The notes below the pieces were generated by a model that was not told the origin of the DNA, ran no database searches, and saw only the letters and a list, made by a program, of their open reading frames with translations. A stretch of DNA of 64,000 bases from Salipaludibacillus neizhouensis (GTDB lineage: Bacteria > Bacillota > Bacilli > Bacillales > Salisediminibacteriaceae): NCBI RefSeq assembly GCF_002886185.1, contig NZ_KZ614147.1, forward strand, positions 1,213,187-1,277,186, read 5' to 3'. The position numbers and the translations under genes are program-made. Every line of letters begins with the position of its first letter. The stretch's first letter is position 1. Shown piece by piece: positions 1 to 64,000 of this stretch.

Positions 1-524
1 GGCAATTCTTGTTTTATTGAGCGACTAAGTTAAAAATGATGAATTTAGAGCGTCTACGCAAGAATACGAATCAAATTTAGGGAAACTTATACCTCTGGTT
101 ACCCGGAATTTGAGCGCTGACAGGCACCACCGGAATTTTTCCCCTTAAAATATATAGGTCTACACAAACATAAGCATCTACGTGGATGTATAAAATCAGG
201 CTTGTATTATGCAGCAACCTCTAGGTATTCATTGAAAGAGTAGATTTGTATTGCAATATATAAACAATGAAAGGTATTATAAAATCTATGTCGAATGTCA
301 CCATATAAAGGAAACCATGTTATTGAAAATTAGATAGATATCTGAATTTAATAGATAGGTATTTTATTGCGTATGACAATTGAAAATTTAAGGTTGGTGT
401 TTTGGGAATTGTAGATATTTCATTCTTTATTCATTCGCAAAGTACATGGAATCGATCCAAGCCATTAACAAAAGTAAAGGTTAAAATGTAAAATTTTTTA
501 ATAGAGAGGAGAATATAAATACTT
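1..524. other. AT-rich stretch without a recognised gene
   Basis: I see no open reading frame with a ribosome binding site and no convincing RNA gene. The sequence is AT-rich with stops in all frames. It presumably holds the promoter of the gene starting at 525 and the end of whatever lies to the left of the window. Confidence 0.5.
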
Positions 525-992
525 ATGAATAATTCAAAAGACAATTATGAAGAATTAGCCATTCAAGAGAAAAATTTGGAGTTTGAAAGGTTTTCCCGTA
601 ACGATGCGTTAGCTATCGGTCTTACTATTAATGAAAAAGCAAAGAAATTTAGCGATCCAATCACAATTGAAATTACCTTAAATGGTCTTGTGATATTTCG
701 ATACTTTTCGGAGGGCGCGGTTCTTGATAGCGAGTTATGGCTTGTACGGAAGAGAAATAGTGTCAATCTTATGAGTATGTCTTCCCTGCGCTTCAAATAC
801 TGGCTGGAGGTGGCGGGGAAAACCCTGGAAGGCCGAAATCTTAATGCTAGCGATTATGCTGCTGGAGGTGGGGGATTTCCAATAAATTTGAAAGGCACAG
901 GACTAGTAGGCTCTATTTGCGTATCTGGGCTGGCGAATCATTTGGATGATCATCAACTAATTGTCGATGCCATAAGTGAATTTTTAAATTAA
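525..992 (+). CDS. UPF0303 / heme-degrading-domain-like protein
   Basis: A 155-residue soluble protein with no signal peptide. Its overall pattern matches the UPF0303 family (HbpS/GlcG-like alpha-beta fold): an N-terminal helix, a strand with ITIEITLNGLVIFRY, the WLVRKRNSV segment, and a glycine-rich AAGGGGFPI turn near residue 115 followed by GLVGSICVSGL. Members of this fold bind small molecules or heme, but the cellular role of UPF0303 proteins is not settled. The start is ATG 525 with AGAGGAG at 505-511, a rather long 13-nt spacing. It converges on the LacI-type gene and shares a bidirectional terminator with it, so it is probably a single-gene unit. Family assignment is by recognition only. 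Confidence 0.75.
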   Translation: MNNSKDNYEELAIQEKNLEFERFSRNDALAIGLTINEKAKKFSDPITIEITLNGLVIFRYFSEGAVLDSELWLVRKRNSVNLMSMSSLRFKYWLEVAGKTLEGRNLNASDYAAGGGGFPINLKGTGLVGSICVSGLANHLDDHQLIVDAISEFLN

Positions 993-1067
993 ATCAGGAA
1001 GCTAAGACGGTTATTTAAGTAACCGAAAACCTTTATGTTAGATCCCACTGATAACTGTTCAGTACAA

Positions 1068-1104
1068 AAAAGGACAAAAGGCGATTTGGGCCTCTTGTCC
1101 TTTT
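1068..1104. terminator. Bidirectional Rho-independent terminator
   Basis: A stem of AAAAGGACAA...TTGTCCTTTT extended by AGGC/GCCT with one mismatch, flanked by A and T runs on both sides. It lies between the convergent genes ending at 992 (+) and 1129 (-) and can serve both. Confidence 0.8.
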
Positions 1105-1128
1105 GAATTACAAACGCCAGCCGTTTTG

Positions 1129-2193
1129 CTACTCCCCAACCAAACTCGACACCTCAAGACTATTATTTTCTCTGCACGACTTACGTTCCACCAATTCTGT
1201 ATCGACAAATATTTTCATTTTGGCATTGTCGTTTTCCTCTATTTGCTTAATTAACTTATCTACCGCCATCGTTGCAATGCTATCCTTCTTAACATGGATC
1301 GTCGTTAGTTCAGGACTGACAATCTGTGCCTCAAAAATATTATCAAAGCCCATTACCGATATTGTTTCAGGTGATTTTATACCTAACTCAGCCAAAGCTT
1401 TTATGACGCTAATCGCCATATAATCACATTCGCAAAACAATGCTGTTGGAAGGTTATCGCCATTTTCAAGTATTTTTTGCTTGAATACGTCCTGACTGGA
1501 AACCAGTGTCGGAGAGATGGAATAAAGATGATTTTTATCCACTTCCAAATTGTGATCACTTGTTGCTTTCATAAATCCTCGTTTTCTTTCATCAAAATTA
1601 TACATACGTGAGTTGGATTGGACATAACCAATTTTTTTGTGTCCTAATTTAGCTAAGTGTTCCCCGGCACGAAAAGCTCCTAAAAAGTTATTCATGACAA
1701 CAAAATTAACGTCCAGAGTTTCAAAGCAAGTGTCTAATACAACTAATTTTGGTTGCTGTTTTGCAACGATATTAATCTGGTTTGCAGTTAAGTTCGTTCC
1801 TAATAATAAGATTCCCGCTGATTTTTGCTCTTGCTCGAGTTGAGAAATTTCTTCTTCAAGATTCTTTGAATTAATCGATGAAATAATAAGGGAATAATCT
1901 TTTTCAGAGATTGTTTGGTCAATGGTATTAATTAACTCCATAAAGAAAGATAAGGACTGATATTGTTCCGTTACAATTCCAATATTTGTGCACGCTACAA
2001 AGCGTAGAATTTTCGAGTTGTTTTTTTGGTGAGCTCCTGTTTTTATAAGCGTTCTAGGGGCATAACCATTTTGCTCAGCTATCTTCAATATATTGTTCCT
2101 TGTTTCCTCACTAACTCCGGGTTTACCGTTTAATGCTAATGAAACGGCGGATTTAGAGACGTTAGCGAGTTTAGCTATATCATCAATTTTCAT
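1129..2193 (-). CDS. LacI/GalR-family transcriptional regulator of the adjacent sugar cluster
   Basis: A 354-residue repressor-type protein. Residues 1-55 form the LacI helix-turn-helix: MKIDDIAKLANVSKSAVSLALNGKPGVSEETR, with the hinge-proximal Y of NGYAPR. The rest is a periplasmic-binding-protein-like sensor domain (ASPE-type segments such as VMNNFLGAFRAGEHLAKLGHKKIGYV and ISVMGFDNIFEAQIVSPELTTI). It is transcribed away from the isomerase-transketolase-kinase operon that starts at 2573, the usual layout for a local regulator. A LacI-type palindrome at 2220-2233 lies just upstream of its own start and another at 2407-2420 in front of the operon, which suggests autoregulation and control of the divergent genes. 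The effector is unknown; the sugar or its phosphate is the obvious guess. Confidence 0.92.
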   Translation of the reverse strand: MKIDDIAKLANVSKSAVSLALNGKPGVSEETRNNILKIAEQNGYAPRTLIKTGAHQKNNSKILRFVACTNIGIVTEQYQSLSFFMELINTIDQTISEKDYSLIISSINSKNLEEEISQLEQEQKSAGILLLGTNLTANQINIVAKQQPKLVVLDTCFETLDVNFVVMNNFLGAFRAGEHLAKLGHKKIGYVQSNSRMYNFDERKRGFMKATSDHNLEVDKNHLYSISPTLVSSQDVFKQKILENGDNLPTALFCECDYMAISVIKALAELGIKSPETISVMGFDNIFEAQIVSPELTTIHVKKDSIATMAVDKLIKQIEENDNAKMKIFVDTELVERKSCRENNSLEVSSLVGE

Positions 2194-2219
2194 ACATTAC
2201 ATACCTCCTACACTTTAAT

Positions 2220-2233
2220 TATAAACGATTACT
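2220..2233. promoter_or_regulatory. LacI/CcpA-type operator upstream of the regulator gene
   Basis: TATAAACGATTACT matches the 14-base cre-like consensus TGWAANCGNTNWCA at 12 positions by my count. It lies 27 bases before the ATG of the LacI-type gene, on its 5' side, so autoregulation is plausible. CcpA or the local regulator could both bind such a site. Confidence 0.5.
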
Positions 2234-2406
2234 AAAATAATAACACAAAATGAGTAGTTTATAAAAAAGTTTAGCTGTTTTAAGGGTTAAATAGTAAATA
2301 AATTTATTTAATTAACTAAAATTATTGACTGAAAGATAATCCTCTGATACTATTCAAGTAAGTTAACAAGGTCCTTTGAAAAAAATTTTTTCTTTATCGC
2401 CATTAT

Positions 2407-2420
2407 GTTAAGCGCTTACA
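2407..2420. promoter_or_regulatory. Strong LacI/CcpA-type palindrome before the isomerase operon
   Basis: GTTAAGCGCTTACA contains the perfect 10-base palindrome TAAGCGCTTA and differs from the cre consensus only in its first two positions. It sits in the divergent intergenic region 150 bases upstream of the isomerase start. It is a candidate operator for the LacI-type protein encoded at 1129-2193 and/or for CcpA. Confidence 0.65.
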
Positions 2421-2572
2421 TTTATTATCGAATGGTGTCGTTAGATTTAAGTAGTCGATTGGTATTTATCTAATAAACATACATAACTATTTTAGTAGAC
2501 TACTTGATTTACAAAAAAATAACTAAAATAGTTTTGTTGGATCATCTATTTTACTATTGGGGGGATAATAGG

Positions 2573-4009
2573 ATGAAAAAGTTAAAGTTGGCTTTTGCGC
2601 CAACACGAAGATCTGTATTTAGTAAAGAAGATGCGCTTAAGTTCAAGAGACTAATAAAGGAAAAGATTCAAAGTTTTGGTTTGGATTTTGAAATTGTTGA
2701 TTTAGAAGGAATCAATGAAGAAGGATTGTTGTTTGATCGTGCTGATGAAGCACGAATCATCCGTAGGTTCAGGGAAGAAAACGTCGATGCCCTTTTTGTT
2801 CCTCACTGTAATTTCGGGACAGAAGATCTTGTCGCTAAAATCGCTAAAGCGCTGGATAAACCAGTATTACTTTGGGGGCCGAGGGATGAAGCACCGTTAG
2901 AAAACGGGATGAGATTACGAGATACACAGTGCGGGATGTTTGCGACAGGGAAAGTACTCCGGAGGTTCAATGTTACGTTTACCTATATTACAAATAGCAC
3001 GTTAGAGTCGGAAGTTTTTGAACGAGGATTTAAAAACTTTATTGCAGCAGCTAATGTTGTAAAGCATTTCAGAGATTTAAGAATTTTACAGATTTCTACA
3101 AGACCGTCTGATTTTTGGTCGGTTATGTGTAATGAAGGCGAGTTGTTGGAGAAATTCGGGATTCAAATTCATCCAATTACACTTGATGAGATGTCGCAGG
3201 CAACCTTGAAAGTGGAGAAAGATCATCCAGCTGAATTAGATGAAGCCATTAAATACATCAAGGAAACATTGGATTGGAGTGAAGTGGAAGACGAGCATAT
3301 AACTCGTGTTGCTTCATTAAAGGTTGCCATGAAGAACTATGCGGAAGAGACAGGGAGTTCGGCTATTGCTATTCAGTGCTGGTCTAACTTACAGGACTTG
3401 ATCGGGATTATGCCTTGTCTTGCCAATGCGATATTAACCGATGAACAAATTCCGGTGACCTGTGAGACGGATATACACGGGGCCATTACATCGATCATGG
3501 TCCAAGCAGCTACATTAAATACGGAACCGACATTTTTTGCGGATATAACGATTCGCCACCCTGAGAATCCAAATGGGGAATTGTTGTTCCATTGCGGGAA
3601 TTTCCCAGTTTCCTTAAGTGTAGAAGAAAAACCGAAATTAAGACGACATTTCTTATTTGATGATCATGCACCTGGTACACATGAGTGTGAAATTAAAGGT
3701 GGAGAAATGACTCTGGCAAGGTTTGATGGCGATCATGGAGAATACTCTATTTTACTTGGGCAAGCGAAAGGAATTGAAGGCCCTTACTCCAGAGGTTCAT
3801 ATGTATGGGTAGAGGTTAATGATTGGCCGCTATGGGAGGAAAAACTAGTAAAAGGACCGTACATTCATCATTCGGTTGGTATACATGCCAATGTTATTCC
3901 AATTTTATACGAGGCCTGTCAATACATTCCTGGGCTCACACCAGATCCGGTTGATCCAACAGAGCAAGAGATTCAAGCATGGTTACGAGGCAGCGATATT
4001 AATAAATAA
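2573..4009 (+). CDS. L-fucose/L-arabinose-isomerase-like sugar isomerase, first gene of the catabolic operon
   Basis: About 478 residues from ATG 2573, which is preceded by a GGGGGG ribosome site; an in-frame extension to 2504 lacks one. The protein resembles the FucI/AraA superfamily: an N-terminal Rossmann-like region (VDALFVPHCNFGTEDLVAKIAKALDKPVLLWGPRDEAP), then the C-terminal fucose-isomerase domain with the typical CETDIHGAIT metal/active-site segment near residue 300 and a HHSVGIHAN segment near the end. Such enzymes interconvert aldoses and ketoses with a divalent metal. Its neighbours are two transketolase halves, a FGGY kinase and a ribose-type importer, so it probably makes the ketose that the kinase phosphorylates. 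D-apiose is the candidate substrate from pathway logic; other branched or unusual aldoses cannot be excluded from sequence. Confidence 0.85.
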   Translation: MKKLKLAFAPTRRSVFSKEDALKFKRLIKEKIQSFGLDFEIVDLEGINEEGLLFDRADEARIIRRFREENVDALFVPHCNFGTEDLVAKIAKALDKPVLLWGPRDEAPLENGMRLRDTQCGMFATGKVLRRFNVTFTYITNSTLESEVFERGFKNFIAAANVVKHFRDLRILQISTRPSDFWSVMCNEGELLEKFGIQIHPITLDEMSQATLKVEKDHPAELDEAIKYIKETLDWSEVEDEHITRVASLKVAMKNYAEETGSSAIAIQCWSNLQDLIGIMPCLANAILTDEQIPVTCETDIHGAITSIMVQAATLNTEPTFFADITIRHPENPNGELLFHCGNFPVSLSVEEKPKLRRHFLFDDHAPGTHECEIKGGEMTLARFDGDHGEYSILLGQAKGIEGPYSRGSYVWVEVNDWPLWEEKLVKGPYIHHSVGIHANVIPILYEACQYIPGLTPDPVDPTEQEIQAWLRGSDINK

Positions 4010-4027
4010 TAGATGGAGGTTGTTTTA

Positions 4028-4858
4028 ATGGAGGAAAGCACTTTTTTGAAAAGAAAAGCCATTGAAATCCGGATGGATTTTGTGAAAATGATCTATGAAG
4101 CTGGCACGGGTCATACAGGTTCTTCTTTGTCCAATACAGATATTTTAGTCGCATTATTTTATAAAGTGATGAATCTGGATCCAAAAAATCCGAAATGGGG
4201 AGAACGAGATCGATATGTCCAAAGTAAAGGGCATGCCGTGGAGTCTTATTGGGCGGTTTTAGCTGATAAAGGTTTCTTTCCGAAAGAAGAATTAAAAACG
4301 TATTCGCAGTTTCAATCACGGCTAATTGGACATCCAAACAATAAAGTTCCTGGTGTAGAGGTGAATACAGGCGCGTTAGGACATGGGTTGGCAGTATCTG
4401 TCGGGATGGCGCTTGCTGCTAAAAAGGATTCTAAGTCCTACCGTGTTTTCACCCTTATGGGAGACGGAGAACAGGCAGAAGGATCCATTTGGGAAGCTGC
4501 GATGGCAGGGGCTCATTATAAACTAGACAATTTAGTCGGAATTATTGATAGAAACCGCCTGCAAATCACTGGATCCACTGATGATGTTTTAAGTAACGAA
4601 CCATTAGATGAAAAATGGCGAAGCTTTGGCTGGGAAGTGATTGAAGTAGATGGTAATGATATGGATCAATTGGTTGATGTGTTGAGTGAAACGCCAAGAG
4701 TAACCGGAAAACCAACACTCGTACTGGCCAATACATTGAAAGGAAAGGGGATTTCATTTGCGGAAAATACAGTTGGTTGGCATCACCATGTTCCTACAAA
4801 GGCTGAGTTTGACCAAGCGATGGATGAACTTTCTAAACAACTGGAGGTATTTGTATGA
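4028..4858 (+). CDS. Transketolase-like enzyme, N-terminal (TPP-binding) subunit
   Basis: 276 residues from ATG 4028. GGAGG at 4015-4019 precedes it and overlaps an upstream ATG at 4013, which makes 4028 the better start. This is the pyrophosphate half of a split transketolase: conserved histidines in GHTGSS, SKGHAVES and GALGHGL, and the TPP motif starting at GDGEQAEGSIWEAA and ending near IIDRNRLQ. It lacks the pyrimidine-binding half, which is encoded by the next gene with a 4-base ATGA overlap, so the two are translationally coupled. Split transketolases are often specialised catabolic enzymes, for example apulose-4-phosphate transketolase AptA/AptB or sulfosugar transketolases; the kinase next door favours a phosphorylated ketose. 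Confidence 0.92.
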   Translation: MEESTFLKRKAIEIRMDFVKMIYEAGTGHTGSSLSNTDILVALFYKVMNLDPKNPKWGERDRYVQSKGHAVESYWAVLADKGFFPKEELKTYSQFQSRLIGHPNNKVPGVEVNTGALGHGLAVSVGMALAAKKDSKSYRVFTLMGDGEQAEGSIWEAAMAGAHYKLDNLVGIIDRNRLQITGSTDDVLSNEPLDEKWRSFGWEVIEVDGNDMDQLVDVLSETPRVTGKPTLVLANTLKGKGISFAENTVGWHHHVPTKAEFDQAMDELSKQLEVFV

Positions 4859-5823
4859 ACAACGTGTTGCTGCAAAAAGTCGAAGGAAACAAGATTCACA
4901 ATCGGAAAGTTGCCAGTGAAACGCTACTGGAGTTAGCGAAAAAGGATAGAGATATTTTAGTTCTTACTAGTGACTCCAGAGGTTCAGCATCTCTTGTGCC
5001 GTTTGCTGATGCTTTGCCTGAGCAGTTGGTGGAAGTAGGGATAGCGGAACAAAATATTGTTGGAATTGCTGCCGGTTTGGCTTCAGCAGGAAAAAAACCA
5101 TTCGTCGCTTCACCCGCTTGTTTTTTGAGCATGAGAAGTATCGAACAAATCAAGGTGGATGTCGCCTATTCACAAATGAACGTGAAATTAATAGGTATCA
5201 GCGGTGGAGTTAGCTACGGAGCACTCGGGATGACGCACCATTCTCTACAGGATCTTGCAGTTACTCGCGCGATACCAGGTTTACATGTGATGATGCCGGC
5301 AGATCGTCATGAGACGAAAAAGATGTTCCAGGCATTAGTAAACTATGAAACACCAGTGTATGTAAGAATTGGCAGAAATCCTGTGAATGATTGTTATCAA
5401 TCGGATGAGTACGAATTTGAAATTGGAAAAGCGGTAACGATGAATGAAGGAAATGATATCACATTTATAGCGATAGGAGAAACTGTTCGCATTGCTCTTG
5501 ATAGTGCCGAAAAATTAGCGCAGGTTGGTATTCATTGTCGCGTCATTAATATGCATACAATAAAGCCACTCGATGAGGAAGTGATCATCAAAGCGGCGAA
5601 AGAGACAGGGAATATTATTACGCTGGAAGAACATAGTGTTTATGGGGGACTTGGTTCTGCTGTTACCGAGGTTGTGTCACAAAACTATCCCGTGCCAGTA
5701 CGAATTTTAGGAATTCATGATGAACCGGCAGTAACAGGTAAAACACCGGAAGTTTTTAATCATTACGGGTTAAGTGTAGAAAGTGTGTCAAAAGTGACAA
5801 AAGAAATGATTAATTATGGATGA
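4855..5823 (+). CDS. Transketolase-like enzyme, C-terminal (pyrimidine-binding) subunit
   Basis: 322 residues, starting inside the ATGA overlap with the N-terminal subunit. It carries the Pyr domain with the catalytic glutamate in VGIAEQNIVGIAAGLA (about residue 65) and the C-terminal transketolase domain (TFIAIGETVRIALDSAEKLAQVGI...). Together with the previous protein it makes one TPP-dependent ketol transferase. In the D-apiose route such a pair moves a glycolaldehyde unit from apulose 4-phosphate to glyceraldehyde 3-phosphate, giving xylulose 5-phosphate and dihydroxyacetone phosphate; that assignment here is inference. The downstream kinase gene begins 8 bases before this stop codon. Confidence 0.92.
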   Translation: MNNVLLQKVEGNKIHNRKVASETLLELAKKDRDILVLTSDSRGSASLVPFADALPEQLVEVGIAEQNIVGIAAGLASAGKKPFVASPACFLSMRSIEQIKVDVAYSQMNVKLIGISGGVSYGALGMTHHSLQDLAVTRAIPGLHVMMPADRHETKKMFQALVNYETPVYVRIGRNPVNDCYQSDEYEFEIGKAVTMNEGNDITFIAIGETVRIALDSAEKLAQVGIHCRVINMHTIKPLDEEVIIKAAKETGNIITLEEHSVYGGLGSAVTEVVSQNYPVPVRILGIHDEPAVTGKTPEVFNHYGLSVESVSKVTKEMINYG

Positions 5824-7306
5824 GGAATATATCCTTTCGATTGACCAAAGTACCTCTGGAACAAAAGTATTACTCATAGATTCAGAGGCTCGAATCATAC
5901 ACAAAAAATCAAAGAACCATCGACAATTATATCCTCAAGCGGGATGGGTAGAACACGATCCAATGGAAATCTACGAAAATGTCAAACGGTTAATTCGTGA
6001 AGTGATGGATACATCAACGATTCCTCGGGAGCAGCTTAAAGTTTTAACGATTACGAATCAGCGTGAAACGGTGTTAATCTGGGATAAGCAAACAGGGGGA
6101 CCAGTTCATAATGCGATTGTCTGGCAATGCAGACGAACCACAGATATATGCAAGGTACTGAAAGAACAAGGAATCGAAGCCGAAGTGAAAGCAAGAACTG
6201 GCTTGACTCTAGATCCCTATTTTTCATCCTCTAAAGTAAAGTGGCTGATGGATAACGTGGAAGGCGTTCGAGAACGAGCGGAACAAGGGAACCTCTTGAT
6301 GGGAACAATAGACACGTGGCTCATCTGGAAATTGACAAATGGCACTGTTCATTCCACGGATATCACGAATGCTAGCCGAACGATGCTTTATAATATCCAT
6401 GCGTTGCAATGGGATGATGTATTACTAGATGTTTTTGATATTCCTAGTATCATGTTGCCGAGGGTTCAACACTGTGATGAAATTTTTGGGACGGTGATGG
6501 ATCCGGAAATTGCCTGTGTCGGGATTCGGATATCCGGTGTAATAGGCGATTCGCAAGGAGCGTTGTTCGGGCAGCGATGTTTTGAAAAAGGGATGGCAAA
6601 AGCGACGTTTGGAACTGGAACCTCTGTACTAGTATTTACAGATGATTTAGTAGAAAGTAAAAATGGCTTAGTTACCTCGGTAGCGTGGGGGAAAAACGGA
6701 AAAGTTAGTTTTGCACAAGAGGGAATCATTCATTCTACCGGGGATGTTATTAAGTGGATGATTGAAGATTTAGGGCTAATTAATGATATCTCTGAAGTCG
6801 AAGCATTAGCCGAATCGGTCCCGAATAATGAGGGCGTTTATCTTGTCCCAGCCTTTGTTGGGTTGGGAGCACCTTATTGGAGTCCGGAAACCCGTGCAGC
6901 AATAACTGGCATGAGTCGAGGAACAAATAAAGCTCATATTATACGTGCTGCACTAGAAAGCATTGCCTATCAAGTGAAAGACGTCTTGGAACTAGTTGAA
7001 GAGGAATCCGGGATAAAAATAAAGGAAATAAGAGCAGATGGTGGAGCTGCAAGTAACCAATTTTTAATGCAATATCTTGCTGATTTACTTGGTATCAATG
7101 TGATTGTTTCCGATATGAATGAGTTATCGACACTTGGTTCGGCGTATCTCGGTGGTTTGGGGGCAGGAATATGGAACTCACAAGACGAATTAACTACCTT
7201 GAATAAAAATTTAAATACCTATCAATCGAAATTCTCCGCTGAGATTAATGGATATCATACTATTTGGAAAAATATGGTTCAGAGGGTACTAGTAACGAGT
7301 GAATAA
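5816..7306 (+). CDS. FGGY-family kinase resembling glycerol kinase
   Basis: 496 residues, overlapping the transketolase C subunit by 8 bases. It has the FGGY layout: N-terminal phosphate loop (DQSTSGTKVLLID), the TNQRET segment near residue 82, GTIDTWLIWKLT, GDSQGALFGQ and a C-terminal ATP site (ADGGAASNQFLMQYLADLLG). Residues that contact glycerol in GlpK seem retained (Arg-Glu of NQRET, Trp of AIVWQ, Tyr of DPYFSSSK, Asp of GDSQ). It could therefore be a true glycerol kinase, but there is no glpF or glpD beside it and it is embedded in a sugar operon, so phosphorylation of a ketose with a dihydroxyacetone-like end, such as apulose, is the better contextual guess. Confidence 0.88.
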   Translation: MDEEYILSIDQSTSGTKVLLIDSEARIIHKKSKNHRQLYPQAGWVEHDPMEIYENVKRLIREVMDTSTIPREQLKVLTITNQRETVLIWDKQTGGPVHNAIVWQCRRTTDICKVLKEQGIEAEVKARTGLTLDPYFSSSKVKWLMDNVEGVRERAEQGNLLMGTIDTWLIWKLTNGTVHSTDITNASRTMLYNIHALQWDDVLLDVFDIPSIMLPRVQHCDEIFGTVMDPEIACVGIRISGVIGDSQGALFGQRCFEKGMAKATFGTGTSVLVFTDDLVESKNGLVTSVAWGKNGKVSFAQEGIIHSTGDVIKWMIEDLGLINDISEVEALAESVPNNEGVYLVPAFVGLGAPYWSPETRAAITGMSRGTNKAHIIRAALESIAYQVKDVLELVEEESGIKIKEIRADGGAASNQFLMQYLADLLGINVIVSDMNELSTLGSAYLGGLGAGIWNSQDELTTLNKNLNTYQSKFSAEINGYHTIWKNMVQRVLVTSE

Positions 7307-7337
7307 ACTGTTTTTTCAGATTATCTTGTCGATGTTT

Positions 7338-8510
<1,173 letters not shown>

Positions 8511-8528
8511 TTTTTTTTGAAATGTGAT

Positions 8529-8561
8529 GGAAGACTCCGAGTAAAAAATAAAGAGTCTTCC
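8529..8561 (+). other. Intercistronic hairpin after the binding-protein gene
   Basis: GGAAGACTC pairs perfectly with GAGTCTTCC around a 15-base loop, 19 bases after the stop codon. There is no strong T run behind it, so it looks more like an mRNA-stabilising or attenuating stem, as often seen after highly expressed binding-protein genes, than a full terminator. Confidence 0.6.
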
Positions 8562-8613
8562 AACTTTATATTTTGCAATATTAGAACCTAAATAAGTCAT
8601 GGAGTTGAATGAT

Positions 8614-9276
8614 ATGGGTTTAATACAAAAGGTCAAACATAATATGAAGGTAGTTTTATGGACAGGCGGGGTTACGTTACTTTTCTTAATGATGTTAATC
8701 ACTGGCAGCACGATTGTGGACAATGAAGCGGCACTAGGAAGCGGTAGCGGCAGTGGCGATTTCAGTGCTGATGAGTATGTTGAAGCCTCTTGGGAAAGTG
8801 AAGTTCTTCCATTTATGGATGAACAAAAAAACGAATTAACAGATGTTCTTCAGCAATTTAGCGAGAGTGATCTCGAAACGGTCGGAGAAGAAATCGGTTT
8901 GACTGACGGGAGGAATTGGCACTTTATTGTTACCGGAAAAGCAGAAGTATTAACCATCGATACTGAATCTAGAAAAGGAAACTCAGAGTTAGATATCGAA
9001 CCGTACGATGGTACCGCTGATGTTGTATTGCAACTTGGTCCTGTGGTTGATGGGTATGCCATCAGGGATGTCCTGACTTACATTAAGTTTGACGATTTTA
9101 GTAATCAAATAGAATGGTCACAGCTCGCAGCTGGATATAACACCAAAACATATGAAACAAATCTGGAAGGACTTGAGTTAGAAGAGGGCGCTGAAATAAG
9201 TCTTACTGGGGTTTTGACAGTGAACGATACAAGCAAAACACTTACTCCTGTATTAATAGAGGAAGGAGGCAACTAA
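8614..9276 (+). CDS. DUF2291-like membrane-anchored protein of the sugar transporter operon
   Basis: 220 residues from ATG 8614; GGAG at 8601-8604 overlaps the alternative ATG at 8599, so the later start is preferred. One N-terminal membrane segment (VVLWTGGVTLLFLMMLITGSTIV) is followed by a Gly/Ser-rich stretch and an extracytoplasmic domain ending in SLTGVLTVNDTSKTLTPVLIEEGGN. Proteins of this type (DUF2291) are recurrently found between binding protein and ATPase genes of ribose-class importers; their function is not known. It probably acts outside the membrane with the transporter. Identification rests on size, topology and context. Confidence 0.7.
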   Translation: MGLIQKVKHNMKVVLWTGGVTLLFLMMLITGSTIVDNEAALGSGSGSGDFSADEYVEASWESEVLPFMDEQKNELTDVLQQFSESDLETVGEEIGLTDGRNWHFIVTGKAEVLTIDTESRKGNSELDIEPYDGTADVVLQLGPVVDGYAIRDVLTYIKFDDFSNQIEWSQLAAGYNTKTYETNLEGLELEEGAEISLTGVLTVNDTSKTLTPVLIEEGGN

Positions 9277-9281
9277 ATACT

Positions 9282-10802
9282 ATGTACGAGAAATCCGATA
9301 CAGTAGAAGTTTGCTTAGAGGCGAAACAAATTTCTAAGATTTATCCTGGTACGTTAGCTCTGGATAAGGTCGATATTAAACTGTACCGTGGAAAAGTAAA
9401 TGTACTCATCGGCGAAAATGGAGCAGGTAAATCGACGCTCATGAAAATCATTGCTGGGGTTGAACAACCAACCGAGGGAACGATTCTGTTTCATGGAAAT
9501 GAGGTTTCTTTTACGAATACGAGGGAAGCTGCAGAAGCGGGTATTGGTATTATTCATCAGGAGTTAAATTTATTCCCAAATTTAACGGTGGCCCAAAATA
9601 TCTTCATGGCGAGGGAAAAAACGAAATACGGCAAAATAAATGAGGGAGAGCACAATAAACAGACAAAAGATGTCCTGCAAAAATTAGAACAGGCCATTGA
9701 ACCGGATAAAATTGTTGGAGAACTTAGAGTAGGACAACAACAAATTATCGAAATTGCTAAAACAATGATTCAGAAAGAGTTAAGTATATTAATTATGGAT
9801 GAACCGACGTCATCATTAAGTAACAAAGAGGTCGAAGTTTTGTTTCATTTAATAGAAGAATTAAAGCAACAAGGTGTTGCCATTGTTTATATCTCACACC
9901 GAATGGAAGAGATTATGCGGATAGGCGATACTGTTACGATACTTAGGGATGGAAAACTTGTTGCTTCAGAACGCGTGAGTGAAATAGATCTCCCGTGGAT
10001 CGTAGAAAAAATGGTAGGTCACAGCGGCAAAAAAATTAAGAAAAACGAACATAAAAAACTAGGAAAGGAAATATTGAAAGTAGAAAATTTAGTACTTCCA
10101 AGAGAAGATGGTTTAGCCCTAGATGATGTCTCGTTTTCGCTATTTGAAGGAGAGATTCTTGGTATTTATGGGATGTTAGGAGCGGGAAGGACGGAAATTC
10201 TAGAATGTCTGATGGGCAGAAATAAAGATGTCAAAGGTGACTTTTTTGTAGATGGGAAGTATGCCAAGCCCAAGTCTGTTCCAGATCAAATTAGTAAAGG
10301 ATTTGCTTATATACCAGAAGACCGTCAAAAAGAGGGGTTAATCCAATCTTTATCCGTTGCGAAGAATTTAACGATCTCGAGTCTAAAAAATTACACGTGG
10401 TTTTTCCATCTATTGAAAAAGCAGGAAGAGAACGCAGTCACAGAAACAATTAAAAACTTTTTCATTAAAGTTTCCAACAGTGATCTTCCTATTTACTCAT
10501 TAAGTGGCGGAAACCAACAAAAAGTAGTGATTGGTAAATCCATTTTAACTTCACCTAAAATATTGCTCTTAGACGAGCCAACTAGAGGAATAGATATATC
10601 TGCCAAAGCTGATGTGTTTGAGATTGTCAATAAATTGGCAGACCAGGGGATCGCAGTGATATTGGTTTCCTCAGAGCTTAATGAAATGATTAATGTTGCT
10701 GATAGGGTCATTGTCCTGTCCAAGGGTAAGGTTACAGGAGAATTTACTGGAAGTGGTGTGAACGAACAATCACTTATGAGAGCAGCAACGGGTGGGGAAT
10801 AA
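9282..10802 (+). CDS. Sugar ABC transporter ATPase (RbsA/MglA type, two ATPase domains)
   Basis: 506 residues with duplicated ABC domains. The first has Walker A GENGAGKST, Q-loop IIHQELNLF, a divergent signature (LRVGQQQIIEIAKTM) and Walker B ILIMDEPTSSL. The second has the atypical Walker A YGMLGAGRTE, signature LSGGNQQKVVIGK and Walker B ILLLDEPTRGID. This architecture is specific to ribose/galactose/xylose-class importers, where one polypeptide energises a permease homodimer. It follows the DUF2291-like gene closely (GGAGG at 9265-9269) and precedes the permease. Confidence 0.95.
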   Translation: MYEKSDTVEVCLEAKQISKIYPGTLALDKVDIKLYRGKVNVLIGENGAGKSTLMKIIAGVEQPTEGTILFHGNEVSFTNTREAAEAGIGIIHQELNLFPNLTVAQNIFMAREKTKYGKINEGEHNKQTKDVLQKLEQAIEPDKIVGELRVGQQQIIEIAKTMIQKELSILIMDEPTSSLSNKEVEVLFHLIEELKQQGVAIVYISHRMEEIMRIGDTVTILRDGKLVASERVSEIDLPWIVEKMVGHSGKKIKKNEHKKLGKEILKVENLVLPREDGLALDDVSFSLFEGEILGIYGMLGAGRTEILECLMGRNKDVKGDFFVDGKYAKPKSVPDQISKGFAYIPEDRQKEGLIQSLSVAKNLTISSLKNYTWFFHLLKKQEENAVTETIKNFFIKVSNSDLPIYSLSGGNQQKVVIGKSILTSPKILLLDEPTRGIDISAKADVFEIVNKLADQGIAVILVSSELNEMINVADRVIVLSKGKVTGEFTGSGVNEQSLMRAATGGE

Positions 10803-10843
10803 CCACTTTAAAAAAGATAAGGTTTAGAAGAGGGGGAATAAAA

Positions 10844-11908
10844 ATGCCTGAACCTACACCAAGCGTGGAAAAACCATTAAAACAAAAACAAAGCAGATCG
10901 ATTAAAATGGTGCTTTTAAAAGGTAGGACATTTATTGCATTAATATTATTATTGATTATTTTTAGTATGTTAATTCCTAACTTTCTTTCGCCGCATAATT
11001 TGATATTGATATCCAAACATGTTGTTTTATATGCAATTCTCGGTATTGGGATGACCTTTGTCATTGTAACAGGTGGAATAGATTTATCGGTTGGTTCAAT
11101 TGTTGGTTTGTCAGCCATGTTTGCCGGTGGATTAATCTATGAGGGCTTAGTACTCGATCCATTTGGAGTGACGATTTATTTCAGCATCATAAATGTCATT
11201 CTATTAACATTAATATTTGGAGCATTGATCGGTAGTGTGAATGGATTCATGATAACGAAGTTCAACGTTCCACCGTTTATCGCAACTTTAGGAATGCTTT
11301 ACGTAGCAAGGGGATTCGCATTATTACGTTCTGAGGGATCAACTTTTCCAAACTTATCAGGTACTGCAGAACATGGTAATACAGGTTTCTCCATTCTCGG
11401 TTCAGGAACCGTTTTAGGATTGCCGTTATCGATTTGGATCATGGTGTTAATAGGTGTTATTGCAGCGTATATTTTCAAGAAAACACCATTTGGTTGGCAT
11501 ATATTTGCTGTTGGTGGAAATGAAAAGGCCGCGGATATTTCAGGGGTGAGAGTCAATAAAGTTAAATTGTTAGTGTATATGGTTTCCGGGTTGTGTGCGG
11601 CGATGGTTGGTTTGATTGTAGCCTCACAGCTGGGAGCAGCCCATCCTGCGACAGGAGAAACTTGGGAACTAAATGCAATTGCTGCAACCGTTTTAGGTGG
11701 CACATCATTAGCAGGTGGTCGAGGAAGTATTGGCGGTACAATTATGGGTGCTTTCGTCATAGGTGTACTTAGCGATGGTATGGTTATGATGGGTGTTTCA
11801 GAGTTTTGGCAAATGGTTATAACTGGCGGAGTAATTGTACTCGCTGTAATCGTAGACCAATTCCAAGGAAGACTACAACACAAAATGGCCCTAGAACAAC
11901 GTGTCTAG
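10844..11908 (+). CDS. Ribose-type ABC transporter permease
   Basis: 354 residues, hydrophobic, about eight to ten membrane segments, of the RbsC/AraH (BPD_transp_2) family: LYAILGIGMTFVIVTGGIDLSVGSIVGLSAM early, and AVGGNEKAADISGVRVNKVKLLVYMVSG with the conserved GGNE/A motif for ATPase contact in the middle. It has a charged N-terminal cytoplasmic extension of about 25 residues. It is the last gene of the operon and is followed by a hairpin repeat and a strong terminator. It should form the translocation pore for the sugar bound by the lipoprotein encoded at 7440. Confidence 0.94.
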   Translation: MPEPTPSVEKPLKQKQSRSIKMVLLKGRTFIALILLLIIFSMLIPNFLSPHNLILISKHVVLYAILGIGMTFVIVTGGIDLSVGSIVGLSAMFAGGLIYEGLVLDPFGVTIYFSIINVILLTLIFGALIGSVNGFMITKFNVPPFIATLGMLYVARGFALLRSEGSTFPNLSGTAEHGNTGFSILGSGTVLGLPLSIWIMVLIGVIAAYIFKKTPFGWHIFAVGGNEKAADISGVRVNKVKLLVYMVSGLCAAMVGLIVASQLGAAHPATGETWELNAIAATVLGGTSLAGGRGSIGGTIMGAFVIGVLSDGMVMMGVSEFWQMVITGGVIVLAVIVDQFQGRLQHKMALEQRV

Positions 11909-11936
11909 GAAACAAAGGGACGGTTCTCTGCTTCCT
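11908..11936. repeat. GGGACGG hairpin repeat, copy 1
   Basis: AGGGACGGTTCTCTGCTTCC at 11916-11935, found four times in 3.4 kb. In this copy the outer arm is only AGGAA/TTCCT. The inner AGGGA/TCTCT pairs (one G-U) around CGGT. It begins at the permease stop codon. Confidence 0.8.
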
Positions 11937-11987
11937 GAAAGTCACTCTTGGAATTCAGGTCGCCAGCGATCGCTCACTTACCTCTAA

Positions 11988-12029
11988 AAGGGCAAAGAAA
12001 AAGTAGAAATCACCTTTTTCTTTGCCCTT
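11988..12029 (+). terminator. Rho-independent terminator of the sugar operon
   Basis: A perfect 16-base stem (AAGGGCAAAGAAAAAG with its complement) around a 10-base loop, followed by TAATAG rather than a long T run; the T-rich arm itself supplies U residues. It ends the unit that started at 2573 or 7440. Confidence 0.75.
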
Positions 12030-12076
12030 AATAGATTCTCATTTAGGCGCCGTTCCTAGCACTATCCGATTTTGCT

Positions 12077-12319
12077 TTGAAATTGCTTAAAGAGGATGAA
12101 TTCCGAACAAATTCTATAACAATAAATAATGTATTAGTTTTAAGAAAGGTTGACACCTCAACTTTAGTTGATGCAACGATTGATAAAATTGAAAATGAAA
12201 TTAAAGATATGACAATTGCCATATTTGATTCAAAGAAAAGTACTACTTTAATTCTCCCCTTCCATCAAATACTTCACTCATTCCAAATATTTAGAATCTG
12301 TCGCAGATCACGTACATAA
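12077..12319 (+). pseudogene. Short unassigned reading frame, possibly degenerate
   Basis: An 80-codon frame opening with TTG and without a ribosome site. Its first two thirds look protein-like (NNVLVLRKVDTSTLVDATIDKIENEIKDM), then the composition changes. A different frame from about 12248 reads SPSIKYFTHSKYLESVADHVHN before a stop near 12340, which would fit a frameshifted remnant. I do not recognise the family. It may simply be non-coding. Confidence 0.25.
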
Positions 12320-12525
12320 TTGTGAATCAAGCGTGACTAGTAAGTAGGTATTTGGTTACAATTTTCAGCCTACTTTTGACCAATCATAAGGAAAATTTTA
12401 CCTTAATATTAGATAGATTCTATTTAAAATTGTTCTACATAATTTGGAGAAATTGCGTGTGCCTGCACAAACCTTATTTTAAGTTATAATAAGTTAACTA
12501 GAATAGAAAAAAGGTGTGAATATGG

Positions 12526-13350
12526 ATGACCCCATTATTAAATTTTTCCAGGTACATAAGTGAAGATGCGGAATCTTTAGCTAGTGAAGTTGTTGAAGGT
12601 GTTCTAAGCAGAATGAAACTAGATATTCCGCAATTGGAAAAAGAGCAAGCCAATGTTATGTATATTGAGCTTTTTGGATTTTTGGGAGAGTCATTAATTG
12701 ATGAAGACAAAGAAGTGTTTCCAGATACCTTAATTGAGTGGAGTAAAAAAAATGCAGAAATGCAAGTGTCATCTGGAGGGGGAATTTCAGAAATTGTTAG
12801 GCGTTATCCACCAACACGGGAAGTCTTTAATGAAATAATAACAGGAATTAGTATAGAGATTGGTTTGTCTGTAAACGAAAATGCTTTTGTGTTAAAAAGG
12901 GTAAACACGTTGTTAGATGTCAGCTTAAATGAAACCTTTTTATCATTCGAACGTCTTTCCGATAAGTTCAAGAAAGATAAACAAAAAGAACTCCTAAAAT
13001 TGTCGGCACCTATTGTGCCTGTTAAAGATAATACCGTGATTCTCCCACTGATTGGTGATGTTGATACGAATAGTGTCAAACATATATTGGACAATGTCGT
13101 TCCTAGAATTGCTGAAATGGGAGTTAAATATGTGATAGCTGATTTTTCGGGTGCCTTAACAATTAATGTTCAAATTGCACAATCGCTTCATAAAATAGGG
13201 GGGACGCTTCGTTTAATGGGTATAGATGTAGTTATTGCAGGTTTACGTCCTGATATGGTACAAACAGTTGTAAAAAGTAATATTGATATGTCTGCTATCA
13301 AGTCTTTTGCTAGTGTTAAGCAAGCTTTAGAGAGCATTCAGGAAGCGTAG
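12526..13350 (+). CDS. RsbR-family stressosome protein with C-terminal STAS domain
   Basis: 274 residues from ATG 12526 (AAGGTG at 12511-12516). The N-terminal 140 residues are a helical globin-like sensor region as in RsbR co-antagonists. Residues about 165-272 form the STAS domain (VILPLIGDVDTNSVKHILDNVVPRI, YVIADFSGALTINVQIAQSL, GLRPDMVQTVV). In the sigma-B pathway RsbR paralogues build the stressosome with RsbS and are phosphorylated by RsbT. The threonine in the GLRPxxxQT segment is present, but the earlier site that is usually D-T in RsbRA-like proteins reads N-V here, so phosphorylation may differ. No rsbS or rsbT is adjacent. The stop codon lies inside a hairpin repeat. Confidence 0.85.
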   Translation: MTPLLNFSRYISEDAESLASEVVEGVLSRMKLDIPQLEKEQANVMYIELFGFLGESLIDEDKEVFPDTLIEWSKKNAEMQVSSGGGISEIVRRYPPTREVFNEIITGISIEIGLSVNENAFVLKRVNTLLDVSLNETFLSFERLSDKFKKDKQKELLKLSAPIVPVKDNTVILPLIGDVDTNSVKHILDNVVPRIAEMGVKYVIADFSGALTINVQIAQSLHKIGGTLRLMGIDVVIAGLRPDMVQTVVKSNIDMSAIKSFASVKQALESIQEA

Positions 13351-13369
13351 GGACGGTTCTCTGCTTCCT
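13340..13369. repeat. GGGACGG hairpin repeat, copy 2 (best-formed)
   Basis: AGGAAGC pairs with GCTTCCT as outer stem and AGGGA with TCTCT as inner stem around loop CGGT. The stop codon of the RsbR-type gene (13348-13350) lies within it. Confidence 0.8.
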
Positions 13370-13493
13370 AATTATTGGATTAGATGAGACTATAAGTTGA
13401 GAATAAACGTGAGTCACCCAGGTTGTTTTTCGTTCTGTACATGCTATGACCATAAATAGGTTATACTATACATAGTAGCTAAGGAGGAATCGT

Positions 13494-13787
13494 ATGGATT
13501 TAGAAAATGTATGGGAAACGAAAGAAACGCTGAGAGAAGAATGGCGTGAGCATAAAGATATTCTAGTGGGAGCAAAATTTTCAGGAGCAAAAAAAGAGTG
13601 GGAAAAATTATTTACACAAATTCTAAATGCTAATGGGATTCTTCTTCAATCGAACAAAAAAAGTGAACAGTACTTTGTAGAAGAAAACACTGGTGTAAAA
13701 CTTCAGGGCGGCGATTTAAAAGAACGGCTTGAAAGCTTTTTAGAAGAAGGTGTTATTACCAAAATCGCCTATCATTACGGATTTTAG
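13494..13787 (+). CDS. Small hypothetical protein, 97 residues
   Basis: It has a strong ribosome site (AAGGAGG about 8 bases before ATG 13494) and its own terminator at 13812, so it is probably expressed as a single gene. The protein is charged, rich in Glu and Lys, predicted helical at its start (LENVWETKETLREEWREH), with a central Lys/Gly segment and a C-terminal helix ending AYHYGF. No signal peptide or membrane segment. I do not recognise a family. Confidence 0.75.
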   Translation: MDLENVWETKETLREEWREHKDILVGAKFSGAKKEWEKLFTQILNANGILLQSNKKSEQYFVEENTGVKLQGGDLKERLESFLEEGVITKIAYHYGF

Positions 13788-13811
13788 GTTCTTGATAGAC
13801 AATGATATAAG

Positions 13812-13856
13812 AAAAGGGCATTGAAAAAGTCGATTTACTTTTTTCAATGCCCTTTT
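13812..13856 (+). terminator. Rho-independent terminator
   Basis: AAAAGGGCATTGAAAAA pairs with TTTTTCAATGCCCTTTT (17 bases) shortly after the stop at 13787. Confidence 0.85.
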
Positions 13857-13862
13857 AGTCGT

Positions 13863-13889
13863 GGAAGCGCAGGGACGGTTCTCTGCTTC
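13863..13889. repeat. GGGACGG hairpin repeat, copy 3
   Basis: GGAAGCGC then AGGGACGGTTCTCTGCTTC; GAAGC/GCTTC outer stem and AGGGA/TCTCT inner stem. It directly follows the terminator at 13812-13856. Confidence 0.75.
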
Positions 13890-14102
13890 AAAAGGCTAAA
13901 TTCAAAGATAAATCAGCTATATTTCTAATCAGATATCCGGAAGCTCTCCAACTTTAGGTACACAAGAACATTAAGAGTCTCTATTTGAACGTAATTAATC
14001 TTAAAATAGTCATCAAAAAAGCAAACTGTTATGTTATGATAATAGTTATCTGATTTTTTCAAATATATGATTATTTAATTACTATAAAGGGTGGGGAATT
14101 TC

Positions 14103-15290
14103 GTGAAATATGGGTTTGCACAACGTGTTCGTTACATGCGATCTTCAGCTGTTAGAGATATTTTAAAGGTTGCTAATAAAGAGAATGTGATCTCCTTTGC
14201 AGGAGGAATGCCGGATGAGGATCTTTTTCCGGTAGAGGCAGTGCGCCATGCATTTGATAAAGCTCTTACTTCCGGCAATAAAACCCTTCAATATGGAGAG
14301 ACGGAAGGTGTGATGGAGTTACGCGAGATATTAGTGGATAGGATGATGAAAAAAGGGATTCATCGGAAAGCAGAAGATATTTTAGTGACTTCCGGATCCC
14401 AGCAAGCGATTGACTTGTTCTCCAGAATTATGTTTAATCCGGGGGATATTGTCTTAACAGAGAATCCAACGTATCTTGCAGCTTTGCAAGTGTTCAACTC
14501 CTATGAAGTTAACATTGTTCCCGTAAAATCGGATAATGATGGCATGATTCAAGAAGATCTTGAAGAAAAAATTGTAAGGTTAAAGCCAAAATGTATTTAT
14601 GTTGTTCCTACATACTCAAACCCGGATGGCAAAGTGTGGTCGCTTGAACGTCGGAAGCATTTACTTGCGCTGGCTAATAAGTACCATGTTGTGATTTTTG
14701 AGGATGATCCATATGGTGATCTTCAGTTTGATTCCGCGGAAAAGGTTCCGCCTTTAGCTTCGATGGATGACAATAAATATGTCCTTTATACGAGCACTTT
14801 TTCGAAAACAGTGGTGCCGGCACTGCGAACTGGCTGGATTGTTGGACCGCATCAAATCATCCGTTTAATGGCCCAAGCGAAGCAAGCAACAGACTTGCAC
14901 ACGAACTCCCTTTCTCAACATGCCTTGATTCATTTAATGAATGATTTTGATATTGATAATCACATACAGACTCTCATATCTGCATACCGGGAAAGAATGT
15001 ATATTATGAAAGGTTTGCTTGATAGCGTGGATAATGATGAAATAAGTTACGTGACCCCGCGTGGAGGAATGTTCCTCTGGGTCAATTTACCTAAGCAAGT
15101 GAATACAACAAAACTGTTAACTACGGCTGTTGATCACGGTGTAGCATACGTTCCAGGTGCTCCATTTTATGTAAAAAAGCCGAATCAAAACACACTTCGG
15201 CTAAACTTCACAAATGCCAAACCAGACCAAATAAAACTAGGGATGGAACGGCTCGTTTCTGTGATAGGGGACGGTTCTCTGCTTCCTTAA
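14103..15290 (+). CDS. PLP-dependent aminotransferase, class I/II (fold type I)
   Basis: 395 residues from GTG 14103; the purine-rich GGGTGGGG directly upstream favours it over GTG 14091. The pattern is that of the 2-aminoadipate/aromatic aminotransferase branch (LysN/ARO8-like): VISFAGGMPDEDLFPVEA, YGETEGVMELREIL, VTSGSQQAIDLFSRI, YVVPTYSNPDG, EDDPYGDL and the PLP lysine in TSTFSKTVVPALRTGW (about residue 236). It swaps amino groups between an amino acid and a 2-oxoacid; exact substrates cannot be told. It stands alone with its own terminator. Oddly, its last residues (GDGSLLP) are encoded by a copy of the GGGACGG repeat. Confidence 0.9.
   Translation: MKYGFAQRVRYMRSSAVRDILKVANKENVISFAGGMPDEDLFPVEAVRHAFDKALTSGNKTLQYGETEGVMELREILVDRMMKKGIHRKAEDILVTSGSQQAIDLFSRIMFNPGDIVLTENPTYLAALQVFNSYEVNIVPVKSDNDGMIQEDLEEKIVRLKPKCIYVVPTYSNPDGKVWSLERRKHLLALANKYHVVIFEDDPYGDLQFDSAEKVPPLASMDDNKYVLYTSTFSKTVVPALRTGWIVGPHQIIRLMAQAKQATDLHTNSLSQHALIHLMNDFDIDNHIQTLISAYRERMYIMKGLLDSVDNDEISYVTPRGGMFLWVNLPKQVNTTKLLTTAVDHGVAYVPGAPFYVKKPNQNTLRLNFTNAKPDQIKLGMERLVSVIGDGSLLP
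15266..15286. repeat. GGGACGG repeat, copy 4, inside the aminotransferase 3' end
   Basis: AGGGGACGGTTCTCTGCTTCC without the left GGAAGC arm. It is read in frame as the last residues of the aminotransferase before TAA at 15288-15290. Confidence 0.75.
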
Positions 15291-15318
15291 TCGGGAGCGA
15301 CTTTACAGATTCCAAGTA

Positions 15319-15360
15319 CACAAAAACAACTCCCAAAAACCTTTGGGAGTTGTTTTTGTG
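15319..15360. terminator. Bidirectional terminator between aminotransferase and EAL gene
   Basis: A 19-base perfect stem (CACAAAAACAACTCCCAAA with its complement) and a 4-base loop, with T-rich arms on both strands, between convergent genes. Confidence 0.85.
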
Positions 15361-15401
15361 TGCCCGTTTTACACACTATACCAGTCATTCAAACTGAGAC
15401 A

Positions 15402-16250
15402 CTAGCAACTAGCGATACTCGCTGATGGAAGTAGCTGAGGAAAGTGAGGGGAGGTTTGCGGGTGTTCAATAAAATACCCTTGCACGAAAGTAATTCCGAG
15501 CTCACGGATGGTTGCAAGCTCCGCTTTTTCTTCGATTCCTTCTGCAATCACTTCTGCTCCGGTCGCTTTTGCATAGCGAACAAATAAAGAAACAAGTGCT
15601 TGCTGAGAAGGAGAGTGATGAATGTCTTGAATGAAGGAGCGGTCCAATTTTATATAATCCGGTTGTAAATGTAGAATCGTTTTTAAACTGTTATAGCCGG
15701 AACCGACGTCATCGATAGCAATGCGAAATCCCTGAGAACGATAGTTATCGACGACTTTTTTCAATCGGGCATAATCAGAAACATTTTGTTTTTCGGTGAT
15801 TTCAAAAACGACCTGTTCAGGACGAAGACCGATCTTTTCCAATACTTTTCGTGTAGCACCTTGCTTATAGAGTTCATCCTCTAATACATTCGGGTGGACG
15901 TTGAGGAATAATTTCGTCTTTCGTTTTTCCTGACAATCCGTTTGCTGTGAATAAATCGTCAAAGCCTTTTCCCGTGCCGTTCGCTCGTAGCAAAAAACCT
16001 GATTCGATTTTCCTAAGAAATCGTAAAAAGTCTCGACATATGGGAATATATCTGAATTCTTCGGTCTGTTTAAAACCTCTTGGCCGACCGTTTCTCCGCT
16101 GGCAAGATGGACGATCGGTTGAAAATAGGGAGTCATCGTTTCATTTTTGATGATTTGATCAAGTTCTTGATGTTGTTTGTGCTCTTGGTGAACTTGGTGC
16201 CAAGCCGAGTGTAAAGAGCGCAAGACATCAAGTAAGTAGGAGTGCTTCAC
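15402..16250 (-). CDS. EAL-domain protein, probable cyclic-di-GMP phosphodiesterase
   Basis: 282 residues: a helical N-terminal region of about 35 residues, then one EAL domain (about 38-270). Visible motif residues are EVLNR in place of [30 protein letters not shown] (the DDFGTG loop), YIKLDRSFI and VIAEGIE, so the metal and catalytic Glu/Asp/Lys positions look intact and activity is plausible. No membrane segment, GGDEF or PAS domain. Its ATG overlaps the end of the upstream chemoreceptor gene by 4 bases, so the two are co-translated and probably act together, linking a sensor to cyclic-di-GMP removal. The terminator at 15319-15360 ends the unit. Confidence 0.9.
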
Positions 16251-17404
16251 AGGAAAGTTTCTCCTGTATTAACCACGTTATTACTTGTTGCTTCTCTTAA
16301 ACTGCGAATAAAGCTCATCGATTCGTCACTGCACTGTTTCACAGCGTCGGCTTGTTTTGCCATGTTTTTCAACATCTGACTTACCTGGGTAACTTCCTCA
16401 TGCAGAGCGGAAAATTCTTCATTTGTACTCATCAATTTTTGGCGAAATTGATTCATTTTTTCCTGAGATTGGTGTTGTTGTGTTGTTGTTTGTGCAATGA
16501 CGTTTGTGGTTTCGTGGACATCGGTTTGAATAATTTTCGTTGCCAATTTTGTCTCTACTGCTAGGGCTCGAACTTCTTTTGCAACAACGGCAAATCCTTT
16601 TCCTGCCTCACCAGCTCTTGCTGCTTCAATTGTTGCATTCAAGGAGAGAATATTAACTTTGTCGGTGATCATTTCGATCGTATTTAGTGCTGTGGTGATC
16701 GCCTTGGCTTTTTCATTCAATTTTGTAACGGTTCGTTGCTGCTCTTCCATATCCAACCATTGCGATTTCGCGTGGATGATCATTTCTGTCATGAAATCGC
16801 GGCTTTTCTCAGCACGTTTGCCAATTGCACCAGCAGTATCCTGACCTTGAAAGCTTGTTTGTTCAACTTGCTGAACGTCTTCTTCAATCGTCTGAACATG
16901 GGCTTCTAATTGTGTCAAATAGGCCTGTTGGTCAGCGCGAATGAGGTCCTGAACCGATGCGGAAAGTTCCATTAAATCAGTCATCGTCAAATACCCGACA
17001 AGAAGAGAATTTACCTCAATAAATACTGCGTCAAATTTATCTTTCTCTTCCCGCTGAAGGGCCTGAGATATGATCTCGGAGACAGGATGATTCAAGGTGA
17101 AAACGAGAGGATTTTTTTTAGCGAAAATATGTATTGGCCGGTTGATAAATAAACTGAAACCGAAGCGTGAACCCATTTTTTGATAAAAGTGATTGATCAT
17201 GATGTAGCCTTGATGATGAAAAGGCTCCTCAATTACAATACACTCCGTCTTCGAACTCTTTAAATAATCAACGAGATTTGCGCTCACTTTATAGGCATCC
17301 ATGCGGTGAATGGTGCGCATCGTCTTTTGTATGAGTTGTGACTCCTGAGAATCGCTAGTGAATTTTAAGTGTTTGTTGGTTTCAACCGTTACTAAAGACA
17401 CCAT
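16247..17404 (-). CDS. Cytoplasmic chemoreceptor-like protein with N-terminal CBS pair
   Basis: 385 residues without membrane segments. Residues about 35-150 look like a tandem CBS pair of the kind found in GGDEF/EAL proteins ([18 protein letters not shown]...[18 protein letters not shown], then [24 protein letters not shown]). Residues about 160-380 are a coiled-coil signalling domain with the methyl-accepting hairpin tip: [31 protein letters not shown]. Such receptors control CheA or other partners; a CBS pair would sense an adenine nucleotide. The gene has AAGGAGG before its ATG and is followed, with 4 bases of overlap, by the EAL phosphodiesterase gene. The pairing suggests joint control of motility or cyclic-di-GMP. 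Confidence 0.85.
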
Positions 17405-17547
17405 ACCTATGACCTCCTTCTGATATGTTATATTATGCCAGTCATTTGTTAAGGTAATGTAAATATATAATAAAGTCTTTGTGAAGTTAGATGTCGCCTT
17501 AAATTTTAGGTGAAATAGATTTTTCTAGTGGATAAATAATAGACAGT

Positions 17548-17585
17548 AAAAAGGACAAGAGGATTTCAAACCTCTTGTCCTTTTT
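17548..17585 (-). terminator. Terminator of the subtilase gene
   Basis: AAAAAGGACAAGAGG pairs with CCTCTTGTCCTTTTT (15 bases) directly after the stop of the minus-strand protease gene. Confidence 0.85.
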
Positions 17586-17587
17586 CT

Positions 17588-19999
17588 TCAATCAATATCT
17601 GCATTAATTGTTAAGACGCCACCAGTTAACTCAAACTCATTAACTCCTGTTTTTGCGTAAGCGTTAATTTGGTAAGATCCAGGTACTAGTGGCTCACCAT
17701 CAATTGTCATATCCCAGCTGAATCTGTGAACTCCTGGGGCAACATTTGTTGCTGAAGAAGGCTCAGCAAGTAGTTCACCTGTATTGGCGTTTCTAATACG
17801 AAGGTTGAACACTTCTGCTCCACCTGGCACATTGACAGTACCTACCAAGTCACTGCCGGAAAGTCCAAGATCTAATCCAGAAAGCATAGGATAATCAGGC
17901 TCTTGTACGAAAAGAATCGTTGGTACTTCCACGGTTTGATCGCCGTTACTTAAAAGGAGAGTCCCTTCATAGTAACCAGGTTCAAGATTACTTGTATCGA
18001 CTTGAACATCAAAGTTGATGTCTTGCGTTTTGCCCGGTTGTACATATAAATTCTTACTCGTTTGCACTTTAATTCCTTCGTGTCCTGTGAATTCAAGAGA
18101 ATAATTCTTACGTTCATTAGATAGATTATTGATTGTGAAGCTTTGACGTTGTACTTCTTTTCCACTGTCTTTTGTGAAGACTCCAAAAGAGTGACTGCCA
18201 GGTGTGACAAGTGTATCTGTTTGGATAGCATCAAGAACACGGATGCTACCTGCACCCTGGCTGTTATGTGGATACAGGGTTCCATCTTTATCATAAACAC
18301 TTTCAGCGGTATTCATTAACGCAGCTTTTACAAAATCTACACTCCAATCTGGATTTGCATCTAAAACTAGTGCTGCTGCACCAGCAACGTGTGGAGCTGA
18401 CATGCTAGTCCCTTGCATTGAAGCATAACCGTGCGGATTGGCAGGGTCATGAGTAGGAACTGTACTTACTATCGCAACACCAGGTGCGGATACATCCGGT
18501 TTAATCATCCATGTGTCCATTACAGGGCCACGGGATGAGAAGTCAGCAATTGTTTCATCGACTTCTTGATCAAATGCAATGTCAAACGTTATCGTGTTAT
18601 GTCCAGCTTCTAGTTCGGCTAAAAGTTTTTCTCCGTCTTCTAATGTCGTCATAATTGTAGGGACAGCCAATCCAGGTACTTCGGGTTGTGCACCAGCAAC
18701 GTTATTATAAATAACGGCACCAATAGCGCCTGCATTTGCAGCATTGATAGCTTTATTAACAAAAGCATAGTTACCACGTTGCATGAAAGCGATTTTCCCT
18801 TCAAGGTCTTTCCCTTCAAAGTCTTCCGCTGTACCGGCAAGTCCAACATCGACTAATTCAAATTCCTCTTCATTTAAAGCTAGTAACTCCTCGTCACTAG
18901 GGAAGCCCATGACTTTTGCCGAAGGATATTCTACCCCGTCTGAAGTAGAAATTGCAGCGCTATATAAGTTATAAGGAAGTTGAGTTGCCCCTACGGAAAT
19001 AGCTTCCCTGGATGTACCGGGTGAACCAACTGTCCAGTTAGTAGGACCACTGTTTCCGTTTGAGGTAACGGTCACTACGCCATTAGCCATTGCGGTGTCT
19101 AAAGCAATACTTGTCGCATAGTCAGGATTATTTACGGTAGCGCCTAAAGATAGGTTCATCACGTCGGCACCATCTTCTACTGCTAATTCAATACCAGCAA
19201 TAACATGTTGAGTCGTACCACTTCCACCAGGTCCGAGTACTCGATACGCAAGTAGTGTTGCATCTGGAGCGACTCCCTTAATTGCTCCATTTGCTGCAAT
19301 AGTACCGGAGACGTGAGAACCGTGGTTCGTCGCATCCTCAGGATCGCCACCGGGTGGGGTTTCTTGTGGATCATTATCGTTATCTACAAAATCCCAGCCT
19401 TTGTAGTCGGCAAATGCATGCTCTAAGTCAGGATGTGTATGATCGGCACCAGTGTCAATAACAGCAACAGTGACACCGTCGCCAGTAAATCCAGCATCCC
19501 ATGCTTCATTTGAACCGATGAATGGCGCGCTGTCCATCATCATGGGACTAAATGATTCAGAATCGATAATTTCTTCTTTGTTGTCAAAATTCACTTCATA
19601 CGTTTCATTCGCATATACCGCTTTTACACCTGGTACAGCTAGTAAACTTAAAATCTTATTTTGAGCGATCTCTACAGAGAAACCAGAGAAAACGTAATCG
19701 TACTCTTGGTTCACCTTACCTGCACTATTCTTTACTTCGGTAATAACTTTCTCACGCATTTCTTTCAGATGGTTTTTCGATTGATATTTTCCTTTATGCT
19801 TTGCTTGCAAAATGGATTCTTCTTCTAATTCAACAATCACCGTGATAGGTTCTGAAGAGGATTCATTCACATTCAAATGCAAAGAAGCGAAAGTAGGCGT
19901 CTGGTTTGTTGTACTAGCAAAACCTAAACTACTGAAACTGGTAACTGATAATAAAATTATTAACACATAAATAGAAAGTAATTGTAGCTTTTGTCGCAT
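17588..19999 (-). CDS. vpr: Secreted subtilisin-family serine protease, Vpr type
   Basis: 803 residues, close to the size of B. subtilis Vpr. Signal peptide at about 1-28 (ending GFAS), an inhibitor I9 propeptide at about 50-135, and a peptidase S8 domain with the triad in VAVIDTGADHTHPD (Asp182), NHGSHVSG (His226) and GTSMSAPHVAG (Ser532). A protease-associated (PA) domain is inserted at about 365-470 (GKIAFMQRGNYAFVNKAINAANAGAIGAVIYNN), and Fn3-like beta domains follow. It is a secreted broad-specificity protease that matures by propeptide cleavage. A GGGGGAG ribosome site precedes the ATG. It is a single-gene unit with its own terminator. Confidence 0.93.
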   Translation of the reverse strand: MRQKLQLLSIYVLIILLSVTSFSSLGFASTTNQTPTFASLHLNVNESSSEPITVIVELEEESILQAKHKGKYQSKNHLKEMREKVITEVKNSAGKVNQEYDYVFSGFSVEIAQNKILSLLAVPGVKAVYANETYEVNFDNKEEIIDSESFSPMMMDSAPFIGSNEAWDAGFTGDGVTVAVIDTGADHTHPDLEHAFADYKGWDFVDNDNDPQETPPGGDPEDATNHGSHVSGTIAANGAIKGVAPDATLLAYRVLGPGGSGTTQHVIAGIELAVEDGADVMNLSLGATVNNPDYATSIALDTAMANGVVTVTSNGNSGPTNWTVGSPGTSREAISVGATQLPYNLYSAAISTSDGVEYPSAKVMGFPSDEELLALNEEEFELVDVGLAGTAEDFEGKDLEGKIAFMQRGNYAFVNKAINAANAGAIGAVIYNNVAGAQPEVPGLAVPTIMTTLEDGEKLLAELEAGHNTITFDIAFDQEVDETIADFSSRGPVMDTWMIKPDVSAPGVAIVSTVPTHDPANPHGYASMQGTSMSAPHVAGAAALVLDANPDWSVDFVKAALMNTAESVYDKDGTLYPHNSQGAGSIRVLDAIQTDTLVTPGSHSFGVFTKDSGKEVQRQSFTINNLSNERKNYSLEFTGHEGIKVQTSKNLYVQPGKTQDINFDVQVDTSNLEPGYYEGTLLLSNGDQTVEVPTILFVQEPDYPMLSGLDLGLSGSDLVGTVNVPGGAEVFNLRIRNANTGELLAEPSSATNVAPGVHRFSWDMTIDGEPLVPGSYQINAYAKTGVNEFELTGGVLTINADID

Positions 20000-20786
20000 G
20001 TAAGTTCTCCCCCTTTACGTTTTTATCATCACTAAAGATAGAGAATTATCCCTCATCCACCTCCTGATTGATCTTTCTATCTCAATACTTAGAATTTTAC
20101 AACTTTATTTAATATATTCCTATAAATTATGCAGAAATAAGTACATACTCCCGAGCGATATATGTTTATATAGAAAAAAATGAAATATAGGGAAAAGACT
20201 CAAAAGTATCCTGACTTATATATATATAAATAAAAAATTGAAAAGTTGGGTAATATTGCTAAAATTAGGGCTTAAATTGTTATTATTAGTAATTCAAGCA
20301 AAATAAGTTTTGCAAAATAATGATAAAAACTTAGGTTAAATTAACTAGGTTAAAAGTATTTATTTAGTGTAAATAGTTGTGGAATTTAGTTAAAATAATT
20401 TTTAATGAGGGGTAATTTTGGGGGGGAATGGCATAAAATTATTTTGAAGGAAACATTTATGGATCTTAGTGTACGACAAGAGTACCTGCGGCCAGATTAA
20501 TACAATAAAAATAGACCGTCATTTATAGATAATGTAGAGATCGGCTCTAGAAATAAAGCAATAATTAAAGTCATTATTAAACTAACTGCAGGCTTAGATA
20601 TACTGTTGGTGAAAAGGGGGCGGAACCAAATAAACATATCATCAGCAGAAAAATTGTGATCTCGTTCAGGGTTATTATTTTTGTCGACCTGTGTCAGCTG
20701 AAAAATTTGTTCTTACATATATTGGCGAAAAAGGATTATAATCATGGATGAAAAGAATAAGAAAAGGCTCTTTCAGTTAGGAGCAA
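20000..20786. other. Long AT-rich intergenic region
   Basis: Very AT-rich sequence between the divergent protease gene and the flagellar cluster. It must hold the protease promoter near its left end. I see no gene with a ribosome site before the small frame at 20787. Confidence 0.5.
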
Positions 20787-20897
20787 ATGAAAATGTACGA
20801 TCTAGTCGAAATAATACTAAAACGTATGAAGGTTTTGGCAGATGTGACAGCCGATGCTCAAATTTTGCTGCAAGAAGAAATGAAATGCAGTGAATAA
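20787..20897 (+). CDS. Possible 36-residue small protein upstream of fliD
   Basis: ATG 20787 is preceded by TAGGAG with ideal spacing. The translation MKMYDLVEIILKRMKVLAD continues to TADAQILLQEEMKCSE and stop: an amphipathic helix-like peptide with no membrane segment. A competing frame from ATG 20744 lacks a ribosome site. A terminator-like hairpin lies 130 bases downstream, so a short transcript is possible. I do not recognise it; it could be noise. Confidence 0.4.
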   Translation: MKMYDLVEIILKRMKVLADVTADAQILLQEEMKCSE

Positions 20898-20967
20898 GGA
20901 ATTGAAGGACCTAAATTGAAAAGTTCAAAGAGAGCATCACTAAAATTCATTTAATAATATAAAACTC

Positions 20968-20994
20968 TAAACAATTGGTCCTTAAAGTCGATAT
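20968..20994 (+). promoter_or_regulatory. Sigma-D-like promoter upstream of fliD copy 1
   Basis: TAAA, 15 bases, GTCGATAT: one base away from the B. subtilis sigma-D consensus TAAA-N15-GCCGATAT. It lies 138 bases before the first fliD gene. Confidence 0.65.
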
Positions 20995-21031
20995 AACTAG
21001 TAGAGAATAGATGTTAGAAGACTAAAAACAG

Positions 21032-21066
21032 AAAAAAGTGGAAAGATCTAACGCTTTTTTGTTTTT
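21032..21066 (+). terminator. Terminator-like hairpin in the fliD leader
   Basis: AAAAAAGTG pairs with CGCTTTTTT (one T-G pair) around an 11-base loop, followed by GTTTTTT. It stands between the sigma-D-like promoter and fliD copy 1, so it either ends the upstream small unit or partly attenuates fliD transcription. Confidence 0.55.
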
Positions 21067-21131
21067 TAATTAGATGGAGAAACTCACTTTGTAGGATTCT
21101 TCGTTTTTAAAATAGGAAAAGGGGTTTTTTG

Positions 21132-22640
21132 ATGAGACTTTCAGGTTTTGCTTCGGGTATGGATATCAATCAGATGGTAAAGGATTTGATGAAGGCAGAG
21201 AGACAACCAATGCAGAAGATGGAGCAGGATCAAAAAGAATTGATTCTGAAAATGGGTGAGTATAGAGAAGTAAACCGGGAGTTTCTGGAGTTTAGGAACA
21301 ATACGTTTGATACCATTATGCGAAGAGCGAATATGGATGCAAAACAAGTGAGTAGTTCGAATGAAGCGTTGGTCAGCGGGACTGCTTCAGCTGGTGCTTC
21401 TAATGGGACGTATACGATTTCGAATGTATCGCAGCTTGCAACTGCTGAGTATCATTCTAGCAGTCAAGGAATTATTAATAGCGATGGTGCTCAAGTAGAT
21501 CCTAATGCTAGCTTATTGGACCAATTCGGAAAAAATTCCGTAGGATTTTCGATCACGACTTATGATAAGGCGGGGGCGGCAGTAACTAACTCTTTTTCCT
21601 TTGACGGTGCAGATACCTTAAATGGTGTATTAAGTGAGATTAACAATTCTGAATTGGGTGTTCAAGCTTTTTTTGATGAGCATAGTGGGAAAATTTCTAT
21701 GTCTAGAACAGAAGTCGGTGTCTATAACGAAGGTGGAAATGAGATAGAATTTACGGGTGCCTTCTTAACGGATACATTGCACATGACAGGCACACCTGAT
21801 AATACTGCTCAAAATGCTGTTTTTACTATGAATGGTTTAACAACCGAACGTCAAAGCAATGATTTTGATATAAATGGACTGAACATCTCACTGAAAAGTG
21901 AGACTACAGAATCTGTCTCATTAACTGTTTCTAATAACACGGATGATATTTTTGACACGGTAATGGGATTTGTCGATGATTACAATAAACTGATTGAAAT
22001 GGTAGGCGGTAAGGTGTCACAGGAATATCACCGTGATTATGCGCCACTTACGGATGAACAACGGGGGGATATGTCGGATTCAGAGATTGAGATGTGGGAA
22101 GAAAGAGCACATAGTGGTCTCGTTCGAAATGATAGAATTCTATCAGGAGCATTAACTCAGATGAGGCAGGATATATATGCTCCAGTAAATGGGGATGCTA
22201 ATCTTGCGTTCTCTCAAATTGCTGAACTTGGAATTACAACAACTAGTAATTATCAGGACCGTGGACGCTTGGAAGTTGATGAGACAAAACTGCGTGCAGC
22301 GATTGATCAAGATCCAGAGGCTGTTTTCCAAATGTTTGCTGCAGATGGTGAAACGCATGAGGAAAAAGGAATTGCTAGAAGAGTTCGCGAAACACTTAAC
22401 GATCAAATGCAGGTTATATCAAGACGAGCTGGTGGTTCTGATGCAGCATCCAACCAATCTTTTACAATGGGGCGAGAAATTGATCAGGCCAGTGATCGTA
22501 TTACTAATTTTGAACGACGTATGCAACAAGTAGAGGATCGTTACTGGTCGCAATTTACTGCAATGGAACAAGCGATGGCTCAGGCGAATGCCCAAGCGGA
22601 ACAATTAATGTCCTTTACTGGTGGCGGACAAATGATGTAA
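21132..22640 (+). CDS. fliD: Flagellar filament cap protein FliD, copy 1
   Basis: 502 residues from ATG 21132 with AAAAGGGG ahead of it. It starts with the family hallmark MRLSGFASGMDINQMVKDLMKAER, has the central D2-D3 region, the NGLNISLKS strand and VMGFVDDYNKLIEMV helix, and ends with the conserved coiled C-terminus (RITNFERRMQQVEDRYWSQFTAMEQAMAQ). FliD caps the growing filament and is exported through the flagellar apparatus with help from FliT. A second, longer fliD gene follows 236 bases downstream, and both have their own sigma-D-like promoter. Which copy caps the filament, or whether they differ in adhesion or antigenic domains, cannot be told. Confidence 0.93.
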   Translation: MRLSGFASGMDINQMVKDLMKAERQPMQKMEQDQKELILKMGEYREVNREFLEFRNNTFDTIMRRANMDAKQVSSSNEALVSGTASAGASNGTYTISNVSQLATAEYHSSSQGIINSDGAQVDPNASLLDQFGKNSVGFSITTYDKAGAAVTNSFSFDGADTLNGVLSEINNSELGVQAFFDEHSGKISMSRTEVGVYNEGGNEIEFTGAFLTDTLHMTGTPDNTAQNAVFTMNGLTTERQSNDFDINGLNISLKSETTESVSLTVSNNTDDIFDTVMGFVDDYNKLIEMVGGKVSQEYHRDYAPLTDEQRGDMSDSEIEMWEERAHSGLVRNDRILSGALTQMRQDIYAPVNGDANLAFSQIAELGITTTSNYQDRGRLEVDETKLRAAIDQDPEAVFQMFAADGETHEEKGIARRVRETLNDQMQVISRRAGGSDAASNQSFTMGREIDQASDRITNFERRMQQVEDRYWSQFTAMEQAMAQANAQAEQLMSFTGGGQMM

Positions 22641-22668
22641 GTTTAAAGTGGGAAATGGTGATCAACAC

Positions 22669-22697
22669 AATTAATTTGTGTTTGGTTGCCTTTTTTT
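22669..22697 (+). terminator. Terminator after fliD copy 1
   Basis: AACACAA/TTGTGTT stem with a 5-base loop, then TTGGTTGCC and a run of seven T. Weak stem but correct position. Confidence 0.5.
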
Positions 22698-22713
22698 ATT
22701 TACCAAATTATGG

Positions 22714-22726
22714 CGGGTCTGACCCC
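22714..22726. repeat. GGGTCTGACCCC palindrome
   Basis: GGGTC-T-GACCC palindrome. A related GGGGTCAGTCCCC stands at 24735-24747 after the second fliD. Such short palindromes resemble REP-type dispersed sequences of bacilli. Confidence 0.4.
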
Positions 22727-22764
22727 TTTAGGACCTTATCCTAATAATATTGTGTGATTGGTAT

Positions 22765-22791
22765 TAACAAATAAGCTTGAGTATCCGATAT
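22765..22791 (+). promoter_or_regulatory. Sigma-D-like promoter upstream of fliD copy 2
   Basis: TAAC, 15 bases, TCCGATAT: two deviations from TAAA-N15-GCCGATAT. It lies 86 bases before the start of the second fliD gene. Confidence 0.55.
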
Positions 22792-22876
22792 ATCTAATAG
22801 ATGAGAAGTAAAAGTAAGAAAAAGTTTAGAATGAAACTGAATATACAATAGAATATAGGACGAGGAGTGTTGGAAG

Positions 22877-24715
22877 TTGAGACTTTCAGGCTTTGCCACA
22901 GGTATGGATATTAATCAGATGGTGCAGGATTTAATGCGTGCGGAACGTATGCCAATGGATCGGTTGAAACAAGATAAACAAGTTATTGAATGGCGTATGG
23001 CAGAATACCGGTCTGTTAACTTGAAATTAGATCAGTTTCGGACGAATATTTTTGATACGGTGTTAAGAAGATCTAATATGATGAGTAATAAAGCATCGAG
23101 TTCTAATTCTTCTCTTGTAACAGCCACAGCTACTTCTTCGGCTAGTGCAGGAACATTGAGGATTAGTGAGGTATCGCAGCTAGCTAATGCAGCTTCAAAT
23201 GCTAGTAGTACAGCAATTACGGATGGAACAAAAATTGATGCTACGAAATCATTTAAGGATCAAGCTTTTGGTGATAATACAGTTTGGACGCAAGGAATAG
23301 TTAATCGCGAAGTAGTAACTGTTTCTGAAAAAACTTCAACGATTTCATTAACTCAAGAGCTTGGAAATGCTGATTCCGTTGTGGTGAAGGTGAATGGAGC
23401 TTCCTTTAAAGTAGTGGAAACATTTAGTGAGGATGCGACTATTCGTGCGACTGAAGTAATGAGAGATGATGCTAATAAAGCACTCGTATTCGGTAAGGAA
23501 CTAGCTAAAGATCAAAAAGTGGAAGTTACTGCTTTCTCAGCAAGTGCAACCGGGGAAGATTTTTATTCTGAAACTAGCATAACAGCCTTTAATGCTAAGG
23601 GAGAAAAAGTCACAGATAAGTTTGTATTTACAAGTGATCAAACGATGAATGATGTAATTAAACAGATGAATGCGTCTCCTACAGGTGTTAATGTCTTTTA
23701 TGATGAGCATTCTGATAAACTGTCTGTCATTAGAAAGGAAACCGGACAATTTAATACAGATCAAGTATGGGGAACAGATCCTAAAGAGTTTAATAGTGAA
23801 ATGATGTTTACTGGTGATTTGTTTCAAAATGGATTTCAATTAGATTCATCCAATGATACAGGTAATGAAATTGGGGGACAGAATGCTAGTTTTACGATCA
23901 ATGGATTAACCACAGAACGTCAATCCAACACATTTACTATAAACGGTGTTTCTATTAGTCTTCAAGGTACTTTTACAGAGAACCAAGCAGTCACGCTGAA
24001 TACATCAACAAACGTCGATTCTATCATGGACACTATAAAAGGTTTTGTTAAGGAATATAATGAATTATTAGAACTGGTCAACGGAAAAATCAAAGAAGAT
24101 GTTCATCGTGATTTCCGTCCTCTTTCAGAAGAACAACGCAAGGAAATGTCCGATACTGAAATAGAGCGTTGGGAAGAAAAAGCAATGAGTGGAATGCTTC
24201 GAAATGATCAAACGCTTCGAAATGGATTTACAAAGTTTCGTACAGATATGTATGCTCCTGTATCGATGGGATTTGACGGTGCATTTAATCAACTCACGGA
24301 AATAGGAATAAAAACTACGAGTAACTATAGAGAAGGCGGAAAACTGGAGATTAATGAAGACAAGCTTCGTGCAGCGATCGAACAAGATCCGGAGTCGGTC
24401 TATCAGTTATTTGCTGCTGATGGTACTACGAGTGCTGAAAAAGGACTGGCACGTAGAATTCGAGACAGTGCTAATGGTTTAATCGAGCAGATTTCTCAAC
24501 GAGCAGGTGGATTAAAAGGTCGTAGTTCAAATCATCAATTTACTCTTGGACGAGAAATGACGCGTATCGAAGACAGACTTACTAATTTCGAGCGTCGATT
24601 GCAGCAAGTGGAAAATAGATATTGGGCACAATTCACAGCCATGGAAAAAGCCGTCGCACAATCAAATTCTCAGGGTGAGGCATTGTTTGCGCAAATGTTC
24701 GGTGGACAGCAATAA
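22877..24715 (+). CDS. fliD: Flagellar filament cap protein FliD, copy 2
   Basis: 612 residues, starting at TTG 22877 with GAGGAG at 22862-22867; the start is fixed by alignment of RLSGFATGMDINQMVQDLMRAER with copy 1. The N-terminal helix region, the NGLTTERQSN segment, the DIxRWEEKAMSGMLRND region and the C-terminal coiled coil (RLTNFERRLQQVENRYWAQFTAMEKAVAQ) parallel copy 1 closely, so the two arose by tandem duplication. Copy 2 has about 110 extra residues, mainly between positions 130 and 235 (VTVSEKTSTISLTQELGNADSVV and following), that is, in the outward-facing D2/D3 part. This suggests a changed surface rather than a changed assembly function. Confidence 0.93.
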   Translation: MRLSGFATGMDINQMVQDLMRAERMPMDRLKQDKQVIEWRMAEYRSVNLKLDQFRTNIFDTVLRRSNMMSNKASSSNSSLVTATATSSASAGTLRISEVSQLANAASNASSTAITDGTKIDATKSFKDQAFGDNTVWTQGIVNREVVTVSEKTSTISLTQELGNADSVVVKVNGASFKVVETFSEDATIRATEVMRDDANKALVFGKELAKDQKVEVTAFSASATGEDFYSETSITAFNAKGEKVTDKFVFTSDQTMNDVIKQMNASPTGVNVFYDEHSDKLSVIRKETGQFNTDQVWGTDPKEFNSEMMFTGDLFQNGFQLDSSNDTGNEIGGQNASFTINGLTTERQSNTFTINGVSISLQGTFTENQAVTLNTSTNVDSIMDTIKGFVKEYNELLELVNGKIKEDVHRDFRPLSEEQRKEMSDTEIERWEEKAMSGMLRNDQTLRNGFTKFRTDMYAPVSMGFDGAFNQLTEIGIKTTSNYREGGKLEINEDKLRAAIEQDPESVYQLFAADGTTSAEKGLARRIRDSANGLIEQISQRAGGLKGRSSNHQFTLGREMTRIEDRLTNFERRLQQVENRYWAQFTAMEKAVAQSNSQGEALFAQMFGGQQ

Positions 24716-24730
24716 CTAAAGAGTTGAAGC

Positions 24731-24840
24731 GAAAGGGGTCAGTCCCCTCCCCAGTAGCACCTACACGTAATTCATAGGTGCTACTGGGGGTGGCCGAAAG
24801 CTCACGCTGTATTTAATAAAAGACACTACGCGTTTTTCTT
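24731..24840. repeat. Structured repeat, copy A (apical hairpin plus tail)
   Basis: CCCCAGTAGCACCTA at 24749-24763 pairs with TAGGTGCTACTGGGG at 24775-24789 (15 bases). The conserved tail follows: GTGGCCGAAAGCTCACGCTG, then TATTTAATAAAAGAC and CGTTTTTCTT. The left long-stem arm of copies B-D is missing. Confidence 0.75.
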
Positions 24841-24859
24841 AGAAGATTGGAGGCTGAGT

Positions 24860-25210
24860 ATGTCAGCTATCACGGAGTTACACACAGTTACAAAGGCCCT
24901 GTACGGTCATCTGCAGCAGACGATGCCCAAGGATGAAGGGCGAGAGGAATACATTGAAGTTATTGAGAATTATCTTGGTGAACGCCAGCCTTTAATGGAT
25001 AAAGTATCTCAACCTTCAGGAGCGGAAGAAGAGTTTGCGAATGATATCGTCAAAATGAATAAAGAAATCAATTTGAAAATGGTTGCAATTCAAGCTGAAA
25101 TTAGAATGGATTTAAATCGTTTAAAAATGCGTAAACAAACGGGAAAAAAATATGAAAACCCATATGACGGACCTACATCGGATGGAATATTTTTTGATTC
25201 TAAGAAATAA
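24860..25210 (+). CDS. FliT-like flagellar chaperone
   Basis: 116 residues, all-helical, start ATG 24860 with GGAGG at 24848-24852. The N-terminal half resembles FliT of bacilli (VTKALYGHLQQTMPKDEGREEYIEVIENYLGERQPLMDKV), a chaperone that holds FliD before export. The C-terminal part is basic then ends in a flexible NPYDGPTSDGIFFDSKK tail. It lies directly after the two fliD genes, which supports the assignment, although in B. subtilis fliT follows fliS. A structured repeat separates it from fliD. Confidence 0.75.
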   Translation: MSAITELHTVTKALYGHLQQTMPKDEGREEYIEVIENYLGERQPLMDKVSQPSGAEEEFANDIVKMNKEINLKMVAIQAEIRMDLNRLKMRKQTGKKYENPYDGPTSDGIFFDSKK

Positions 25211-25254
25211 TCAGTATTAGATTCGAAGTTTTCAGTTTTTTTCTAAAAAACACT

Positions 25255-25281
25255 TCAACAGTTAGTAGAAAGTACCGATAT
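25255..25281 (+). promoter_or_regulatory. Sigma-D-like promoter upstream of flaG
   Basis: TCAA, 15 bases, ACCGATAT; two mismatches to TAAA-N15-GCCGATAT. It is 39 bases before the flaG start. Confidence 0.6.
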
Positions 25282-25319
25282 ATAAATTAGGAAATAGGTC
25301 AAGAGTAGGAGTGATACAC

Positions 25320-25709
25320 ATGGAAGTGAATTCATTGGGCCGTTTTTCCGCAAATGAAACTACCTCTCAGGTACGATCTGAGCGAAGCCCTACGCAAAAC
25401 AGGGATAGTGTGGATGCACAAGGAAGTGTCGACACGTCATCTAGGCAAGCTGAGCATGAATCTCGAGTAAAGGGAAGAGAATGGTCGGTGAAAGAGTTGG
25501 ACAGTGCGATGGAAGCGATGAATGACCTCGTTTCCGTTAAAGGTACTTCTCTTAAGTTTGAACAACATGAAACACTGAATCGCACAATGGTTAAAGTCAT
25601 TGATAAGCAAACAGAAGAAGTAGTGAGAGAAATTCCACCCGAAAAGTTTTTGGATATGATTTCTTCGATGTTAGAGTTTGCCGGAATTATTATTGATGAG
25701 AAGGTTTGA
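25320..25709 (+). CDS. flaG: FlaG-family flagellar protein (YvyC)
   Basis: 129 residues from ATG 25320; the in-frame GTG at 25311 sits on the ribosome site (TAGGAG) and is rejected. The first 60 residues are polar and probably disordered. The C-terminal FlaG domain is clear: LKFEQHETLNRTMVKVIDKQTEEVVREIPPEKFLDM. FlaG proteins influence filament length and are part of the late flagellar class. It lies between the FliT-like gene and fliS and has its own terminator and a sigma-D-like promoter. Confidence 0.92.
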   Translation: MEVNSLGRFSANETTSQVRSERSPTQNRDSVDAQGSVDTSSRQAEHESRVKGREWSVKELDSAMEAMNDLVSVKGTSLKFEQHETLNRTMVKVIDKQTEEVVREIPPEKFLDMISSMLEFAGIIIDEKV

Positions 25710-25713
25710 TGAA

Positions 25714-25755
25714 AAAACAAAAGAACTCGATTCATTTTTCGGGTTCTTTTGTTTT
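25714..25755 (+). terminator. Terminator after flaG
   Basis: AAAACAAAAGAACTCG pairs with CGGGTTCTTTTGTTTT (one T-G pair), directly after the stop codon. Confidence 0.85.
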
Positions 25756-25760
25756 ATTAT

Positions 25761-25787
25761 TAAAAATAATGGAAGACATGCCGATAA
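25761..25787 (+). promoter_or_regulatory. Sigma-D promoter of fliS
   Basis: TAAA, exactly 15 bases, GCCGATAA: 11 of 12 consensus positions for sigma-D. It is just downstream of the flaG terminator and 108 bases before fliS. Confidence 0.8.
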
Positions 25788-25895
25788 TATACATGTAAGA
25801 GCATGAGGCATTTATCCTAGGAGATTTCCACGTTCACGATAGTGAAAATGTGTGTCTGTATTCAGATAAGGGATTCATAAGGGGAGTAGATAGTA

Positions 25896-26483
25896 ATGGC
25901 AGTAAACAATCCGTACGCGAAGTATAAACAATCATCCGTGGAGACAAAGTCCGCAGGCGAATTAACGTTAATGCTTTATGATGGTTGCTTGAAGTTTATT
26001 AAACGTGCTGAAAAAGCATTGAATGAAAAAAATATGGAAGAAAAGAATACGAATTTAATGAAAGCACAAAATATTATTCGTGAATTGATGGTAACACTAA
26101 ATACAGACGTTAATGTGAGTCAGAATATGATGCAAATGTATGATTTCATTATGTCAAAGCTTATTGAAGCTAATACAGGAAATGATCTTGAAGCATTAAG
26201 TCAAGCCGAGCAATTTGTTCTGGATTTTCGAGATACGTGGAAAGAAGTCATTAAAAAAGACCGTCAGAACAGACATGGTGGCGGAACAGCTTCAACTTCA
26301 ACGGAGCCTAAAATTAAAACAAAGCCTGCAGAGAATAAGGTCACACCGATTACAAAACAGGAGGAAGCACCTGCACCAACCCCAACCCCTAATCGAAAAC
26401 CGGCTCCGAATAACCCTTATGCAGCAGCGAAACGAGCAGCAACGGCAGCTGCCGGTTCAGCAGGGACCAGTTACCGAAAATAA
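25896..26483 (+). CDS. fliS: Flagellin export chaperone FliS with an extended C-terminal tail
   Basis: 195 residues against roughly 130 usual for FliS. Residues 1-125 are standard FliS: NNPYAKYKQSSVETKSAGELTLMLYDGCLKFIKRAE, then LNTDVNVSQNMMQMYDFIMSKLIEAN. FliS binds the flagellin C-terminus and prevents early polymerisation. The extra tail is Lys/Pro/Ala-rich (TKPAENKVTPI, APAPTPTPNRKPAP) and ends in NNPYAAAKRAATAAAGSAGTSYRK, which repeats the N-terminal NNPYA motif. The N-terminal motif is involved in flagellin binding in known FliS structures, so the copy may compete with or cap it; this is inference. It has a near-consensus sigma-D promoter and its own terminator. Confidence 0.93.
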   Translation: MAVNNPYAKYKQSSVETKSAGELTLMLYDGCLKFIKRAEKALNEKNMEEKNTNLMKAQNIIRELMVTLNTDVNVSQNMMQMYDFIMSKLIEANTGNDLEALSQAEQFVLDFRDTWKEVIKKDRQNRHGGGTASTSTEPKIKTKPAENKVTPITKQEEAPAPTPTPNRKPAPNNPYAAAKRAATAAAGSAGTSYRK

Positions 26484-26506
26484 TGAATGAAAACGAACAC
26501 TCTAAG

Positions 26507-26545
26507 AAAGCAACCGGACAAGCTTGGCTTCCGGTTGCTTTTTTG
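26507..26545 (+). terminator. Terminator after fliS
   Basis: AAAGCAACCGG pairs with CCGGTTGCTTT, followed by TTTT. Confidence 0.85.
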
Positions 26546-26678
26546 TATGAGCTGCTGTTTTCGAAATCCTTATTCTTTTTGGACATCGTGCTATAATTAA
26601 ATAAAGTGTTATTTAGCCAAATATATACCACAAAAACTAATTGAGTCATTGAATGACAGAGTAAAGGAGGGATTCGTT

Positions 26679-27059
26679 ATTTCTTCTCGGCTTACGTCGG
26701 CGAAGCGGCAGTTTTTACATAATTATCTTGATATGCTTCTTGAAATAGAAAATGCGATCAAGTATGTGAGTGAATGCTATATTAAAGGTGATCATGACAT
26801 TGGTGACCGACTTCTGAAAAGTGTCACGCTAGGATTAATCCCTTATAATGAGGAAAACATGACAATGCAAGCGATTTTCAAAGAGGATTTAAATGCTTTG
26901 GCAACGTTGCATCAGTTTCAGGATGCAGTCGAAGAAGCAGCTAATATAGAAAAAATCTATCCAAATGAACAGGAACGGATGGTATTTTTACATGAAAAGC
27001 TATTACCGCGAAAACACGAGTGGACTCAGATCGTGGAAAGTTATTATAAAACACATTAG
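26679..27059 (+). CDS. Unrecognised helical protein, apparent ATT start
   Basis: About 126 residues. AAAGGAGGG at 26663-26671 is an excellent ribosome site, but the only codon at proper distance that can start is ATT 26679; TTG 26649 is in frame but lies upstream of the ribosome site. The product is mostly helical and acidic (FLHNYLDMLLEIENAIKYVSECYIKGD, LKSVTLGLIPYNEENMTMQAIF). I do not recognise the family with certainty. Position after fliS is where B. subtilis has fliT, so a flagellar accessory role is possible. It is followed 15 bases later by the esterase gene, so the two may be co-transcribed. Confidence 0.75.
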   Translation: MSSRLTSAKRQFLHNYLDMLLEIENAIKYVSECYIKGDHDIGDRLLKSVTLGLIPYNEENMTMQAIFKEDLNALATLHQFQDAVEEAANIEKIYPNEQERMVFLHEKLLPRKHEWTQIVESYYKTH

Positions 27060-27074
27060 CAAAGGGGAAAAATT

Positions 27075-28037
27075 ATGCCTTTAATTGATATGCGTTTAGA
27101 CGAATTGAAAACCTATCAAGGAAGAAATCCGCGTCCGAAAGATTTTGATGAGTATTGGAGTCGTGCCCTGCGAGAGATGAATGAAGTGGAAAGTAATGTA
27201 GAGCTGATTAAAAGTTCATTCCAGGTTGCTTATGCAGAATGTTTTGATATGTATTTTACTGGTGTTCGAGGAGCACGAATTCACGTGAAATATGTGAAAC
27301 CAAAGCTTGATACATCTAAGAAACAGCCAGCTATTCTTCACTTTCATGGCTATTCTATGAGCGCAGGGGATTGGCAAAGTAAGCTTGCGTACGCTGCACT
27401 TGGATATCATGTGTTTGCAATGGATGTCAGGGGACAAGGTGGTTTGTCTGAAGATGTAGGCGGCGTAGTTGGAAATACATTGCAAGGGCACTTTATTCGC
27501 GGTCTTGATGATCATGAGGACAACCTCTTGTTTCGTCATATTTTTTTGGATACTGCCCAGTTAGCAAAGCTTGTTATCGAAATGGATGAAGTAGATGATC
27601 GTGATGTTTCGGTAACGGGCTGGTCACAAGGTGGCGGACTGACAATTGCTTGCGCTGCACTTGAACCACGGATTAAAAAACTGGCGCCTGTGTATCCTTT
27701 CCTGAGTGATTATCAACGAGTATGGGAAATGGACTTGGCGGTAGGTGCCTATGACGAGTTGCGAAAATACTTCCGTAAGTTTGACCCCCAGCATAAACGT
27801 CAAAATGAGACTTTTGCAAAGCTTGGCTATATTGACATCCAGCATTTGGCCTCTCGAATTCAAGGAGAAGTCATGATGGGGGTGGGTCTTATGGACACAA
27901 TATGTCCTCCATCTACCCAATTTGCTGCTTACAATAAAATAACCGCACCAAAATCATTAGAGGTATTTCCTGATTTTGCTCATGAAGATTTGCCTGGACT
28001 GCATGATCGGATTATGGAGTTTATGATAGCGCGTTAG
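27075..28037 (+). CDS. Acetylxylan esterase / cephalosporin-C deacetylase (CE7 family)
   Basis: 320 residues, the usual size for CE7 alpha/beta hydrolases. Visible features: the N-terminal PKDFDEYWSRAL motif, the oxyanion region LHFHGYSMSAGDW, the CE7-specific MDVRGQGG, the nucleophile elbow GWSQGGG (Ser about 183), the Asp in GLMDTICPPSTQFAAYN and the His in DFAHEDLPG. No signal peptide, so it acts inside the cell, removing acetyl groups from imported xylo-oligosaccharides or related esters. It is 15 bases after the previous gene, with AAAGGGG before the ATG. Nearby GH13 and ManA genes fit a carbohydrate theme but not an obvious xylan operon. Confidence 0.93.
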   Translation: MPLIDMRLDELKTYQGRNPRPKDFDEYWSRALREMNEVESNVELIKSSFQVAYAECFDMYFTGVRGARIHVKYVKPKLDTSKKQPAILHFHGYSMSAGDWQSKLAYAALGYHVFAMDVRGQGGLSEDVGGVVGNTLQGHFIRGLDDHEDNLLFRHIFLDTAQLAKLVIEMDEVDDRDVSVTGWSQGGGLTIACAALEPRIKKLAPVYPFLSDYQRVWEMDLAVGAYDELRKYFRKFDPQHKRQNETFAKLGYIDIQHLASRIQGEVMMGVGLMDTICPPSTQFAAYNKITAPKSLEVFPDFAHEDLPGLHDRIMEFMIAR

Positions 28038-28203
28038 GGACACAAGTCATAAGAATACCTGTCGATTTTCCGAGAAACGAAGGAATGAAAACCACTTATT
28101 AATAACTCAACGATAGAATATTAACCTCCACTTTTATAACGAAATAAGTTATAATTTTAGAAAGGGATTTCACTATAAATCTCTCTAATTAAATAATTTA
28201 ATA

Positions 28204-28245
28204 AGGCTAGCTTCCATTCAGGCTGGAGCTAGCCTATTCGTTTTT
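28204..28245 (+). terminator. Terminator downstream of the esterase
   Basis: AGGCTAGCT pairs with AGCTAGCCT, extended by TCC/GGA, followed by ATTCG and TTTTT. It is 166 bases after the stop codon. Confidence 0.7.
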
Positions 28246-28309
28246 CTATATAATGATATCTTATCACCTTGAAAGAATAGGGTATAAGATCACACAGGGG
28301 GAATTTCAG

Positions 28310-28414
28310 ATGGCTGAGCAAGAACAGGAACAGAAGAAAAAATCATTCTTAAAAACATGGTCCACTACGATTGCGGCAATTATTTTTGTGATTATTTGGA
28401 CAATTTTGCAGTGA
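28310..28414 (+). CDS. 34-residue single-pass membrane protein
   Basis: ATG 28310 has CAGGGGGA nine bases upstream. The peptide begins MAEQEQEQKKKSFLKTW and then runs as one hydrophobic helix (TIAAIIFVIIWTILQ). A highly charged N-terminus followed by a single membrane span and almost no tail is typical of small bacillus membrane proteins. A strong terminator follows within 20 bases, which supports a real transcription unit. Function unknown. Confidence 0.7.
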   Translation: MAEQEQEQKKKSFLKTWSTTIAAIIFVIIWTILQ

Positions 28415-28433
28415 AATAGTTCAACGAAAAGAA

Positions 28434-28480
28434 ACATCCCCACCTGCGCAAAGGGGGTAAGCACAGGTGGGGATGTTATT
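28434..28480 (+). terminator. Terminator after the small membrane protein
   Basis: AACATCCCCACCTG...CAGGTGGGGATGTT, a 14-base core stem with inner GC pairs, then ATTTAT. Confidence 0.75.
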
Positions 28481-28786
28481 TATCGAATATAAGTACGAGT
28501 TAGTTTTAAATGATGTTCAAAAGGTATAGTCTTCACAGTTATAAATTTCGTTTACCGTTGCCATGTCATTCTTCACAAAGAATATGTCTCGTTTTAAGTT
28601 TCTTGGCCGTCGGAGAATTGCTCTTCTTAATCTTGAAGGAACCTCCCTTTGAACATGTTAGTTAAACGTAAGTGTTAAAAAGAAACGCTCACTAACTATA
28701 CTATGGCCAAGGTGCATTTGTTTTATACATTAAAGGAAAAGAAAAACGCAAAGTTTCTTTTATTAGAAGATAATTTATAAAATTAG
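28481..28786. other. Intergenic region without a recognised gene
   Basis: No frame with a ribosome site and no clear hairpin. It lies between the small membrane protein unit and structured repeat B. Confidence 0.4.
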
Positions 28787-28922
28787 CAGCTACCTTCACG
28801 CCGCACCTATCAAGGGAACCCATCCTCCTTTCGAGTAGCACCTACACACACTTCGTAGGTGCTACTCGGGACGGCGGAAGCTGACGCTGAATTTAATAAA
28901 AGACGGCTCTGCCGTTTTTCTT
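28787..28922. repeat. Structured repeat, copy B (full length)
   Basis: Left arm CAGC-TACCTTC-A-CGCCG, apical stem CGAGTAGCACCTAC/GTAGGTGCTACTCG (28832-28845 with 28855-28868), right arm CGGCG-GAAG-...-GCTG, then the tail TTTAATAAAAGACGGC with a small hairpin ACGGC/GCCGT and T run. The end of the element overlaps the stop codon of the minus-strand amylase gene. Confidence 0.85.
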
Positions 28923-30693
28923 ATTGATCTTTTAAAATTATTGCGCTTACCGCCTTAACTTCCACAGTGATTTCCCCTTTTAAAACTTGATATTTTTCAT
29001 CTGTATCAATATTTCGAAACGTTCCCGCGGAGATGTTTTCAAGTGTCACCTTTTGCTTTTGATTATCACTGTTTAAGATAATAATGAAACGATCCATCAC
29101 ATCGGTTCGCTCATAGGCTATTATTTTTTTGTCTTTTTCAGCTGACAGAAAACGGAAGGTACCGTCTTTTAAAGAGCGATGGTCTTTTCTAAGCTGAATC
29201 ATTTTTTTATAAAAGGCAAGAATGTCCAGGTCTTGGTGTTCTTTCTCCCAAATCATCGGTTTTCTGCAACCTGGGTCTGCCCCACCTGCCATACCAATCT
29301 CATCACCGTAATAAATACATGGCGCCCCACTATAGGTAAGTTGGAACAACACAGCGAGCTTCATTCGAGCCTTATTCCCTTCTGCAATCGTAAGCAATCG
29401 CGGTGTATCATGGGAATCTAATAAATTAAAGGCAACCTCATTTGCTTGTTTCGGATAGGCAATTTGCATCGCATCGAGTCTACCCATAAAAGATGCCGCA
29501 TCAATCTCATCCTTCACAAAAAAGTCGAGAATACTATTTGTCACCGGATAGTTCATCACAGCATCGAACTGATCTCCCACCAGCCAGGCCATTGAATTGT
29601 GCCAGGTCTCACCGAGTATATACGCCTCCGGATTTGCTTTCTTTACGGTATGACGGAATTCACGCCAAAATTGATGGTCAATTTCATTAGCTACATCTAA
29701 ACGCCAGCCGTCAACCCCAATATCTTCCACCCAATAACGGGCTACTTCCAATAAATATGCTTTCACTTCCGGATGCTCCGTGTCTAATTTAGGCATTTCC
29801 GGAACGAAACCGAATGTATCGTAATTTAATGGATTAGTGGAGACTGGGAAACTTTTAATATGGAACCATTCTTTAAAACGTGATTTTTCTCCGTTTAGTA
29901 AGACGTCCTGAAAAGGAGGGAAGTAATAGCCTGAATGATTGAAAACGGCATCCAACATAATTTTTATTCCTTTTCTATGTGCTTCTTTTACTAGTTTCTT
30001 AGCAGTATTATTGTCACCAAATTGTGGATCAACTTTTAAATAATCGATCGTATCGTATTTGTGATTGGAATGTGCTTCGAAAAATGGCGTGAAATAAATA
30101 CATGTGATTCCTAAGTCTACTAAATAATCAAGATTATCAATGACACCTTGTAAATCTCCGCCGAAAAAATTAGTTGCTGTTGGCACAGCATCAGGTGTCC
30201 ATGCTTCCACTTCTTTAGGACTAATGGAAGGATCCCCATTTGCAAACCGCTCAGGAAAAATCTGATAAAATACAGCATCTTTCACCCAGTCGGGAGTAGA
30301 ATGAACGTCGATAGGGTTTAAATACGGGAATTCAAACATGCCTGAAGGTGACCAAAGCATGCCGACTCCGGAAGAGCTTAGTTTATCCTTTGTAAAGCCC
30401 ACTTCGTTTAAAAAAACAGTTTGATCCTCTGTTTCAAATTTAAAAGCATAAGCAAATCGGCGAAACGGAGGTTTTATAGCAACGTGATAATAATCAAATA
30501 AATCATCTTGTGCAAAAACCACCATTCTTGTAGTGGTCACTTTTTCAGGAGAAAAGTCATACTTGTCTCCCCATACTACTGATACACGATCCATATCATG
30601 TCGCTTCGTGCGAACACGAATATGTAAAGTTTCTTCATTATAGGCATAGGCGTACTGAGATTTAGGTTGGTGATAAATGGCTTCCAGTAACAT
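28921..30693 (-). CDS. Neopullulanase / cyclomaltodextrinase-type GH13 alpha-glycosidase
   Basis: 590 residues, the usual size for GH13_20 enzymes. An N-terminal CBM34-type beta domain (about 1-125) precedes the (beta/alpha)8 barrel: DAVFNHSGYYF (region I), GWRLDVANEID (region II, nucleophile Asp about 328), ILGETWHN (acid/base Glu) and LLDSHDTPR (region IV). No signal peptide, so it works in the cytoplasm on maltodextrins, cyclodextrins or pullulan fragments that have been imported. A LacI/MalR-type operator lies about 110 bases upstream. No malto-oligosaccharide transporter is adjacent. The 3' end abuts structured repeat B. Confidence 0.93.
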   Translation of the reverse strand: MLLEAIYHQPKSQYAYAYNEETLHIRVRTKRHDMDRVSVVWGDKYDFSPEKVTTTRMVVFAQDDLFDYYHVAIKPPFRRFAYAFKFETEDQTVFLNEVGFTKDKLSSSGVGMLWSPSGMFEFPYLNPIDVHSTPDWVKDAVFYQIFPERFANGDPSISPKEVEAWTPDAVPTATNFFGGDLQGVIDNLDYLVDLGITCIYFTPFFEAHSNHKYDTIDYLKVDPQFGDNNTAKKLVKEAHRKGIKIMLDAVFNHSGYYFPPFQDVLLNGEKSRFKEWFHIKSFPVSTNPLNYDTFGFVPEMPKLDTEHPEVKAYLLEVARYWVEDIGVDGWRLDVANEIDHQFWREFRHTVKKANPEAYILGETWHNSMAWLVGDQFDAVMNYPVTNSILDFFVKDEIDAASFMGRLDAMQIAYPKQANEVAFNLLDSHDTPRLLTIAEGNKARMKLAVLFQLTYSGAPCIYYGDEIGMAGGADPGCRKPMIWEKEHQDLDILAFYKKMIQLRKDHRSLKDGTFRFLSAEKDKKIIAYERTDVMDRFIIILNSDNQKQKVTLENISAGTFRNIDTDEKYQVLKGEITVEVKAVSAIILKDQ

Positions 30694-30801
30694 GTTATTC
30701 CTCCTAGTGATTCTAAGTGTAAACCTTCAACATGAACAAGGATTGAATCAATGAATGGTTACAGGTAAACTGAAATAAGAACAGTATGAACATTCAATAA
30801 G

Positions 30802-30815
30802 CGCAATCGTTTGCA
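30802..30815 (-). promoter_or_regulatory. MalR/LacI-type operator upstream of the GH13 gene
   Basis: CGCAATCGTTTGCA, an imperfect palindrome like the maltose-operon operator CGCAAACGTTTGCG of Firmicutes. It lies 109 bases before the start of the GH13 gene on its 5' side. A maltose-responsive LacI-family repressor or CcpA could bind it. Confidence 0.6.
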
Positions 30816-30979
30816 CTAAAAGCCAATAGATTAGAGCTATTGCTAGAAAAAGTATAGCATGGTGTATGTAAACGTGTCCAATATAATACTGAGGATTCTT
30901 ATTGCTGTAACTCCATGAAGATAAGACTATACTGTTTACTTGCTGCGAAGATATAAATTATAGAGAGGGCGTAATAACG

Positions 30980-31939
30980 ATGAAAGATATTTTAAAATTG
31001 GAACCGGTATTGAAAGAAAAAGTATGGGGTGGAAAGAAGCTGAAAGAGTGTTACGGATATGATATTCCCAGTAACCAAACAGGGGAGTGTTGGGGGATTT
31101 CTGGACATGAAAATGGCACAAATATTGTAAGTGAGGGATCATATGCTGGAAAAACAGTTCGTGAACTATGGGAGAACCACCGGGAATTATTTAATCATGA
31201 ACAGGGGGACGAGTTTCCACTACTAGTAAAAATTATTGATGCGCAGGATGATCTGTCAGTGCAGGTTCACCCTGATGACCAATATGCTTTGAAGCATGAA
31301 GGCTATGCCTTTGGAAAGACGGAGTGTTGGTATATTCTTGATCGGGAGCCTGGTGCAAAGCTGATACTGGGTCATGGAGCCTCTACTAGAGATGAGCTGA
31401 GTAACATGGTTGAGGATAAAAGATGGGATGATCTCTTTAACAGTGTGGAAGTAGAACCGGGAGATTTTGTCTATGTACCAAGTGGAACCGTTCATGCCAT
31501 TGGAAGCGGCGTGTTAATACTTGAGATTCAACAAAGTTCTGATATTACGTATCGTTTTTATGATTATGATCGACCTGGCCAAGATGGCCAAATGAGGGAG
31601 TTACATATTGAGGATTCTATTGCGTGTTCCATGGTACCTCATAAGGATGCAACACCTGCTAGACCTGCTTGGGAAGAAGACGGTTTGAAAATTGAAAGAC
31701 TTATACAAGAGAACTATTTCACCGTACACAAATGGGTGTTGGAGAAACGGTCTGGTGCGTTAAAACGAGCGAACATGTCGTATCAATTAGTGAGTGTTAT
31801 TGAAGGTGGCGGTCAAATTCAAACAGAGGAAGCGGCTCATTTACTGAAAAAAGGAGACCACTTTATTATCCCTTCCACCGTTCAGCACTATGAAATTAGT
31901 GGAGATATAACAGTAGTAGTCTCAGAAACAACGAAATAA
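30980..31939 (+). CDS. manA: Mannose-6-phosphate isomerase, class I
   Basis: 319 residues, as for bacillus ManA/Pmi enzymes. Cupin-fold zinc site residues are visible in QVHPDDQYA (Gln, His), KTECWYIL (Glu) and GTVHAIGSG (His), plus the YRFYDYDRPGQDG segment of the active site. It interconverts mannose 6-phosphate and fructose 6-phosphate in the cytoplasm. It is divergent from the GH13 gene and has no mannose PTS genes beside it. AGAGAGGG precedes ATG 30980. Confidence 0.95.
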   Translation: MKDILKLEPVLKEKVWGGKKLKECYGYDIPSNQTGECWGISGHENGTNIVSEGSYAGKTVRELWENHRELFNHEQGDEFPLLVKIIDAQDDLSVQVHPDDQYALKHEGYAFGKTECWYILDREPGAKLILGHGASTRDELSNMVEDKRWDDLFNSVEVEPGDFVYVPSGTVHAIGSGVLILEIQQSSDITYRFYDYDRPGQDGQMRELHIEDSIACSMVPHKDATPARPAWEEDGLKIERLIQENYFTVHKWVLEKRSGALKRANMSYQLVSVIEGGGQIQTEEAAHLLKKGDHFIIPSTVQHYEISGDITVVVSETTK

Positions 31940-32037
31940 TTTGGTTTTAGGAGCCCTTGATCCTAGCATCAGTTTGAACGGAGAGATGCGATCCGAGGAC
32001 GGCAAATAAGTAATTAAAAGATAGGGAATTTTAAGAT

Positions 32038-32149
32038 GACAGCTACCTTCGTGCCGCGCGCAGCAAGGGAAAACCACCCTTGCTACTTAAATGATGGCGG
32101 CAGAAGCTGACGCTGAATTTAATAAAAGACGGCTATGCCGTTTTTCTTA
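32038..32149. repeat. Structured repeat, copy C (different apical hairpin)
   Basis: Left arm ACAGC-TACCTTC-GTGCCGC and right arm GCGGCA-GAAG-...-GCTG pair as in copies B and D. The apical stem is replaced by AGCAAGGG/CCCTTGCT (32062-32069 with 32077-32084). Tail AAAGACGGCTATGCCGTTTTTCTT. Confidence 0.85.
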
Positions 32150-32170
32150 AAAGTTAAGAAAGTATAAGAT

Positions 32171-32306
32171 GACAGCTATCTTTACGCCACGCGTGTCAAG
32201 GAAAACCATCCCCCTTTCGAGTAGCACCTACACGCACTTCGTAGGTGCTACTCGGGGTGGCGAAAGATAACGCTGTATTTAACAAAAGACGCTTTGCGTT
32301 TTTCTT
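32171..32306. repeat. Structured repeat, copy D (best-paired)
   Basis: ACAGC-TATCTTT-A-CGCCAC (32172-32190) pairs with GTGGCG-AAAGATA-AC-GCTGT (32257-32276), 18 pairs with small bulges. Apical stem CGAGTAGCACCTAC/GTAGGTGCTACTCG. Tail hairpin ACGC-TTT-GCGT and T run. It lies in tandem with copy C and next to the stop of the minus-strand gene at 32310. Confidence 0.85.
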
Positions 32307-32309
32307 ATT

Positions 32310-32558
32310 TTATTTATACTGTAGCGATTGATTATCTAAAATGGATCGAAGCAATACATCATCTGAATTCATGTTTTCTATGTGTCTGATATCAAGATTA
32401 ACTTTAAGTTCCTGTAAAGTGTCTTGTATATGTTTGAGGTTTTCCTGTTGATCAAATAAGCATTCATTTAATTCATCTAAGTCGTCACGCTTTATTGTGG
32501 CAGCTTCTATTTTTGCTAATTTGTGCATAACCATTTTAAGCAAATCCATTTCATTCAT
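32310..32558 (-). CDS. Small coiled-coil protein downstream of ssbB
   Basis: 82 residues, charged and predicted as an almost continuous coiled coil (IEAATIKRDDLDELNECLFDQQENLKHIQDTLQELKVNLD). Start ATG 32558 with AAAGGAG ahead. It lies 32 bases after the ssb gene on the same strand, so the two are probably co-transcribed. I do not recognise a named family; no catalytic motif, signal peptide or membrane segment. Confidence 0.7.
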   Translation of the reverse strand: MNEMDLLKMVMHKLAKIEAATIKRDDLDELNECLFDQQENLKHIQDTLQELKVNLDIRHIENMNSDDVLLRSILDNQSLQYK

Positions 32559-32590
32559 TCAGGTTGTCTCCTTTCGTCATTTCATTTAGA

Positions 32591-33118
32591 TTATTTTTGT
32601 GAAGGGGATAAGGCGGATGGTACTTGTTTATTGTTGGATGGCGTAGTCAATATTGGAGGGGTATTCGTATCCAAATTCGTGGAAGAAGCTTTGGTGTGTG
32701 ATTCATTTGAAGCTACACGGTGATTAGCACTGCTTGAATCTTCTAATTCTTGAGGTGCTGAAGGAATAGGTACTTCTTGGCTTTGCTTTTGATGGGCTTT
32801 TTTAAGGTGAAGGAAAACGACATTATCTGCAATTATTTCTGGCGAAGTAATCCGTTTCTGGTTTTCAAGTTCTTGTGTCCTCATATGAATTCTGCCATTA
32901 AGAGAGACTAATGACCCTTTCGTGCAATAGTCTACAATTGTTTCGGATAACTTCCCCCAAGTAACGCACGGAATAAAATCGGTGTCGTAATTTCCTGACT
33001 GGTTTTTAAATGGTCGTCTAACTGCTAACGTAAATCGAGTATACGAACCACCTTCTCTTGTAGTTTGAAGTTTTGGATCTTTAGCAATTCTTCCTATTAG
33101 TGTGAGTTGGTTTAACAT
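32591..33118 (-). CDS. ssbB: Single-stranded DNA-binding protein, SsbB type
   Basis: 175 residues. Residues 1-105 are the Ssb OB fold (MLNQLTLIGRIAKDPKLQTTREGG, FTLAVRRPFKN, DFIPCVTWGKLSETIVDYCTKGSLVSLNGRI). The tail of about 70 residues is Ser/Pro/Asn-rich and ends SALSPSQK instead of the acidic DDDLPF-type tip that recruits partner proteins in SsbA. In B. subtilis the competence-induced SsbB also lacks that tip, so the SsbB assignment is preferred, though SsbB there is shorter. I found no clear ComK box. A folded RNA element with its own terminator lies just upstream. Confidence 0.87.
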   Translation of the reverse strand: MLNQLTLIGRIAKDPKLQTTREGGSYTRFTLAVRRPFKNQSGNYDTDFIPCVTWGKLSETIVDYCTKGSLVSLNGRIHMRTQELENQKRITSPEIIADNVVFLHLKKAHQKQSQEVPIPSAPQELEDSSSANHRVASNESHTKASSTNLDTNTPPILTTPSNNKQVPSALSPSQK

Positions 33119-33204
33119 TGGCAGGCTCCTTTTAAATTTTTAAAAACTAAAAGTATTGGATCATGAAGTAAAGTCTGCAAGCCTCCTTTAAAAGTTGATT
33201 GTTG

Positions 33205-33355
33205 AAAAAAAAATGGGGAGAGGAAGCAACGAAGAGACGTTGCTCCTCTATTGATTATTGTGACCAGAGTCGAAGGAGAGTTTACTTGGGTGATGCCTAT
33301 GTAAATAAAGTAAACCTGTTGCTGCCCCTTGGATGTCAAGAGGAACGCTGATCAC
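33205..33355 (-). ncRNA. Candidate structured RNA with terminator, upstream of ssbB
   Basis: On the minus strand an 8-pair closing stem (33348-33355 with 33260-33267) encloses two hairpins: 33337-33343 with 33325-33331, and 33308-33316 with 33279-33287. A strong hairpin follows (33219-33224/33226-33231 with 33238-33243/33244-33249, one bulge), then a run of nine U at 33205-33213. Three pairs are G-U on the minus strand and would be A-C mismatches on the plus strand, so the minus strand is the sense strand. No known Rfam class is recognised. It could be a riboswitch or attenuator for ssbB or a free small RNA. Confidence 0.6.
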
Positions 33356-33695
33356 AGCTCAATTGAGTAAACATCAATTGAGAAGTGAGGTTATTATTAA
33401 AACGAATCTGGGTAGTGTGCGTGTAGGGTTATCGTTCAATAAAAGAAAAAAAGGGGGGATGAGCGGATTTTAAAGATTTGGATGACTTAACGGTGATGTT
33501 ATTAATCAGATCATAAAGGGAAATTAAGAATAAATAAATAGGACTATTTTCGCTGTTTTTAGAATTTTATGTAATTTTATACCCAAATTTATGCTTATTA
33601 GGGACTTAGAGGTAGAAAATAAATGATGGTGTGAGGTGAATACTAAAAAATCTAGCACATAGGCCTATTAGTCTGAATAATCTGTTTAAAGGGGA
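33356..33695. other. Intergenic region with direct repeat
   Basis: No gene seen. CAATTGAG occurs twice (33360-33367 and 33375-33382), 15 bases apart, just upstream of the candidate RNA on the minus strand, where its promoter or an operator would be expected. The rest is AT-rich. Confidence 0.4.
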
Positions 33696-33725
33696 TTGAC
33701 GACAATTCTCTGGGTTTGTTATAGT
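33696..33725 (+). promoter_or_regulatory. Sigma-A promoter of the cold-shock gene
   Basis: TTGACG, 18 bases, TATAGT, 53 bases before ATG 33778. The leader contains the perfect small hairpin TGTGGA-TATT-TCCACA at 33732-33747. Confidence 0.7.
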
Positions 33726-33777
33726 TTAATTGTGGATATTTCCACAGATTTATTAATGAAGGGATCGTGTTATACAC

Positions 33778-33975
33778 ATGCAAGGAAAAGTAAAATGGTT
33801 TAATGCAGAAAAAGGATTCGGATTTATTGAGCAAGAAGCGGGAGACGATGTATTCGTGCATTTTTCTGCTATTGATCAAGAAGGATTTAAGTCTCTCGAT
33901 GAAGGCCAAGACGTGGAATTTGAAATTGTTGAAGGGGACCGAGGTCCACAAGCAGCGAACGTAGTGAAGCTTTAA
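33778..33975 (+). CDS. Cold-shock protein, CspA family
   Basis: 65 residues, a single cold-shock domain: [20 protein letters not shown] with RNP1 motif KGFGFIE and RNP2 DVFVHFSAI, ending in [15 protein letters not shown]. It binds single-stranded RNA and DNA as an RNA chaperone. It stands alone with its own promoter and terminator. It resembles B. subtilis CspB/CspC/CspD about equally, so I give no letter. The acidic composition is normal for the family. Confidence 0.96.
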
Positions 33976-34020
33976 TTCGGGGATAAAGAAGCTTTTTATA
34001 AATTAATTTAAATGTATATG

Positions 34021-34058
34021 TAGCCTGTGTTCTTTTTAGAGAGCACGGGCTATTTTTT
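34021..34058 (+). terminator. Terminator of the cold-shock gene
   Basis: TAGCCTGTG pairs with CACGGGCTA (one T-G pair), followed by six T. Confidence 0.85.
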
Positions 34059-34279
34059 AAAGATTGCTTTTGGAAAGAAGGCTAGGATTCGTTCTAAGCT
34101 GATAAAGATAATGTTTAAAAAGCTTTCGTTTTAAAAATAATCGAGTTTGTTAAAATTAATAGAAATGATTAGGGTCTGTAGTCTGGTTGTTTACCTATTA
34201 GGAAGGTAAATGTTTCTAAATGTGAAACAGAATGTAAACTTTTCTACATTTTTCGATAAATAATTTAAATTTTATTTAA

Positions 34280-34304
34280 GTTTAAGCAGGAATGTTAAGG
34301 GGAA
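34280..34304 (+). promoter_or_regulatory. Sigma-B-like promoter of hpf
   Basis: GTTTAA (perfect -35), 13 bases, GGGGAA (four of six to GGGTAT), ending 42 bases before the hpf start. In B. subtilis hpf (yvyD) is sigma-B and sigma-H dependent, which agrees. Confidence 0.5.
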
Positions 34305-34346
34305 GTGAAGAATATTACTTACATACCCGAAAGGAGGAGTTTGCTA

Positions 34347-34895
34347 ATGAATTTTAATATTCGTGGCGAAAACCTAGAAGTAACTCCAGCATTAAGAGAG
34401 TACGTTGAAAAAAAGGTAAGTAAACTTGAAAAGTATTTTGATACAATCCCATCTTCAGATGTACACGTGAAATTGAGCGTGTTAAACAACGATCAAAAAG
34501 TTGAAATCACTATTCCAATGCCGAAGCTTTTACTTCGTGCAGAAGAAAAACATGCCGACATGTATGCGGCAATTGATCTTGTAATTGAAAAATTGGAACG
34601 ACAAATCAGGAAACATAAAACAAAAGTTAACCGTAAATTTCGCGGTGATGACAGCTTAAAGTATATGTTTAAAAATGAATTAGAACCTCTTGCTGAAGAG
34701 GACTTCTCAGAAGATGAAATTGAAGTTGTTCGTACAAAGCGTTTTGATTTGAAACCAATGGATGCAGAGGAAGCTATTCTGCAAATGGACATGTTAGGTC
34801 ACAGCTTCTTTGTATTTTCAAGTTCTATAAGCGGATTTACAAACGTCGTTTACAAGCGTAAAGACGGTAGATACGGCTTGATTGAGCCAGAATAA
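34347..34895 (+). CDS. hpf: Ribosome hibernation promoting factor, long form
   Basis: 182 residues from ATG 34347 (AAAGGAGGAG just upstream); an in-frame extension to 34305 has no ribosome site. Residues 1-100 form the S30AE/YfiA domain (MNFNIRGENLEVTPALREYVEKKVSKLEKYF), and about 125-182 the C-terminal dimerisation domain of long HPF (VVRTKRFDLKPMDAEEAILQMDMLGHSFFVF). It binds the 30S subunit at the mRNA/tRNA channel and dimerises 70S into 100S particles under stress. It precedes secA in B. subtilis; here a PTS unit intervenes. A perfect terminator follows. Confidence 0.96.
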   Translation: MNFNIRGENLEVTPALREYVEKKVSKLEKYFDTIPSSDVHVKLSVLNNDQKVEITIPMPKLLLRAEEKHADMYAAIDLVIEKLERQIRKHKTKVNRKFRGDDSLKYMFKNELEPLAEEDFSEDEIEVVRTKRFDLKPMDAEEAILQMDMLGHSFFVFSSSISGFTNVVYKRKDGRYGLIEPE

Positions 34896-34907
34896 ATCTT
34901 ATCAAAT

Positions 34908-34947
34908 AAAGGAGTGATGACCTGGAACCAGGTCATCACTCCTTTTT
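34908..34947 (+). terminator. Terminator of hpf
   Basis: A perfect 18-base stem, AAAGGAGTGATGACCTGG and its complement around AA, followed by T. Confidence 0.9.
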
Positions 34948-34985
34948 ACAATTTACAATAAGGCTTTTAAGTTAATGTTAAACCC

Positions 34986-35047
34986 CTTCGAACAGAAGAG
35001 CCCGAATCCGTTCTAGGCGAATTCGAGTACCTCTGTTCGAAGTAAAA
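34986..35047. repeat. GAGTACCTC repeat, copy 1
   Basis: Bounded by the perfect inverted ends TTCGAACAGA (34986-34995) and TCTGTTCGAA (35031-35040). Contains GAATTCGAGTACCTCTG and ends in GAAGTAAAAC. Related copies at 38314-38388 and, inverted, at 59307-59346. Confidence 0.7.
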
Positions 35048-35053
35048 CAATAA

Positions 35054-35083
35054 TAAAAAAAGCTGGAGGGGAATTCCCTCCAG
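35054..35083 (-). terminator. Terminator of ptsG
   Basis: On the minus strand GCTGGAGGG pairs with CCCTCCAGC around AATTC-type loop, followed by a run of seven T. Confidence 0.85.
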
Positions 35084-35106
35084 CTTTCGATACTATTCAT
35101 TACTTC

Positions 35107-37209
<2,103 letters not shown>

Positions 37210-37219
37210 TCATGACAAC

Positions 37220-37322
37220 AAAAAAGGCATGAGGGAAAAGAGTGTAGTAAAAACAATAAATGGAGTAGAAGATATACTTCACCCAATCCGATTTTACACT
37301 ACATTCCTTTTCTCTCATGCCT
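37220..37322 (-). promoter_or_regulatory. GlcT-controlled terminator/antiterminator leader of ptsG
   Basis: On the minus strand GGCATGAGAGAAAAGGAATGTAGT (from 37322 down) pairs with ACTACACTCTTTTCCCTCATGCC, ending in TTTTTT at 37225-37220: a long terminator stem between glcT and ptsG. The RNA-antiterminator target of BglG/GlcT proteins usually overlaps the 5' arm of such a stem. Glucose-induced readthrough is the expected control. Confidence 0.75.
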
Positions 37323-37380
37323 GCATTACCAGTAACACGGAAAAGAATAGCTGTTCGTAGTAAGAACAATTTCCAATATT

Positions 37381-38217
37381 TTAATGTACGGTACTGACGA
37401 GTCTTTGTAAATGTAAGGTAAGATAAACTGCCTCTGCATCCGGGACTGGCCTATGTAACCGTTGTTGCATGATTTTCATCAATTTCCAAGACAAATTGTA
37501 ACATAGAGGATATTCTTTTTGCAACACCTCTTTTAAACTATCTTGATTTTCTAAGTAAGTTTCTGTTTGAATACGTTCAATAGCATGATGAAGATGGCGA
37601 ACTAATCTTAAATAATTCATATCTTTTCGGCTGATACTTACACGAAGATAATCTTCAATGATTTGTACTAGTTCGCTAACCAGTTGCGTATGAAGGTTAA
37701 TCTCAGCCAGATTTCTGTTTGTAAGCGCGCTGTGAATATGCAGAGTAATGAAGCCGATCTCACCCTCGGGAATTCTCACATCGAATTTTTCATTTAACCA
37801 TTCTGTTAATTCTGTTGCGGCGGCGTACTCTTTCGGATAAGCAAGTTCTGTTTCATGTAAAAACGGGTTTTTAATTCCAAGACCTTGTTTGATTCTCTTT
37901 ATGGCAAAGTACAAGTGGTCTGTTAGGCCTACATGAATATGTTCATTCATTACTGAACCGAACTTCTTTTCCAGTTTTTCAACAAATTCATTAATTATAC
38001 CGATGAAATCCTCATCGACATACTCTAATAAGTTCATGAACTGTGTTTGTTCCTCTGAATTCTTTAGCACAAAGAATTTTTCAGCGTGCTCTCCTGCAAC
38101 TTCATCTCCAGTATTTTTACCAAAACCAATACCTTTCCCTATAAGGACAACTTCTTCATAGTCAGGGTGCTCAGCAATGATCACATTATTATTTAAAACT
38201 TTCTTTACGGATAGCAA
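37381..38217 (-). CDS. glcT: BglG-family transcription antiterminator GlcT
   Basis: About 278 residues from TTG 38217, which sits seven bases after GGGAGG; the ATG at 38232 overlaps that ribosome site and is less likely. An N-terminal CAT RNA-binding domain (VKKVLNNNVIIAEHPDYEEVVLIGKGIGFGK), then two PTS regulation domains with conserved histidines (VGLTDHLYFAIKR, GEIGFITLHIHSAL, LRLVRHLHHAIERI, VYLTLHLQRL). Unphosphorylated GlcT binds the nascent ptsG leader and prevents termination; EII-dependent phosphorylation inactivates it. It is directly upstream of the ptsG leader on the same strand. Confidence 0.92.
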   Translation of the reverse strand: MLSVKKVLNNNVIIAEHPDYEEVVLIGKGIGFGKNTGDEVAGEHAEKFFVLKNSEEQTQFMNLLEYVDEDFIGIINEFVEKLEKKFGSVMNEHIHVGLTDHLYFAIKRIKQGLGIKNPFLHETELAYPKEYAAATELTEWLNEKFDVRIPEGEIGFITLHIHSALTNRNLAEINLHTQLVSELVQIIEDYLRVSISRKDMNYLRLVRHLHHAIERIQTETYLENQDSLKEVLQKEYPLCYNLSWKLMKIMQQRLHRPVPDAEAVYLTLHLQRLVSTVH

Positions 38218-38313
38218 AACATCACCTCCCATTACACTATGATGGATGAATTAATTTGAAAAACTGTTGACGTAAATTTTGCTGACTTATCATCATTTAT
38301 GGTTGTTAAAAAA

Positions 38314-38388
38314 TTGCCGCTCGCTTTTCGCGGTGACCCCAAAGTCTCAGCGCCCCTGAATCGGAGTACCTCCGCTCGAAGTAAAACT
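38314..38388. repeat. GAGTACCTC repeat, copy 2
   Basis: GCCGCTCGCTTTTCGCGG at the left, GAATCGGAGTACCTCCGCTCGAAGTAAAAC at the right end (two pieces shared with the copy at 34986). Resembles dispersed GC-rich repeats of Bacillaceae with CGCTCGCTTTCCGCGG cores. Confidence 0.6.
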
Positions 38389-38572
38389 AATTTTTTTTGT
38401 CTATGAAAAATAGCAGGTAATGAAATCACGGCACTGCTATGCTCTAATTAAAAGTATTCTCTTCATTATAGAGAAGGGATGAAGTCCCTTCAACAAATAA
38501 GTGTTTTACGATTAGATCCATCATACCATGACACTTATTAAATAATATTCTCTCATTAGAACGATACGTTGC

Positions 38573-38601
38573 TTGTAAGCAACTTTGCAAACTGATAAAA
38601 T
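38573..38601 (+). promoter_or_regulatory. Possible sigma-A promoter of secA
   Basis: TTGTAA, 17 bases, TAAAAT with upstream TGA; about 115 bases before secA. Confidence 0.45.
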
Positions 38602-38715
38602 GAAGGGTAGTGTAAATTCTTAAGTGGCAGCTTCTATTGAATCACGCTTAAGTATAGTACGGAAACCATAGAAATCCTATTGAAATAGAAATAATGAAAA
38701 AGGGAGCAATGTCCG

Positions 38716-41238
38716 ATGCTAGGTTTACTAAGGAAGGTCATTGGAGATACCGATGCGAAACACATAAAAAAAATGCAAAAAACGATCGATCAGATTGAAG
38801 CGCTAAGTGACGATATGAAGAAGCTTTCTGATGAGGCTTTACGCAACAAAACTACGGAATTTAAAGAACGATATAAAAATGGAGAGAAGCTTGATGATCT
38901 TCTTCCAGAAGCGTTTGCGGTTGTTCGCGAGGGTTCTACCCGTTCATTAGGACTTACTCATTACCAAGTTCAGTTAGTTGGAGGGATTGTCCTTCATCGC
39001 GGTGATATTTCCGAGATGAAAACAGGGGAAGGTAAAACACTAGTCGCGACCTTGGCTGTCTATTTAAACGCCATTACTGAAAAAGGGGTTCACGTTGTAA
39101 CAGTAAATGAATATTTGGCACGCCGTGACGCTGCTGAAATGGGTAAGTTATATACATTTTTAGGCTTATCAGTAGGTTTAAATCTGGGTGGTATGACAAA
39201 AGAGGAAAAAAGAGAAGCATATAAAGCTGATGTGACTTACGGGACAAATAATGAATTAGGTTTTGATTATTTAAGAGATAATATGGTGACGTATAAAGAG
39301 CAAATGGTTCAACGCCCATTATATTTTGCGATTGTCGATGAGGTCGATTCTATTTTGGTGGATGAAGCACGTACACCGTTAATTATTTCAGGTTCAGCGC
39401 AAAAGACAACAGAGCTTTATACTGCTGCCAATTCCTTCGTTAGAATGCTTAAAGCGGAGGAAGATTATACGTATGATGAAAAAGCAAAAAATGTTCAATT
39501 AGCAGACGAAGGTGTAAGTAAGGCAGAAAGAGCCTTTAATATTGACAATCTTTTTGACTCGGAGCATGTGCAATTAAATCATAATATTAACCAGGCTTTG
39601 AAAGCGCACAAGGTCATGGTTCGGGATGAAGATTATGTCGTTGACGACGGGGAAGTAGCGATCGTAGACCAATTTACTGGACGTCTAATGAAAGGGCGTC
39701 GCTACAGTGATGGGTTACATCAAGCTATTGAAGCAAAAGAAGGCTTGGAAATTAAGCGTGAAAGCATGACTCTTGCTTCCATTACATTCCAAAACTATTT
39801 TAGAATGTATAAAAAGCTTGCCGGTATGACTGGTACTGCTAAAACGGAAGAAGAAGAATTCCGTAACATTTATGCGATGAATGTTTATTCGATTCCTACG
39901 AATGAACAGATTATGAGAGAAGACAGGCCAGACCTTATTTACAAATCAGCTGAGGGAAAATTCAAAGCCATTGTAGAAAAAATCAAAGAACTTCATGAAA
40001 TTGGTCAGCCGGTGTTAGTTGGTACGGTCAATGTCGATACCTCTGAACTGATTGCAAATATGCTTAAGAAAAAAAAGGTTCCTCATAATGTTTTAAATGC
40101 GAAGAATCATGAGCGCGAAGCCGAAATTATCGAAAACGCAGGTCAACCAAAAGCAGTAACAATTGCCACGAACATGGCAGGCCGAGGTACAGATATTAAA
40201 TTAGGTCAAGGTGTTACAGAGCTTGGTGGACTGTACGTTTTAGGGACGGAGAGACATGAAAGCCGTCGAATTGATAACCAGCTTCGTGGTCGTGCCGGAC
40301 GTCAGGGAGATCCAGGTAAATCACAGTTTTTCATCTCCCTAGAGGACACATTAATGCGTCGTTTTGCTTCAGATAATATGGCTAAAATGATGGAACGTCT
40401 CGGAATGGATGAAGAAAATCCGATCGAAAGCAAAATGATTACCAAAGCAGTAGAGCAAGCACAGAAGCGGGTGGAAGGAAATAACTTTGATGCCCGTAAA
40501 CAACTTCTCCAATACGATGACGTGATGAGAGAACAACGTGATGTCATTTACGAACAACGGATGGAAGTGCTAGAGTCAGCCGACTTACGCCCAGTTGTAG
40601 AAAAAATGCTGGAATCTACGGTAGAACGTAATGTTGCACTGTATACGCCAGAGTCAGAGGTGCCTGAGGACTGGAACCTTAAAGGGATGGTTGAGTATAT
40701 TAATGCTACGGTATTCAGTGAGCGTGAAATTACTGAGAAAGACGTTCACGGGTTAGATTCTGAGGAAATGATCGAACTAATCATGGAGAAGGTTCATGAA
40801 GATTATGACGACCGTGAAGAGGCGTTCACGAAAGATACGATGCGAGAGTTTGAACGAGTTATTCTTTTACGCACAGTAGATAGTAAATGGACAAGTCATA
40901 TTGATCAAATGGATCAGTTGCGACAAGGAATTCATTTGCGTGCATATGGTCAAAATGATCCATTGAGAGAATATAAATTTGAAGGCTTTGAGATGTTTGA
41001 AGAGATGATCGCAACCATCGAAGAAGAAGTATCTCGTTACATTATGAAGGCGCAAATTCAGTCAAATCTTGAAAGAAAACAAGTCACTGAAGGAAAAGCA
41101 GTTCACGAAAGTACTGCGGAGAAAAAAGAAACTAAGCGAAAAACTCCTTTCCGTAAAGGGGAAACAGTAAAACGTAATGATCCATGTCCTTGTGGATCCG
41201 GACAAAAATACAAAAACTGTCACGGTCAGGAACAATAG
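38716..41238 (+). CDS. secA: Preprotein translocase ATPase SecA
   Basis: 840 residues, the normal size for bacillus SecA. Walker A in [17 protein letters not shown]-like [20 protein letters not shown], the preprotein cross-linking region, the second nucleotide-binding fold ([32 protein letters not shown]) and the C-terminal zinc-binding tail [18 protein letters not shown]. It powers Sec-dependent protein export at the membrane. GGGAG at 38702-38706 precedes ATG 38716. It is followed by prfB as in B. subtilis. Confidence 0.98.
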
Positions 41239-41250
41239 TAAAGGTTCAGA

Positions 41251-41290
41251 GGGTGTGTCAAAAGGTCAATAAAGATCTTCTGATACATCC
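41251..41290 (+). terminator. Hairpin between secA and prfB
   Basis: GGGTGTGTCAAAAG pairs with CTTCTGATACATCC (one mismatch, two wobble pairs), followed by TTTGAG. A weak terminator or attenuator inside the secA-prfB unit. Confidence 0.4.
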
Positions 41291-41385
41291 TTTGAGTCAA
41301 TCCCTTATCTTTTTCCAAAAAAATAAAGAAATCAGAGATAGACAAAGGATTTTTTCAAAAACCCAATATGCAGGAGTGATTATCA

Positions 41386-42487
41386 ATGGAATTAGTTGAA
41401 ATAAAGCAAGAGTTACAAGCGATGGCAAAACGATTAGAAAACTTTAGGGGGTCTCTTTGACTTAGTTGAAAAAGAAACTCGTATCGCTGAATTAGAAGAC
41501 AAGATGGGTGACCCCACGTTTTGGGATGATCAAAACAAAGCCCAGAAAGTTATTTCGGAAATGAACGGTTTAAAAGAAATGACGGAGATTTACCGCAAAT
41601 TAGAGGCCGAGCACGAGGATCTCGAAGTGTCATACGGATTGGTCAAAGAAGAAGACGACAAAGAACTTGAAGCAGAACTTGAGTCAGGCTTGAAAAGTTT
41701 GTTAGCTCGATTAAATGAATTTGAACTTCAATTGTTATTAAGTGGACCGCATGATCAAAATAACGCCATCCTGGAAATACATCCGGGTGCGGGAGGAACA
41801 GAGTCTCAAGATTGGGCTTCTTTGCTGCTTCGTATGTATACACGATGGGCAGATGCACACAACTTCAAAGTGGAAACGATGGACTATTTACCTGGAGAGG
41901 AAGCGGGGGTCAAAAGCGTCACACTTTTTATAAAGGGACGTAATGCTTATGGATACCTCAAAGCGGAAAAGGGTGTCCATCGCCTAGTGCGAATTTCTCC
42001 TTTTGACTCGGCGGGAAGACGTCATACATCGTTTGCTTCATGCGATGTGATACCTGAACTAGATGATAGCGTCGACATAACTATTTCGCCTGATGAATTG
42101 AGAATTGATACATTCCGTGCAAGTGGGGCTGGTGGTCAGCATATTAATACAACTGACTCCGCTGTTCGAATTACACATACACCTACGAACACTGTAGTAA
42201 GTTGTCAGGCCGAGCGATCTCAGATAAAAAACAGAGAACAAGCAATGAAAATGCTTAGAGCCAAATTACATCAATTAGAATTAGATAGACAGCGTGAAGA
42301 GGTAGATGCAATTCGCGGAGAGCAGTCGGAAATTGGCTGGGGAAGCCAAATTCGTTCTTATGTATTCCATCCTTACAGTATGGTGAAGGATCATCGAACG
42401 AATATGGAAACAGGGAACACTCAAGCAGTGATGGACGGAGAGTTAGCTCCATTCATTGATGCTTACCTGCGTTCGCAAATCGGATAA
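41386..42487 (+). CDS. prfB: Peptide chain release factor 2, made by programmed +1 frameshift
   Basis: ATG 41386 (AGGAG upstream) opens a 24-codon frame that stops at TGA 41458; a +1 shift at CTT-T-GAC continues in the frame ending 42487, giving 366 residues, exactly the size of B. subtilis RF2. The protein has the RF2 N-terminal helical domain ([20 protein letters not shown]), the SPF stop-codon recognition motif ([17 protein letters not shown]) and the GGQ motif ([20 protein letters not shown]) that triggers peptide release at UGA and UAA. Autoregulation works because the shift competes with RF2-dependent termination at the in-frame UGA. It is not a broken gene. Confidence 0.97.
41446..41461 (+). 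other. RF2 programmed frameshift site
   Basis: AGGGGGTCTCTTTGAC: an internal Shine-Dalgarno-like AGGGGG, three bases, then the slippery CTT followed by the in-frame TGA stop. This is the classical prfB recoding signal. Confidence 0.97.
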
Positions 42488-42515
42488 ACGATTATTACGA
42501 TTAATTCATAAAAGG

Positions 42516-42559
42516 ATCTGTGTTGAGGTAAAATAATTACCTGTTCACAGATTTTTTTT
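42516..42559 (+). terminator. Terminator after prfB
   Basis: ATCTGTG/CACAGAT outer stem with AGGTAA/TTACCT inner stem, followed by a run of eight T. Confidence 0.85.
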
Positions 42560-42572
42560 ATTAGGTAAAGTA

Positions 42573-42660
42573 GACAGCTTCCTTTTCGCCACACGTGTTA
42601 AGGGAAAACCAGCCTGCACTTGCACGAAATTACGGAAAGCGAGCGGTAATTCTTCCAAAC
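42573..42660. repeat. Structured repeat, copy E (left arm only) fused to a second repeat fragment
   Basis: GACAGCTTCCTTTTCGCCAC then ACGTGTTAAGGGAAAACCA match the left arm of copies B-D. The right part (CGGAAAGCGAGCGGTAATT) instead resembles the GCTCGC core of the repeat at 38314 in inverse orientation. It looks like a decayed or composite copy. Confidence 0.55.
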
Positions 42661-42790
42661 AACCTTCGATGATAACAAATACAAATTCACAAGATTAGAT
42701 ATTAAATTTTTTCAAAAAAGAACATGTTATATATCAATGCGAATAGTGACTTGTTTTAATTTGATCGATTAAAGCGTTACTATACTCGCG

Positions 42791-42819
42791 TTTACAGGCT
42801 GTCATGCTGGTGATATACT
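42791..42819 (+). promoter_or_regulatory. Sigma-A promoter of the YitT-family gene
   Basis: TTTACA, 17 bases, TATACT with an extended TGA just ahead; 80 bases before the start codon. Confidence 0.7.
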
Positions 42820-42898
42820 CTGAAAGGATTAAGAGATCAGATGGCAGATTATGGCTTGTGTGTTATGTACATATTGTTTTAGAAAAAAGGTGATAATA

Positions 42899-43795
42899 GT
42901 GTTGAAAAGTAAACAGCGTAAAAGAAACAAAGAACCATTGACTCCACTGCAACAAATTGTCTTTGAGTTCGCTCATGTCCTTGTAGGGGCAGCCCTAGTT
43001 GCAATCACGTTTAATATATTTTTACTCCCAAATCAGATTGCTTCAGGTGGAGTAGCAGGAATCTCGACACTATTCTACAACACGTTAGGTTTTGAACCAG
43101 CCTATACACAATGGGCATTTAATATTCCATTGTTTGTTGCCGGAATAATATTGCTCGGAGGAAGCCTTCGAGGTAGTGTGTTATATGGTTCTAAAACACT
43201 TGCCGGAACGCTTTTCTTACCTTTTATTGTTTACTTGACAAGAGGAATGGAACCCGCAACTGCTGATCCTTTATTAGCAGCAATTTTTGGTGGTGTTGGC
43301 GTTGGATTGGGCCTTGGAATTGTTTTCAGATCGAACTCCTCAACTGGCGGGACGGATTTAGCTGCGCAAATTATCGGCAAATATTCTGGTTTATCTCTTG
43401 GTGCTTGTATATTTATTATTGACGGTCTTGTTGTTGTATCGTCAGCTTTTGTATTCGGCTTTGAATTCGCTTTATACGCACTCATAGGATTATTCACGAC
43501 GGGAAAAACGATTGATCTTGTTCAAATTGGCTTCGGTTATTCTAAAATGGCAATTATTATTTCTGACAATCAAGAAGAAATTAAACAAGGATTGTTAACG
43601 ACAGTAGATCGTGGCGTAACAAAATTAATAGGTTACGGGGGATACACGAATCATGAAAGACCAGTCTTAATGTGTGTAGTTGGCAGAAATGAAATAGCGA
43701 AATTAAAGAAAACGATCAAAACAATTGATCCGACAGCCTTTGTTATTGTCACTAGTGCTTCAGAAGTGTTGGGTGAAGGTTTCAATAAAAAATAA
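42899..43795 (+). CDS. YitT-family membrane protein (YvjA-like)
   Basis: About 298 residues from GTG 42899 (AAGGTGA upstream; TTG 42902 is an equal alternative); the longer frame from 42851 lacks a ribosome site. Five to six membrane segments make up the YitT region (VLVGAALVAITFNIFLLPNQIASGGVAGIST, GGVGVGLGLGIVFRSNSSTGGTD), followed by a cytoplasmic DUF2179 domain of about 85 residues (MAIIISDNQEEIKQGLLTTVDRGVT). The family's transport or signalling function is not established. It sits between prfB and cccB, as in relatives. Confidence 0.92.
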   Translation: MLKSKQRKRNKEPLTPLQQIVFEFAHVLVGAALVAITFNIFLLPNQIASGGVAGISTLFYNTLGFEPAYTQWAFNIPLFVAGIILLGGSLRGSVLYGSKTLAGTLFLPFIVYLTRGMEPATADPLLAAIFGGVGVGLGLGIVFRSNSSTGGTDLAAQIIGKYSGLSLGACIFIIDGLVVVSSAFVFGFEFALYALIGLFTTGKTIDLVQIGFGYSKMAIIISDNQEEIKQGLLTTVDRGVTKLIGYGGYTNHERPVLMCVVGRNEIAKLKKTIKTIDPTAFVIVTSASEVLGEGFNKK

Positions 43796-43853
43796 AACGG
43801 TTATAATATCTAAGTAGGTTTGATAATCTTACCAAAATTTAAGGAGGGATTTT

Positions 43854-44195
43854 ATGAAGAAATTAGTATTTGCAATTATGGGTTCAGTGCTAGTGCTTGG
43901 AGCATGCGGCGGTGATGATGCAAACAACGAAGAAGCACCAGAGAACAATAATGCTGTTGAAGAGAGCGCTGGAGCAAACGATACATATGACGCTACCAAC
44001 GGTGAAGAAGTTTATGTTGGTAACTGTGCCGCCTGTCACGGGGGAGACCTTGAGGGAGCCTCAGGACCGGACTTGCACGGAATTTCTGCAGATGTTATTT
44101 TAGCTACAATTGAAGAGGGGCCTGGTAACATGCCAGCTGAACTTGTTAGTGGACAGGATGCAGAAGATGTTGCAGCGTGGGTTTCTGAACAATAA
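43854..44195 (+). CDS. cccB: Cytochrome c-551-type lipoprotein
   Basis: 113 residues. Lipoprotein signal ending LVLGACGG (lipidated Cys about 19), an acidic Asn/Glu-rich linker of about 35 residues, then a small class I cytochrome c domain with heme motif CAACH (about residue 59) and the distal Met in GNMPAELV. It is anchored outside the membrane and carries electrons in respiration, as B. subtilis CccB does. The long acidic linker is notable compared with B. subtilis. AAGGAGGG precedes the ATG; a strong terminator follows. Confidence 0.94.
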   Translation: MKKLVFAIMGSVLVLGACGGDDANNEEAPENNNAVEESAGANDTYDATNGEEVYVGNCAACHGGDLEGASGPDLHGISADVILATIEEGPGNMPAELVSGQDAEDVAAWVSEQ

Positions 44196-44292
44196 TTAGT
44201 TATAGTAAAGTATGTTGTCTTGAGAGTTCAATATATCACTCTAATTCTCCATCTGAAAATATGATTAAAACCTGAAATTTAATTTTTGAGAA

Positions 44293-44335
44293 GGGTGCTG
44301 AAAAGTAAGTTTTTACTTTTCAGCACCCCCTTTTG
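44293..44335 (+). terminator. Terminator of cccB
   Basis: GGGTGCTGAAAAGTAA pairs perfectly with its complement (16 bases) around GTTT, followed by CCTTTT. Confidence 0.9.
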
Positions 44336-44703
44336 CGTGGTTCGATTTTGTAATTTATGTCAGATTATAAAAAAATTAGACTTAATGCTTGAAACTTTAT
44401 GCCTATCTCCAATAGACTTATGCTAATTTTTCTTTCTACTTCGATAGTTTTCGACAATTGGTTTGTAACAATTGAAATATAATTGTAAAGAAGTTTAACT
44501 TTAAATGACGTAAATTGATGCTATAATAAAAACGTAGAAATAGATTGTCGAAATATGATATAGTTTGCAAAACCATATTTCAATTACCTTAAATATGAAT
44601 TTTTTAGAAGATATTGCATTCATGACTACATAACAATGGGACTTGTAGTCTTCATTTATGTCTTTTTTATTAACTACGATAAATATACTAGGAAGTGATG
44701 GGA
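44336..44703. promoter_or_regulatory. ftsE leader region with extended -10 promoter
   Basis: A gap of about 370 bases, AT-rich, without a gene. TGC-TATAAT at 44519-44527 is a strong extended -10 element about 177 bases before ftsE; its -35 is poor. Nothing else stands out. Confidence 0.5.
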
Positions 44704-45390
44704 TTGATCCAAATGCAGGACGTGTGGAAAACCTATCCAAACGGCGTAATGGCTGTTAATGGGATTTCTATATATATCAAAAAGGGAGAGTTTGTTTATG
44801 TGGTGGGCCCCAGTGGTGCGGGGAAATCTACTTTTATTAAAATGATGTTTCGTGAGGAAAAACCAACACGGGGTGAGATATCTATTGATGGGAAAAATCT
44901 ATCAAAGATTAAAGAAAGACATATCCCGTATTTACGGAGAAATATGGGAGTAGTTTTCCAAGATTTTAAGCTATTACCATCTTTAACGGTCTTTGAAAAT
45001 GTATCATTTGCTATGGAAGTTATTGAGGAAAGTAAAGCGAATATAAAAAAACGTGTCATGGAAGTATTAGACGTCGTTCGTTTAAAAAATAAAGCAAGAT
45101 TTTTACCTCATGAGCTTTCAGGTGGAGAACAACAGCGTGTTGCGATCGCAAGAGCGATTGTTAATAATCCATCCGTACTTATAGCGGACGAGCCTACAGG
45201 GAATTTGGATCCGGAAACTTCTTGGGAAATTATGCGCATTTTGGAAGAGATTAATGACCGGGGAACTACGATAATTATGGCAACACATAATAGAGATATA
45301 GTTGATAGCATGCGAAAGAGAGTAATTGCTATTGAAAATGGTCGAATCTCCCGAGATGAAGCAAGGGGGATGTACGGGTATGAGAGCTAG
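44704..45390 (+). CDS. ftsE: Cell-division ABC transporter ATPase FtsE
   Basis: 228 residues from TTG 44704 (MIQMQDVWKTYPNGV, matching the B. subtilis N-terminus); AGGA at 44690-44693 suits this better than GTG 44695 or ATG 44698. Walker A GPSGAGKST, Q-loop VVFQDFKLL, signature ELSGGEQQRVAIARA, Walker B VLIADEPTGNLD and H-loop ATHNRD are all present. With FtsX it drives, through ATP hydrolysis, an extracellular peptidoglycan hydrolase at elongation and division sites. It overlaps ftsX by 11 bases. The next gene after ftsX encodes a possible target hydrolase. Confidence 0.96.
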   Translation: MIQMQDVWKTYPNGVMAVNGISIYIKKGEFVYVVGPSGAGKSTFIKMMFREEKPTRGEISIDGKNLSKIKERHIPYLRRNMGVVFQDFKLLPSLTVFENVSFAMEVIEESKANIKKRVMEVLDVVRLKNKARFLPHELSGGEQQRVAIARAIVNNPSVLIADEPTGNLDPETSWEIMRILEEINDRGTTIIMATHNRDIVDSMRKRVIAIENGRISRDEARGMYGYES

Positions 45391-46273
45391 AACAGTTGGC
45401 CGCCATATAAATGAAGGCGGTAAAAATATAATTCGTAATGGCTGGATGACATTTGCTTCTGTCAGTGCGGTTACGGTTACGTTATTAGTAGTTGGTGCAT
45501 TCTTGCTGCTGATTATGAACTTAAACCATTTTGCTGATTCATTGGAAGATGATGTTGAAATCAGAGTATTCGTCGAACTTACTACTTCAGAAACGGAACA
45601 GGAAAACTTAAATACAAATCTCGAAGACTTTGAAACTATCGATTCTGTAGAATATATACCCAAAGATGAGGGGTTAGAAACATTCATAGATAGTTTAGGT
45701 GAACAAGGCGACTATTTTAAAGGACTTCGGGATGAAAATCCATTGAATGATGTATATGTTGTTCATGCAGAGAATCCGGAAGATACAGAAGTTATTGTTG
45801 AAGAAATTGAATCTTTAGAGCATGTAGAAGGTGTAGAATATGGTCGGGATATTTTTGACCAACTCTTCACGGCAACGGATTTTATTCGAATTATAGGTGT
45901 GGTATTAATCGGTGGTTTGTCATTCACGGCCATTTTTCTTATAGCTAACACGATAAAACTAACCATTGTGGCTAGAAAGAATGAAATTCAGATTATGAAA
46001 CTTGTAGGAGCAACAAACGGCTTTATCCGATGGCCTTTCTTTATAGAAGGTCTTCTACTAGGTACATTTGGCTCAATTATTCCTATTGCGCTATTGTGGT
46101 TTGGTTATGTCCAATTTTATGAAATGATTGGGGAAAGCACCGGACTGGACTTCTTTGAATTTTTGCCTACTTATCCATTAGTTATTCAAAATGCCATTTT
46201 ACTCTTAGGTATTGGGGCAATTGTTGGAGTTTGGGGAAGTGTCATGAGTGTTAGGAAGTTCTTGAAAGTATAA
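45380..46273 (+). CDS. ftsX: Cell-division ABC transporter permease FtsX
   Basis: 297 residues from ATG 45380 (GGGGG at 45365-45369), overlapping ftsE by 11 bases. One N-terminal membrane helix (FASVSAVTVTLLVVGAFLLLIM), an extracellular domain of about 120 residues, and three C-terminal helices with the MacB-like FtsX motif (NTIKLTIVARKNEIQIMKLVGATNGFIRWPF). It is the transmembrane partner of FtsE and passes the ATPase cycle to an outside hydrolase. The extracellular loop is strongly acidic. Confidence 0.96.
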   Translation: MRARTVGRHINEGGKNIIRNGWMTFASVSAVTVTLLVVGAFLLLIMNLNHFADSLEDDVEIRVFVELTTSETEQENLNTNLEDFETIDSVEYIPKDEGLETFIDSLGEQGDYFKGLRDENPLNDVYVVHAENPEDTEVIVEEIESLEHVEGVEYGRDIFDQLFTATDFIRIIGVVLIGGLSFTAIFLIANTIKLTIVARKNEIQIMKLVGATNGFIRWPFFIEGLLLGTFGSIIPIALLWFGYVQFYEMIGESTGLDFFEFLPTYPLVIQNAILLLGIGAIVGVWGSVMSVRKFLKV

Positions 46274-46279
46274 AAAAGA

Positions 46280-46317
46280 GGAGTTCTCAAAGGTCTTTAT
46301 CAACCTTTCGGGACTCC
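46280..46317 (+). terminator. Hairpin after ftsX
   Basis: GGAGTTCTCAAAGG pairs with CCTTTCGGGACTCC with one mismatch; only a short T stretch follows. Probably a partial terminator between ftsX and the M23 gene. Confidence 0.5.
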
Positions 46318-46384
46318 TTAATAGAAAACTGACTATTTCCTAGGAAATAAAACATATATCGCCAATTTTAAAGGGAGGGTCATT

Positions 46385-47881
46385 ATGACTCGTAAACTAG
46401 CATTGTTTTTTATAGCAACAATACTGGCTTTAACTACATTAATAGATTTGATACATATTAAATCAGTTTCAGCTAACACAGGAGAAGAATTAGAAGAAAA
46501 TATAGAAGAATATAAAAATCAACAAGGTGCTAAAGAAGAAGCAGCAGAACAAACGGAAGAAGAGTTACAAGAAGTAGAAGCAGAGATGAATGGCGTGGCT
46601 GAAGAAATTCATCAGTTGGACGATGAAATGCTGACGACTAATCAAAGTATTGATGATAAACAAGAAGAAATTGATGCAACAAATGCACGAATCGAGGAAT
46701 TACGTGAAGAAATAACAGTTCTTGAAGAACGCATTGCAGAGAGAGATGAAATTCTAAAAGAACGTGTGAAGTTTATGTATCAAAACGGTGGTTCAATAGA
46801 ATACATAGATGTGATTTTAGGGGCACAAGGTTTTGGAGATTTGCTAGAACGGATTTCCGCTCTTAATTCAATTGCTGAATCCGATCGAAATATTCTTGAA
46901 CAACATATTGAAGATATGCAAGCAGTGGAAAAAGCTAAAGAGGATTTGGAATCTGAGCTTTCAAGTTTAGAAGAACAAATGGCTGATTTAGAAGATTTAA
47001 AACAAGGGTTGGAAGATAAAATTGATCAGAAAGATGTGTTATTGGAACAACTTACTGAGCAAGGTTATTCGTTAGAAGATAACCTATTAAATTTAGAAGA
47101 AGAGAAACAGTTTTTGGCGGCTCAAGAAGAAGCGGCAAAACAAGAACTAGCGGCATGGGAAGAAGAGCAACGAAGATTAGAGGAAGAGCGTCGTAAGAAA
47201 GAAGAGGAAGAAAGACGCCAGCGTGAGGCAGAGGAACAGAGACAAGCGGAAGAAGCGGCAAGAGAAGCAGAAGAACGTGCTGCTGCTGAAGAAGCGAAAA
47301 AAGAAGAAGCAAAACAAGCTGAAGCTAGTACCTCAACGAGTTCATCTTCGTCAAGTAGCTCAGACAATTCTGACTCTAGCAGTTCAAATAATTCTAACAG
47401 TAGTTCAGGTAGTTCACCTTCAAGCTCAGAAACTAATACTACTACAACAGAAGCATCGAGTGGAGGTTCTGCTACGCTTCACCGACCAGCTAGTGGTAGA
47501 GTAACATCGGGGTACAATCCTAATAGAGTTCATCCTGTAACAGGGAAAGTCAGATCGCACAATGGAATTGACTATGGACGCGATGGTGGTACAGGTATTT
47601 ACGCAGCTGAGGCAGGTACAGTTATCTCAGCTGGCAGAATGAATGGATATGGTAATACGATTACTATTTCACATGTTGTAAATGGAAAAAGCATTACGAC
47701 GCTTTATGCACATTTAGCTTCAATGAATGTGTCACCAGGTCAGCGTGTAAGCCGAGGTCAAACGATTGCAGTAATGGGCACGACAGGAGTTTCAACAGGA
47801 GTTCACTTGCATTTTGAAGTACACCCTGGAGGTTATGCGGGCTCATCATCATCTGTAAACCCTTCAAGTTATCTCCCGTAA
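46385..47881 (+). CDS. Coiled-coil M23 peptidoglycan hydrolase next to ftsEX
   Basis: 498 residues: signal peptide (about 1-31, ending VSANT), a long coiled coil (about 32-300; EELEENIEEYKNQ..., PcsB/CwlO-like), a Glu/Arg/Ala helix, a Ser-rich linker (about 312-360), and a C-terminal M23 LytM domain with metal ligands in HNGIDYG (about 392) and HLHFEVH (about 475). All zinc ligands are visible, so it should be active. FtsX-activated hydrolases have exactly this coil-plus-catalytic layout; in B. subtilis the partner is CwlO with an NlpC/P60 domain encoded elsewhere. Its place right after ftsEX suggests it is the FtsEX-activated enzyme here; this is inference. Confidence 0.92.
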   Translation: MTRKLALFFIATILALTTLIDLIHIKSVSANTGEELEENIEEYKNQQGAKEEAAEQTEEELQEVEAEMNGVAEEIHQLDDEMLTTNQSIDDKQEEIDATNARIEELREEITVLEERIAERDEILKERVKFMYQNGGSIEYIDVILGAQGFGDLLERISALNSIAESDRNILEQHIEDMQAVEKAKEDLESELSSLEEQMADLEDLKQGLEDKIDQKDVLLEQLTEQGYSLEDNLLNLEEEKQFLAAQEEAAKQELAAWEEEQRRLEEERRKKEEEERRQREAEEQRQAEEAAREAEERAAAEEAKKEEAKQAEASTSTSSSSSSSSDNSDSSSSNNSNSSSGSSPSSSETNTTTTEASSGGSATLHRPASGRVTSGYNPNRVHPVTGKVRSHNGIDYGRDGGTGIYAAEAGTVISAGRMNGYGNTITISHVVNGKSITTLYAHLASMNVSPGQRVSRGQTIAVMGTTGVSTGVHLHFEVHPGGYAGSSSSVNPSSYLP

Positions 47882-47910
47882 AAAAGATGGATTAATAATT
47901 AATTGAATGA

Positions 47911-47956
47911 AGAAGAGTGTCCTTATATATACTATATTGGACCTCTTCTTTTTTTT
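47911..47956 (+). terminator. Terminator of the M23 gene
   Basis: AGAAGAG-T-GTCC pairs with GGAC-C-TCTTCT, followed by a run of T. Confidence 0.8.
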
Positions 47957-48035
47957 GCATCAAAGAAGAAATTCAAAATGTCGATAAATTCCGCAGATTA
48001 CCATTTTATATAAAAGTAGTAAAAGAGATGGAACT

Positions 48036-48064
48036 TTCAAATCTATGGCTAACTCTGTTATGAT
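48036..48064 (+). promoter_or_regulatory. Probable promoter of ctpB
   Basis: TTCAAA, 17 bases, TATGAT preceded by TGT (extended -10); 65 bases before the start. Confidence 0.5.
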
Positions 48065-48128
48065 GGAAATAGTGAAAAAAGTTATACGATGGATGACTCC
48101 ATTTAAATTGTGACAAAGAGGTGAGAGT

Positions 48129-49613
48129 ATGAACAAAAATAATATTATCATCCCCCTAATCGTATTTTTTTCTTTAGTTTTGGGAGCTGGAGGAATGTAT
48201 GTAGCGATGGGGCCTATGAATGATGATAATGGTTCAATGGAAATGGAGCAAGACGAAGTAGCGCAGCTCATTAACGGTGGCGAGACGGAAGAAGTTCTTG
48301 GCAACGTAGATGATGACGAAGAAATGGCTAAAATACAGCAAGCTATAGATATGATCACGGACAAGTATGTAGACGAAGTGGATGAATCCAAGCTGGTTGA
48401 GGGTGCGATTACGGGAATGCTTGAAACGTTAGAGGATCCATACTCCGTATACATGGATGAATCAACCGCTGAGGAGTTCATGAATTCTTTGGATTCTACG
48501 TTTGAAGGCATTGGTGCTGAAGTAAGTATGACAGATGGCCGTGTTACAATTGTAGCCCCATTTAGAGATTCACCGGCAGAAAACGCAGGATTAAGACCAA
48601 ATGATAAAATTCTTGTGATTGATGGAGAAGATACAGATGGTTTGTCACTTTATGATGCTGTCCTTAAAATCCGCGGGGAAAAAGGATCCACTGTTACGCT
48701 GACAATTGAACGCCCGGGAGTTAACGATCCAATTGATCTGGACGTTGTCCGCGATGAAATTCCTATTGAAACAGTTTACAGTGAAATCATAGAGGAAGAT
48801 GGAAAGTCAATAGGTGTTATAGAATTAAGTTCATTTGCTGAAAAAACAGCGACTGAGTTTGAAGAACAATTAAAAGAACTTGAAGATAGTAATATTGATG
48901 GTTTAATTATTGACGTTAGAGGTAACCCAGGCGGACTCCTTCAAGTCGTTGAGGAAATAGGCAGTCTGATTATTCCGGAAGGCGAGCCTATCGTTCAAAT
49001 TGAGGATCAAGAAGGCGAGCGCATGAGACAGTTATCGAATCTTGACGGGAAAAAAGAATATCCGATTGTTGCTCTTACGGATGAAGGCAGTGCTTCAGCA
49101 TCGGAAATTCTTGCCGGTGCATTAAAAGAAGCAGGCGGTTATGAAGTTGTTGGTACAAATACCTTTGGAAAAGGCACCGTACAACAAACTTTACGTATGG
49201 TTGATGGAAGCGAAATTAAGCTGACATTGTTCCGATGGTTAACTTCAGATGGAAATAATATAAATGAAGTGGGCGTAGAACCGACCATTAAGGTTGAGCA
49301 ACCAGACTTCTACTATGCTACTCCATTGGATTTTGAAGAGCCGCTTACTTATGATATGTCTAATGAACATATAAAAAATGCACAAATTATGTTGGCGGGT
49401 ATAAGTGAATTTGACCCTGGCAGAACGGATGGCTACTTTGATGAAGAAACAGAAGAAGCCGTTAGAGGATTCCAAGAACAAGAGGGTCTCGAGGTAACTG
49501 GAGAAATCAATGAAGAAACGGGAACTCGTTTACAAGAGAAAGTTATTGAAGCGATCCAAGGAAAAGAATATGATTTGCAGCTTGATCGTGCGATTGAAGT
49601 TATCGTAGAATAA
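48129..49613 (+). CDS. ctpB: Carboxy-terminal processing protease, S41 family
   Basis: 494 residues. One N-terminal membrane anchor (IIIPLIVFFSLVLGAGGMYVA), then an acidic segment, a PDZ domain (about 130-215: IGAEVSMTDGRVTIVAPFRDSPAENAGL), the S41 core with the Ser-Lys dyad (Ser323 in TDEGSASASEI, Lys348 in NTFGKGTVQQ, 25 apart as in the family) and a C-terminal peptidoglycan-binding domain (about 410-475). B. subtilis CtpB acts in the SpoIVFB sporulation checkpoint. The gene order ftsX-ctpB-minJ is conserved, apart from the M23 gene inserted between. Confidence 0.94.
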   Translation: MNKNNIIIPLIVFFSLVLGAGGMYVAMGPMNDDNGSMEMEQDEVAQLINGGETEEVLGNVDDDEEMAKIQQAIDMITDKYVDEVDESKLVEGAITGMLETLEDPYSVYMDESTAEEFMNSLDSTFEGIGAEVSMTDGRVTIVAPFRDSPAENAGLRPNDKILVIDGEDTDGLSLYDAVLKIRGEKGSTVTLTIERPGVNDPIDLDVVRDEIPIETVYSEIIEEDGKSIGVIELSSFAEKTATEFEEQLKELEDSNIDGLIIDVRGNPGGLLQVVEEIGSLIIPEGEPIVQIEDQEGERMRQLSNLDGKKEYPIVALTDEGSASASEILAGALKEAGGYEVVGTNTFGKGTVQQTLRMVDGSEIKLTLFRWLTSDGNNINEVGVEPTIKVEQPDFYYATPLDFEEPLTYDMSNEHIKNAQIMLAGISEFDPGRTDGYFDEETEEAVRGFQEQEGLEVTGEINEETGTRLQEKVIEAIQGKEYDLQLDRAIEVIVE

Positions 49614-49632
49614 CCAGGATCTAGTACTTTCC

Positions 49633-49670
49633 GATTGAAAAAGAGAATTCTCTTTTTCAATCTTTTTTTT
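49633..49670 (+). terminator. Terminator of ctpB
   Basis: A perfect 15-base palindromic stem (GATTGAAAAAGAGAA with complement) and a run of eight T. Confidence 0.92.
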
Positions 49671-50124
49671 GTTGCTTTTAAATAGGAGAAGTTCGTGTCC
49701 ACTCAAGACAGCCTACCGAGCTAAAAGGAAGGATGGGGGTGGGATATGGAAATAATGGGGTAATTCTTATAAAAATAAATTGAAGTGAAAAATAAGGTGA
49801 CATTCAAGTGATTAGTGTCCGGTTGAAAGGAGCTATCTCATGTGTTTAACGACACTAGGTGCACATCTTCTCCTACGAGTGTAGCTTTTTCAGCGGTTAG
49901 TGACATTTGAGGGCGGTTTTTTGGTAAGTTTAGATTTAACTTTTTCGATAAAGTTTCTTAGAAGTTCTTATTGTTTAAAAGTTAGTGGAGAAACTGACGA
50001 TGCATTTAATAAAAGAAGGGGATTGCCGCTTTTATTAAAAAATCACTTTTCTTTTCTGATAATTCATTTACAATGAAAGGAAGAGGTTATGAATAGTAGA
50101 TCGATGGGTTGAGGAGGGTTTCTC
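49671..50124. other. Intergenic region with degenerate structured repeat, copy F
   Basis: Contains the tail GACGATGCATTTAATAAAAG followed by GATTGCCGCTTTT at 49997-50035, matching the end of copies B-D. Further left, GTTGAAAGGAGCTA near 49822 can pair with TAGCTTTTTCAGC near 49884, so a decayed or divergent element may span 49820-50040. No gene is seen. Confidence 0.5.
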
Positions 50125-51825
50125 TTGGAAGTAATCGGATTAGAAATATTAAAAGCAGTAGGAAGATTCTTTTTACACCCACTTACATATATATTTGTCA
50201 TTGCGGCTTTTTGGTTAAGTATGCGAAGGGTAAAACGAGAAAGAAAAGAATTCCACACTCGTGTATATGATGTGATTAAACGAGTTACCTCACCAATAGC
50301 AATTGCAATTATTTTTGGAGCTTCACTTTCGGTTGTTATTTTATTACTAGGTATTGAAGTACCAGTCGGTATACTAGCACTTTTAACTGCAGTGTGGATT
50401 GTTTTATTGCCCCTAGGACATGCAAGGTGGCTTAGTATGACTGTGGCTGGCTCTATCGTTATGTTTATCATTCCTTTCTTACCGGCCGGCGGAACAGAGT
50501 ATAGTTGGTTAAATACGTGGTTAGCGGAAATTGACAGCGCGAGTATTCTCGGACTTATCTGGCTCTTGGCGGCATTGTTTCTAGCGGAGTCATTGCTGAT
50601 TTTATTAGATGGTTGGAAACAGAGTTCACCCTCTCTTTTAAAAAGCAAGCGAGGTAAGATGGTTGGACAGCATATTGCTTCACGTTTATGGTACTTACCA
50701 CTATTTTTATTATTTCCTGTAGGCCCTTTTTCTACGGAAGGTTGGTGGCCACTGTTTGAGCTCACTAGCGGTCAATCATTCGGCTTAGCACTATTTCCGC
50801 TTATGTTGGGATTTCAGGCAAAAGTACATAGTGCTATGCCTATTGATGGCGTAAAAAAAGTTGGTAAACAGTTGCTAGCTTTGAATTTACTAGTTATTGG
50901 TGTGGCAGTTGCAGCTTTGTTTTACCCTGTTATTGCGTTAGCAGTGCCAGCATTAGTTTTAATAGGAAGAGAATGTGTTTATTTACTCTACCGTGCTAAC
51001 GATAAAAGACAATTAAGTATGTTTACACGACGAGAAGAAGGTTTGAAAATTTTAGGAGTTCTCCCTCATTCGACAGCTTCTAAAATGGGTCTTCAGATTG
51101 GGGAGATCATTTGGAAAACAAATGGATTGGAAATAGCGTCTCAAGCCGAGTTTTATCATGCACTCCAACAGAATCCTGCTTTCTGTAAATTAGAAATCAT
51201 CGATTTATCTGGGGAGAAACGTTTCGCACAGTCTTCTATTTTTCAAGGAGACCACTACCAGATTGGGTGTTTGTTTGTACCAGATGATGAGTTTGGTAAT
51301 CTATCATCGCGCGCATTACGCTCAGCAGTTGTTATCCAACGAGATCGCAGTGATATTGTTGTGGGAGACTCACATCAACTGGACCAAAAGGAGAGTGAGT
51401 TAGAATCAGTGGATGATACGGAAAATGTTCCTAATGAGTCTGAAGCAGAATTCGCTAATCCCAATGAAGAAGTTGCCTCAAGTATTGACGAAGTTGAGGG
51501 GGACACCAACCCTGAAGAAAAAGAAGTGAATATACCAGTAACAACTGAACGAGAAAAACAGCTCGATGTAGCAGAAGATTTGCAAAAGAAGGAAGGATTC
51601 TTTGATAAAGAAACTAAATCCAATGAAGTTGCTTATGGACAAGCAGCTGGTTTAAGTGCTTTCTATGAAGAATTTCTAAATTCAAAACCTGCCAAAAACA
51701 CATGGACGTCTGATTTTGAAGAAAAAAAGGAATCAGATGCGGAGCACAAGGATGGATCAAATCGCAGCGAAAGAAAAAGGTCGCAAATGGAAGAAGACAA
51801 CGAACGGAATGATGAAGATAACTAG
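50125..51825 (+). CDS. minJ: Division-site topology protein MinJ-like, PDZ domain
   Basis: 566 residues, start TTG 50125 with GAGGAGGG at 50111-50118. Six to eight membrane segments (about 1-285) precede a PDZ domain (about 295-385: LGVLPHSTASKMGLQIGEIIWKTNGLEI). MinJ bridges DivIVA and MinD to keep division at midcell. B. subtilis MinJ ends shortly after the PDZ; here about 160 additional residues follow, very rich in Glu, Asp, Ser and Lys (NVPNESEAEFANPNEEVASS and similar). The tail is probably disordered; its role is unknown. Position between ctpB and uvrB is the conserved one. Confidence 0.92.
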   Translation: MEVIGLEILKAVGRFFLHPLTYIFVIAAFWLSMRRVKRERKEFHTRVYDVIKRVTSPIAIAIIFGASLSVVILLLGIEVPVGILALLTAVWIVLLPLGHARWLSMTVAGSIVMFIIPFLPAGGTEYSWLNTWLAEIDSASILGLIWLLAALFLAESLLILLDGWKQSSPSLLKSKRGKMVGQHIASRLWYLPLFLLFPVGPFSTEGWWPLFELTSGQSFGLALFPLMLGFQAKVHSAMPIDGVKKVGKQLLALNLLVIGVAVAALFYPVIALAVPALVLIGRECVYLLYRANDKRQLSMFTRREEGLKILGVLPHSTASKMGLQIGEIIWKTNGLEIASQAEFYHALQQNPAFCKLEIIDLSGEKRFAQSSIFQGDHYQIGCLFVPDDEFGNLSSRALRSAVVIQRDRSDIVVGDSHQLDQKESELESVDDTENVPNESEAEFANPNEEVASSIDEVEGDTNPEEKEVNIPVTTEREKQLDVAEDLQKKEGFFDKETKSNEVAYGQAAGLSAFYEEFLNSKPAKNTWTSDFEEKKESDAEHKDGSNRSERKRSQMEEDNERNDEDN

Positions 51826-51840
51826 ATGAGTTACTATATG

Positions 51841-51885
51841 AAGGACACTGGAAAAGTAGATTTTACTTATCTCAGTGTCCTTTTT
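51841..51885 (+). terminator. Terminator of minJ
   Basis: AAGGACACTG pairs with CAGTGTCCTT, inner AAAAGTA/TACTT pairing, followed by TTT. Confidence 0.85.
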
Positions 51886-52019
51886 ACTTACTAGATTCTA
51901 TCCAATAGGATGGCAGTTTTTTGCGATATCCTTTTAAATTAATGTTTTACGTACTAGAATACAGTTTTTCTTTAAACAAAGCTATTTCATTAAAAACTCG
52001 TTAATATTATCATTAAAAG

Positions 52020-52058
52020 GGAATATGTGTTCGTGTTTATCTGAAATTGTGATATAAT
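52020..52058 (+). promoter_or_regulatory. LexA box overlapping the uvrBA promoter
   Basis: GGAATATGTGTTCG at 52020-52033 matches the Bacillus LexA consensus CGAACRNRYGTTYG at 12 of 14 positions. TGA-TATAAT at 52050-52058 is an extended -10; the -35 position falls on the right half of the box, so bound LexA would block RNA polymerase. A leader of about 180 bases follows. The region 51886-52241 has no other feature that I can see. Confidence 0.7.
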
Positions 52059-52241
52059 GATAAATATTCGGTAAGAATGGGTATGAGAGTATTAGACAAG
52101 CAATTCATTTGCCGTTTTGTGTGAGTAGATGTATAAAGAAACCTAAGAGATGTATCTTAACTTAGTTTGATCATATAGAATCGATATCTTAGGGTATCTT
52201 GAACTTATAATTACGAGTAGGAACGTGAAGGGGGAAATCCA

Positions 52242-54245
52242 ATGTCTGTGCAGCCAGACCGTGACATTCCGTTTGAATTAAAGTCACATTATGAACCCGC
52301 GGGAGATCAGCCTACAGCCATTCAAGAGCTGATAGCTGGTATAAACAAAGGGGAAAAATTTCAAACATTATTGGGAGCTACAGGAACCGGGAAGACCTTT
52401 ACGGTATCCAATGTCATACAGGAAGTGAATAAACCAACACTGGTAATTGCTCATAATAAAACATTAGCAGGACAATTATACAGTGAATTTAAAGAATTTT
52501 TTCCTAATAATCGTGTAGAATACTTTGTCAGTTATTATGATTATTATCAACCAGAAGCATACATTCCTCAATCAGATACGTATATTGAGAAAGATGCAAG
52601 TATAAACGACGAAATCGATAAGCTTCGTCACTCGGCAACGAGTGCTTTATTTGAGCGGAATGACGTTATTATTGTGGCAAGTGTGTCTTGTATTTACGGT
52701 CTAGGTTCTCCGGAAGACTACCGTGATCTGATGGTATCTCTGCGCACTGGAACGGAAAAAGACAGGAATGGTTTATTACGACAGTTAGTCGACGTTCAAT
52801 ATGAACGAAATGATATAGCTTTTACTCGTGGTACGTTTCGTGTACGTGGTGATGTTGTTGAAATTTTCCCTGCCTCACGAGATGAACACTGTATTCGAGT
52901 GGAGTTTTTTGGGGATGAAATTGAACGGATAACGGAAGTCGATGCGTTAACTGGAGAAGTGTTAGGTGAACGAGAGCACGTGGCTATTTATCCGGCTTCT
53001 CACTTCGTTACTAAAGAAGAAAAATTACAGCGTGCGATTGTCAATATTGAAGATGAGTTGGCGGAAACATTAAAGGTAATGAACGACGAAGGAAAACTTC
53101 TTGAAGCACAACGTCTTGAACAACGAACACGCTACGATATAGAAATGATGCATGAGATGGGTTATTGCTCCGGGATTGAGAACTACTCGAGACATTTGAC
53201 GTTTCGTGAGCCAGGCGCAACTCCGTATACATTGTTAGACTATTTTCCGAAGGATTCTCTAATTATCGTTGATGAGTCTCACGTGACACTTCCTCAAGTT
53301 AGAGGAATGTACAATGGGGATCAGGCTCGAAAAGGAGTCCTTGTCAGCCACGGATTTCGTCTTCCGTCAGCGAAGGATAACCGGCCTCTGAAATTCGATG
53401 AATTTGAAAAACATATTAATCAAACCATTTTTGTTTCGGCTACACCGGGACCGTTTGAAATAGAGCATTGTCCACAAATGATCGAACAAATTATTCGTCC
53501 GACAGGATTATTAGACCCTACAATAGATGTGAGACCTATAGAAGGTCAGATTGATGATATGATCGAGGAAATTCGATTGCGAAAAGAAAGAGGAGAACGA
53601 GTCCTAGTGACGACATTAACGAAAAAAATGTCAGAAGACTTAACAGATTACTTGAAGGAAGTAGGAATTCAAGTAAAATACATTCATTCCGATATTAAAA
53701 CATTAGACCGAATTCAAATTATCCGTGAGCTCAGGCAAGGTCAGTTTGATGTACTTGTAGGGATTAACTTGTTGAGGGAAGGACTGGATATTCCGGAAGT
53801 TTCGCTTGTCACGATTCTGGACGCTGACAAAGAAGGATTTCTTCGAGCAGAACGTCCTCTTATACAAACAATAGGGCGTGCGGCTAGAAATTCGAACGGA
53901 CACGTTATTATGTATGCTAATAAAATAACGAGATCGATGAATATTGCGATTGAGGAAACTCAGCGTCGTCGCGAGATTCAAAAGGCACACAACGAAAAAC
54001 ATGGGATTACCCCTAAAACAATACAAAAAGCAATTCCAAACTTGATTCAAGCGACGTATGCAGCAGAAGAAGTAGAATCATATGATGCATTCACGAAAGC
54101 TCCTTCTCAGAAATTAAGTAAAAAAGACCGTGAGAAAGTGATTCAACGAATGGAGCAAGAAATGAAAGAAGCTGCCAAAAATCTCGACTTCGAACGAGCA
54201 GCTGAATTACGGGATGTCGTTATTGAATTGAAAGCAGAAGGGTGA
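52242..54245 (+). CDS. uvrB: Excinuclease ABC subunit B
   Basis: 667 residues. Walker [13 protein letters not shown], the beta-hairpin [21 protein letters not shown] region used for damage verification, DEAD-like [12 protein letters not shown], helicase motifs V/VI ([29 protein letters not shown]), and a C-terminal UVR domain ([21 protein letters not shown]) that binds UvrC. It verifies lesions loaded by UvrA in nucleotide excision repair. It forms an operon with uvrA (9-base gap) under a LexA-type box, as in B. subtilis. Confidence 0.98.
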
Positions 54246-54254
54246 GATTGATAA

Positions 54255-57128
54255 ATGGCTCTAGATAATTTAGTTGTAAAGGGAGCACGCTCCCATAATT
54301 TAAAAAATATAGATGTCACGATACCACGAGATAAACTCGTTGTGATGACGGGATTGTCTGGTTCAGGGAAATCCTCCCTTGCCTTTGACACGATATACGC
54401 AGAAGGGCAGAGACGTTATGTTGAATCTCTCTCAGCGTATGCACGCCAATTTTTGGGGCAAATGGATAAGCCTGATGTTGATGCAATCGAAGGCCTTTCC
54501 CCGGCGATCTCTATCGATCAGAAAACTACGAGTAAAAATCCTCGTTCTACTGTAGGTACGGTAACAGAGATCTATGATTATTTAAGATTACTCTATGCTC
54601 GCGTAGGTAAACCTATATGTCCTAATCACGGCATTGAAATTAGCTCTCAGACCGTGCAGCAAATGGTCGATCAAATGACAAAGTATCCAGAGCGAACAAA
54701 AATGCAAATCCTTGCACCAATCGTTTCAGGACGTAAAGGAACACATACAAAAGTATTGGAAGATATTAAAAAGCAAGGTTATGTCCGTATTCGCGTCGAT
54801 GGTGAAATGCATGAAACTTCCGATGAAATAGAATTAGAAAAAAATAAGAAACATAGTATTGAAGTTGTGATTGATCGGATTGTCATTAAAGAGGGTGTGG
54901 AAACCCGTCTGGCAGATTCTATGGAGACAGCATTGAACTTAGCCGATGGCAGAGTAACTGTGGATGTAATTGGTGAGGAAGAACTTTTATTTAGTCAAAA
55001 ACATGCATGTCCCCAATGTGGTTTCTCAATAGGGGAATTAGAACCACGTATGTTTTCATTTAATAGTCCTTTTGGAGCTTGTGCTTCATGTGATGGCTTA
55101 GGACTAAAATTAGAAGTAGATTTAGAACTCGTTATTCCTGATCCCACATTGTCGTTAAAGAATAATGCAATTGCAGCATGGAAGCCGACAAGCTCTCAAT
55201 ACTACCCGTCTCTTCTTGCGAGTGTATGCGAGTATTACGGGATTGATATGGATGTTCCCGTAGAACACCTACCTAAAGAGCAACTAAATAAAATATTGTA
55301 CGGAAGCGGAAAAGATAAAATTTTCTTCCGCTATGAAAATGAATTTGGCCGTGTGCGTGAAAAAGAGATTTATTTTGAGGGGGTCATGGAAAACATTACT
55401 CGAAGATACCGGGAAACGGGATCAGATTATATTCGTGAACAAATGGAAGGTTTTATGGCTCAAAAGCCTTGTCCAACGTGTAAAGGGAATCGACTGACAA
55501 AGGAAGCATTGTCTGTTAAAATAGCAGATCAGCATATTGGAAAAATAACAGATTTATCTGTGAAGGATGCGAAAGTATTTTTTGAAAAGCTGGAACTGTC
55601 GGATAAAGACATGACGATTGCAAGAATGATTCTTCGGGAAATTGAGGAACGACTCGGTTTCTTATTAAATGTAGGCTTGGAATACTTAACACTTTCACGG
55701 GCGGCGGGAACTTTGTCAGGTGGAGAGGCCCAGCGGATACGTTTGGCGACACAGATAGGTTCTTCACTGATGGGTGTATTATACATTCTGGATGAGCCGT
55801 CGATCGGTCTTCACCAAAGGGACAACAACCGATTGATCGCAACGTTAGAAAAAATGCGTGATCTTGGTAATACATTGATTGTTGTCGAGCACGATGAAGA
55901 CACGATGCTAGCTGCAGATCATCTTATTGATATTGGCCCTGGCGCCGGTGTTCATGGAGGATATATTTGCTCCACGGGTACACCACAGGAAGTTATGGAT
56001 GATGAGAACTCCTTAACAGGACAATACTTATCTGGTAAGAAATTTATTGCTCTTCCGGCAGAACGACGAGTTTCTGATGGTCGCATGCTCTCCATTAGAG
56101 GTGCTGAAGAGAACAATCTACAAAAAACAAATGTCGATATTCCATTAGGTGTACTACTTGCTGTGACTGGTGTATCCGGTTCCGGAAAAAGTACGCTAAT
56201 AAATGATATTTTATATCGGGCTGTTGCTCAGAAACTTACTACGGCGAAAACCAAGCCTGGGAAGGTGAAGAAAATTGAAGGTATTGAACATTTAGAAAAA
56301 GTGGTCGATATTGACCAATCACCGATAGGACGAACCCCTCGCTCTAATCCGGCAACGTATACGAGTGTCTTTGATGATATTCGTGATGTGTTTGCAATGA
56401 CTAATGAAGCTAAAGTTCGTGGCTATAAAAAGGGACGCTTTAGTTTTAATGTCAAAGGTGGTCGTTGTGAAGCGTGCCGCGGAGATGGGATTATTAAAAT
56501 TGAAATGCATTTTTTACCGGATGTCTATGTTCCGTGTGAAGAGTGTAATGGCAAACGCTATAACCGTGAAACGAGAGAAATACTGTATAAAGGGAAAAAT
56601 ATATCCGATGTATTGGACATGACAGTGGAAGACTCCGTTCAATTTTTTGAAAACATTCCTAGAATTAAAAGAAAGGTCCAGACTCTTTTTGATGTAGGTC
56701 TGGGTTACATGAAGTTGGGGCAACCAGCTACAACTTTATCCGGAGGGGAAGCACAACGAGTTAAACTAGCATCTCAGCTGCATCGCAGATCTACCGGGAA
56801 AACTTTATACATCTTAGACGAGCCAACGACAGGTCTTCATGTGCATGATATTGACCGTTTGTTAAAGGTGCTTCAGCGCCTTGTTGAAAACGGAGATACA
56901 GTACTTGTCATTGAGCATAATTTAGATGTGATAAAAACGATGGATCATGTCATTGATTTGGGGCCTGAAGGTGGGGACAAAGGTGGTAAGCTAGTTGCTC
57001 AAGGAACTCCAGAAGAAGTAGCAAAAGTTAAAGCGTCATATACAGGACAGTATTTAAAACCAATCCTTGAACGTGAGCGGAAGCGAATGGACATCAGGAT
57101 GAAAGAAAAAGAAAGTGCTTCTGTGTAA
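54255..57128 (+). CDS. uvrA: Excinuclease ABC subunit A
   Basis: 957 residues. Two ABC ATPase modules ([22 protein letters not shown] and [16 protein letters not shown] as Walker A segments; [14 protein letters not shown] and [14 protein letters not shown] as signatures) and the zinc sites CPQCGFSI...[14 protein letters not shown] and CEACRGDG...[10 protein letters not shown]. It scans DNA for bulky lesions as a dimer and loads UvrB. Downstream of uvrB with 9 bases between; the terminator at 57139 ends the operon. Confidence 0.98.
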
Positions 57129-57138
57129 AAATGAAGAG

Positions 57139-57176
57139 AACCCGGGTGCCCGTTTGAAAAAGGTACTCGGGTTTTT
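57139..57176 (+). terminator. Terminator of the uvrBA operon
   Basis: AACCCGGGTGCC pairs with GGTACTCGGGTT (two wobble/mismatch positions), followed by TTT. Confidence 0.85.
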
Positions 57177-57447
57177 GAACTAGATCGTAGCACCTGGTCT
57201 GATGTAAATAATGTAAAAGATAAATAGTAAACCAGTGTGCATTTAATCCCGAAGTTTTACGCAATTAAATCGATTGTTTTGAAACCTCTTATACCTTTCA
57301 TCCGTTATACTAATAACAAGATATTACATCATCCAGCGATGAACCAGAAACTTCACAAGTCTTTCATAAGTGTTTTGATACTAAGTTTAACTGTGTATGG
57401 TTTAGTGAAAAATATCGTTAAGCAAAACTTGAAGGAGGCAGTTTACA

Positions 57448-58629
57448 ATGGAAGAACGTAAAATGGTTTTGAAAATGATTGAAGATGGTAAGATTACAGC
57501 AGAGGAAGGGTTGCAGTTACTGCAAGCAATGAGAGATGAGCCAACTGAAAAAAAATCCTCTGACTTAGACAAGAAAGAGAAACGCTCAAGATATGAACGA
57601 AGAGGACCTCACAGCAACACAGGTAAATATAAAAAGGACCCAGAGGCAAATAAAAAAGAAACAGATCATTACATGTCCAAGGATGTTAATTGGGATGCTC
57701 AAGGTTATCGAAAGACGGGGGAGAAAATCACGACATTTGCTAGTAGGTTTTCAGAATTTGTTGAAGATGCCGTACACAAAATAAAAGAGTTTGATCTTGA
57801 TTTTAATTTTGGTTCTTCTGTTGAAGTTCAGCATATTTTCCAAGAAAAAAATATAACTGTAGAAGATATTGGTATTAATATAGAGAATGGCAGTATTGTT
57901 TTCCGACCATGGGAGGAAGACGATGTACGTGTTGAATGTAATGTTAAGGTGTATAAGGTGTCAGATACGGATGAGGCACGAAGAGTATTTCTTGACGAAG
58001 CTGGTTTTAGTTTAAACGATGATAAACTACGTTTACACGCGAAGAAAAAATCAATGAAAGTAAACGCGACAGTGTATGTACCGAAACATAATCTAAAGAA
58101 AATTCAATTTTATGCGTTTAACGGTAAAATATCTGGGGAAAATGTGTCCGTAGAGAGCTTGGAAGCTAAAACTGTAAATGGGCGTATTAATTTTGAAGAG
58201 ATTGAAGCGAAGGATGTCAGGCTGGAAACAGTGAATGGAACGATCTCTGTTTCCCGACTAGAAGCTGATCTTTGTGATACAAAAACAGTGAATGGGACGA
58301 TTGCCATTAAAACAGCTAAGGGTGACTTTGACGGGGAAACACTAAATGGTACCGTTTATTATACGTTACTGGAGCCTGAGAGCGCACGAGCATATATAAA
58401 AACAGCCACTGGCAGTGTTGAAGTTACCGTGCCCGATAATGTAAAAACAGAGGGCGAGTTAAAAACTACAGTTGGCGGTATCCAATGTGATTTGCCGGAA
58501 TTGACTGTAATCGATGAGAAAAAAGACTTTGCAAGTAAGAAAATGACTTTTTTAGCGAATAAAAATCAAGAAGCTCATTTCTATATTGAAGCAGAAGCGA
58601 CTACAGGTGCTATCTCCATAAAAAATTAA
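57448..58629 (+). CDS. yvlB: YvlB-like protein: SHOCT-like N-terminus plus DUF4097 beta-helix
   Basis: 393 residues. The N-terminal 30 residues (EERKMVLKMIEDGKITAEEGLQLLQAM) form the short SHOCT-like motif of this family; a charged linker follows to about residue 125. From about 150 on, repeated strands give a right-handed beta-helix-like DUF4097 domain (INFEEIEAKDVRLETVNGTISV, CDTKTVNGTIAIKTAKGD, GETLNGTVYY). In B. subtilis yvlB is in an envelope-stress operon with yvlA, yvlC and yvlD. Here yvlA is missing. AAGGAGG precedes the ATG. Function is not established; LiaG-like scaffolding is often proposed for such proteins. Confidence 0.88.
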   Translation: MEERKMVLKMIEDGKITAEEGLQLLQAMRDEPTEKKSSDLDKKEKRSRYERRGPHSNTGKYKKDPEANKKETDHYMSKDVNWDAQGYRKTGEKITTFASRFSEFVEDAVHKIKEFDLDFNFGSSVEVQHIFQEKNITVEDIGINIENGSIVFRPWEEDDVRVECNVKVYKVSDTDEARRVFLDEAGFSLNDDKLRLHAKKKSMKVNATVYVPKHNLKKIQFYAFNGKISGENVSVESLEAKTVNGRINFEEIEAKDVRLETVNGTISVSRLEADLCDTKTVNGTIAIKTAKGDFDGETLNGTVYYTLLEPESARAYIKTATGSVEVTVPDNVKTEGELKTTVGGIQCDLPELTVIDEKKDFASKKMTFLANKNQEAHFYIEAEATTGAISIKN

Positions 58630-58668
58630 GAGCGATAGTAAGCTGGAACGGAAGGAGCGTTATAGAAA

Positions 58669-58866
58669 ATGAAAAAATTACTTCGATCAAATCATGACCG
58701 TAAACTGGCAGGGATATGTGGAGGCATTGGCAATTATTTTGGTATGGACTCTACTGTCGTAAGAATTGTGTTTCTTCTACTGATCATCCCGTTAAATGCA
58801 GGGATTATTCTTGCCTATCTCATCGGTATGTTTGTGATTCCAAATGAAGCAGAAGTGAGCTCTTAA
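58669..58866 (+). CDS. yvlC: PspC-domain membrane protein
   Basis: 65 residues, essentially one PspC domain: MKKLLRSNHDRKLAGICGGIGNYFGMDSTVVRIVFLLL followed by a membrane helix pair and VIPNEAEVSS. PspC proteins take part in phage-shock/envelope-stress responses. GAAGGAG lies ahead of the ATG. The stop codon TAATG overlaps the next start by one base. Confidence 0.94.
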   Translation: MKKLLRSNHDRKLAGICGGIGNYFGMDSTVVRIVFLLLIIPLNAGIILAYLIGMFVIPNEAEVSS

Positions 58867-59222
58867 TGAGCTGGCTCGTACAATTACTCGTAAATGCAGC
58901 AGTATTATTAATCATTAGCGCTTTTTTTCAGTCATTTGAGGTAGCTAGTATTGGAGCGGCCTTGCTGGCAAGTTTTATTTTGGCTCTATTTAATCTTATC
59001 GTAAAACCTATTTTAATTGTTTTTACCCTTCCGATTACTGTCATGACGCTTGGATTATTTTTGTTTGTGATCAATGCCATCACATTAATGCTTACGCAAG
59101 CGATTATGGGAGATAGTTTTGTTATTGAAGGATTTGGCATGGCACTGCTTGCCGCGGTGATATTTGCGATTCTTAGTGCATTGATTCATTCGTTTATTGT
59201 TGATCCGGTAACAAAGAGGTAA
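58866..59222 (+). CDS. yvlD: Phage holin family 4 membrane protein YvlD
   Basis: 118 residues with about four membrane segments (LLVNAAVLLIISAFF, LLASFILALFNLIVKPILIVFTLPITVMTLGLFLFVINAITLMLTQ). It belongs to the YvlD/superfamily IV holin-like group, which in bacilli is linked to lantibiotic and envelope stress, not to lysis. Start ATG shares one base with the yvlC stop, indicating coupling. Confidence 0.93.
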   Translation: MSWLVQLLVNAAVLLIISAFFQSFEVASIGAALLASFILALFNLIVKPILIVFTLPITVMTLGLFLFVINAITLMLTQAIMGDSFVIEGFGMALLAAVIFAILSALIHSFIVDPVTKR

Positions 59223-59258
59223 TGCTCTGTGTCATGGAACGAAATAAATAACTAAAAG

Positions 59259-59295
59259 AAATTCTTTGAGACATTGTTCTTGAAGGATTTTTTTT
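59259..59295 (+). terminator. Terminator of the yvl operon
   Basis: AAATTCTTTGAG pairs over 12 positions (three wobble) with CTTGAAGGATTT, followed by TTTTT. Confidence 0.75.
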
Positions 59296-59306
59296 ATAGA
59301 GATCGT

Positions 59307-59346
59307 GTTTCCCTTTCGACAGAGGTACTCGAATTCGCTATGGGCT
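59307..59346. repeat. GAGTACCTC repeat, copy 3 (inverted)
   Basis: Reads GTTTCCCTTTCGACAGAGG then TACTCGAATTCGC on the plus strand, that is the reverse complement of GCGAATTCGAGTACCTCTG found at 35016-35034. Confidence 0.65.
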
Positions 59347-59482
59347 GAAGCTTGCCATGAGTATAGTTTCTTTTTACAAAAACAACCTTCCATCAAACAA
59401 AGCTTTTTTGATAAAAAACATAGGATATGAGCCCTTGGTAATAATAAAGAGCCATAGGATGATTCTGTAAAATTTTATAACG

Positions 59483-59509
59483 CTCTCAAAATGAGTATGC
59501 TAAAATGAG
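59483..59509 (+). promoter_or_regulatory. hprK promoter region with inverted and direct repeats
   Basis: TGC-TAAAAT at 59498-59506 is an extended -10. It is framed by CTCTCA (59483-59488) and TGAGAG (59504-59509), and AAAATGAG occurs twice. It lies about 65 bases before hprK. An operator is possible but unproven. Confidence 0.4.
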
Positions 59510-59570
59510 AGTAATGTAAAAGTATATAAGTCACGATTCGATCTTTATACATCAAAGGAGGCAACACATT

Positions 59571-60509
59571 ATGGCAGAAGTAAGCACAAAGCAATTGATA
59601 AAGGAATTTGACTTTAAAATATTAAATAATGAAGACGAAGTAGCATATCGTTCGATTACTACGAGCGACATTTCAAGACCAGGTATGGAAATGGCAGGCT
59701 ATTTTACATATTACCCGGCGAAACGGATTCAATTACTTGGGAAAACAGAAATGACGTTTTATTCAGAACTATCAGCAGCGGAACAAAAGGACCGAATGGA
59801 GCGGCTTTGTACATATGATACACCCGCGATTATTTTATCAAGAGGAATGGATGCTCCAGAGAATTTAATTATTGCAGCAGATGCTGTAGGCATGCCAATA
59901 TTATCTTCTCCGTTAACAACAACGCGTTTAAGTAGTCAACTTACAACGTTTTTAGAAAGCCACTTAGCTCCAATGACAGCTATTCATGGCGTTTTAATTG
60001 ATATTTACGGTATCGGTGTCATGATCACTGGTTCGAGCGGTGTAGGTAAAAGTGAAACGGCACTTGACCTTGTAAGAAGAGGACACCGGCTTGTAGCTGA
60101 TGATTCGGTAGAAATACGCCAGGAGCACGACGGTGTCTTGGTGGGACGAGCTCCGGATCTGATTAGACACCTTTTGGAAATTCGCGGTTTAGGAATTATT
60201 AACGTAATGACTTTATTTGGAGCTGGTGCCGTTCGAAACTATAAACGAATTGGTTTGGCAATAGATTTAGAAACCTGGGACCAGAAAAAGCAATATGATC
60301 GCTTAGGATTAGACGAAGAAACAATCAAAATATTTGATACAGACCTTCCTAAACTAACCGTTCCAGTGCGACCTGGAAGAAACTTAGCCGTTATTATTGA
60401 AGTAGCTGCCATGAACTTCCGTTTGAAGCGAATGGGAATTAACGCAGCAGAACAATTCTCAGAGCGCTTGTCCCATGTCATTGAAGAAGGCGATAAAGAA
60501 GAATTTTAA
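59571..60509 (+). CDS. hprK: HPr kinase/phosphorylase
   Basis: 312 residues. N-terminal domain about 1-130, then the kinase domain with P-loop [29 protein letters not shown] (about 154-182), the [12 protein letters not shown] segment, and the family signature region [24 protein letters not shown] near the C-terminus. It phosphorylates HPr on Ser46 in response to glycolytic intermediates, giving the CcpA co-repressor, and so links to the cre-like sites at the left of the window and to the glucose PTS at 35107. It starts the hprK-lgt-yvoD-ppaX-yvoF cluster, as in B. subtilis. AAAGGAGG precedes the ATG. Confidence 0.97.
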
Positions 60510-60721
60510 AAGAAGATATCTGAGCATACTCTTCAGATAGAAGGATTTCAGACGACAGCATGCTTCTCTCTAGGTGTTGTTTCTTTACTTATGATATTCT
60601 ATTCGATAGACAGAGACATTATAAAAAGAGAAAATAACTACCTCGATCATCGTAGAAGGAGGAGTAATTGTTGCTTATTCCCCTAATATATTTGTGGTAG
60701 TTTGAAAAACGAGGTGTATGT

Positions 60722-61600
60722 ATGATAGTAGGAACCATTGAGCCAATGAACCGCATTGCGTTTCAGTTGGGGCCCATCCCAGTTTATTGGTATGGAGTGT
60801 TAATCGGTTTAGGAGCATTTTTAGGTTATTTGTTGGCAAACAGGGAGATGAAAAAGCGAGGCATGCCTGATGATATGCTAGCGGATTTGCTTATGTTTGC
60901 CTTGCCTGCGGCTATCATTGGCGCAAGGCTATATTATGTGATTTTCCGTTGGGAGAATTATGCAGATGACCCAATGAGTGCTTTTGCAATTTGGGAGGGT
61001 GGCCTTGCCATTCATGGTGGACTAATCGGTGCCATTGTGACTGGAGCAATTTTTGCGAAATACAAAGGAGTGTCTCTATGGAAGATTCTTGATATTACTG
61101 CGCCAAGTATTCTGTTAGGTCAGGCAATTGGTCGCTGGGGTAATTTCATGAATCAGGAGGTCTATGGAGGTGAAGTCTCCAGAAGCTTCTTGGAAAACAT
61201 GATGTTGCCGAACTTCATTATTGACCAAATGTTTATTAATGGTGCTTATTATCAACCTACTTTTTTATATGAATCTATTTGGAATTTAGCAGGGGTTATT
61301 CTTTTACTCTCGTTGAGACGGGTTAATCTACGCCGTGGTGAACTTTTTATAACATACGCTATTTGGTATTCGGTAGGAAGATTTTTCATTGAAGGGATCC
61401 GAACGGACTACTTATTGATTTTTGGAGTGCTTAAAACAGCCCAGGTTGTTTCGATTATCACCGTAATAGGTGGTATCATCCTTATTGTTTATCGCCGGAA
61501 AAAAGAATTAGCAGAGGCAAGGTACCTTGACGAGGAGCCGAAAGAGAAAACCGTGAAGAAACATTCAACGGGACAAAAAAATAAAAAGAAGAAAAAGTAG
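60722..61600 (+). CDS. lgt: Prolipoprotein diacylglyceryl transferase
   Basis: 292 residues with about seven membrane segments. Family hallmarks: [45 protein letters not shown] (the essential His region) and [14 protein letters not shown] (signature). It adds diacylglycerol to the lipobox Cys of prelipoproteins such as the sugar-binding protein and CccB in this window. The tail is basic (QKNKKKKK). GAGGTG precedes ATG 60722 by five bases. Confidence 0.97.
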
Positions 61601-61631
61601 CTCTATCTATGGTGATGAAAGGAGGCTTTAA

Positions 61632-62606
61632 ATGAATAGGAATACATTTAAACAAGGGTTGAGAACGGGTCTCCTAACCACATGGAAGCTAGGTAGAATT
61701 ATTTTTCCTATTACATTATTCATTACGATGCTAGGACAGACAGTTGTGATGGACTGGTTGGTTCGAGTTTTATCACCATTTATGAACCTTATAGGGTTGT
61801 CAGGAGAAGCAGCGATTCCTGTTGTCTTGGGGAATATGCTCAATTTATATGCCGCAATTGGTGCCATGCTCACGATGGATTTAACCGTGAAAGAGGTATT
61901 TATATTAGCAGTAATGCTTTCATTTTCTCATAACTTATTCGTTGAATCTGCTGTAGCAAAACAGGTTGGATTAAAAATATGGGTGGTATTGATTGTACGA
62001 ATCGGTTTAGCCTTACTGTCTGCATGGGTAATAAATCTAGTTTGGCAAGGTGGAGGAGATCGAGCAAGCTTCGGCTTCGTTCCATCGGATGGGACCGAGT
62101 CGATAGAGGGGTATGGTGCTATTGCACTTCATGGAATGGAAAGCGCAGTGATTGGTATTCTCCAGTTAGCCGCAATAGTTATTCCGATTATGATTTTCAT
62201 TCAAGTGATGAAAGACTTAAAGTGGCTTCCTGTCTTTTCCAAGTGGATGACGCCATTTACAAGAATGCTCGGAATTCACCCGAATACTTCTACGACGCTG
62301 GCTGCAGGTCTCACTTTTGGTTTGGCTTATGGAGCCGGGGTTATGATTCAAGCTGTGAAAGAGGATGAGGTAAAACAGAAGGACCTCTATTTAGTCTTTA
62401 TTTTTCTCGTAGCTTGTCACGCGGTAGTGGAAGATACGTTGATTTTTATACCTTTAGGAATTCCTCTATGGCCGCTATTTCTTGTCAGGCTAGTAACGGC
62501 AATTCTTCTTACGATTGCTGTGGCAATTGTTTGGAACCGGCTAGATAAAAAAAGGGATGCCGATGAAACTTCAACAGCTTCGACGTACTCGCATTCTAAC
62601 AACTAA
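61632..62606 (+). CDS. yvoD: Nucleoside-recognition (Gate) domain membrane protein YvoD
   Basis: 324 residues, hydrophobic, with two Gate-like repeats (about 45-140 and 190-290: VVLGNMLNLYAAIGAMLTMD, GLTFGLAYGAGVMIQAVKEDEV). Such domains occur in nucleoside transporters and spore maturation proteins SpmA/B; the substrate of YvoD proteins is unknown. It lies 31 bases after lgt with AAAGGAGG ahead, so it belongs to the same operon. Confidence 0.9.
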   Translation: MNRNTFKQGLRTGLLTTWKLGRIIFPITLFITMLGQTVVMDWLVRVLSPFMNLIGLSGEAAIPVVLGNMLNLYAAIGAMLTMDLTVKEVFILAVMLSFSHNLFVESAVAKQVGLKIWVVLIVRIGLALLSAWVINLVWQGGGDRASFGFVPSDGTESIEGYGAIALHGMESAVIGILQLAAIVIPIMIFIQVMKDLKWLPVFSKWMTPFTRMLGIHPNTSTTLAAGLTFGLAYGAGVMIQAVKEDEVKQKDLYLVFIFLVACHAVVEDTLIFIPLGIPLWPLFLVRLVTAILLTIAVAIVWNRLDKKRDADETSTASTYSHSNN

Positions 62607-62641
62607 TATGGTTCCCGTACTGCTCAGAAGGACGAAAATCC

Positions 62642-62667
62642 GCGCCTGTGGTTCTCGTCACAGGCGC
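62642..62667 (+). terminator. GC-rich hairpin between yvoD and ppaX
   Basis: GCGCCTGTG pairs perfectly with CACAGGCGC around an 8-base loop; the following TAGTTTCGC is a poor T run, so termination is probably partial. Confidence 0.5.
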
Positions 62668-62746
62668 TAGTTTCGCATTGTTTGTATAGTAAAAGGCATC
62701 ATCATAAAAACGAGATAAAGGAATAAAAAAGATAGGATGATTTAAA

Positions 62747-63415
62747 TTGACGATGAACACCAACGATACAAAAAAAATTGATTCGATATTGTTTGATCTT
62801 GACGGAACACTGATAAACACGATTGATTTAATCGTAGCTTCCTTTTTACATACGATGGATGCCTATTACCCAGGTAAATATCAGCGCGAGGACGTTATCT
62901 CGTTCATAGGACCTCCGTTATCGGAAACCTTTACGAATCTGGATGCAAGTAGAGTAGAAGAAATGACACATACATATCGCACGTTTAATCTTGAAAACCA
63001 TGATGATCTTGTCAGCGAGTACCAAGGAGTCGCAGAAACATTAGAAGTTCTGTCGCAACAAGGGTATAAACTGGCAATTGTCACGACGAAACGTCGCGAC
63101 ACAGCATTAAAAGGCTTGAAGTTGATGGGGTTAGAGAAGTACTTCAATGTCGTTGTATCGATTGATGAAGTTTCTAACTATAAACCTGATCCGGAACCAT
63201 TGAATCTGGCTTTGCAACAGCTGGACTCAACGGCGGAAAAAGCAATAATGGTTGGTGATAGTGAACATGATATCCTTGGTGGTCAGAACACGGGTACCAA
63301 AACTGCCGGAGTGGCCTGGAGTGTAAAAGGACGAGCCCACCTAGCAAGTTTTCATCCAGATGTGATGCTTGAGGAAATGACGGATTTATTAGATTATCTC
63401 GGATTACCAAAATAA
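62747..63415 (+). CDS. ppaX: Pyrophosphatase PpaX, HAD family
   Basis: 222 residues from TTG 62747 (AGGAT eight bases upstream; ATG 62753 is two codons later). HAD motifs: SILFDLDGTLINTID (nucleophile Asp), IVTTKRRD (motif II) and KPDPEPL...IMVGDSEHDILGG (motifs III/IV). PpaX hydrolyses the pyrophosphate that HprK releases or uses in HPr-Ser-P dephosphorylation, which explains its conserved place in the hprK cluster. Confidence 0.94.
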   Translation: MTMNTNDTKKIDSILFDLDGTLINTIDLIVASFLHTMDAYYPGKYQREDVISFIGPPLSETFTNLDASRVEEMTHTYRTFNLENHDDLVSEYQGVAETLEVLSQQGYKLAIVTTKRRDTALKGLKLMGLEKYFNVVVSIDEVSNYKPDPEPLNLALQQLDSTAEKAIMVGDSEHDILGGQNTGTKTAGVAWSVKGRAHLASFHPDVMLEEMTDLLDYLGLPK

Positions 63416-63456
63416 TGTGACTTTCAAAATGGTCAGAGAAAGAAGGGTATAAGGCT

Positions 63457-63975
63457 ATGGGGCGTAACACAACGAGACATGCTGTGAAAGAAGCAAATTC
63501 ATTATGGCAAGTGTATAAGACAGTGCCTTTTTTCAAGGTGGCTAAAAACTTTGTTGTCATTCAACTCGCGCGTTATACTCCTTTTCTTTCGTTTAAAAAT
63601 TGGCTTTATCGAACTTTTTTACGGATGGAAGTCGGTGACAAAGCTGCTGTAGCACTGATGGTAATGATGGACGTCATGTTTCCTGAAAAGATCTCGATTG
63701 GGAAAAACTCCGTGATCGGCTATAACACTACGATACTTGCTCATGAATATCTCATTAAAGAATATCGTCTCGGGGACGTCATCATCGGGGACAATGTCAT
63801 GATCGGTGCAAATTCGACCATTCTACCAGGTGTAACGATTGGGGACGGTGCCATCGTTTCAGCGAGTACCCTTGTTAATAAGGACGTGCCTGCCGGGGCT
63901 TTTGTTGGCGGGAATCCAATGCAAGTCATCCGTACAAAAGAACAAATGCAAAATGAAAAAGACGGGCTTCTATAA
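63457..63975 (+). CDS. yvoF: Hexapeptide-repeat acyltransferase YvoF
   Basis: 172 residues. An N-terminal helical region is followed by a left-handed beta helix made of hexapeptide repeats (ISIGKNSVIGYNTTILAHEYLI, VIIGDNVMIGANSTILPGVTIGDGAIVSASTLVNKDVPAGAFVGGNPMQVI). It is an O-acetyltransferase of the maltose/galactoside acetyltransferase type; acceptor unknown. It follows ppaX by 41 bases, with GAAAGAAGGG upstream of the ATG, and ends the visible cluster. Confidence 0.93.
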   Translation: MGRNTTRHAVKEANSLWQVYKTVPFFKVAKNFVVIQLARYTPFLSFKNWLYRTFLRMEVGDKAAVALMVMMDVMFPEKISIGKNSVIGYNTTILAHEYLIKEYRLGDVIIGDNVMIGANSTILPGVTIGDGAIVSASTLVNKDVPAGAFVGGNPMQVIRTKEQMQNEKDGLL

Positions 63976-64000
63976 ACTAGTGACGATAAGTTACTAGCTT
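63974..64000 (+). terminator. Probable terminator cut by the window end
   Basis: AAACTAGT can pair with ACTAGCTT around GACGATAAGTT with one mismatch; the expected T run would lie beyond the window. Confidence 0.4.

Follow-up and report, generated by a model that had tools for sequence, protein, structure and literature searches.

Copies of the repeat within the window

The window, that is the whole 64-kb stretch of DNA analyzed here, contains a dispersed structured repeat for which the initial annotation had listed six copies, A to F, sharing two complementary arms and a tail. Copies A to D were found where they had been placed, A being truncated at its 5′ end, whereas E is a 5′ half and F a relic of the tail. 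Copy A (24738–24841, + strand; profile match to model positions 56–158, covariance-model match 24703–24841) is a D-type copy in the gap behind fliD, the upstream gene being recognized as FliD by Pfam, and keeps the apical hairpin, the 3′ stem arm and the tail terminator. Copy B (28768–28923, + strand; covariance-model match C2:1241954-1242109) is a full D-type copy with a stem of the GCCGC/GCGGC type; its CTTA end contains the stop codon of a convergent amylase gene (28921–30693, minus strand, from the ORF end and Pfam). Immediately upstream of B lies an inverted tail-like fragment (28739–28765, minus strand) with 89% complementarity to the tails of both A and D.

Copies C and D stand in tandem. 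The C-type copy C (32022–32149, + strand; match of covariance model R2 at C2:1245208-1245335, E 7.2e-28) is without a T-run directly upstream, and its apical hairpin pairs 32062–32069 with 32077–32084 in the predicted fold. Directly 3′ of its tail follows the full D-type copy D (32155–32307, + strand; match of model R1 at C2:1245341-1245493, E 5.7e-38). The apical hairpin of D (32218–32254, + strand) is REP-like and contains GTAGCACCTAC at 32221 and GTAGGTGCTAC at 32241, 11-mers in common with palindrome arrays elsewhere in the genome. The fold also shows a terminal palindrome (32280–32307, + strand), with whose CTTA the element ends on the right according to the boundary profile of 129 copies; judging from its sequence, this palindrome is likely to be a two-way intrinsic terminator. 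The three copies folded gave z-scores of −8.0 (B), −3.5 (C) and −7.4 (D). The differing stems named earlier are all present, namely CGCCG/CGGCG in B, TGCCGC/GCGGCA in C and CGCCAC/GTGGCG in D, as are the tails with ACGGC/GCCGT or ACGC/GCGT.

Copy E (42565–42621, + strand; profile E 8.9e-10) lies 3′ of a hairpin and T-run downstream of prfB, the upstream gene carrying the Pfam domains PCRF/RF-1. Copy F (49985–50036, + strand) shows 63% agreement with the reference tail and, read by eye, three mismatches from a 21-nt tail pattern; it gave no profile match at E 1e-3. Each of E and F is a truncated copy in its own right. A single large transposon bounded by the two was considered and rejected, since the six scanned proteins between them look housekeeping by Pfam.

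A chromosomal family with an exchangeable apex

The initial annotation had proposed collecting all genomic copies. Searching the 5.5-Mb genome with an 18-nt left pattern (at most two mismatches) and the 21-nt tail pattern (at most three) yielded 234 and 262 places, respectively, against none for the backward control patterns of both, which excludes chance for the repeat; covariance models scored 190 copies in the same genome. With about 260 chromosomal copies by pattern count, the family reaches far beyond the window. The element is about 126–155 bp long. Its left end lies near AAGATAAGAAWKTATAAG, usually directly 3′ of a T-run that is often part of a terminator hairpin. The interior is a long imperfect hairpin, and the right end, which has a sharp boundary, is formed by the palindrome ...TAATAAAAGACGC-GCGTTTTTCTTA. 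In the boundary profile (n=129) the right end closes with ...CGTTTTTCTTA and shows no consensus beyond it, in contrast to a ragged, loosely conserved left end; TAAGAA on the left and TTCTTA on the right are inverted copies of each other. In the fold a palindrome is clear at the right end; at the left end no hairpin is seen other than the long internal one.

These ends bear on how the element spreads. The inverted TAAGAA and TTCTTA would suit a MITE with short TAAGAAA/TTTCTTA terminal inverted repeats and a partly eroded duplication of 2–3 bp, moved by a DDE transposase that favors terminators and perhaps binds the sliding clamp; the loosely conserved left end is unlike a cut inverted repeat, and we regard this explanation as unlikely. 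The combination of a ragged left and a sharp right end would also be expected if a short, terminator-ended RNA were copied in behind terminators by a reverse transcriptase of the group IIC intron type or a similar one. Group IIC introns likewise insert behind terminators, and the genome itself holds nine RVT_1 matches. A group II reverse transcriptase is nevertheless disfavored as the mobilizing enzyme because no RVT_1 match was found in two other element-bearing genomes, G028 and G041, the latter with at least 58 copies; as Rfam also finds no group II intron in the window, such retro-copying appears improbable.

Covariation was assessed in three sets of copies. In the C-type set (26 copies), both sides are changed in 12 of 35 pairs, a level reached by none of 500 shuffles. 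For 41 copies from three genomes the covariation score is 0.159 against 0.098 after shuffling (0/500), and 9 pairs are changed on both sides against 6.0 (21/500). Within 28 D-type copies covariation does not exceed that of the shuffles, 112 of 500 reaching the score. The covariation claimed earlier therefore stands between subfamilies and species; it is not significant within the D-type copies, an outcome that the initial annotation had named as counting against its proposal. Covariation in the C-type and three-genome sets, together with the stable folds, would fit a functional RNA or terminator cassette selected as RNA (for 3′ UTR stability or termination) and spread by recombination. Rfam gave no match in the whole window at the gathering threshold, nor at E 1 for 28700–32350. 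In an Rfam scan of G028 the one match was a neighboring S10 leader.

The apical hairpin was confirmed to be swappable: stems and apices occur in all combinations (45/27/22/13), which shows that the apex is a module assorting independently of the stem. The 11-mers of the D-type apex recur, with the order of the arms reversed, in 91-bp arrays at two loci (L143 and L134) and singly at two others (L279 and L291), and the palindrome arrays with this sequence adjoin a Y1 transposase gene. This recalls the GTAG REPs associated with RAYT genes (PMC3733652). The C-type copies, however, have no GTAG hairpin, and the repeat, unlike these REPs, is a unit of its own size with its own boundaries. The REP/REPIN definition (GTAG palindrome plus RAYT gene) would thus seem to fit the D-type apical module only.

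Occurrence, landing sites and orientation

The element was not matched in any of seven other genomes of the genus among the candidates scored. At the orthologous sites of A, B, C/D and E in two species of the genus (G005 and G007), profiles at E 10 found no element. Site A carries in both a plain terminator-like hairpin instead, which is not recognizable upstream of the truncated copy A, and no base-exact empty site was readable at the sites compared. In another genus, G041 contains the copies mentioned above; G017 has 17, and the element of G028 was found by covariance-model scoring. A scan at the level of the order detected the element in at least 4 of 299 genomes, a weak lower bound, with only 11 candidates scored per genome and G028 missed. 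No match was found in 72,556 plasmid records or in a phage collection, and an open-access literature search, which is no proof of absence, found no description of the repeat.

A T-run of at least four lies upstream of 108 of 129 copies, compared with 37, 37 and 34 of 129 in controls; the remaining 21 are without a clear one. A hairpin abuts this T-run in 41 of the 129 copies (5, 2 and 6 in controls), a count that depends on our own criterion for a clear hairpin. The preference is one-sided, with a T-run at the left and no consensus at the right, and 14 of the 129 copies lie directly 3′ of another copy's tail. The distance between the element's end and the opposing gene's stop codon is 0–11 nt in 42 of 62 mechanical ORF calls, which would again suit an element selected as RNA; tandem nesting of copies and the lack of matches in the same-genus genomes argue against such selection, to which we give little credence. 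One-sided targeting and a hairpin at the 3′ end are also features of IS91 and Helitron elements, and rolling-circle transposition of this kind, another HUH route, would match them. Target preference alone, however, can account for the tandem nesting, and we judge this route very improbable.

The junctions carry a short signal. Flank matches of at least 4 bp occur in at most 3 of 102 copies at any left offset, the left anchor being crude. Among the 72 copies of the genome itself with a well-kept left end, 20 show the same 2 nt across the two junctions, against 5.3 expected (0/300 permutations); without copies flagged as tandem the figures are 17 of 61 and 4.5, and three neighboring positions on a diagonal have raised identity. 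This looks like a target duplication of 2–3 bp in part of the copies. It speaks for the MITE explanation and counts against transfer by a Y1-type HUH transposase, since Y1 elements should make no such duplication; irregular short duplications would also suit target-primed copying by a reverse transcriptase. On the other hand, the match does not gain strength in copies with better scores (6, 7 and 7 of 24), and 19 copies from G041 do not show it; a DDE transposase would not readily explain the one-sided target preference. Pairing of the left end with its own target (6.35) hardly differs from that with the targets of other copies (6.27), so that the test for guide-target pairing was negative.

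Strand bias relative to genes had been put forward as a check, and the orientation of the copies tracks replication beyond gene direction, which further argues against selection as a functional RNA. The leading-strand orientation is found in 140 of 163 placed copies (86%); in convergent gaps 35 of 43 copies follow replication (p 4e-5), and in G041 54 of 57 do so (95%). According to a review (PMC5371812), the orientation of IS200/IS605 elements follows replication, and comparable biases are described for transposases of other types with affinity for the sliding clamp; replication orientation is therefore not exclusive to the IS200/IS605 family and is compatible with a clamp-guided DDE enzyme.

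Proposed mode of movement and related elements

Taken together, the repeat is real, and its mobility is well supported. The initial annotation had left open a MITE, a transcription terminator cassette or an RNA family; with no Rfam family matched, a mobile element with a terminator-like palindrome is favored, and the best reading is a terminator-carrying, non-autonomous element that nests behind terminators. As to the route, we favor the single-strand (HUH) one over its main rival, the clamp-guided DDE route, and tentatively propose, at somewhat less than even confidence, a family of small elements of about 126–155 bp moved as a single strand by an HUH transposase in trans. The top strand would fold when exposed single-stranded on the lagging-strand template and move, and an IS200/IS605- or RAYT-type transposase would paste it 3′ of a T-run. 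If the terminal palindrome terminates transcription in both directions, landing between convergent genes would be nearly harmless and would create the next target; a new target made by each insertion would explain tandem nesting.

The search for the mobilizing enzyme covered the Y1 and RVT_1 families. No element copy encoding a transposase was found. Around the genome's own Y1 loci (L141–L147) profiles of the element gave nothing better than E 0.35, and no autonomous partner was seen at Y1 loci, including the flanks of 16 in other genomes, read by eye. Y1_Tnp occurs in all seven element-bearing genomes tested, but it is likewise present in 8 of the 11 in which no element was detected; between the genome itself and G041, the RAYT-like proteins show no special similarity. 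As no ends in common with a Y1-transposase element were found at these loci, the repeat is not filed as a PATE or another IS200/IS605-derived member.

PATEs (palindrome-associated transposable elements) of the IS605 type are nevertheless similar (PMC3119063, PMC7290912), being short, transposase-less, heterogeneous and numerous, with near-terminal palindromes. The repeat differs in that no related IS605 ends were found for it, and in its preference for sites behind terminators, its terminator-like palindrome and its exchangeable apical module; PATEs are reported to cause no target duplications, whereas the repeat has the short junction match. In Streptococcus pneumoniae (PMC3049150), BOX has a modular internal part (boxB) and SPRITE is terminator-like and occurs close to the ends of genes as well as between convergent ones, both as in the repeat; compared by description, their leading-strand share of 60.8–63.3% contrasts with the values of the repeat in both genomes. 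The bcr1 repeats of the Bacillus cereus group resemble it as dispersed, intergenic, structured repeats of similar length with mobile features (PMC6542083 and PMC3446304). A known bcr family had been named as an explanation that would undo the initial proposal. This was tested in part and bcr1 identity was dropped: the host is Salipaludibacillus-like and outside the B. cereus group, a flanking gene having placed it close to Salipaludibacillus and Evansella, and the plasmid records gave no match, whereas bcr1 copies are reported on plasmids (PMC6542083); bcr1 also has a reported TTTAT motif, a distinction made by description. Bhal-1 of the related alkaliphile Bacillus halodurans, a stem-loop repeat of 74 bp with 36 copies in a table of PMC2267715, may be related to it. 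The repeat appears to be a poorly known type of mobile DNA that travels as a hitch-hiker.

A wider reading is possible but doubtful: replication-coupled elements whose interiors are unrelated to one another would form a superfamily present in five or more genera of a single bacterial order. All its members would follow one plan, in which a TAAGAA-type left end precedes a long hairpin whose 3′ internal loop is unpaired, and a terminator palindrome closes the element. Intrinsic terminators would serve as landing pads and a fresh terminator as payload, and apical hairpins would be exchanged with REP/RAYT systems. If true, bacteria would possess a class of elements by which terminators are carried from place to place in the genome. 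The leading-strand bias, which in convergent gaps goes beyond local gene direction, offers a natural test of replication-coupled transposition, and the transfer of a REP-like hairpin to a different element lets one stage in the formation of composite repeats be seen. For the host, about 260 copies amount to a terminator-like hairpin every ~21 kb, a density that could remodel 3′ ends as well as read-through and pairs of convergent genes throughout a genome.

Copies in the window and in other genomes

The element is a dispersed hairpin repeat of about 126–155 bp, in which a long imperfect hairpin carrying an apical module is followed by a tail palindrome ending in CTTA. The initial annotation had located its six window copies correctly: A (24738–24841), B (28768–28923), C (32022–32149), D (32155–32307), E (42565–42621) and F (49985–50036), all on the forward strand. 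Copy A is truncated at its 5' end, E retains only a 5' half, and F is reduced to a relic of the tail. The RNA folds of copies B, C and D beat those of shuffled sequence (z = −8.0, −3.5 and −7.4, respectively), and no Rfam family matched in the window. The stop codon of a convergent amylase gene sits in the last bases of copy B. A second palindromic repeat, of TTCGAACAGAGGTACTCGAATTCGC type, is found at 34986–35049, 38358–38387 and 59306–59338; elsewhere it lies directly 3' of a copy of the element (L027, after 1650) and adjoins a second Y1 (IS200/IS605- or RAYT-type HUH) transposase gene of 267 aa (L141, about 1085–1135). A 30-nt repeat around GGGACGGTTCTCTGCTTCCT, judged by eye to be unlike the element, has four copies (11907–11936, 13340–13369, 13862–13891 and 15258–15287).

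The gathering of genomic copies and the covariance modelling proposed by the initial annotation were carried out on the source genome. BLAST with copies C and D gave at least 46 matches (40 of 370 candidates scored). Two copy classes, differing in the apical hairpin, are named after these copies. The D-type model R1, built from 28 copies, matched all 150 scored candidates (the best 150 of 2335), and the C-type model R2 added copies to a total of at least 190 distinct ones; sequence patterns counted 234 left parts and 262 tails, the backward control patterns giving 0 and 0. R2, for which scoring stopped at 58 candidates in each genome, had matches in 8 of 60 genomes: the source genome and G041 (at least 58 each), G017 (17), G028 (6), G010 (3), G008 (2), G048 (2) and G050 (1, weak), and, at the same depth, in none of seven same-genus genomes. 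R1 matched 2 of 40 genomes, and a shallow order-level scan found the element in at least 4 of 299, the source genome being included in each of these counts. The closest relatives of a gene flanking a window copy are in Salipaludibacillus keqinensis and S. daqingensis (76% identity). One small internal deletion is common to several G041 copies (L353, L354, L362, L363), suggesting that such shortened forms remain able to multiply.

Comparison by eye, without a statistic, of copies from G017, G028, G010, G048, G075 and G084 reveals differing interiors and a similar left end or terminal palindrome. Folds of the G017, G028, G075 and G010 stretches have a long stem, an inner hairpin and, on the 3' side, an unpaired internal loop, together with the terminal palindrome where the stretch extends to it. 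One G008 copy (L148, 225–370) keeps the AAAAGAC...GTCTTTCTTA frame but holds in it a long tail hairpin that is wholly different, and in G028 (L385, 623–726) a copy of the related element is closely followed by an S10 ribosomal protein leader (RF03136).

Covariation and exchange of the apical hairpin

The structural covariation claimed by the initial annotation stands for C-type copies and across genomes and fails within D-type copies alone, where it is no higher than in shuffles. Among C-type copies 12 of 35 pairs are changed on both sides, a number reached by none of 500 shuffles, and pairing amounts to 93% vs. 39–49% with slid structures. In a second alignment of 21 C-type copies of the source genome, 19 from G041 and one from G008, which excluded four of the first alignment's rows and 8 of the 27 G041 rows located, the covariation score was reached by 0 of 500 shuffles and the number of pairs changed on both sides by 21 of 500. 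One stem pair in the source genome reads A-T in 67 copies, G-C in 17, G-T in three and A-C in one (88 of 129 scored on both sides). The D-type apical stem is 97.8% conserved vs. 87.5% in the remaining core (91 copies), a gap partly due to the presence of two stem subfamilies.

That the apical hairpin is swappable, as also proposed, is borne out by the occurrence of all four combinations of stem and apex type (45, 27, 22 and 13 of 129 copies, a further 22 lacking a call for stem, apex or both); thus either stem and apex have been swapped or the apex has been acquired repeatedly. In D-type copies the apex is built from GTAGCACCTAC and GTAGGTGCTAC. These two sequences, in reversed order, form arrays of 91-bp spacing at L143, next to a Y1 transposase gene of 202 aa, and at L134; single occurrences lie at L279 and L291. 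From these sequence features we read the D-type apex as a putative REP-derived module and the L143 gene as RAYT-like, both labels being our own.

Insertion sites and orientation

Boundaries were analyzed in 129 of 138 copies from fetched loci of the source genome, nine being dropped for want of an anchor at both ends. The right edge is sharp: CTTA is conserved at 86–96% per base, and beyond it no base exceeds 48%. The left side has a loosely kept A-rich end preceded by a T-run at −28 to −22 (57–77% T). T-runs of at least four occur in 108 of the 129 copies vs. 37, 37 and 34 in three control stretches, and a hairpin closes beside the T-run in 41 vs. 5, 2 and 6; in 14 copies another copy's tail lies directly upstream. 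Copy C has no T-run upstream. T-runs also mostly precede those G041, G017 and G028 copies that were inspected, as judged by eye. A solitary sequence resembling the left end lies behind a terminator beside the L141 Y1 gene (about 1045–1075); it lacks a discernible element body and may be a decayed copy. Some IS200-type genes of relatives (L202, L214, L203; G006, G017) also start shortly behind terminator-like sequences.

The positions corresponding to A, B, C/D and E hold no element in two same-genus genomes (G007 and G005), either by eye or by profile at E 10. At site A these relatives have a plain hairpin and T-run ahead of the next gene's ribosome-binding region, the place occupied in the source genome by the element's CTTA end; no counterpart of the relatives' hairpin can be made out upstream of copy A, which is truncated. 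Because intergenic sequence has diverged, a base-exact junction is not readable at these sites.

The strand bias that the initial annotation suggested checking is pronounced. Among 127 copies with usable flanks (two dropped; genes from mechanical ORF calls), the left neighbour is co-oriented with the element in 101; 45 of the copies lie in convergent gaps. With replichores taken from the GC skew of flanks in 300-kb bins, and switch points picked after the strand pattern had been seen, 99 of 116 placed copies have leading-strand sense. So do 35 of 43 in convergent gaps (p = 4e-5), where gene direction alone predicts no preference; the ratios with both neighbours opposing (7 to 4) and in divergent gaps (6 to 2) are not significant. 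Over the full list, leading-strand sense holds for 140 of the 163 copies that could be placed; 27 could not. On the G041 main contig 54 of 57 copies agree with a pair of switch points, at about 0.80 and 3.0 Mb, that were deduced from these same copies; where GC skew was taken (20 loci), its sign flips with the switch points, one locus excepted and two more being near zero. Passages of a review state that IS200/IS605 elements prefer the lagging-strand template, their orientation recapitulating replication, and that several other IS families with sliding-clamp-binding transposases have similar biases (PMC5371812).

Junctions and the nature of the element

Among 102 copies with an intact CTTA end, flank matches of 4 bp or longer number at most three at any left offset, and the mean longest match is slightly higher than in permutations (1.73 vs. 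1.46, sd 0.16). When the left end was re-anchored on the GATAAGAA motif (72 copies), the 2 nt before AGATAAGAA equalled the 2 nt after CTTA in 20 copies vs. 5.3 expected, a count reached in 0 of 300 permutations; of 81 classes tested, five including this one exceeded every permutation. The match persists when 11 tandem-flagged copies are set aside (17 of 61 vs. 4.5 expected). The excess of identity spans three adjacent positions (+11.5, +17.5 and +7.5 copies), is flat with copy score (6, 7 and 7 of 24), and does not show up in the 19 G041 copies that could be used (eight rows dropped). Overall, about a quarter of the source genome's copies match over 2–3 nt at these junctions. A 2–3 bp target duplication in part of the copies is possible, and the junction match is the main result counting against a Y1 mechanism.

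Y1_Tnp is present in all seven tested element genomes and in 8 of the 11 genomes where no element was detected; the reverse transcriptase domain RVT_1 is present in five of seven (absent from G041 and G028) and in four of nine others. Element profiles around the source genome's Y1 genes gave nothing better than E 0.35. The Y1 and RVT_1 scans did not reveal the mobilising enzyme, and a transposase of Y1/HUH type is therefore put forward only as a candidate. The element resembles IS200/IS605 PATEs in target side, folding and orientation, and we do not file it as a PATE. The literature searched yielded no earlier description of the repeat, and the Rfam, plasmid and phage collections no match. The element is a mobile hairpin repeat carrying a predicted terminator and belongs to a known kind, the non-autonomous hairpin elements. 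Two of its traits are unusual: it prefers sites behind terminators, and its orientation follows replication in 86–95% of copies.
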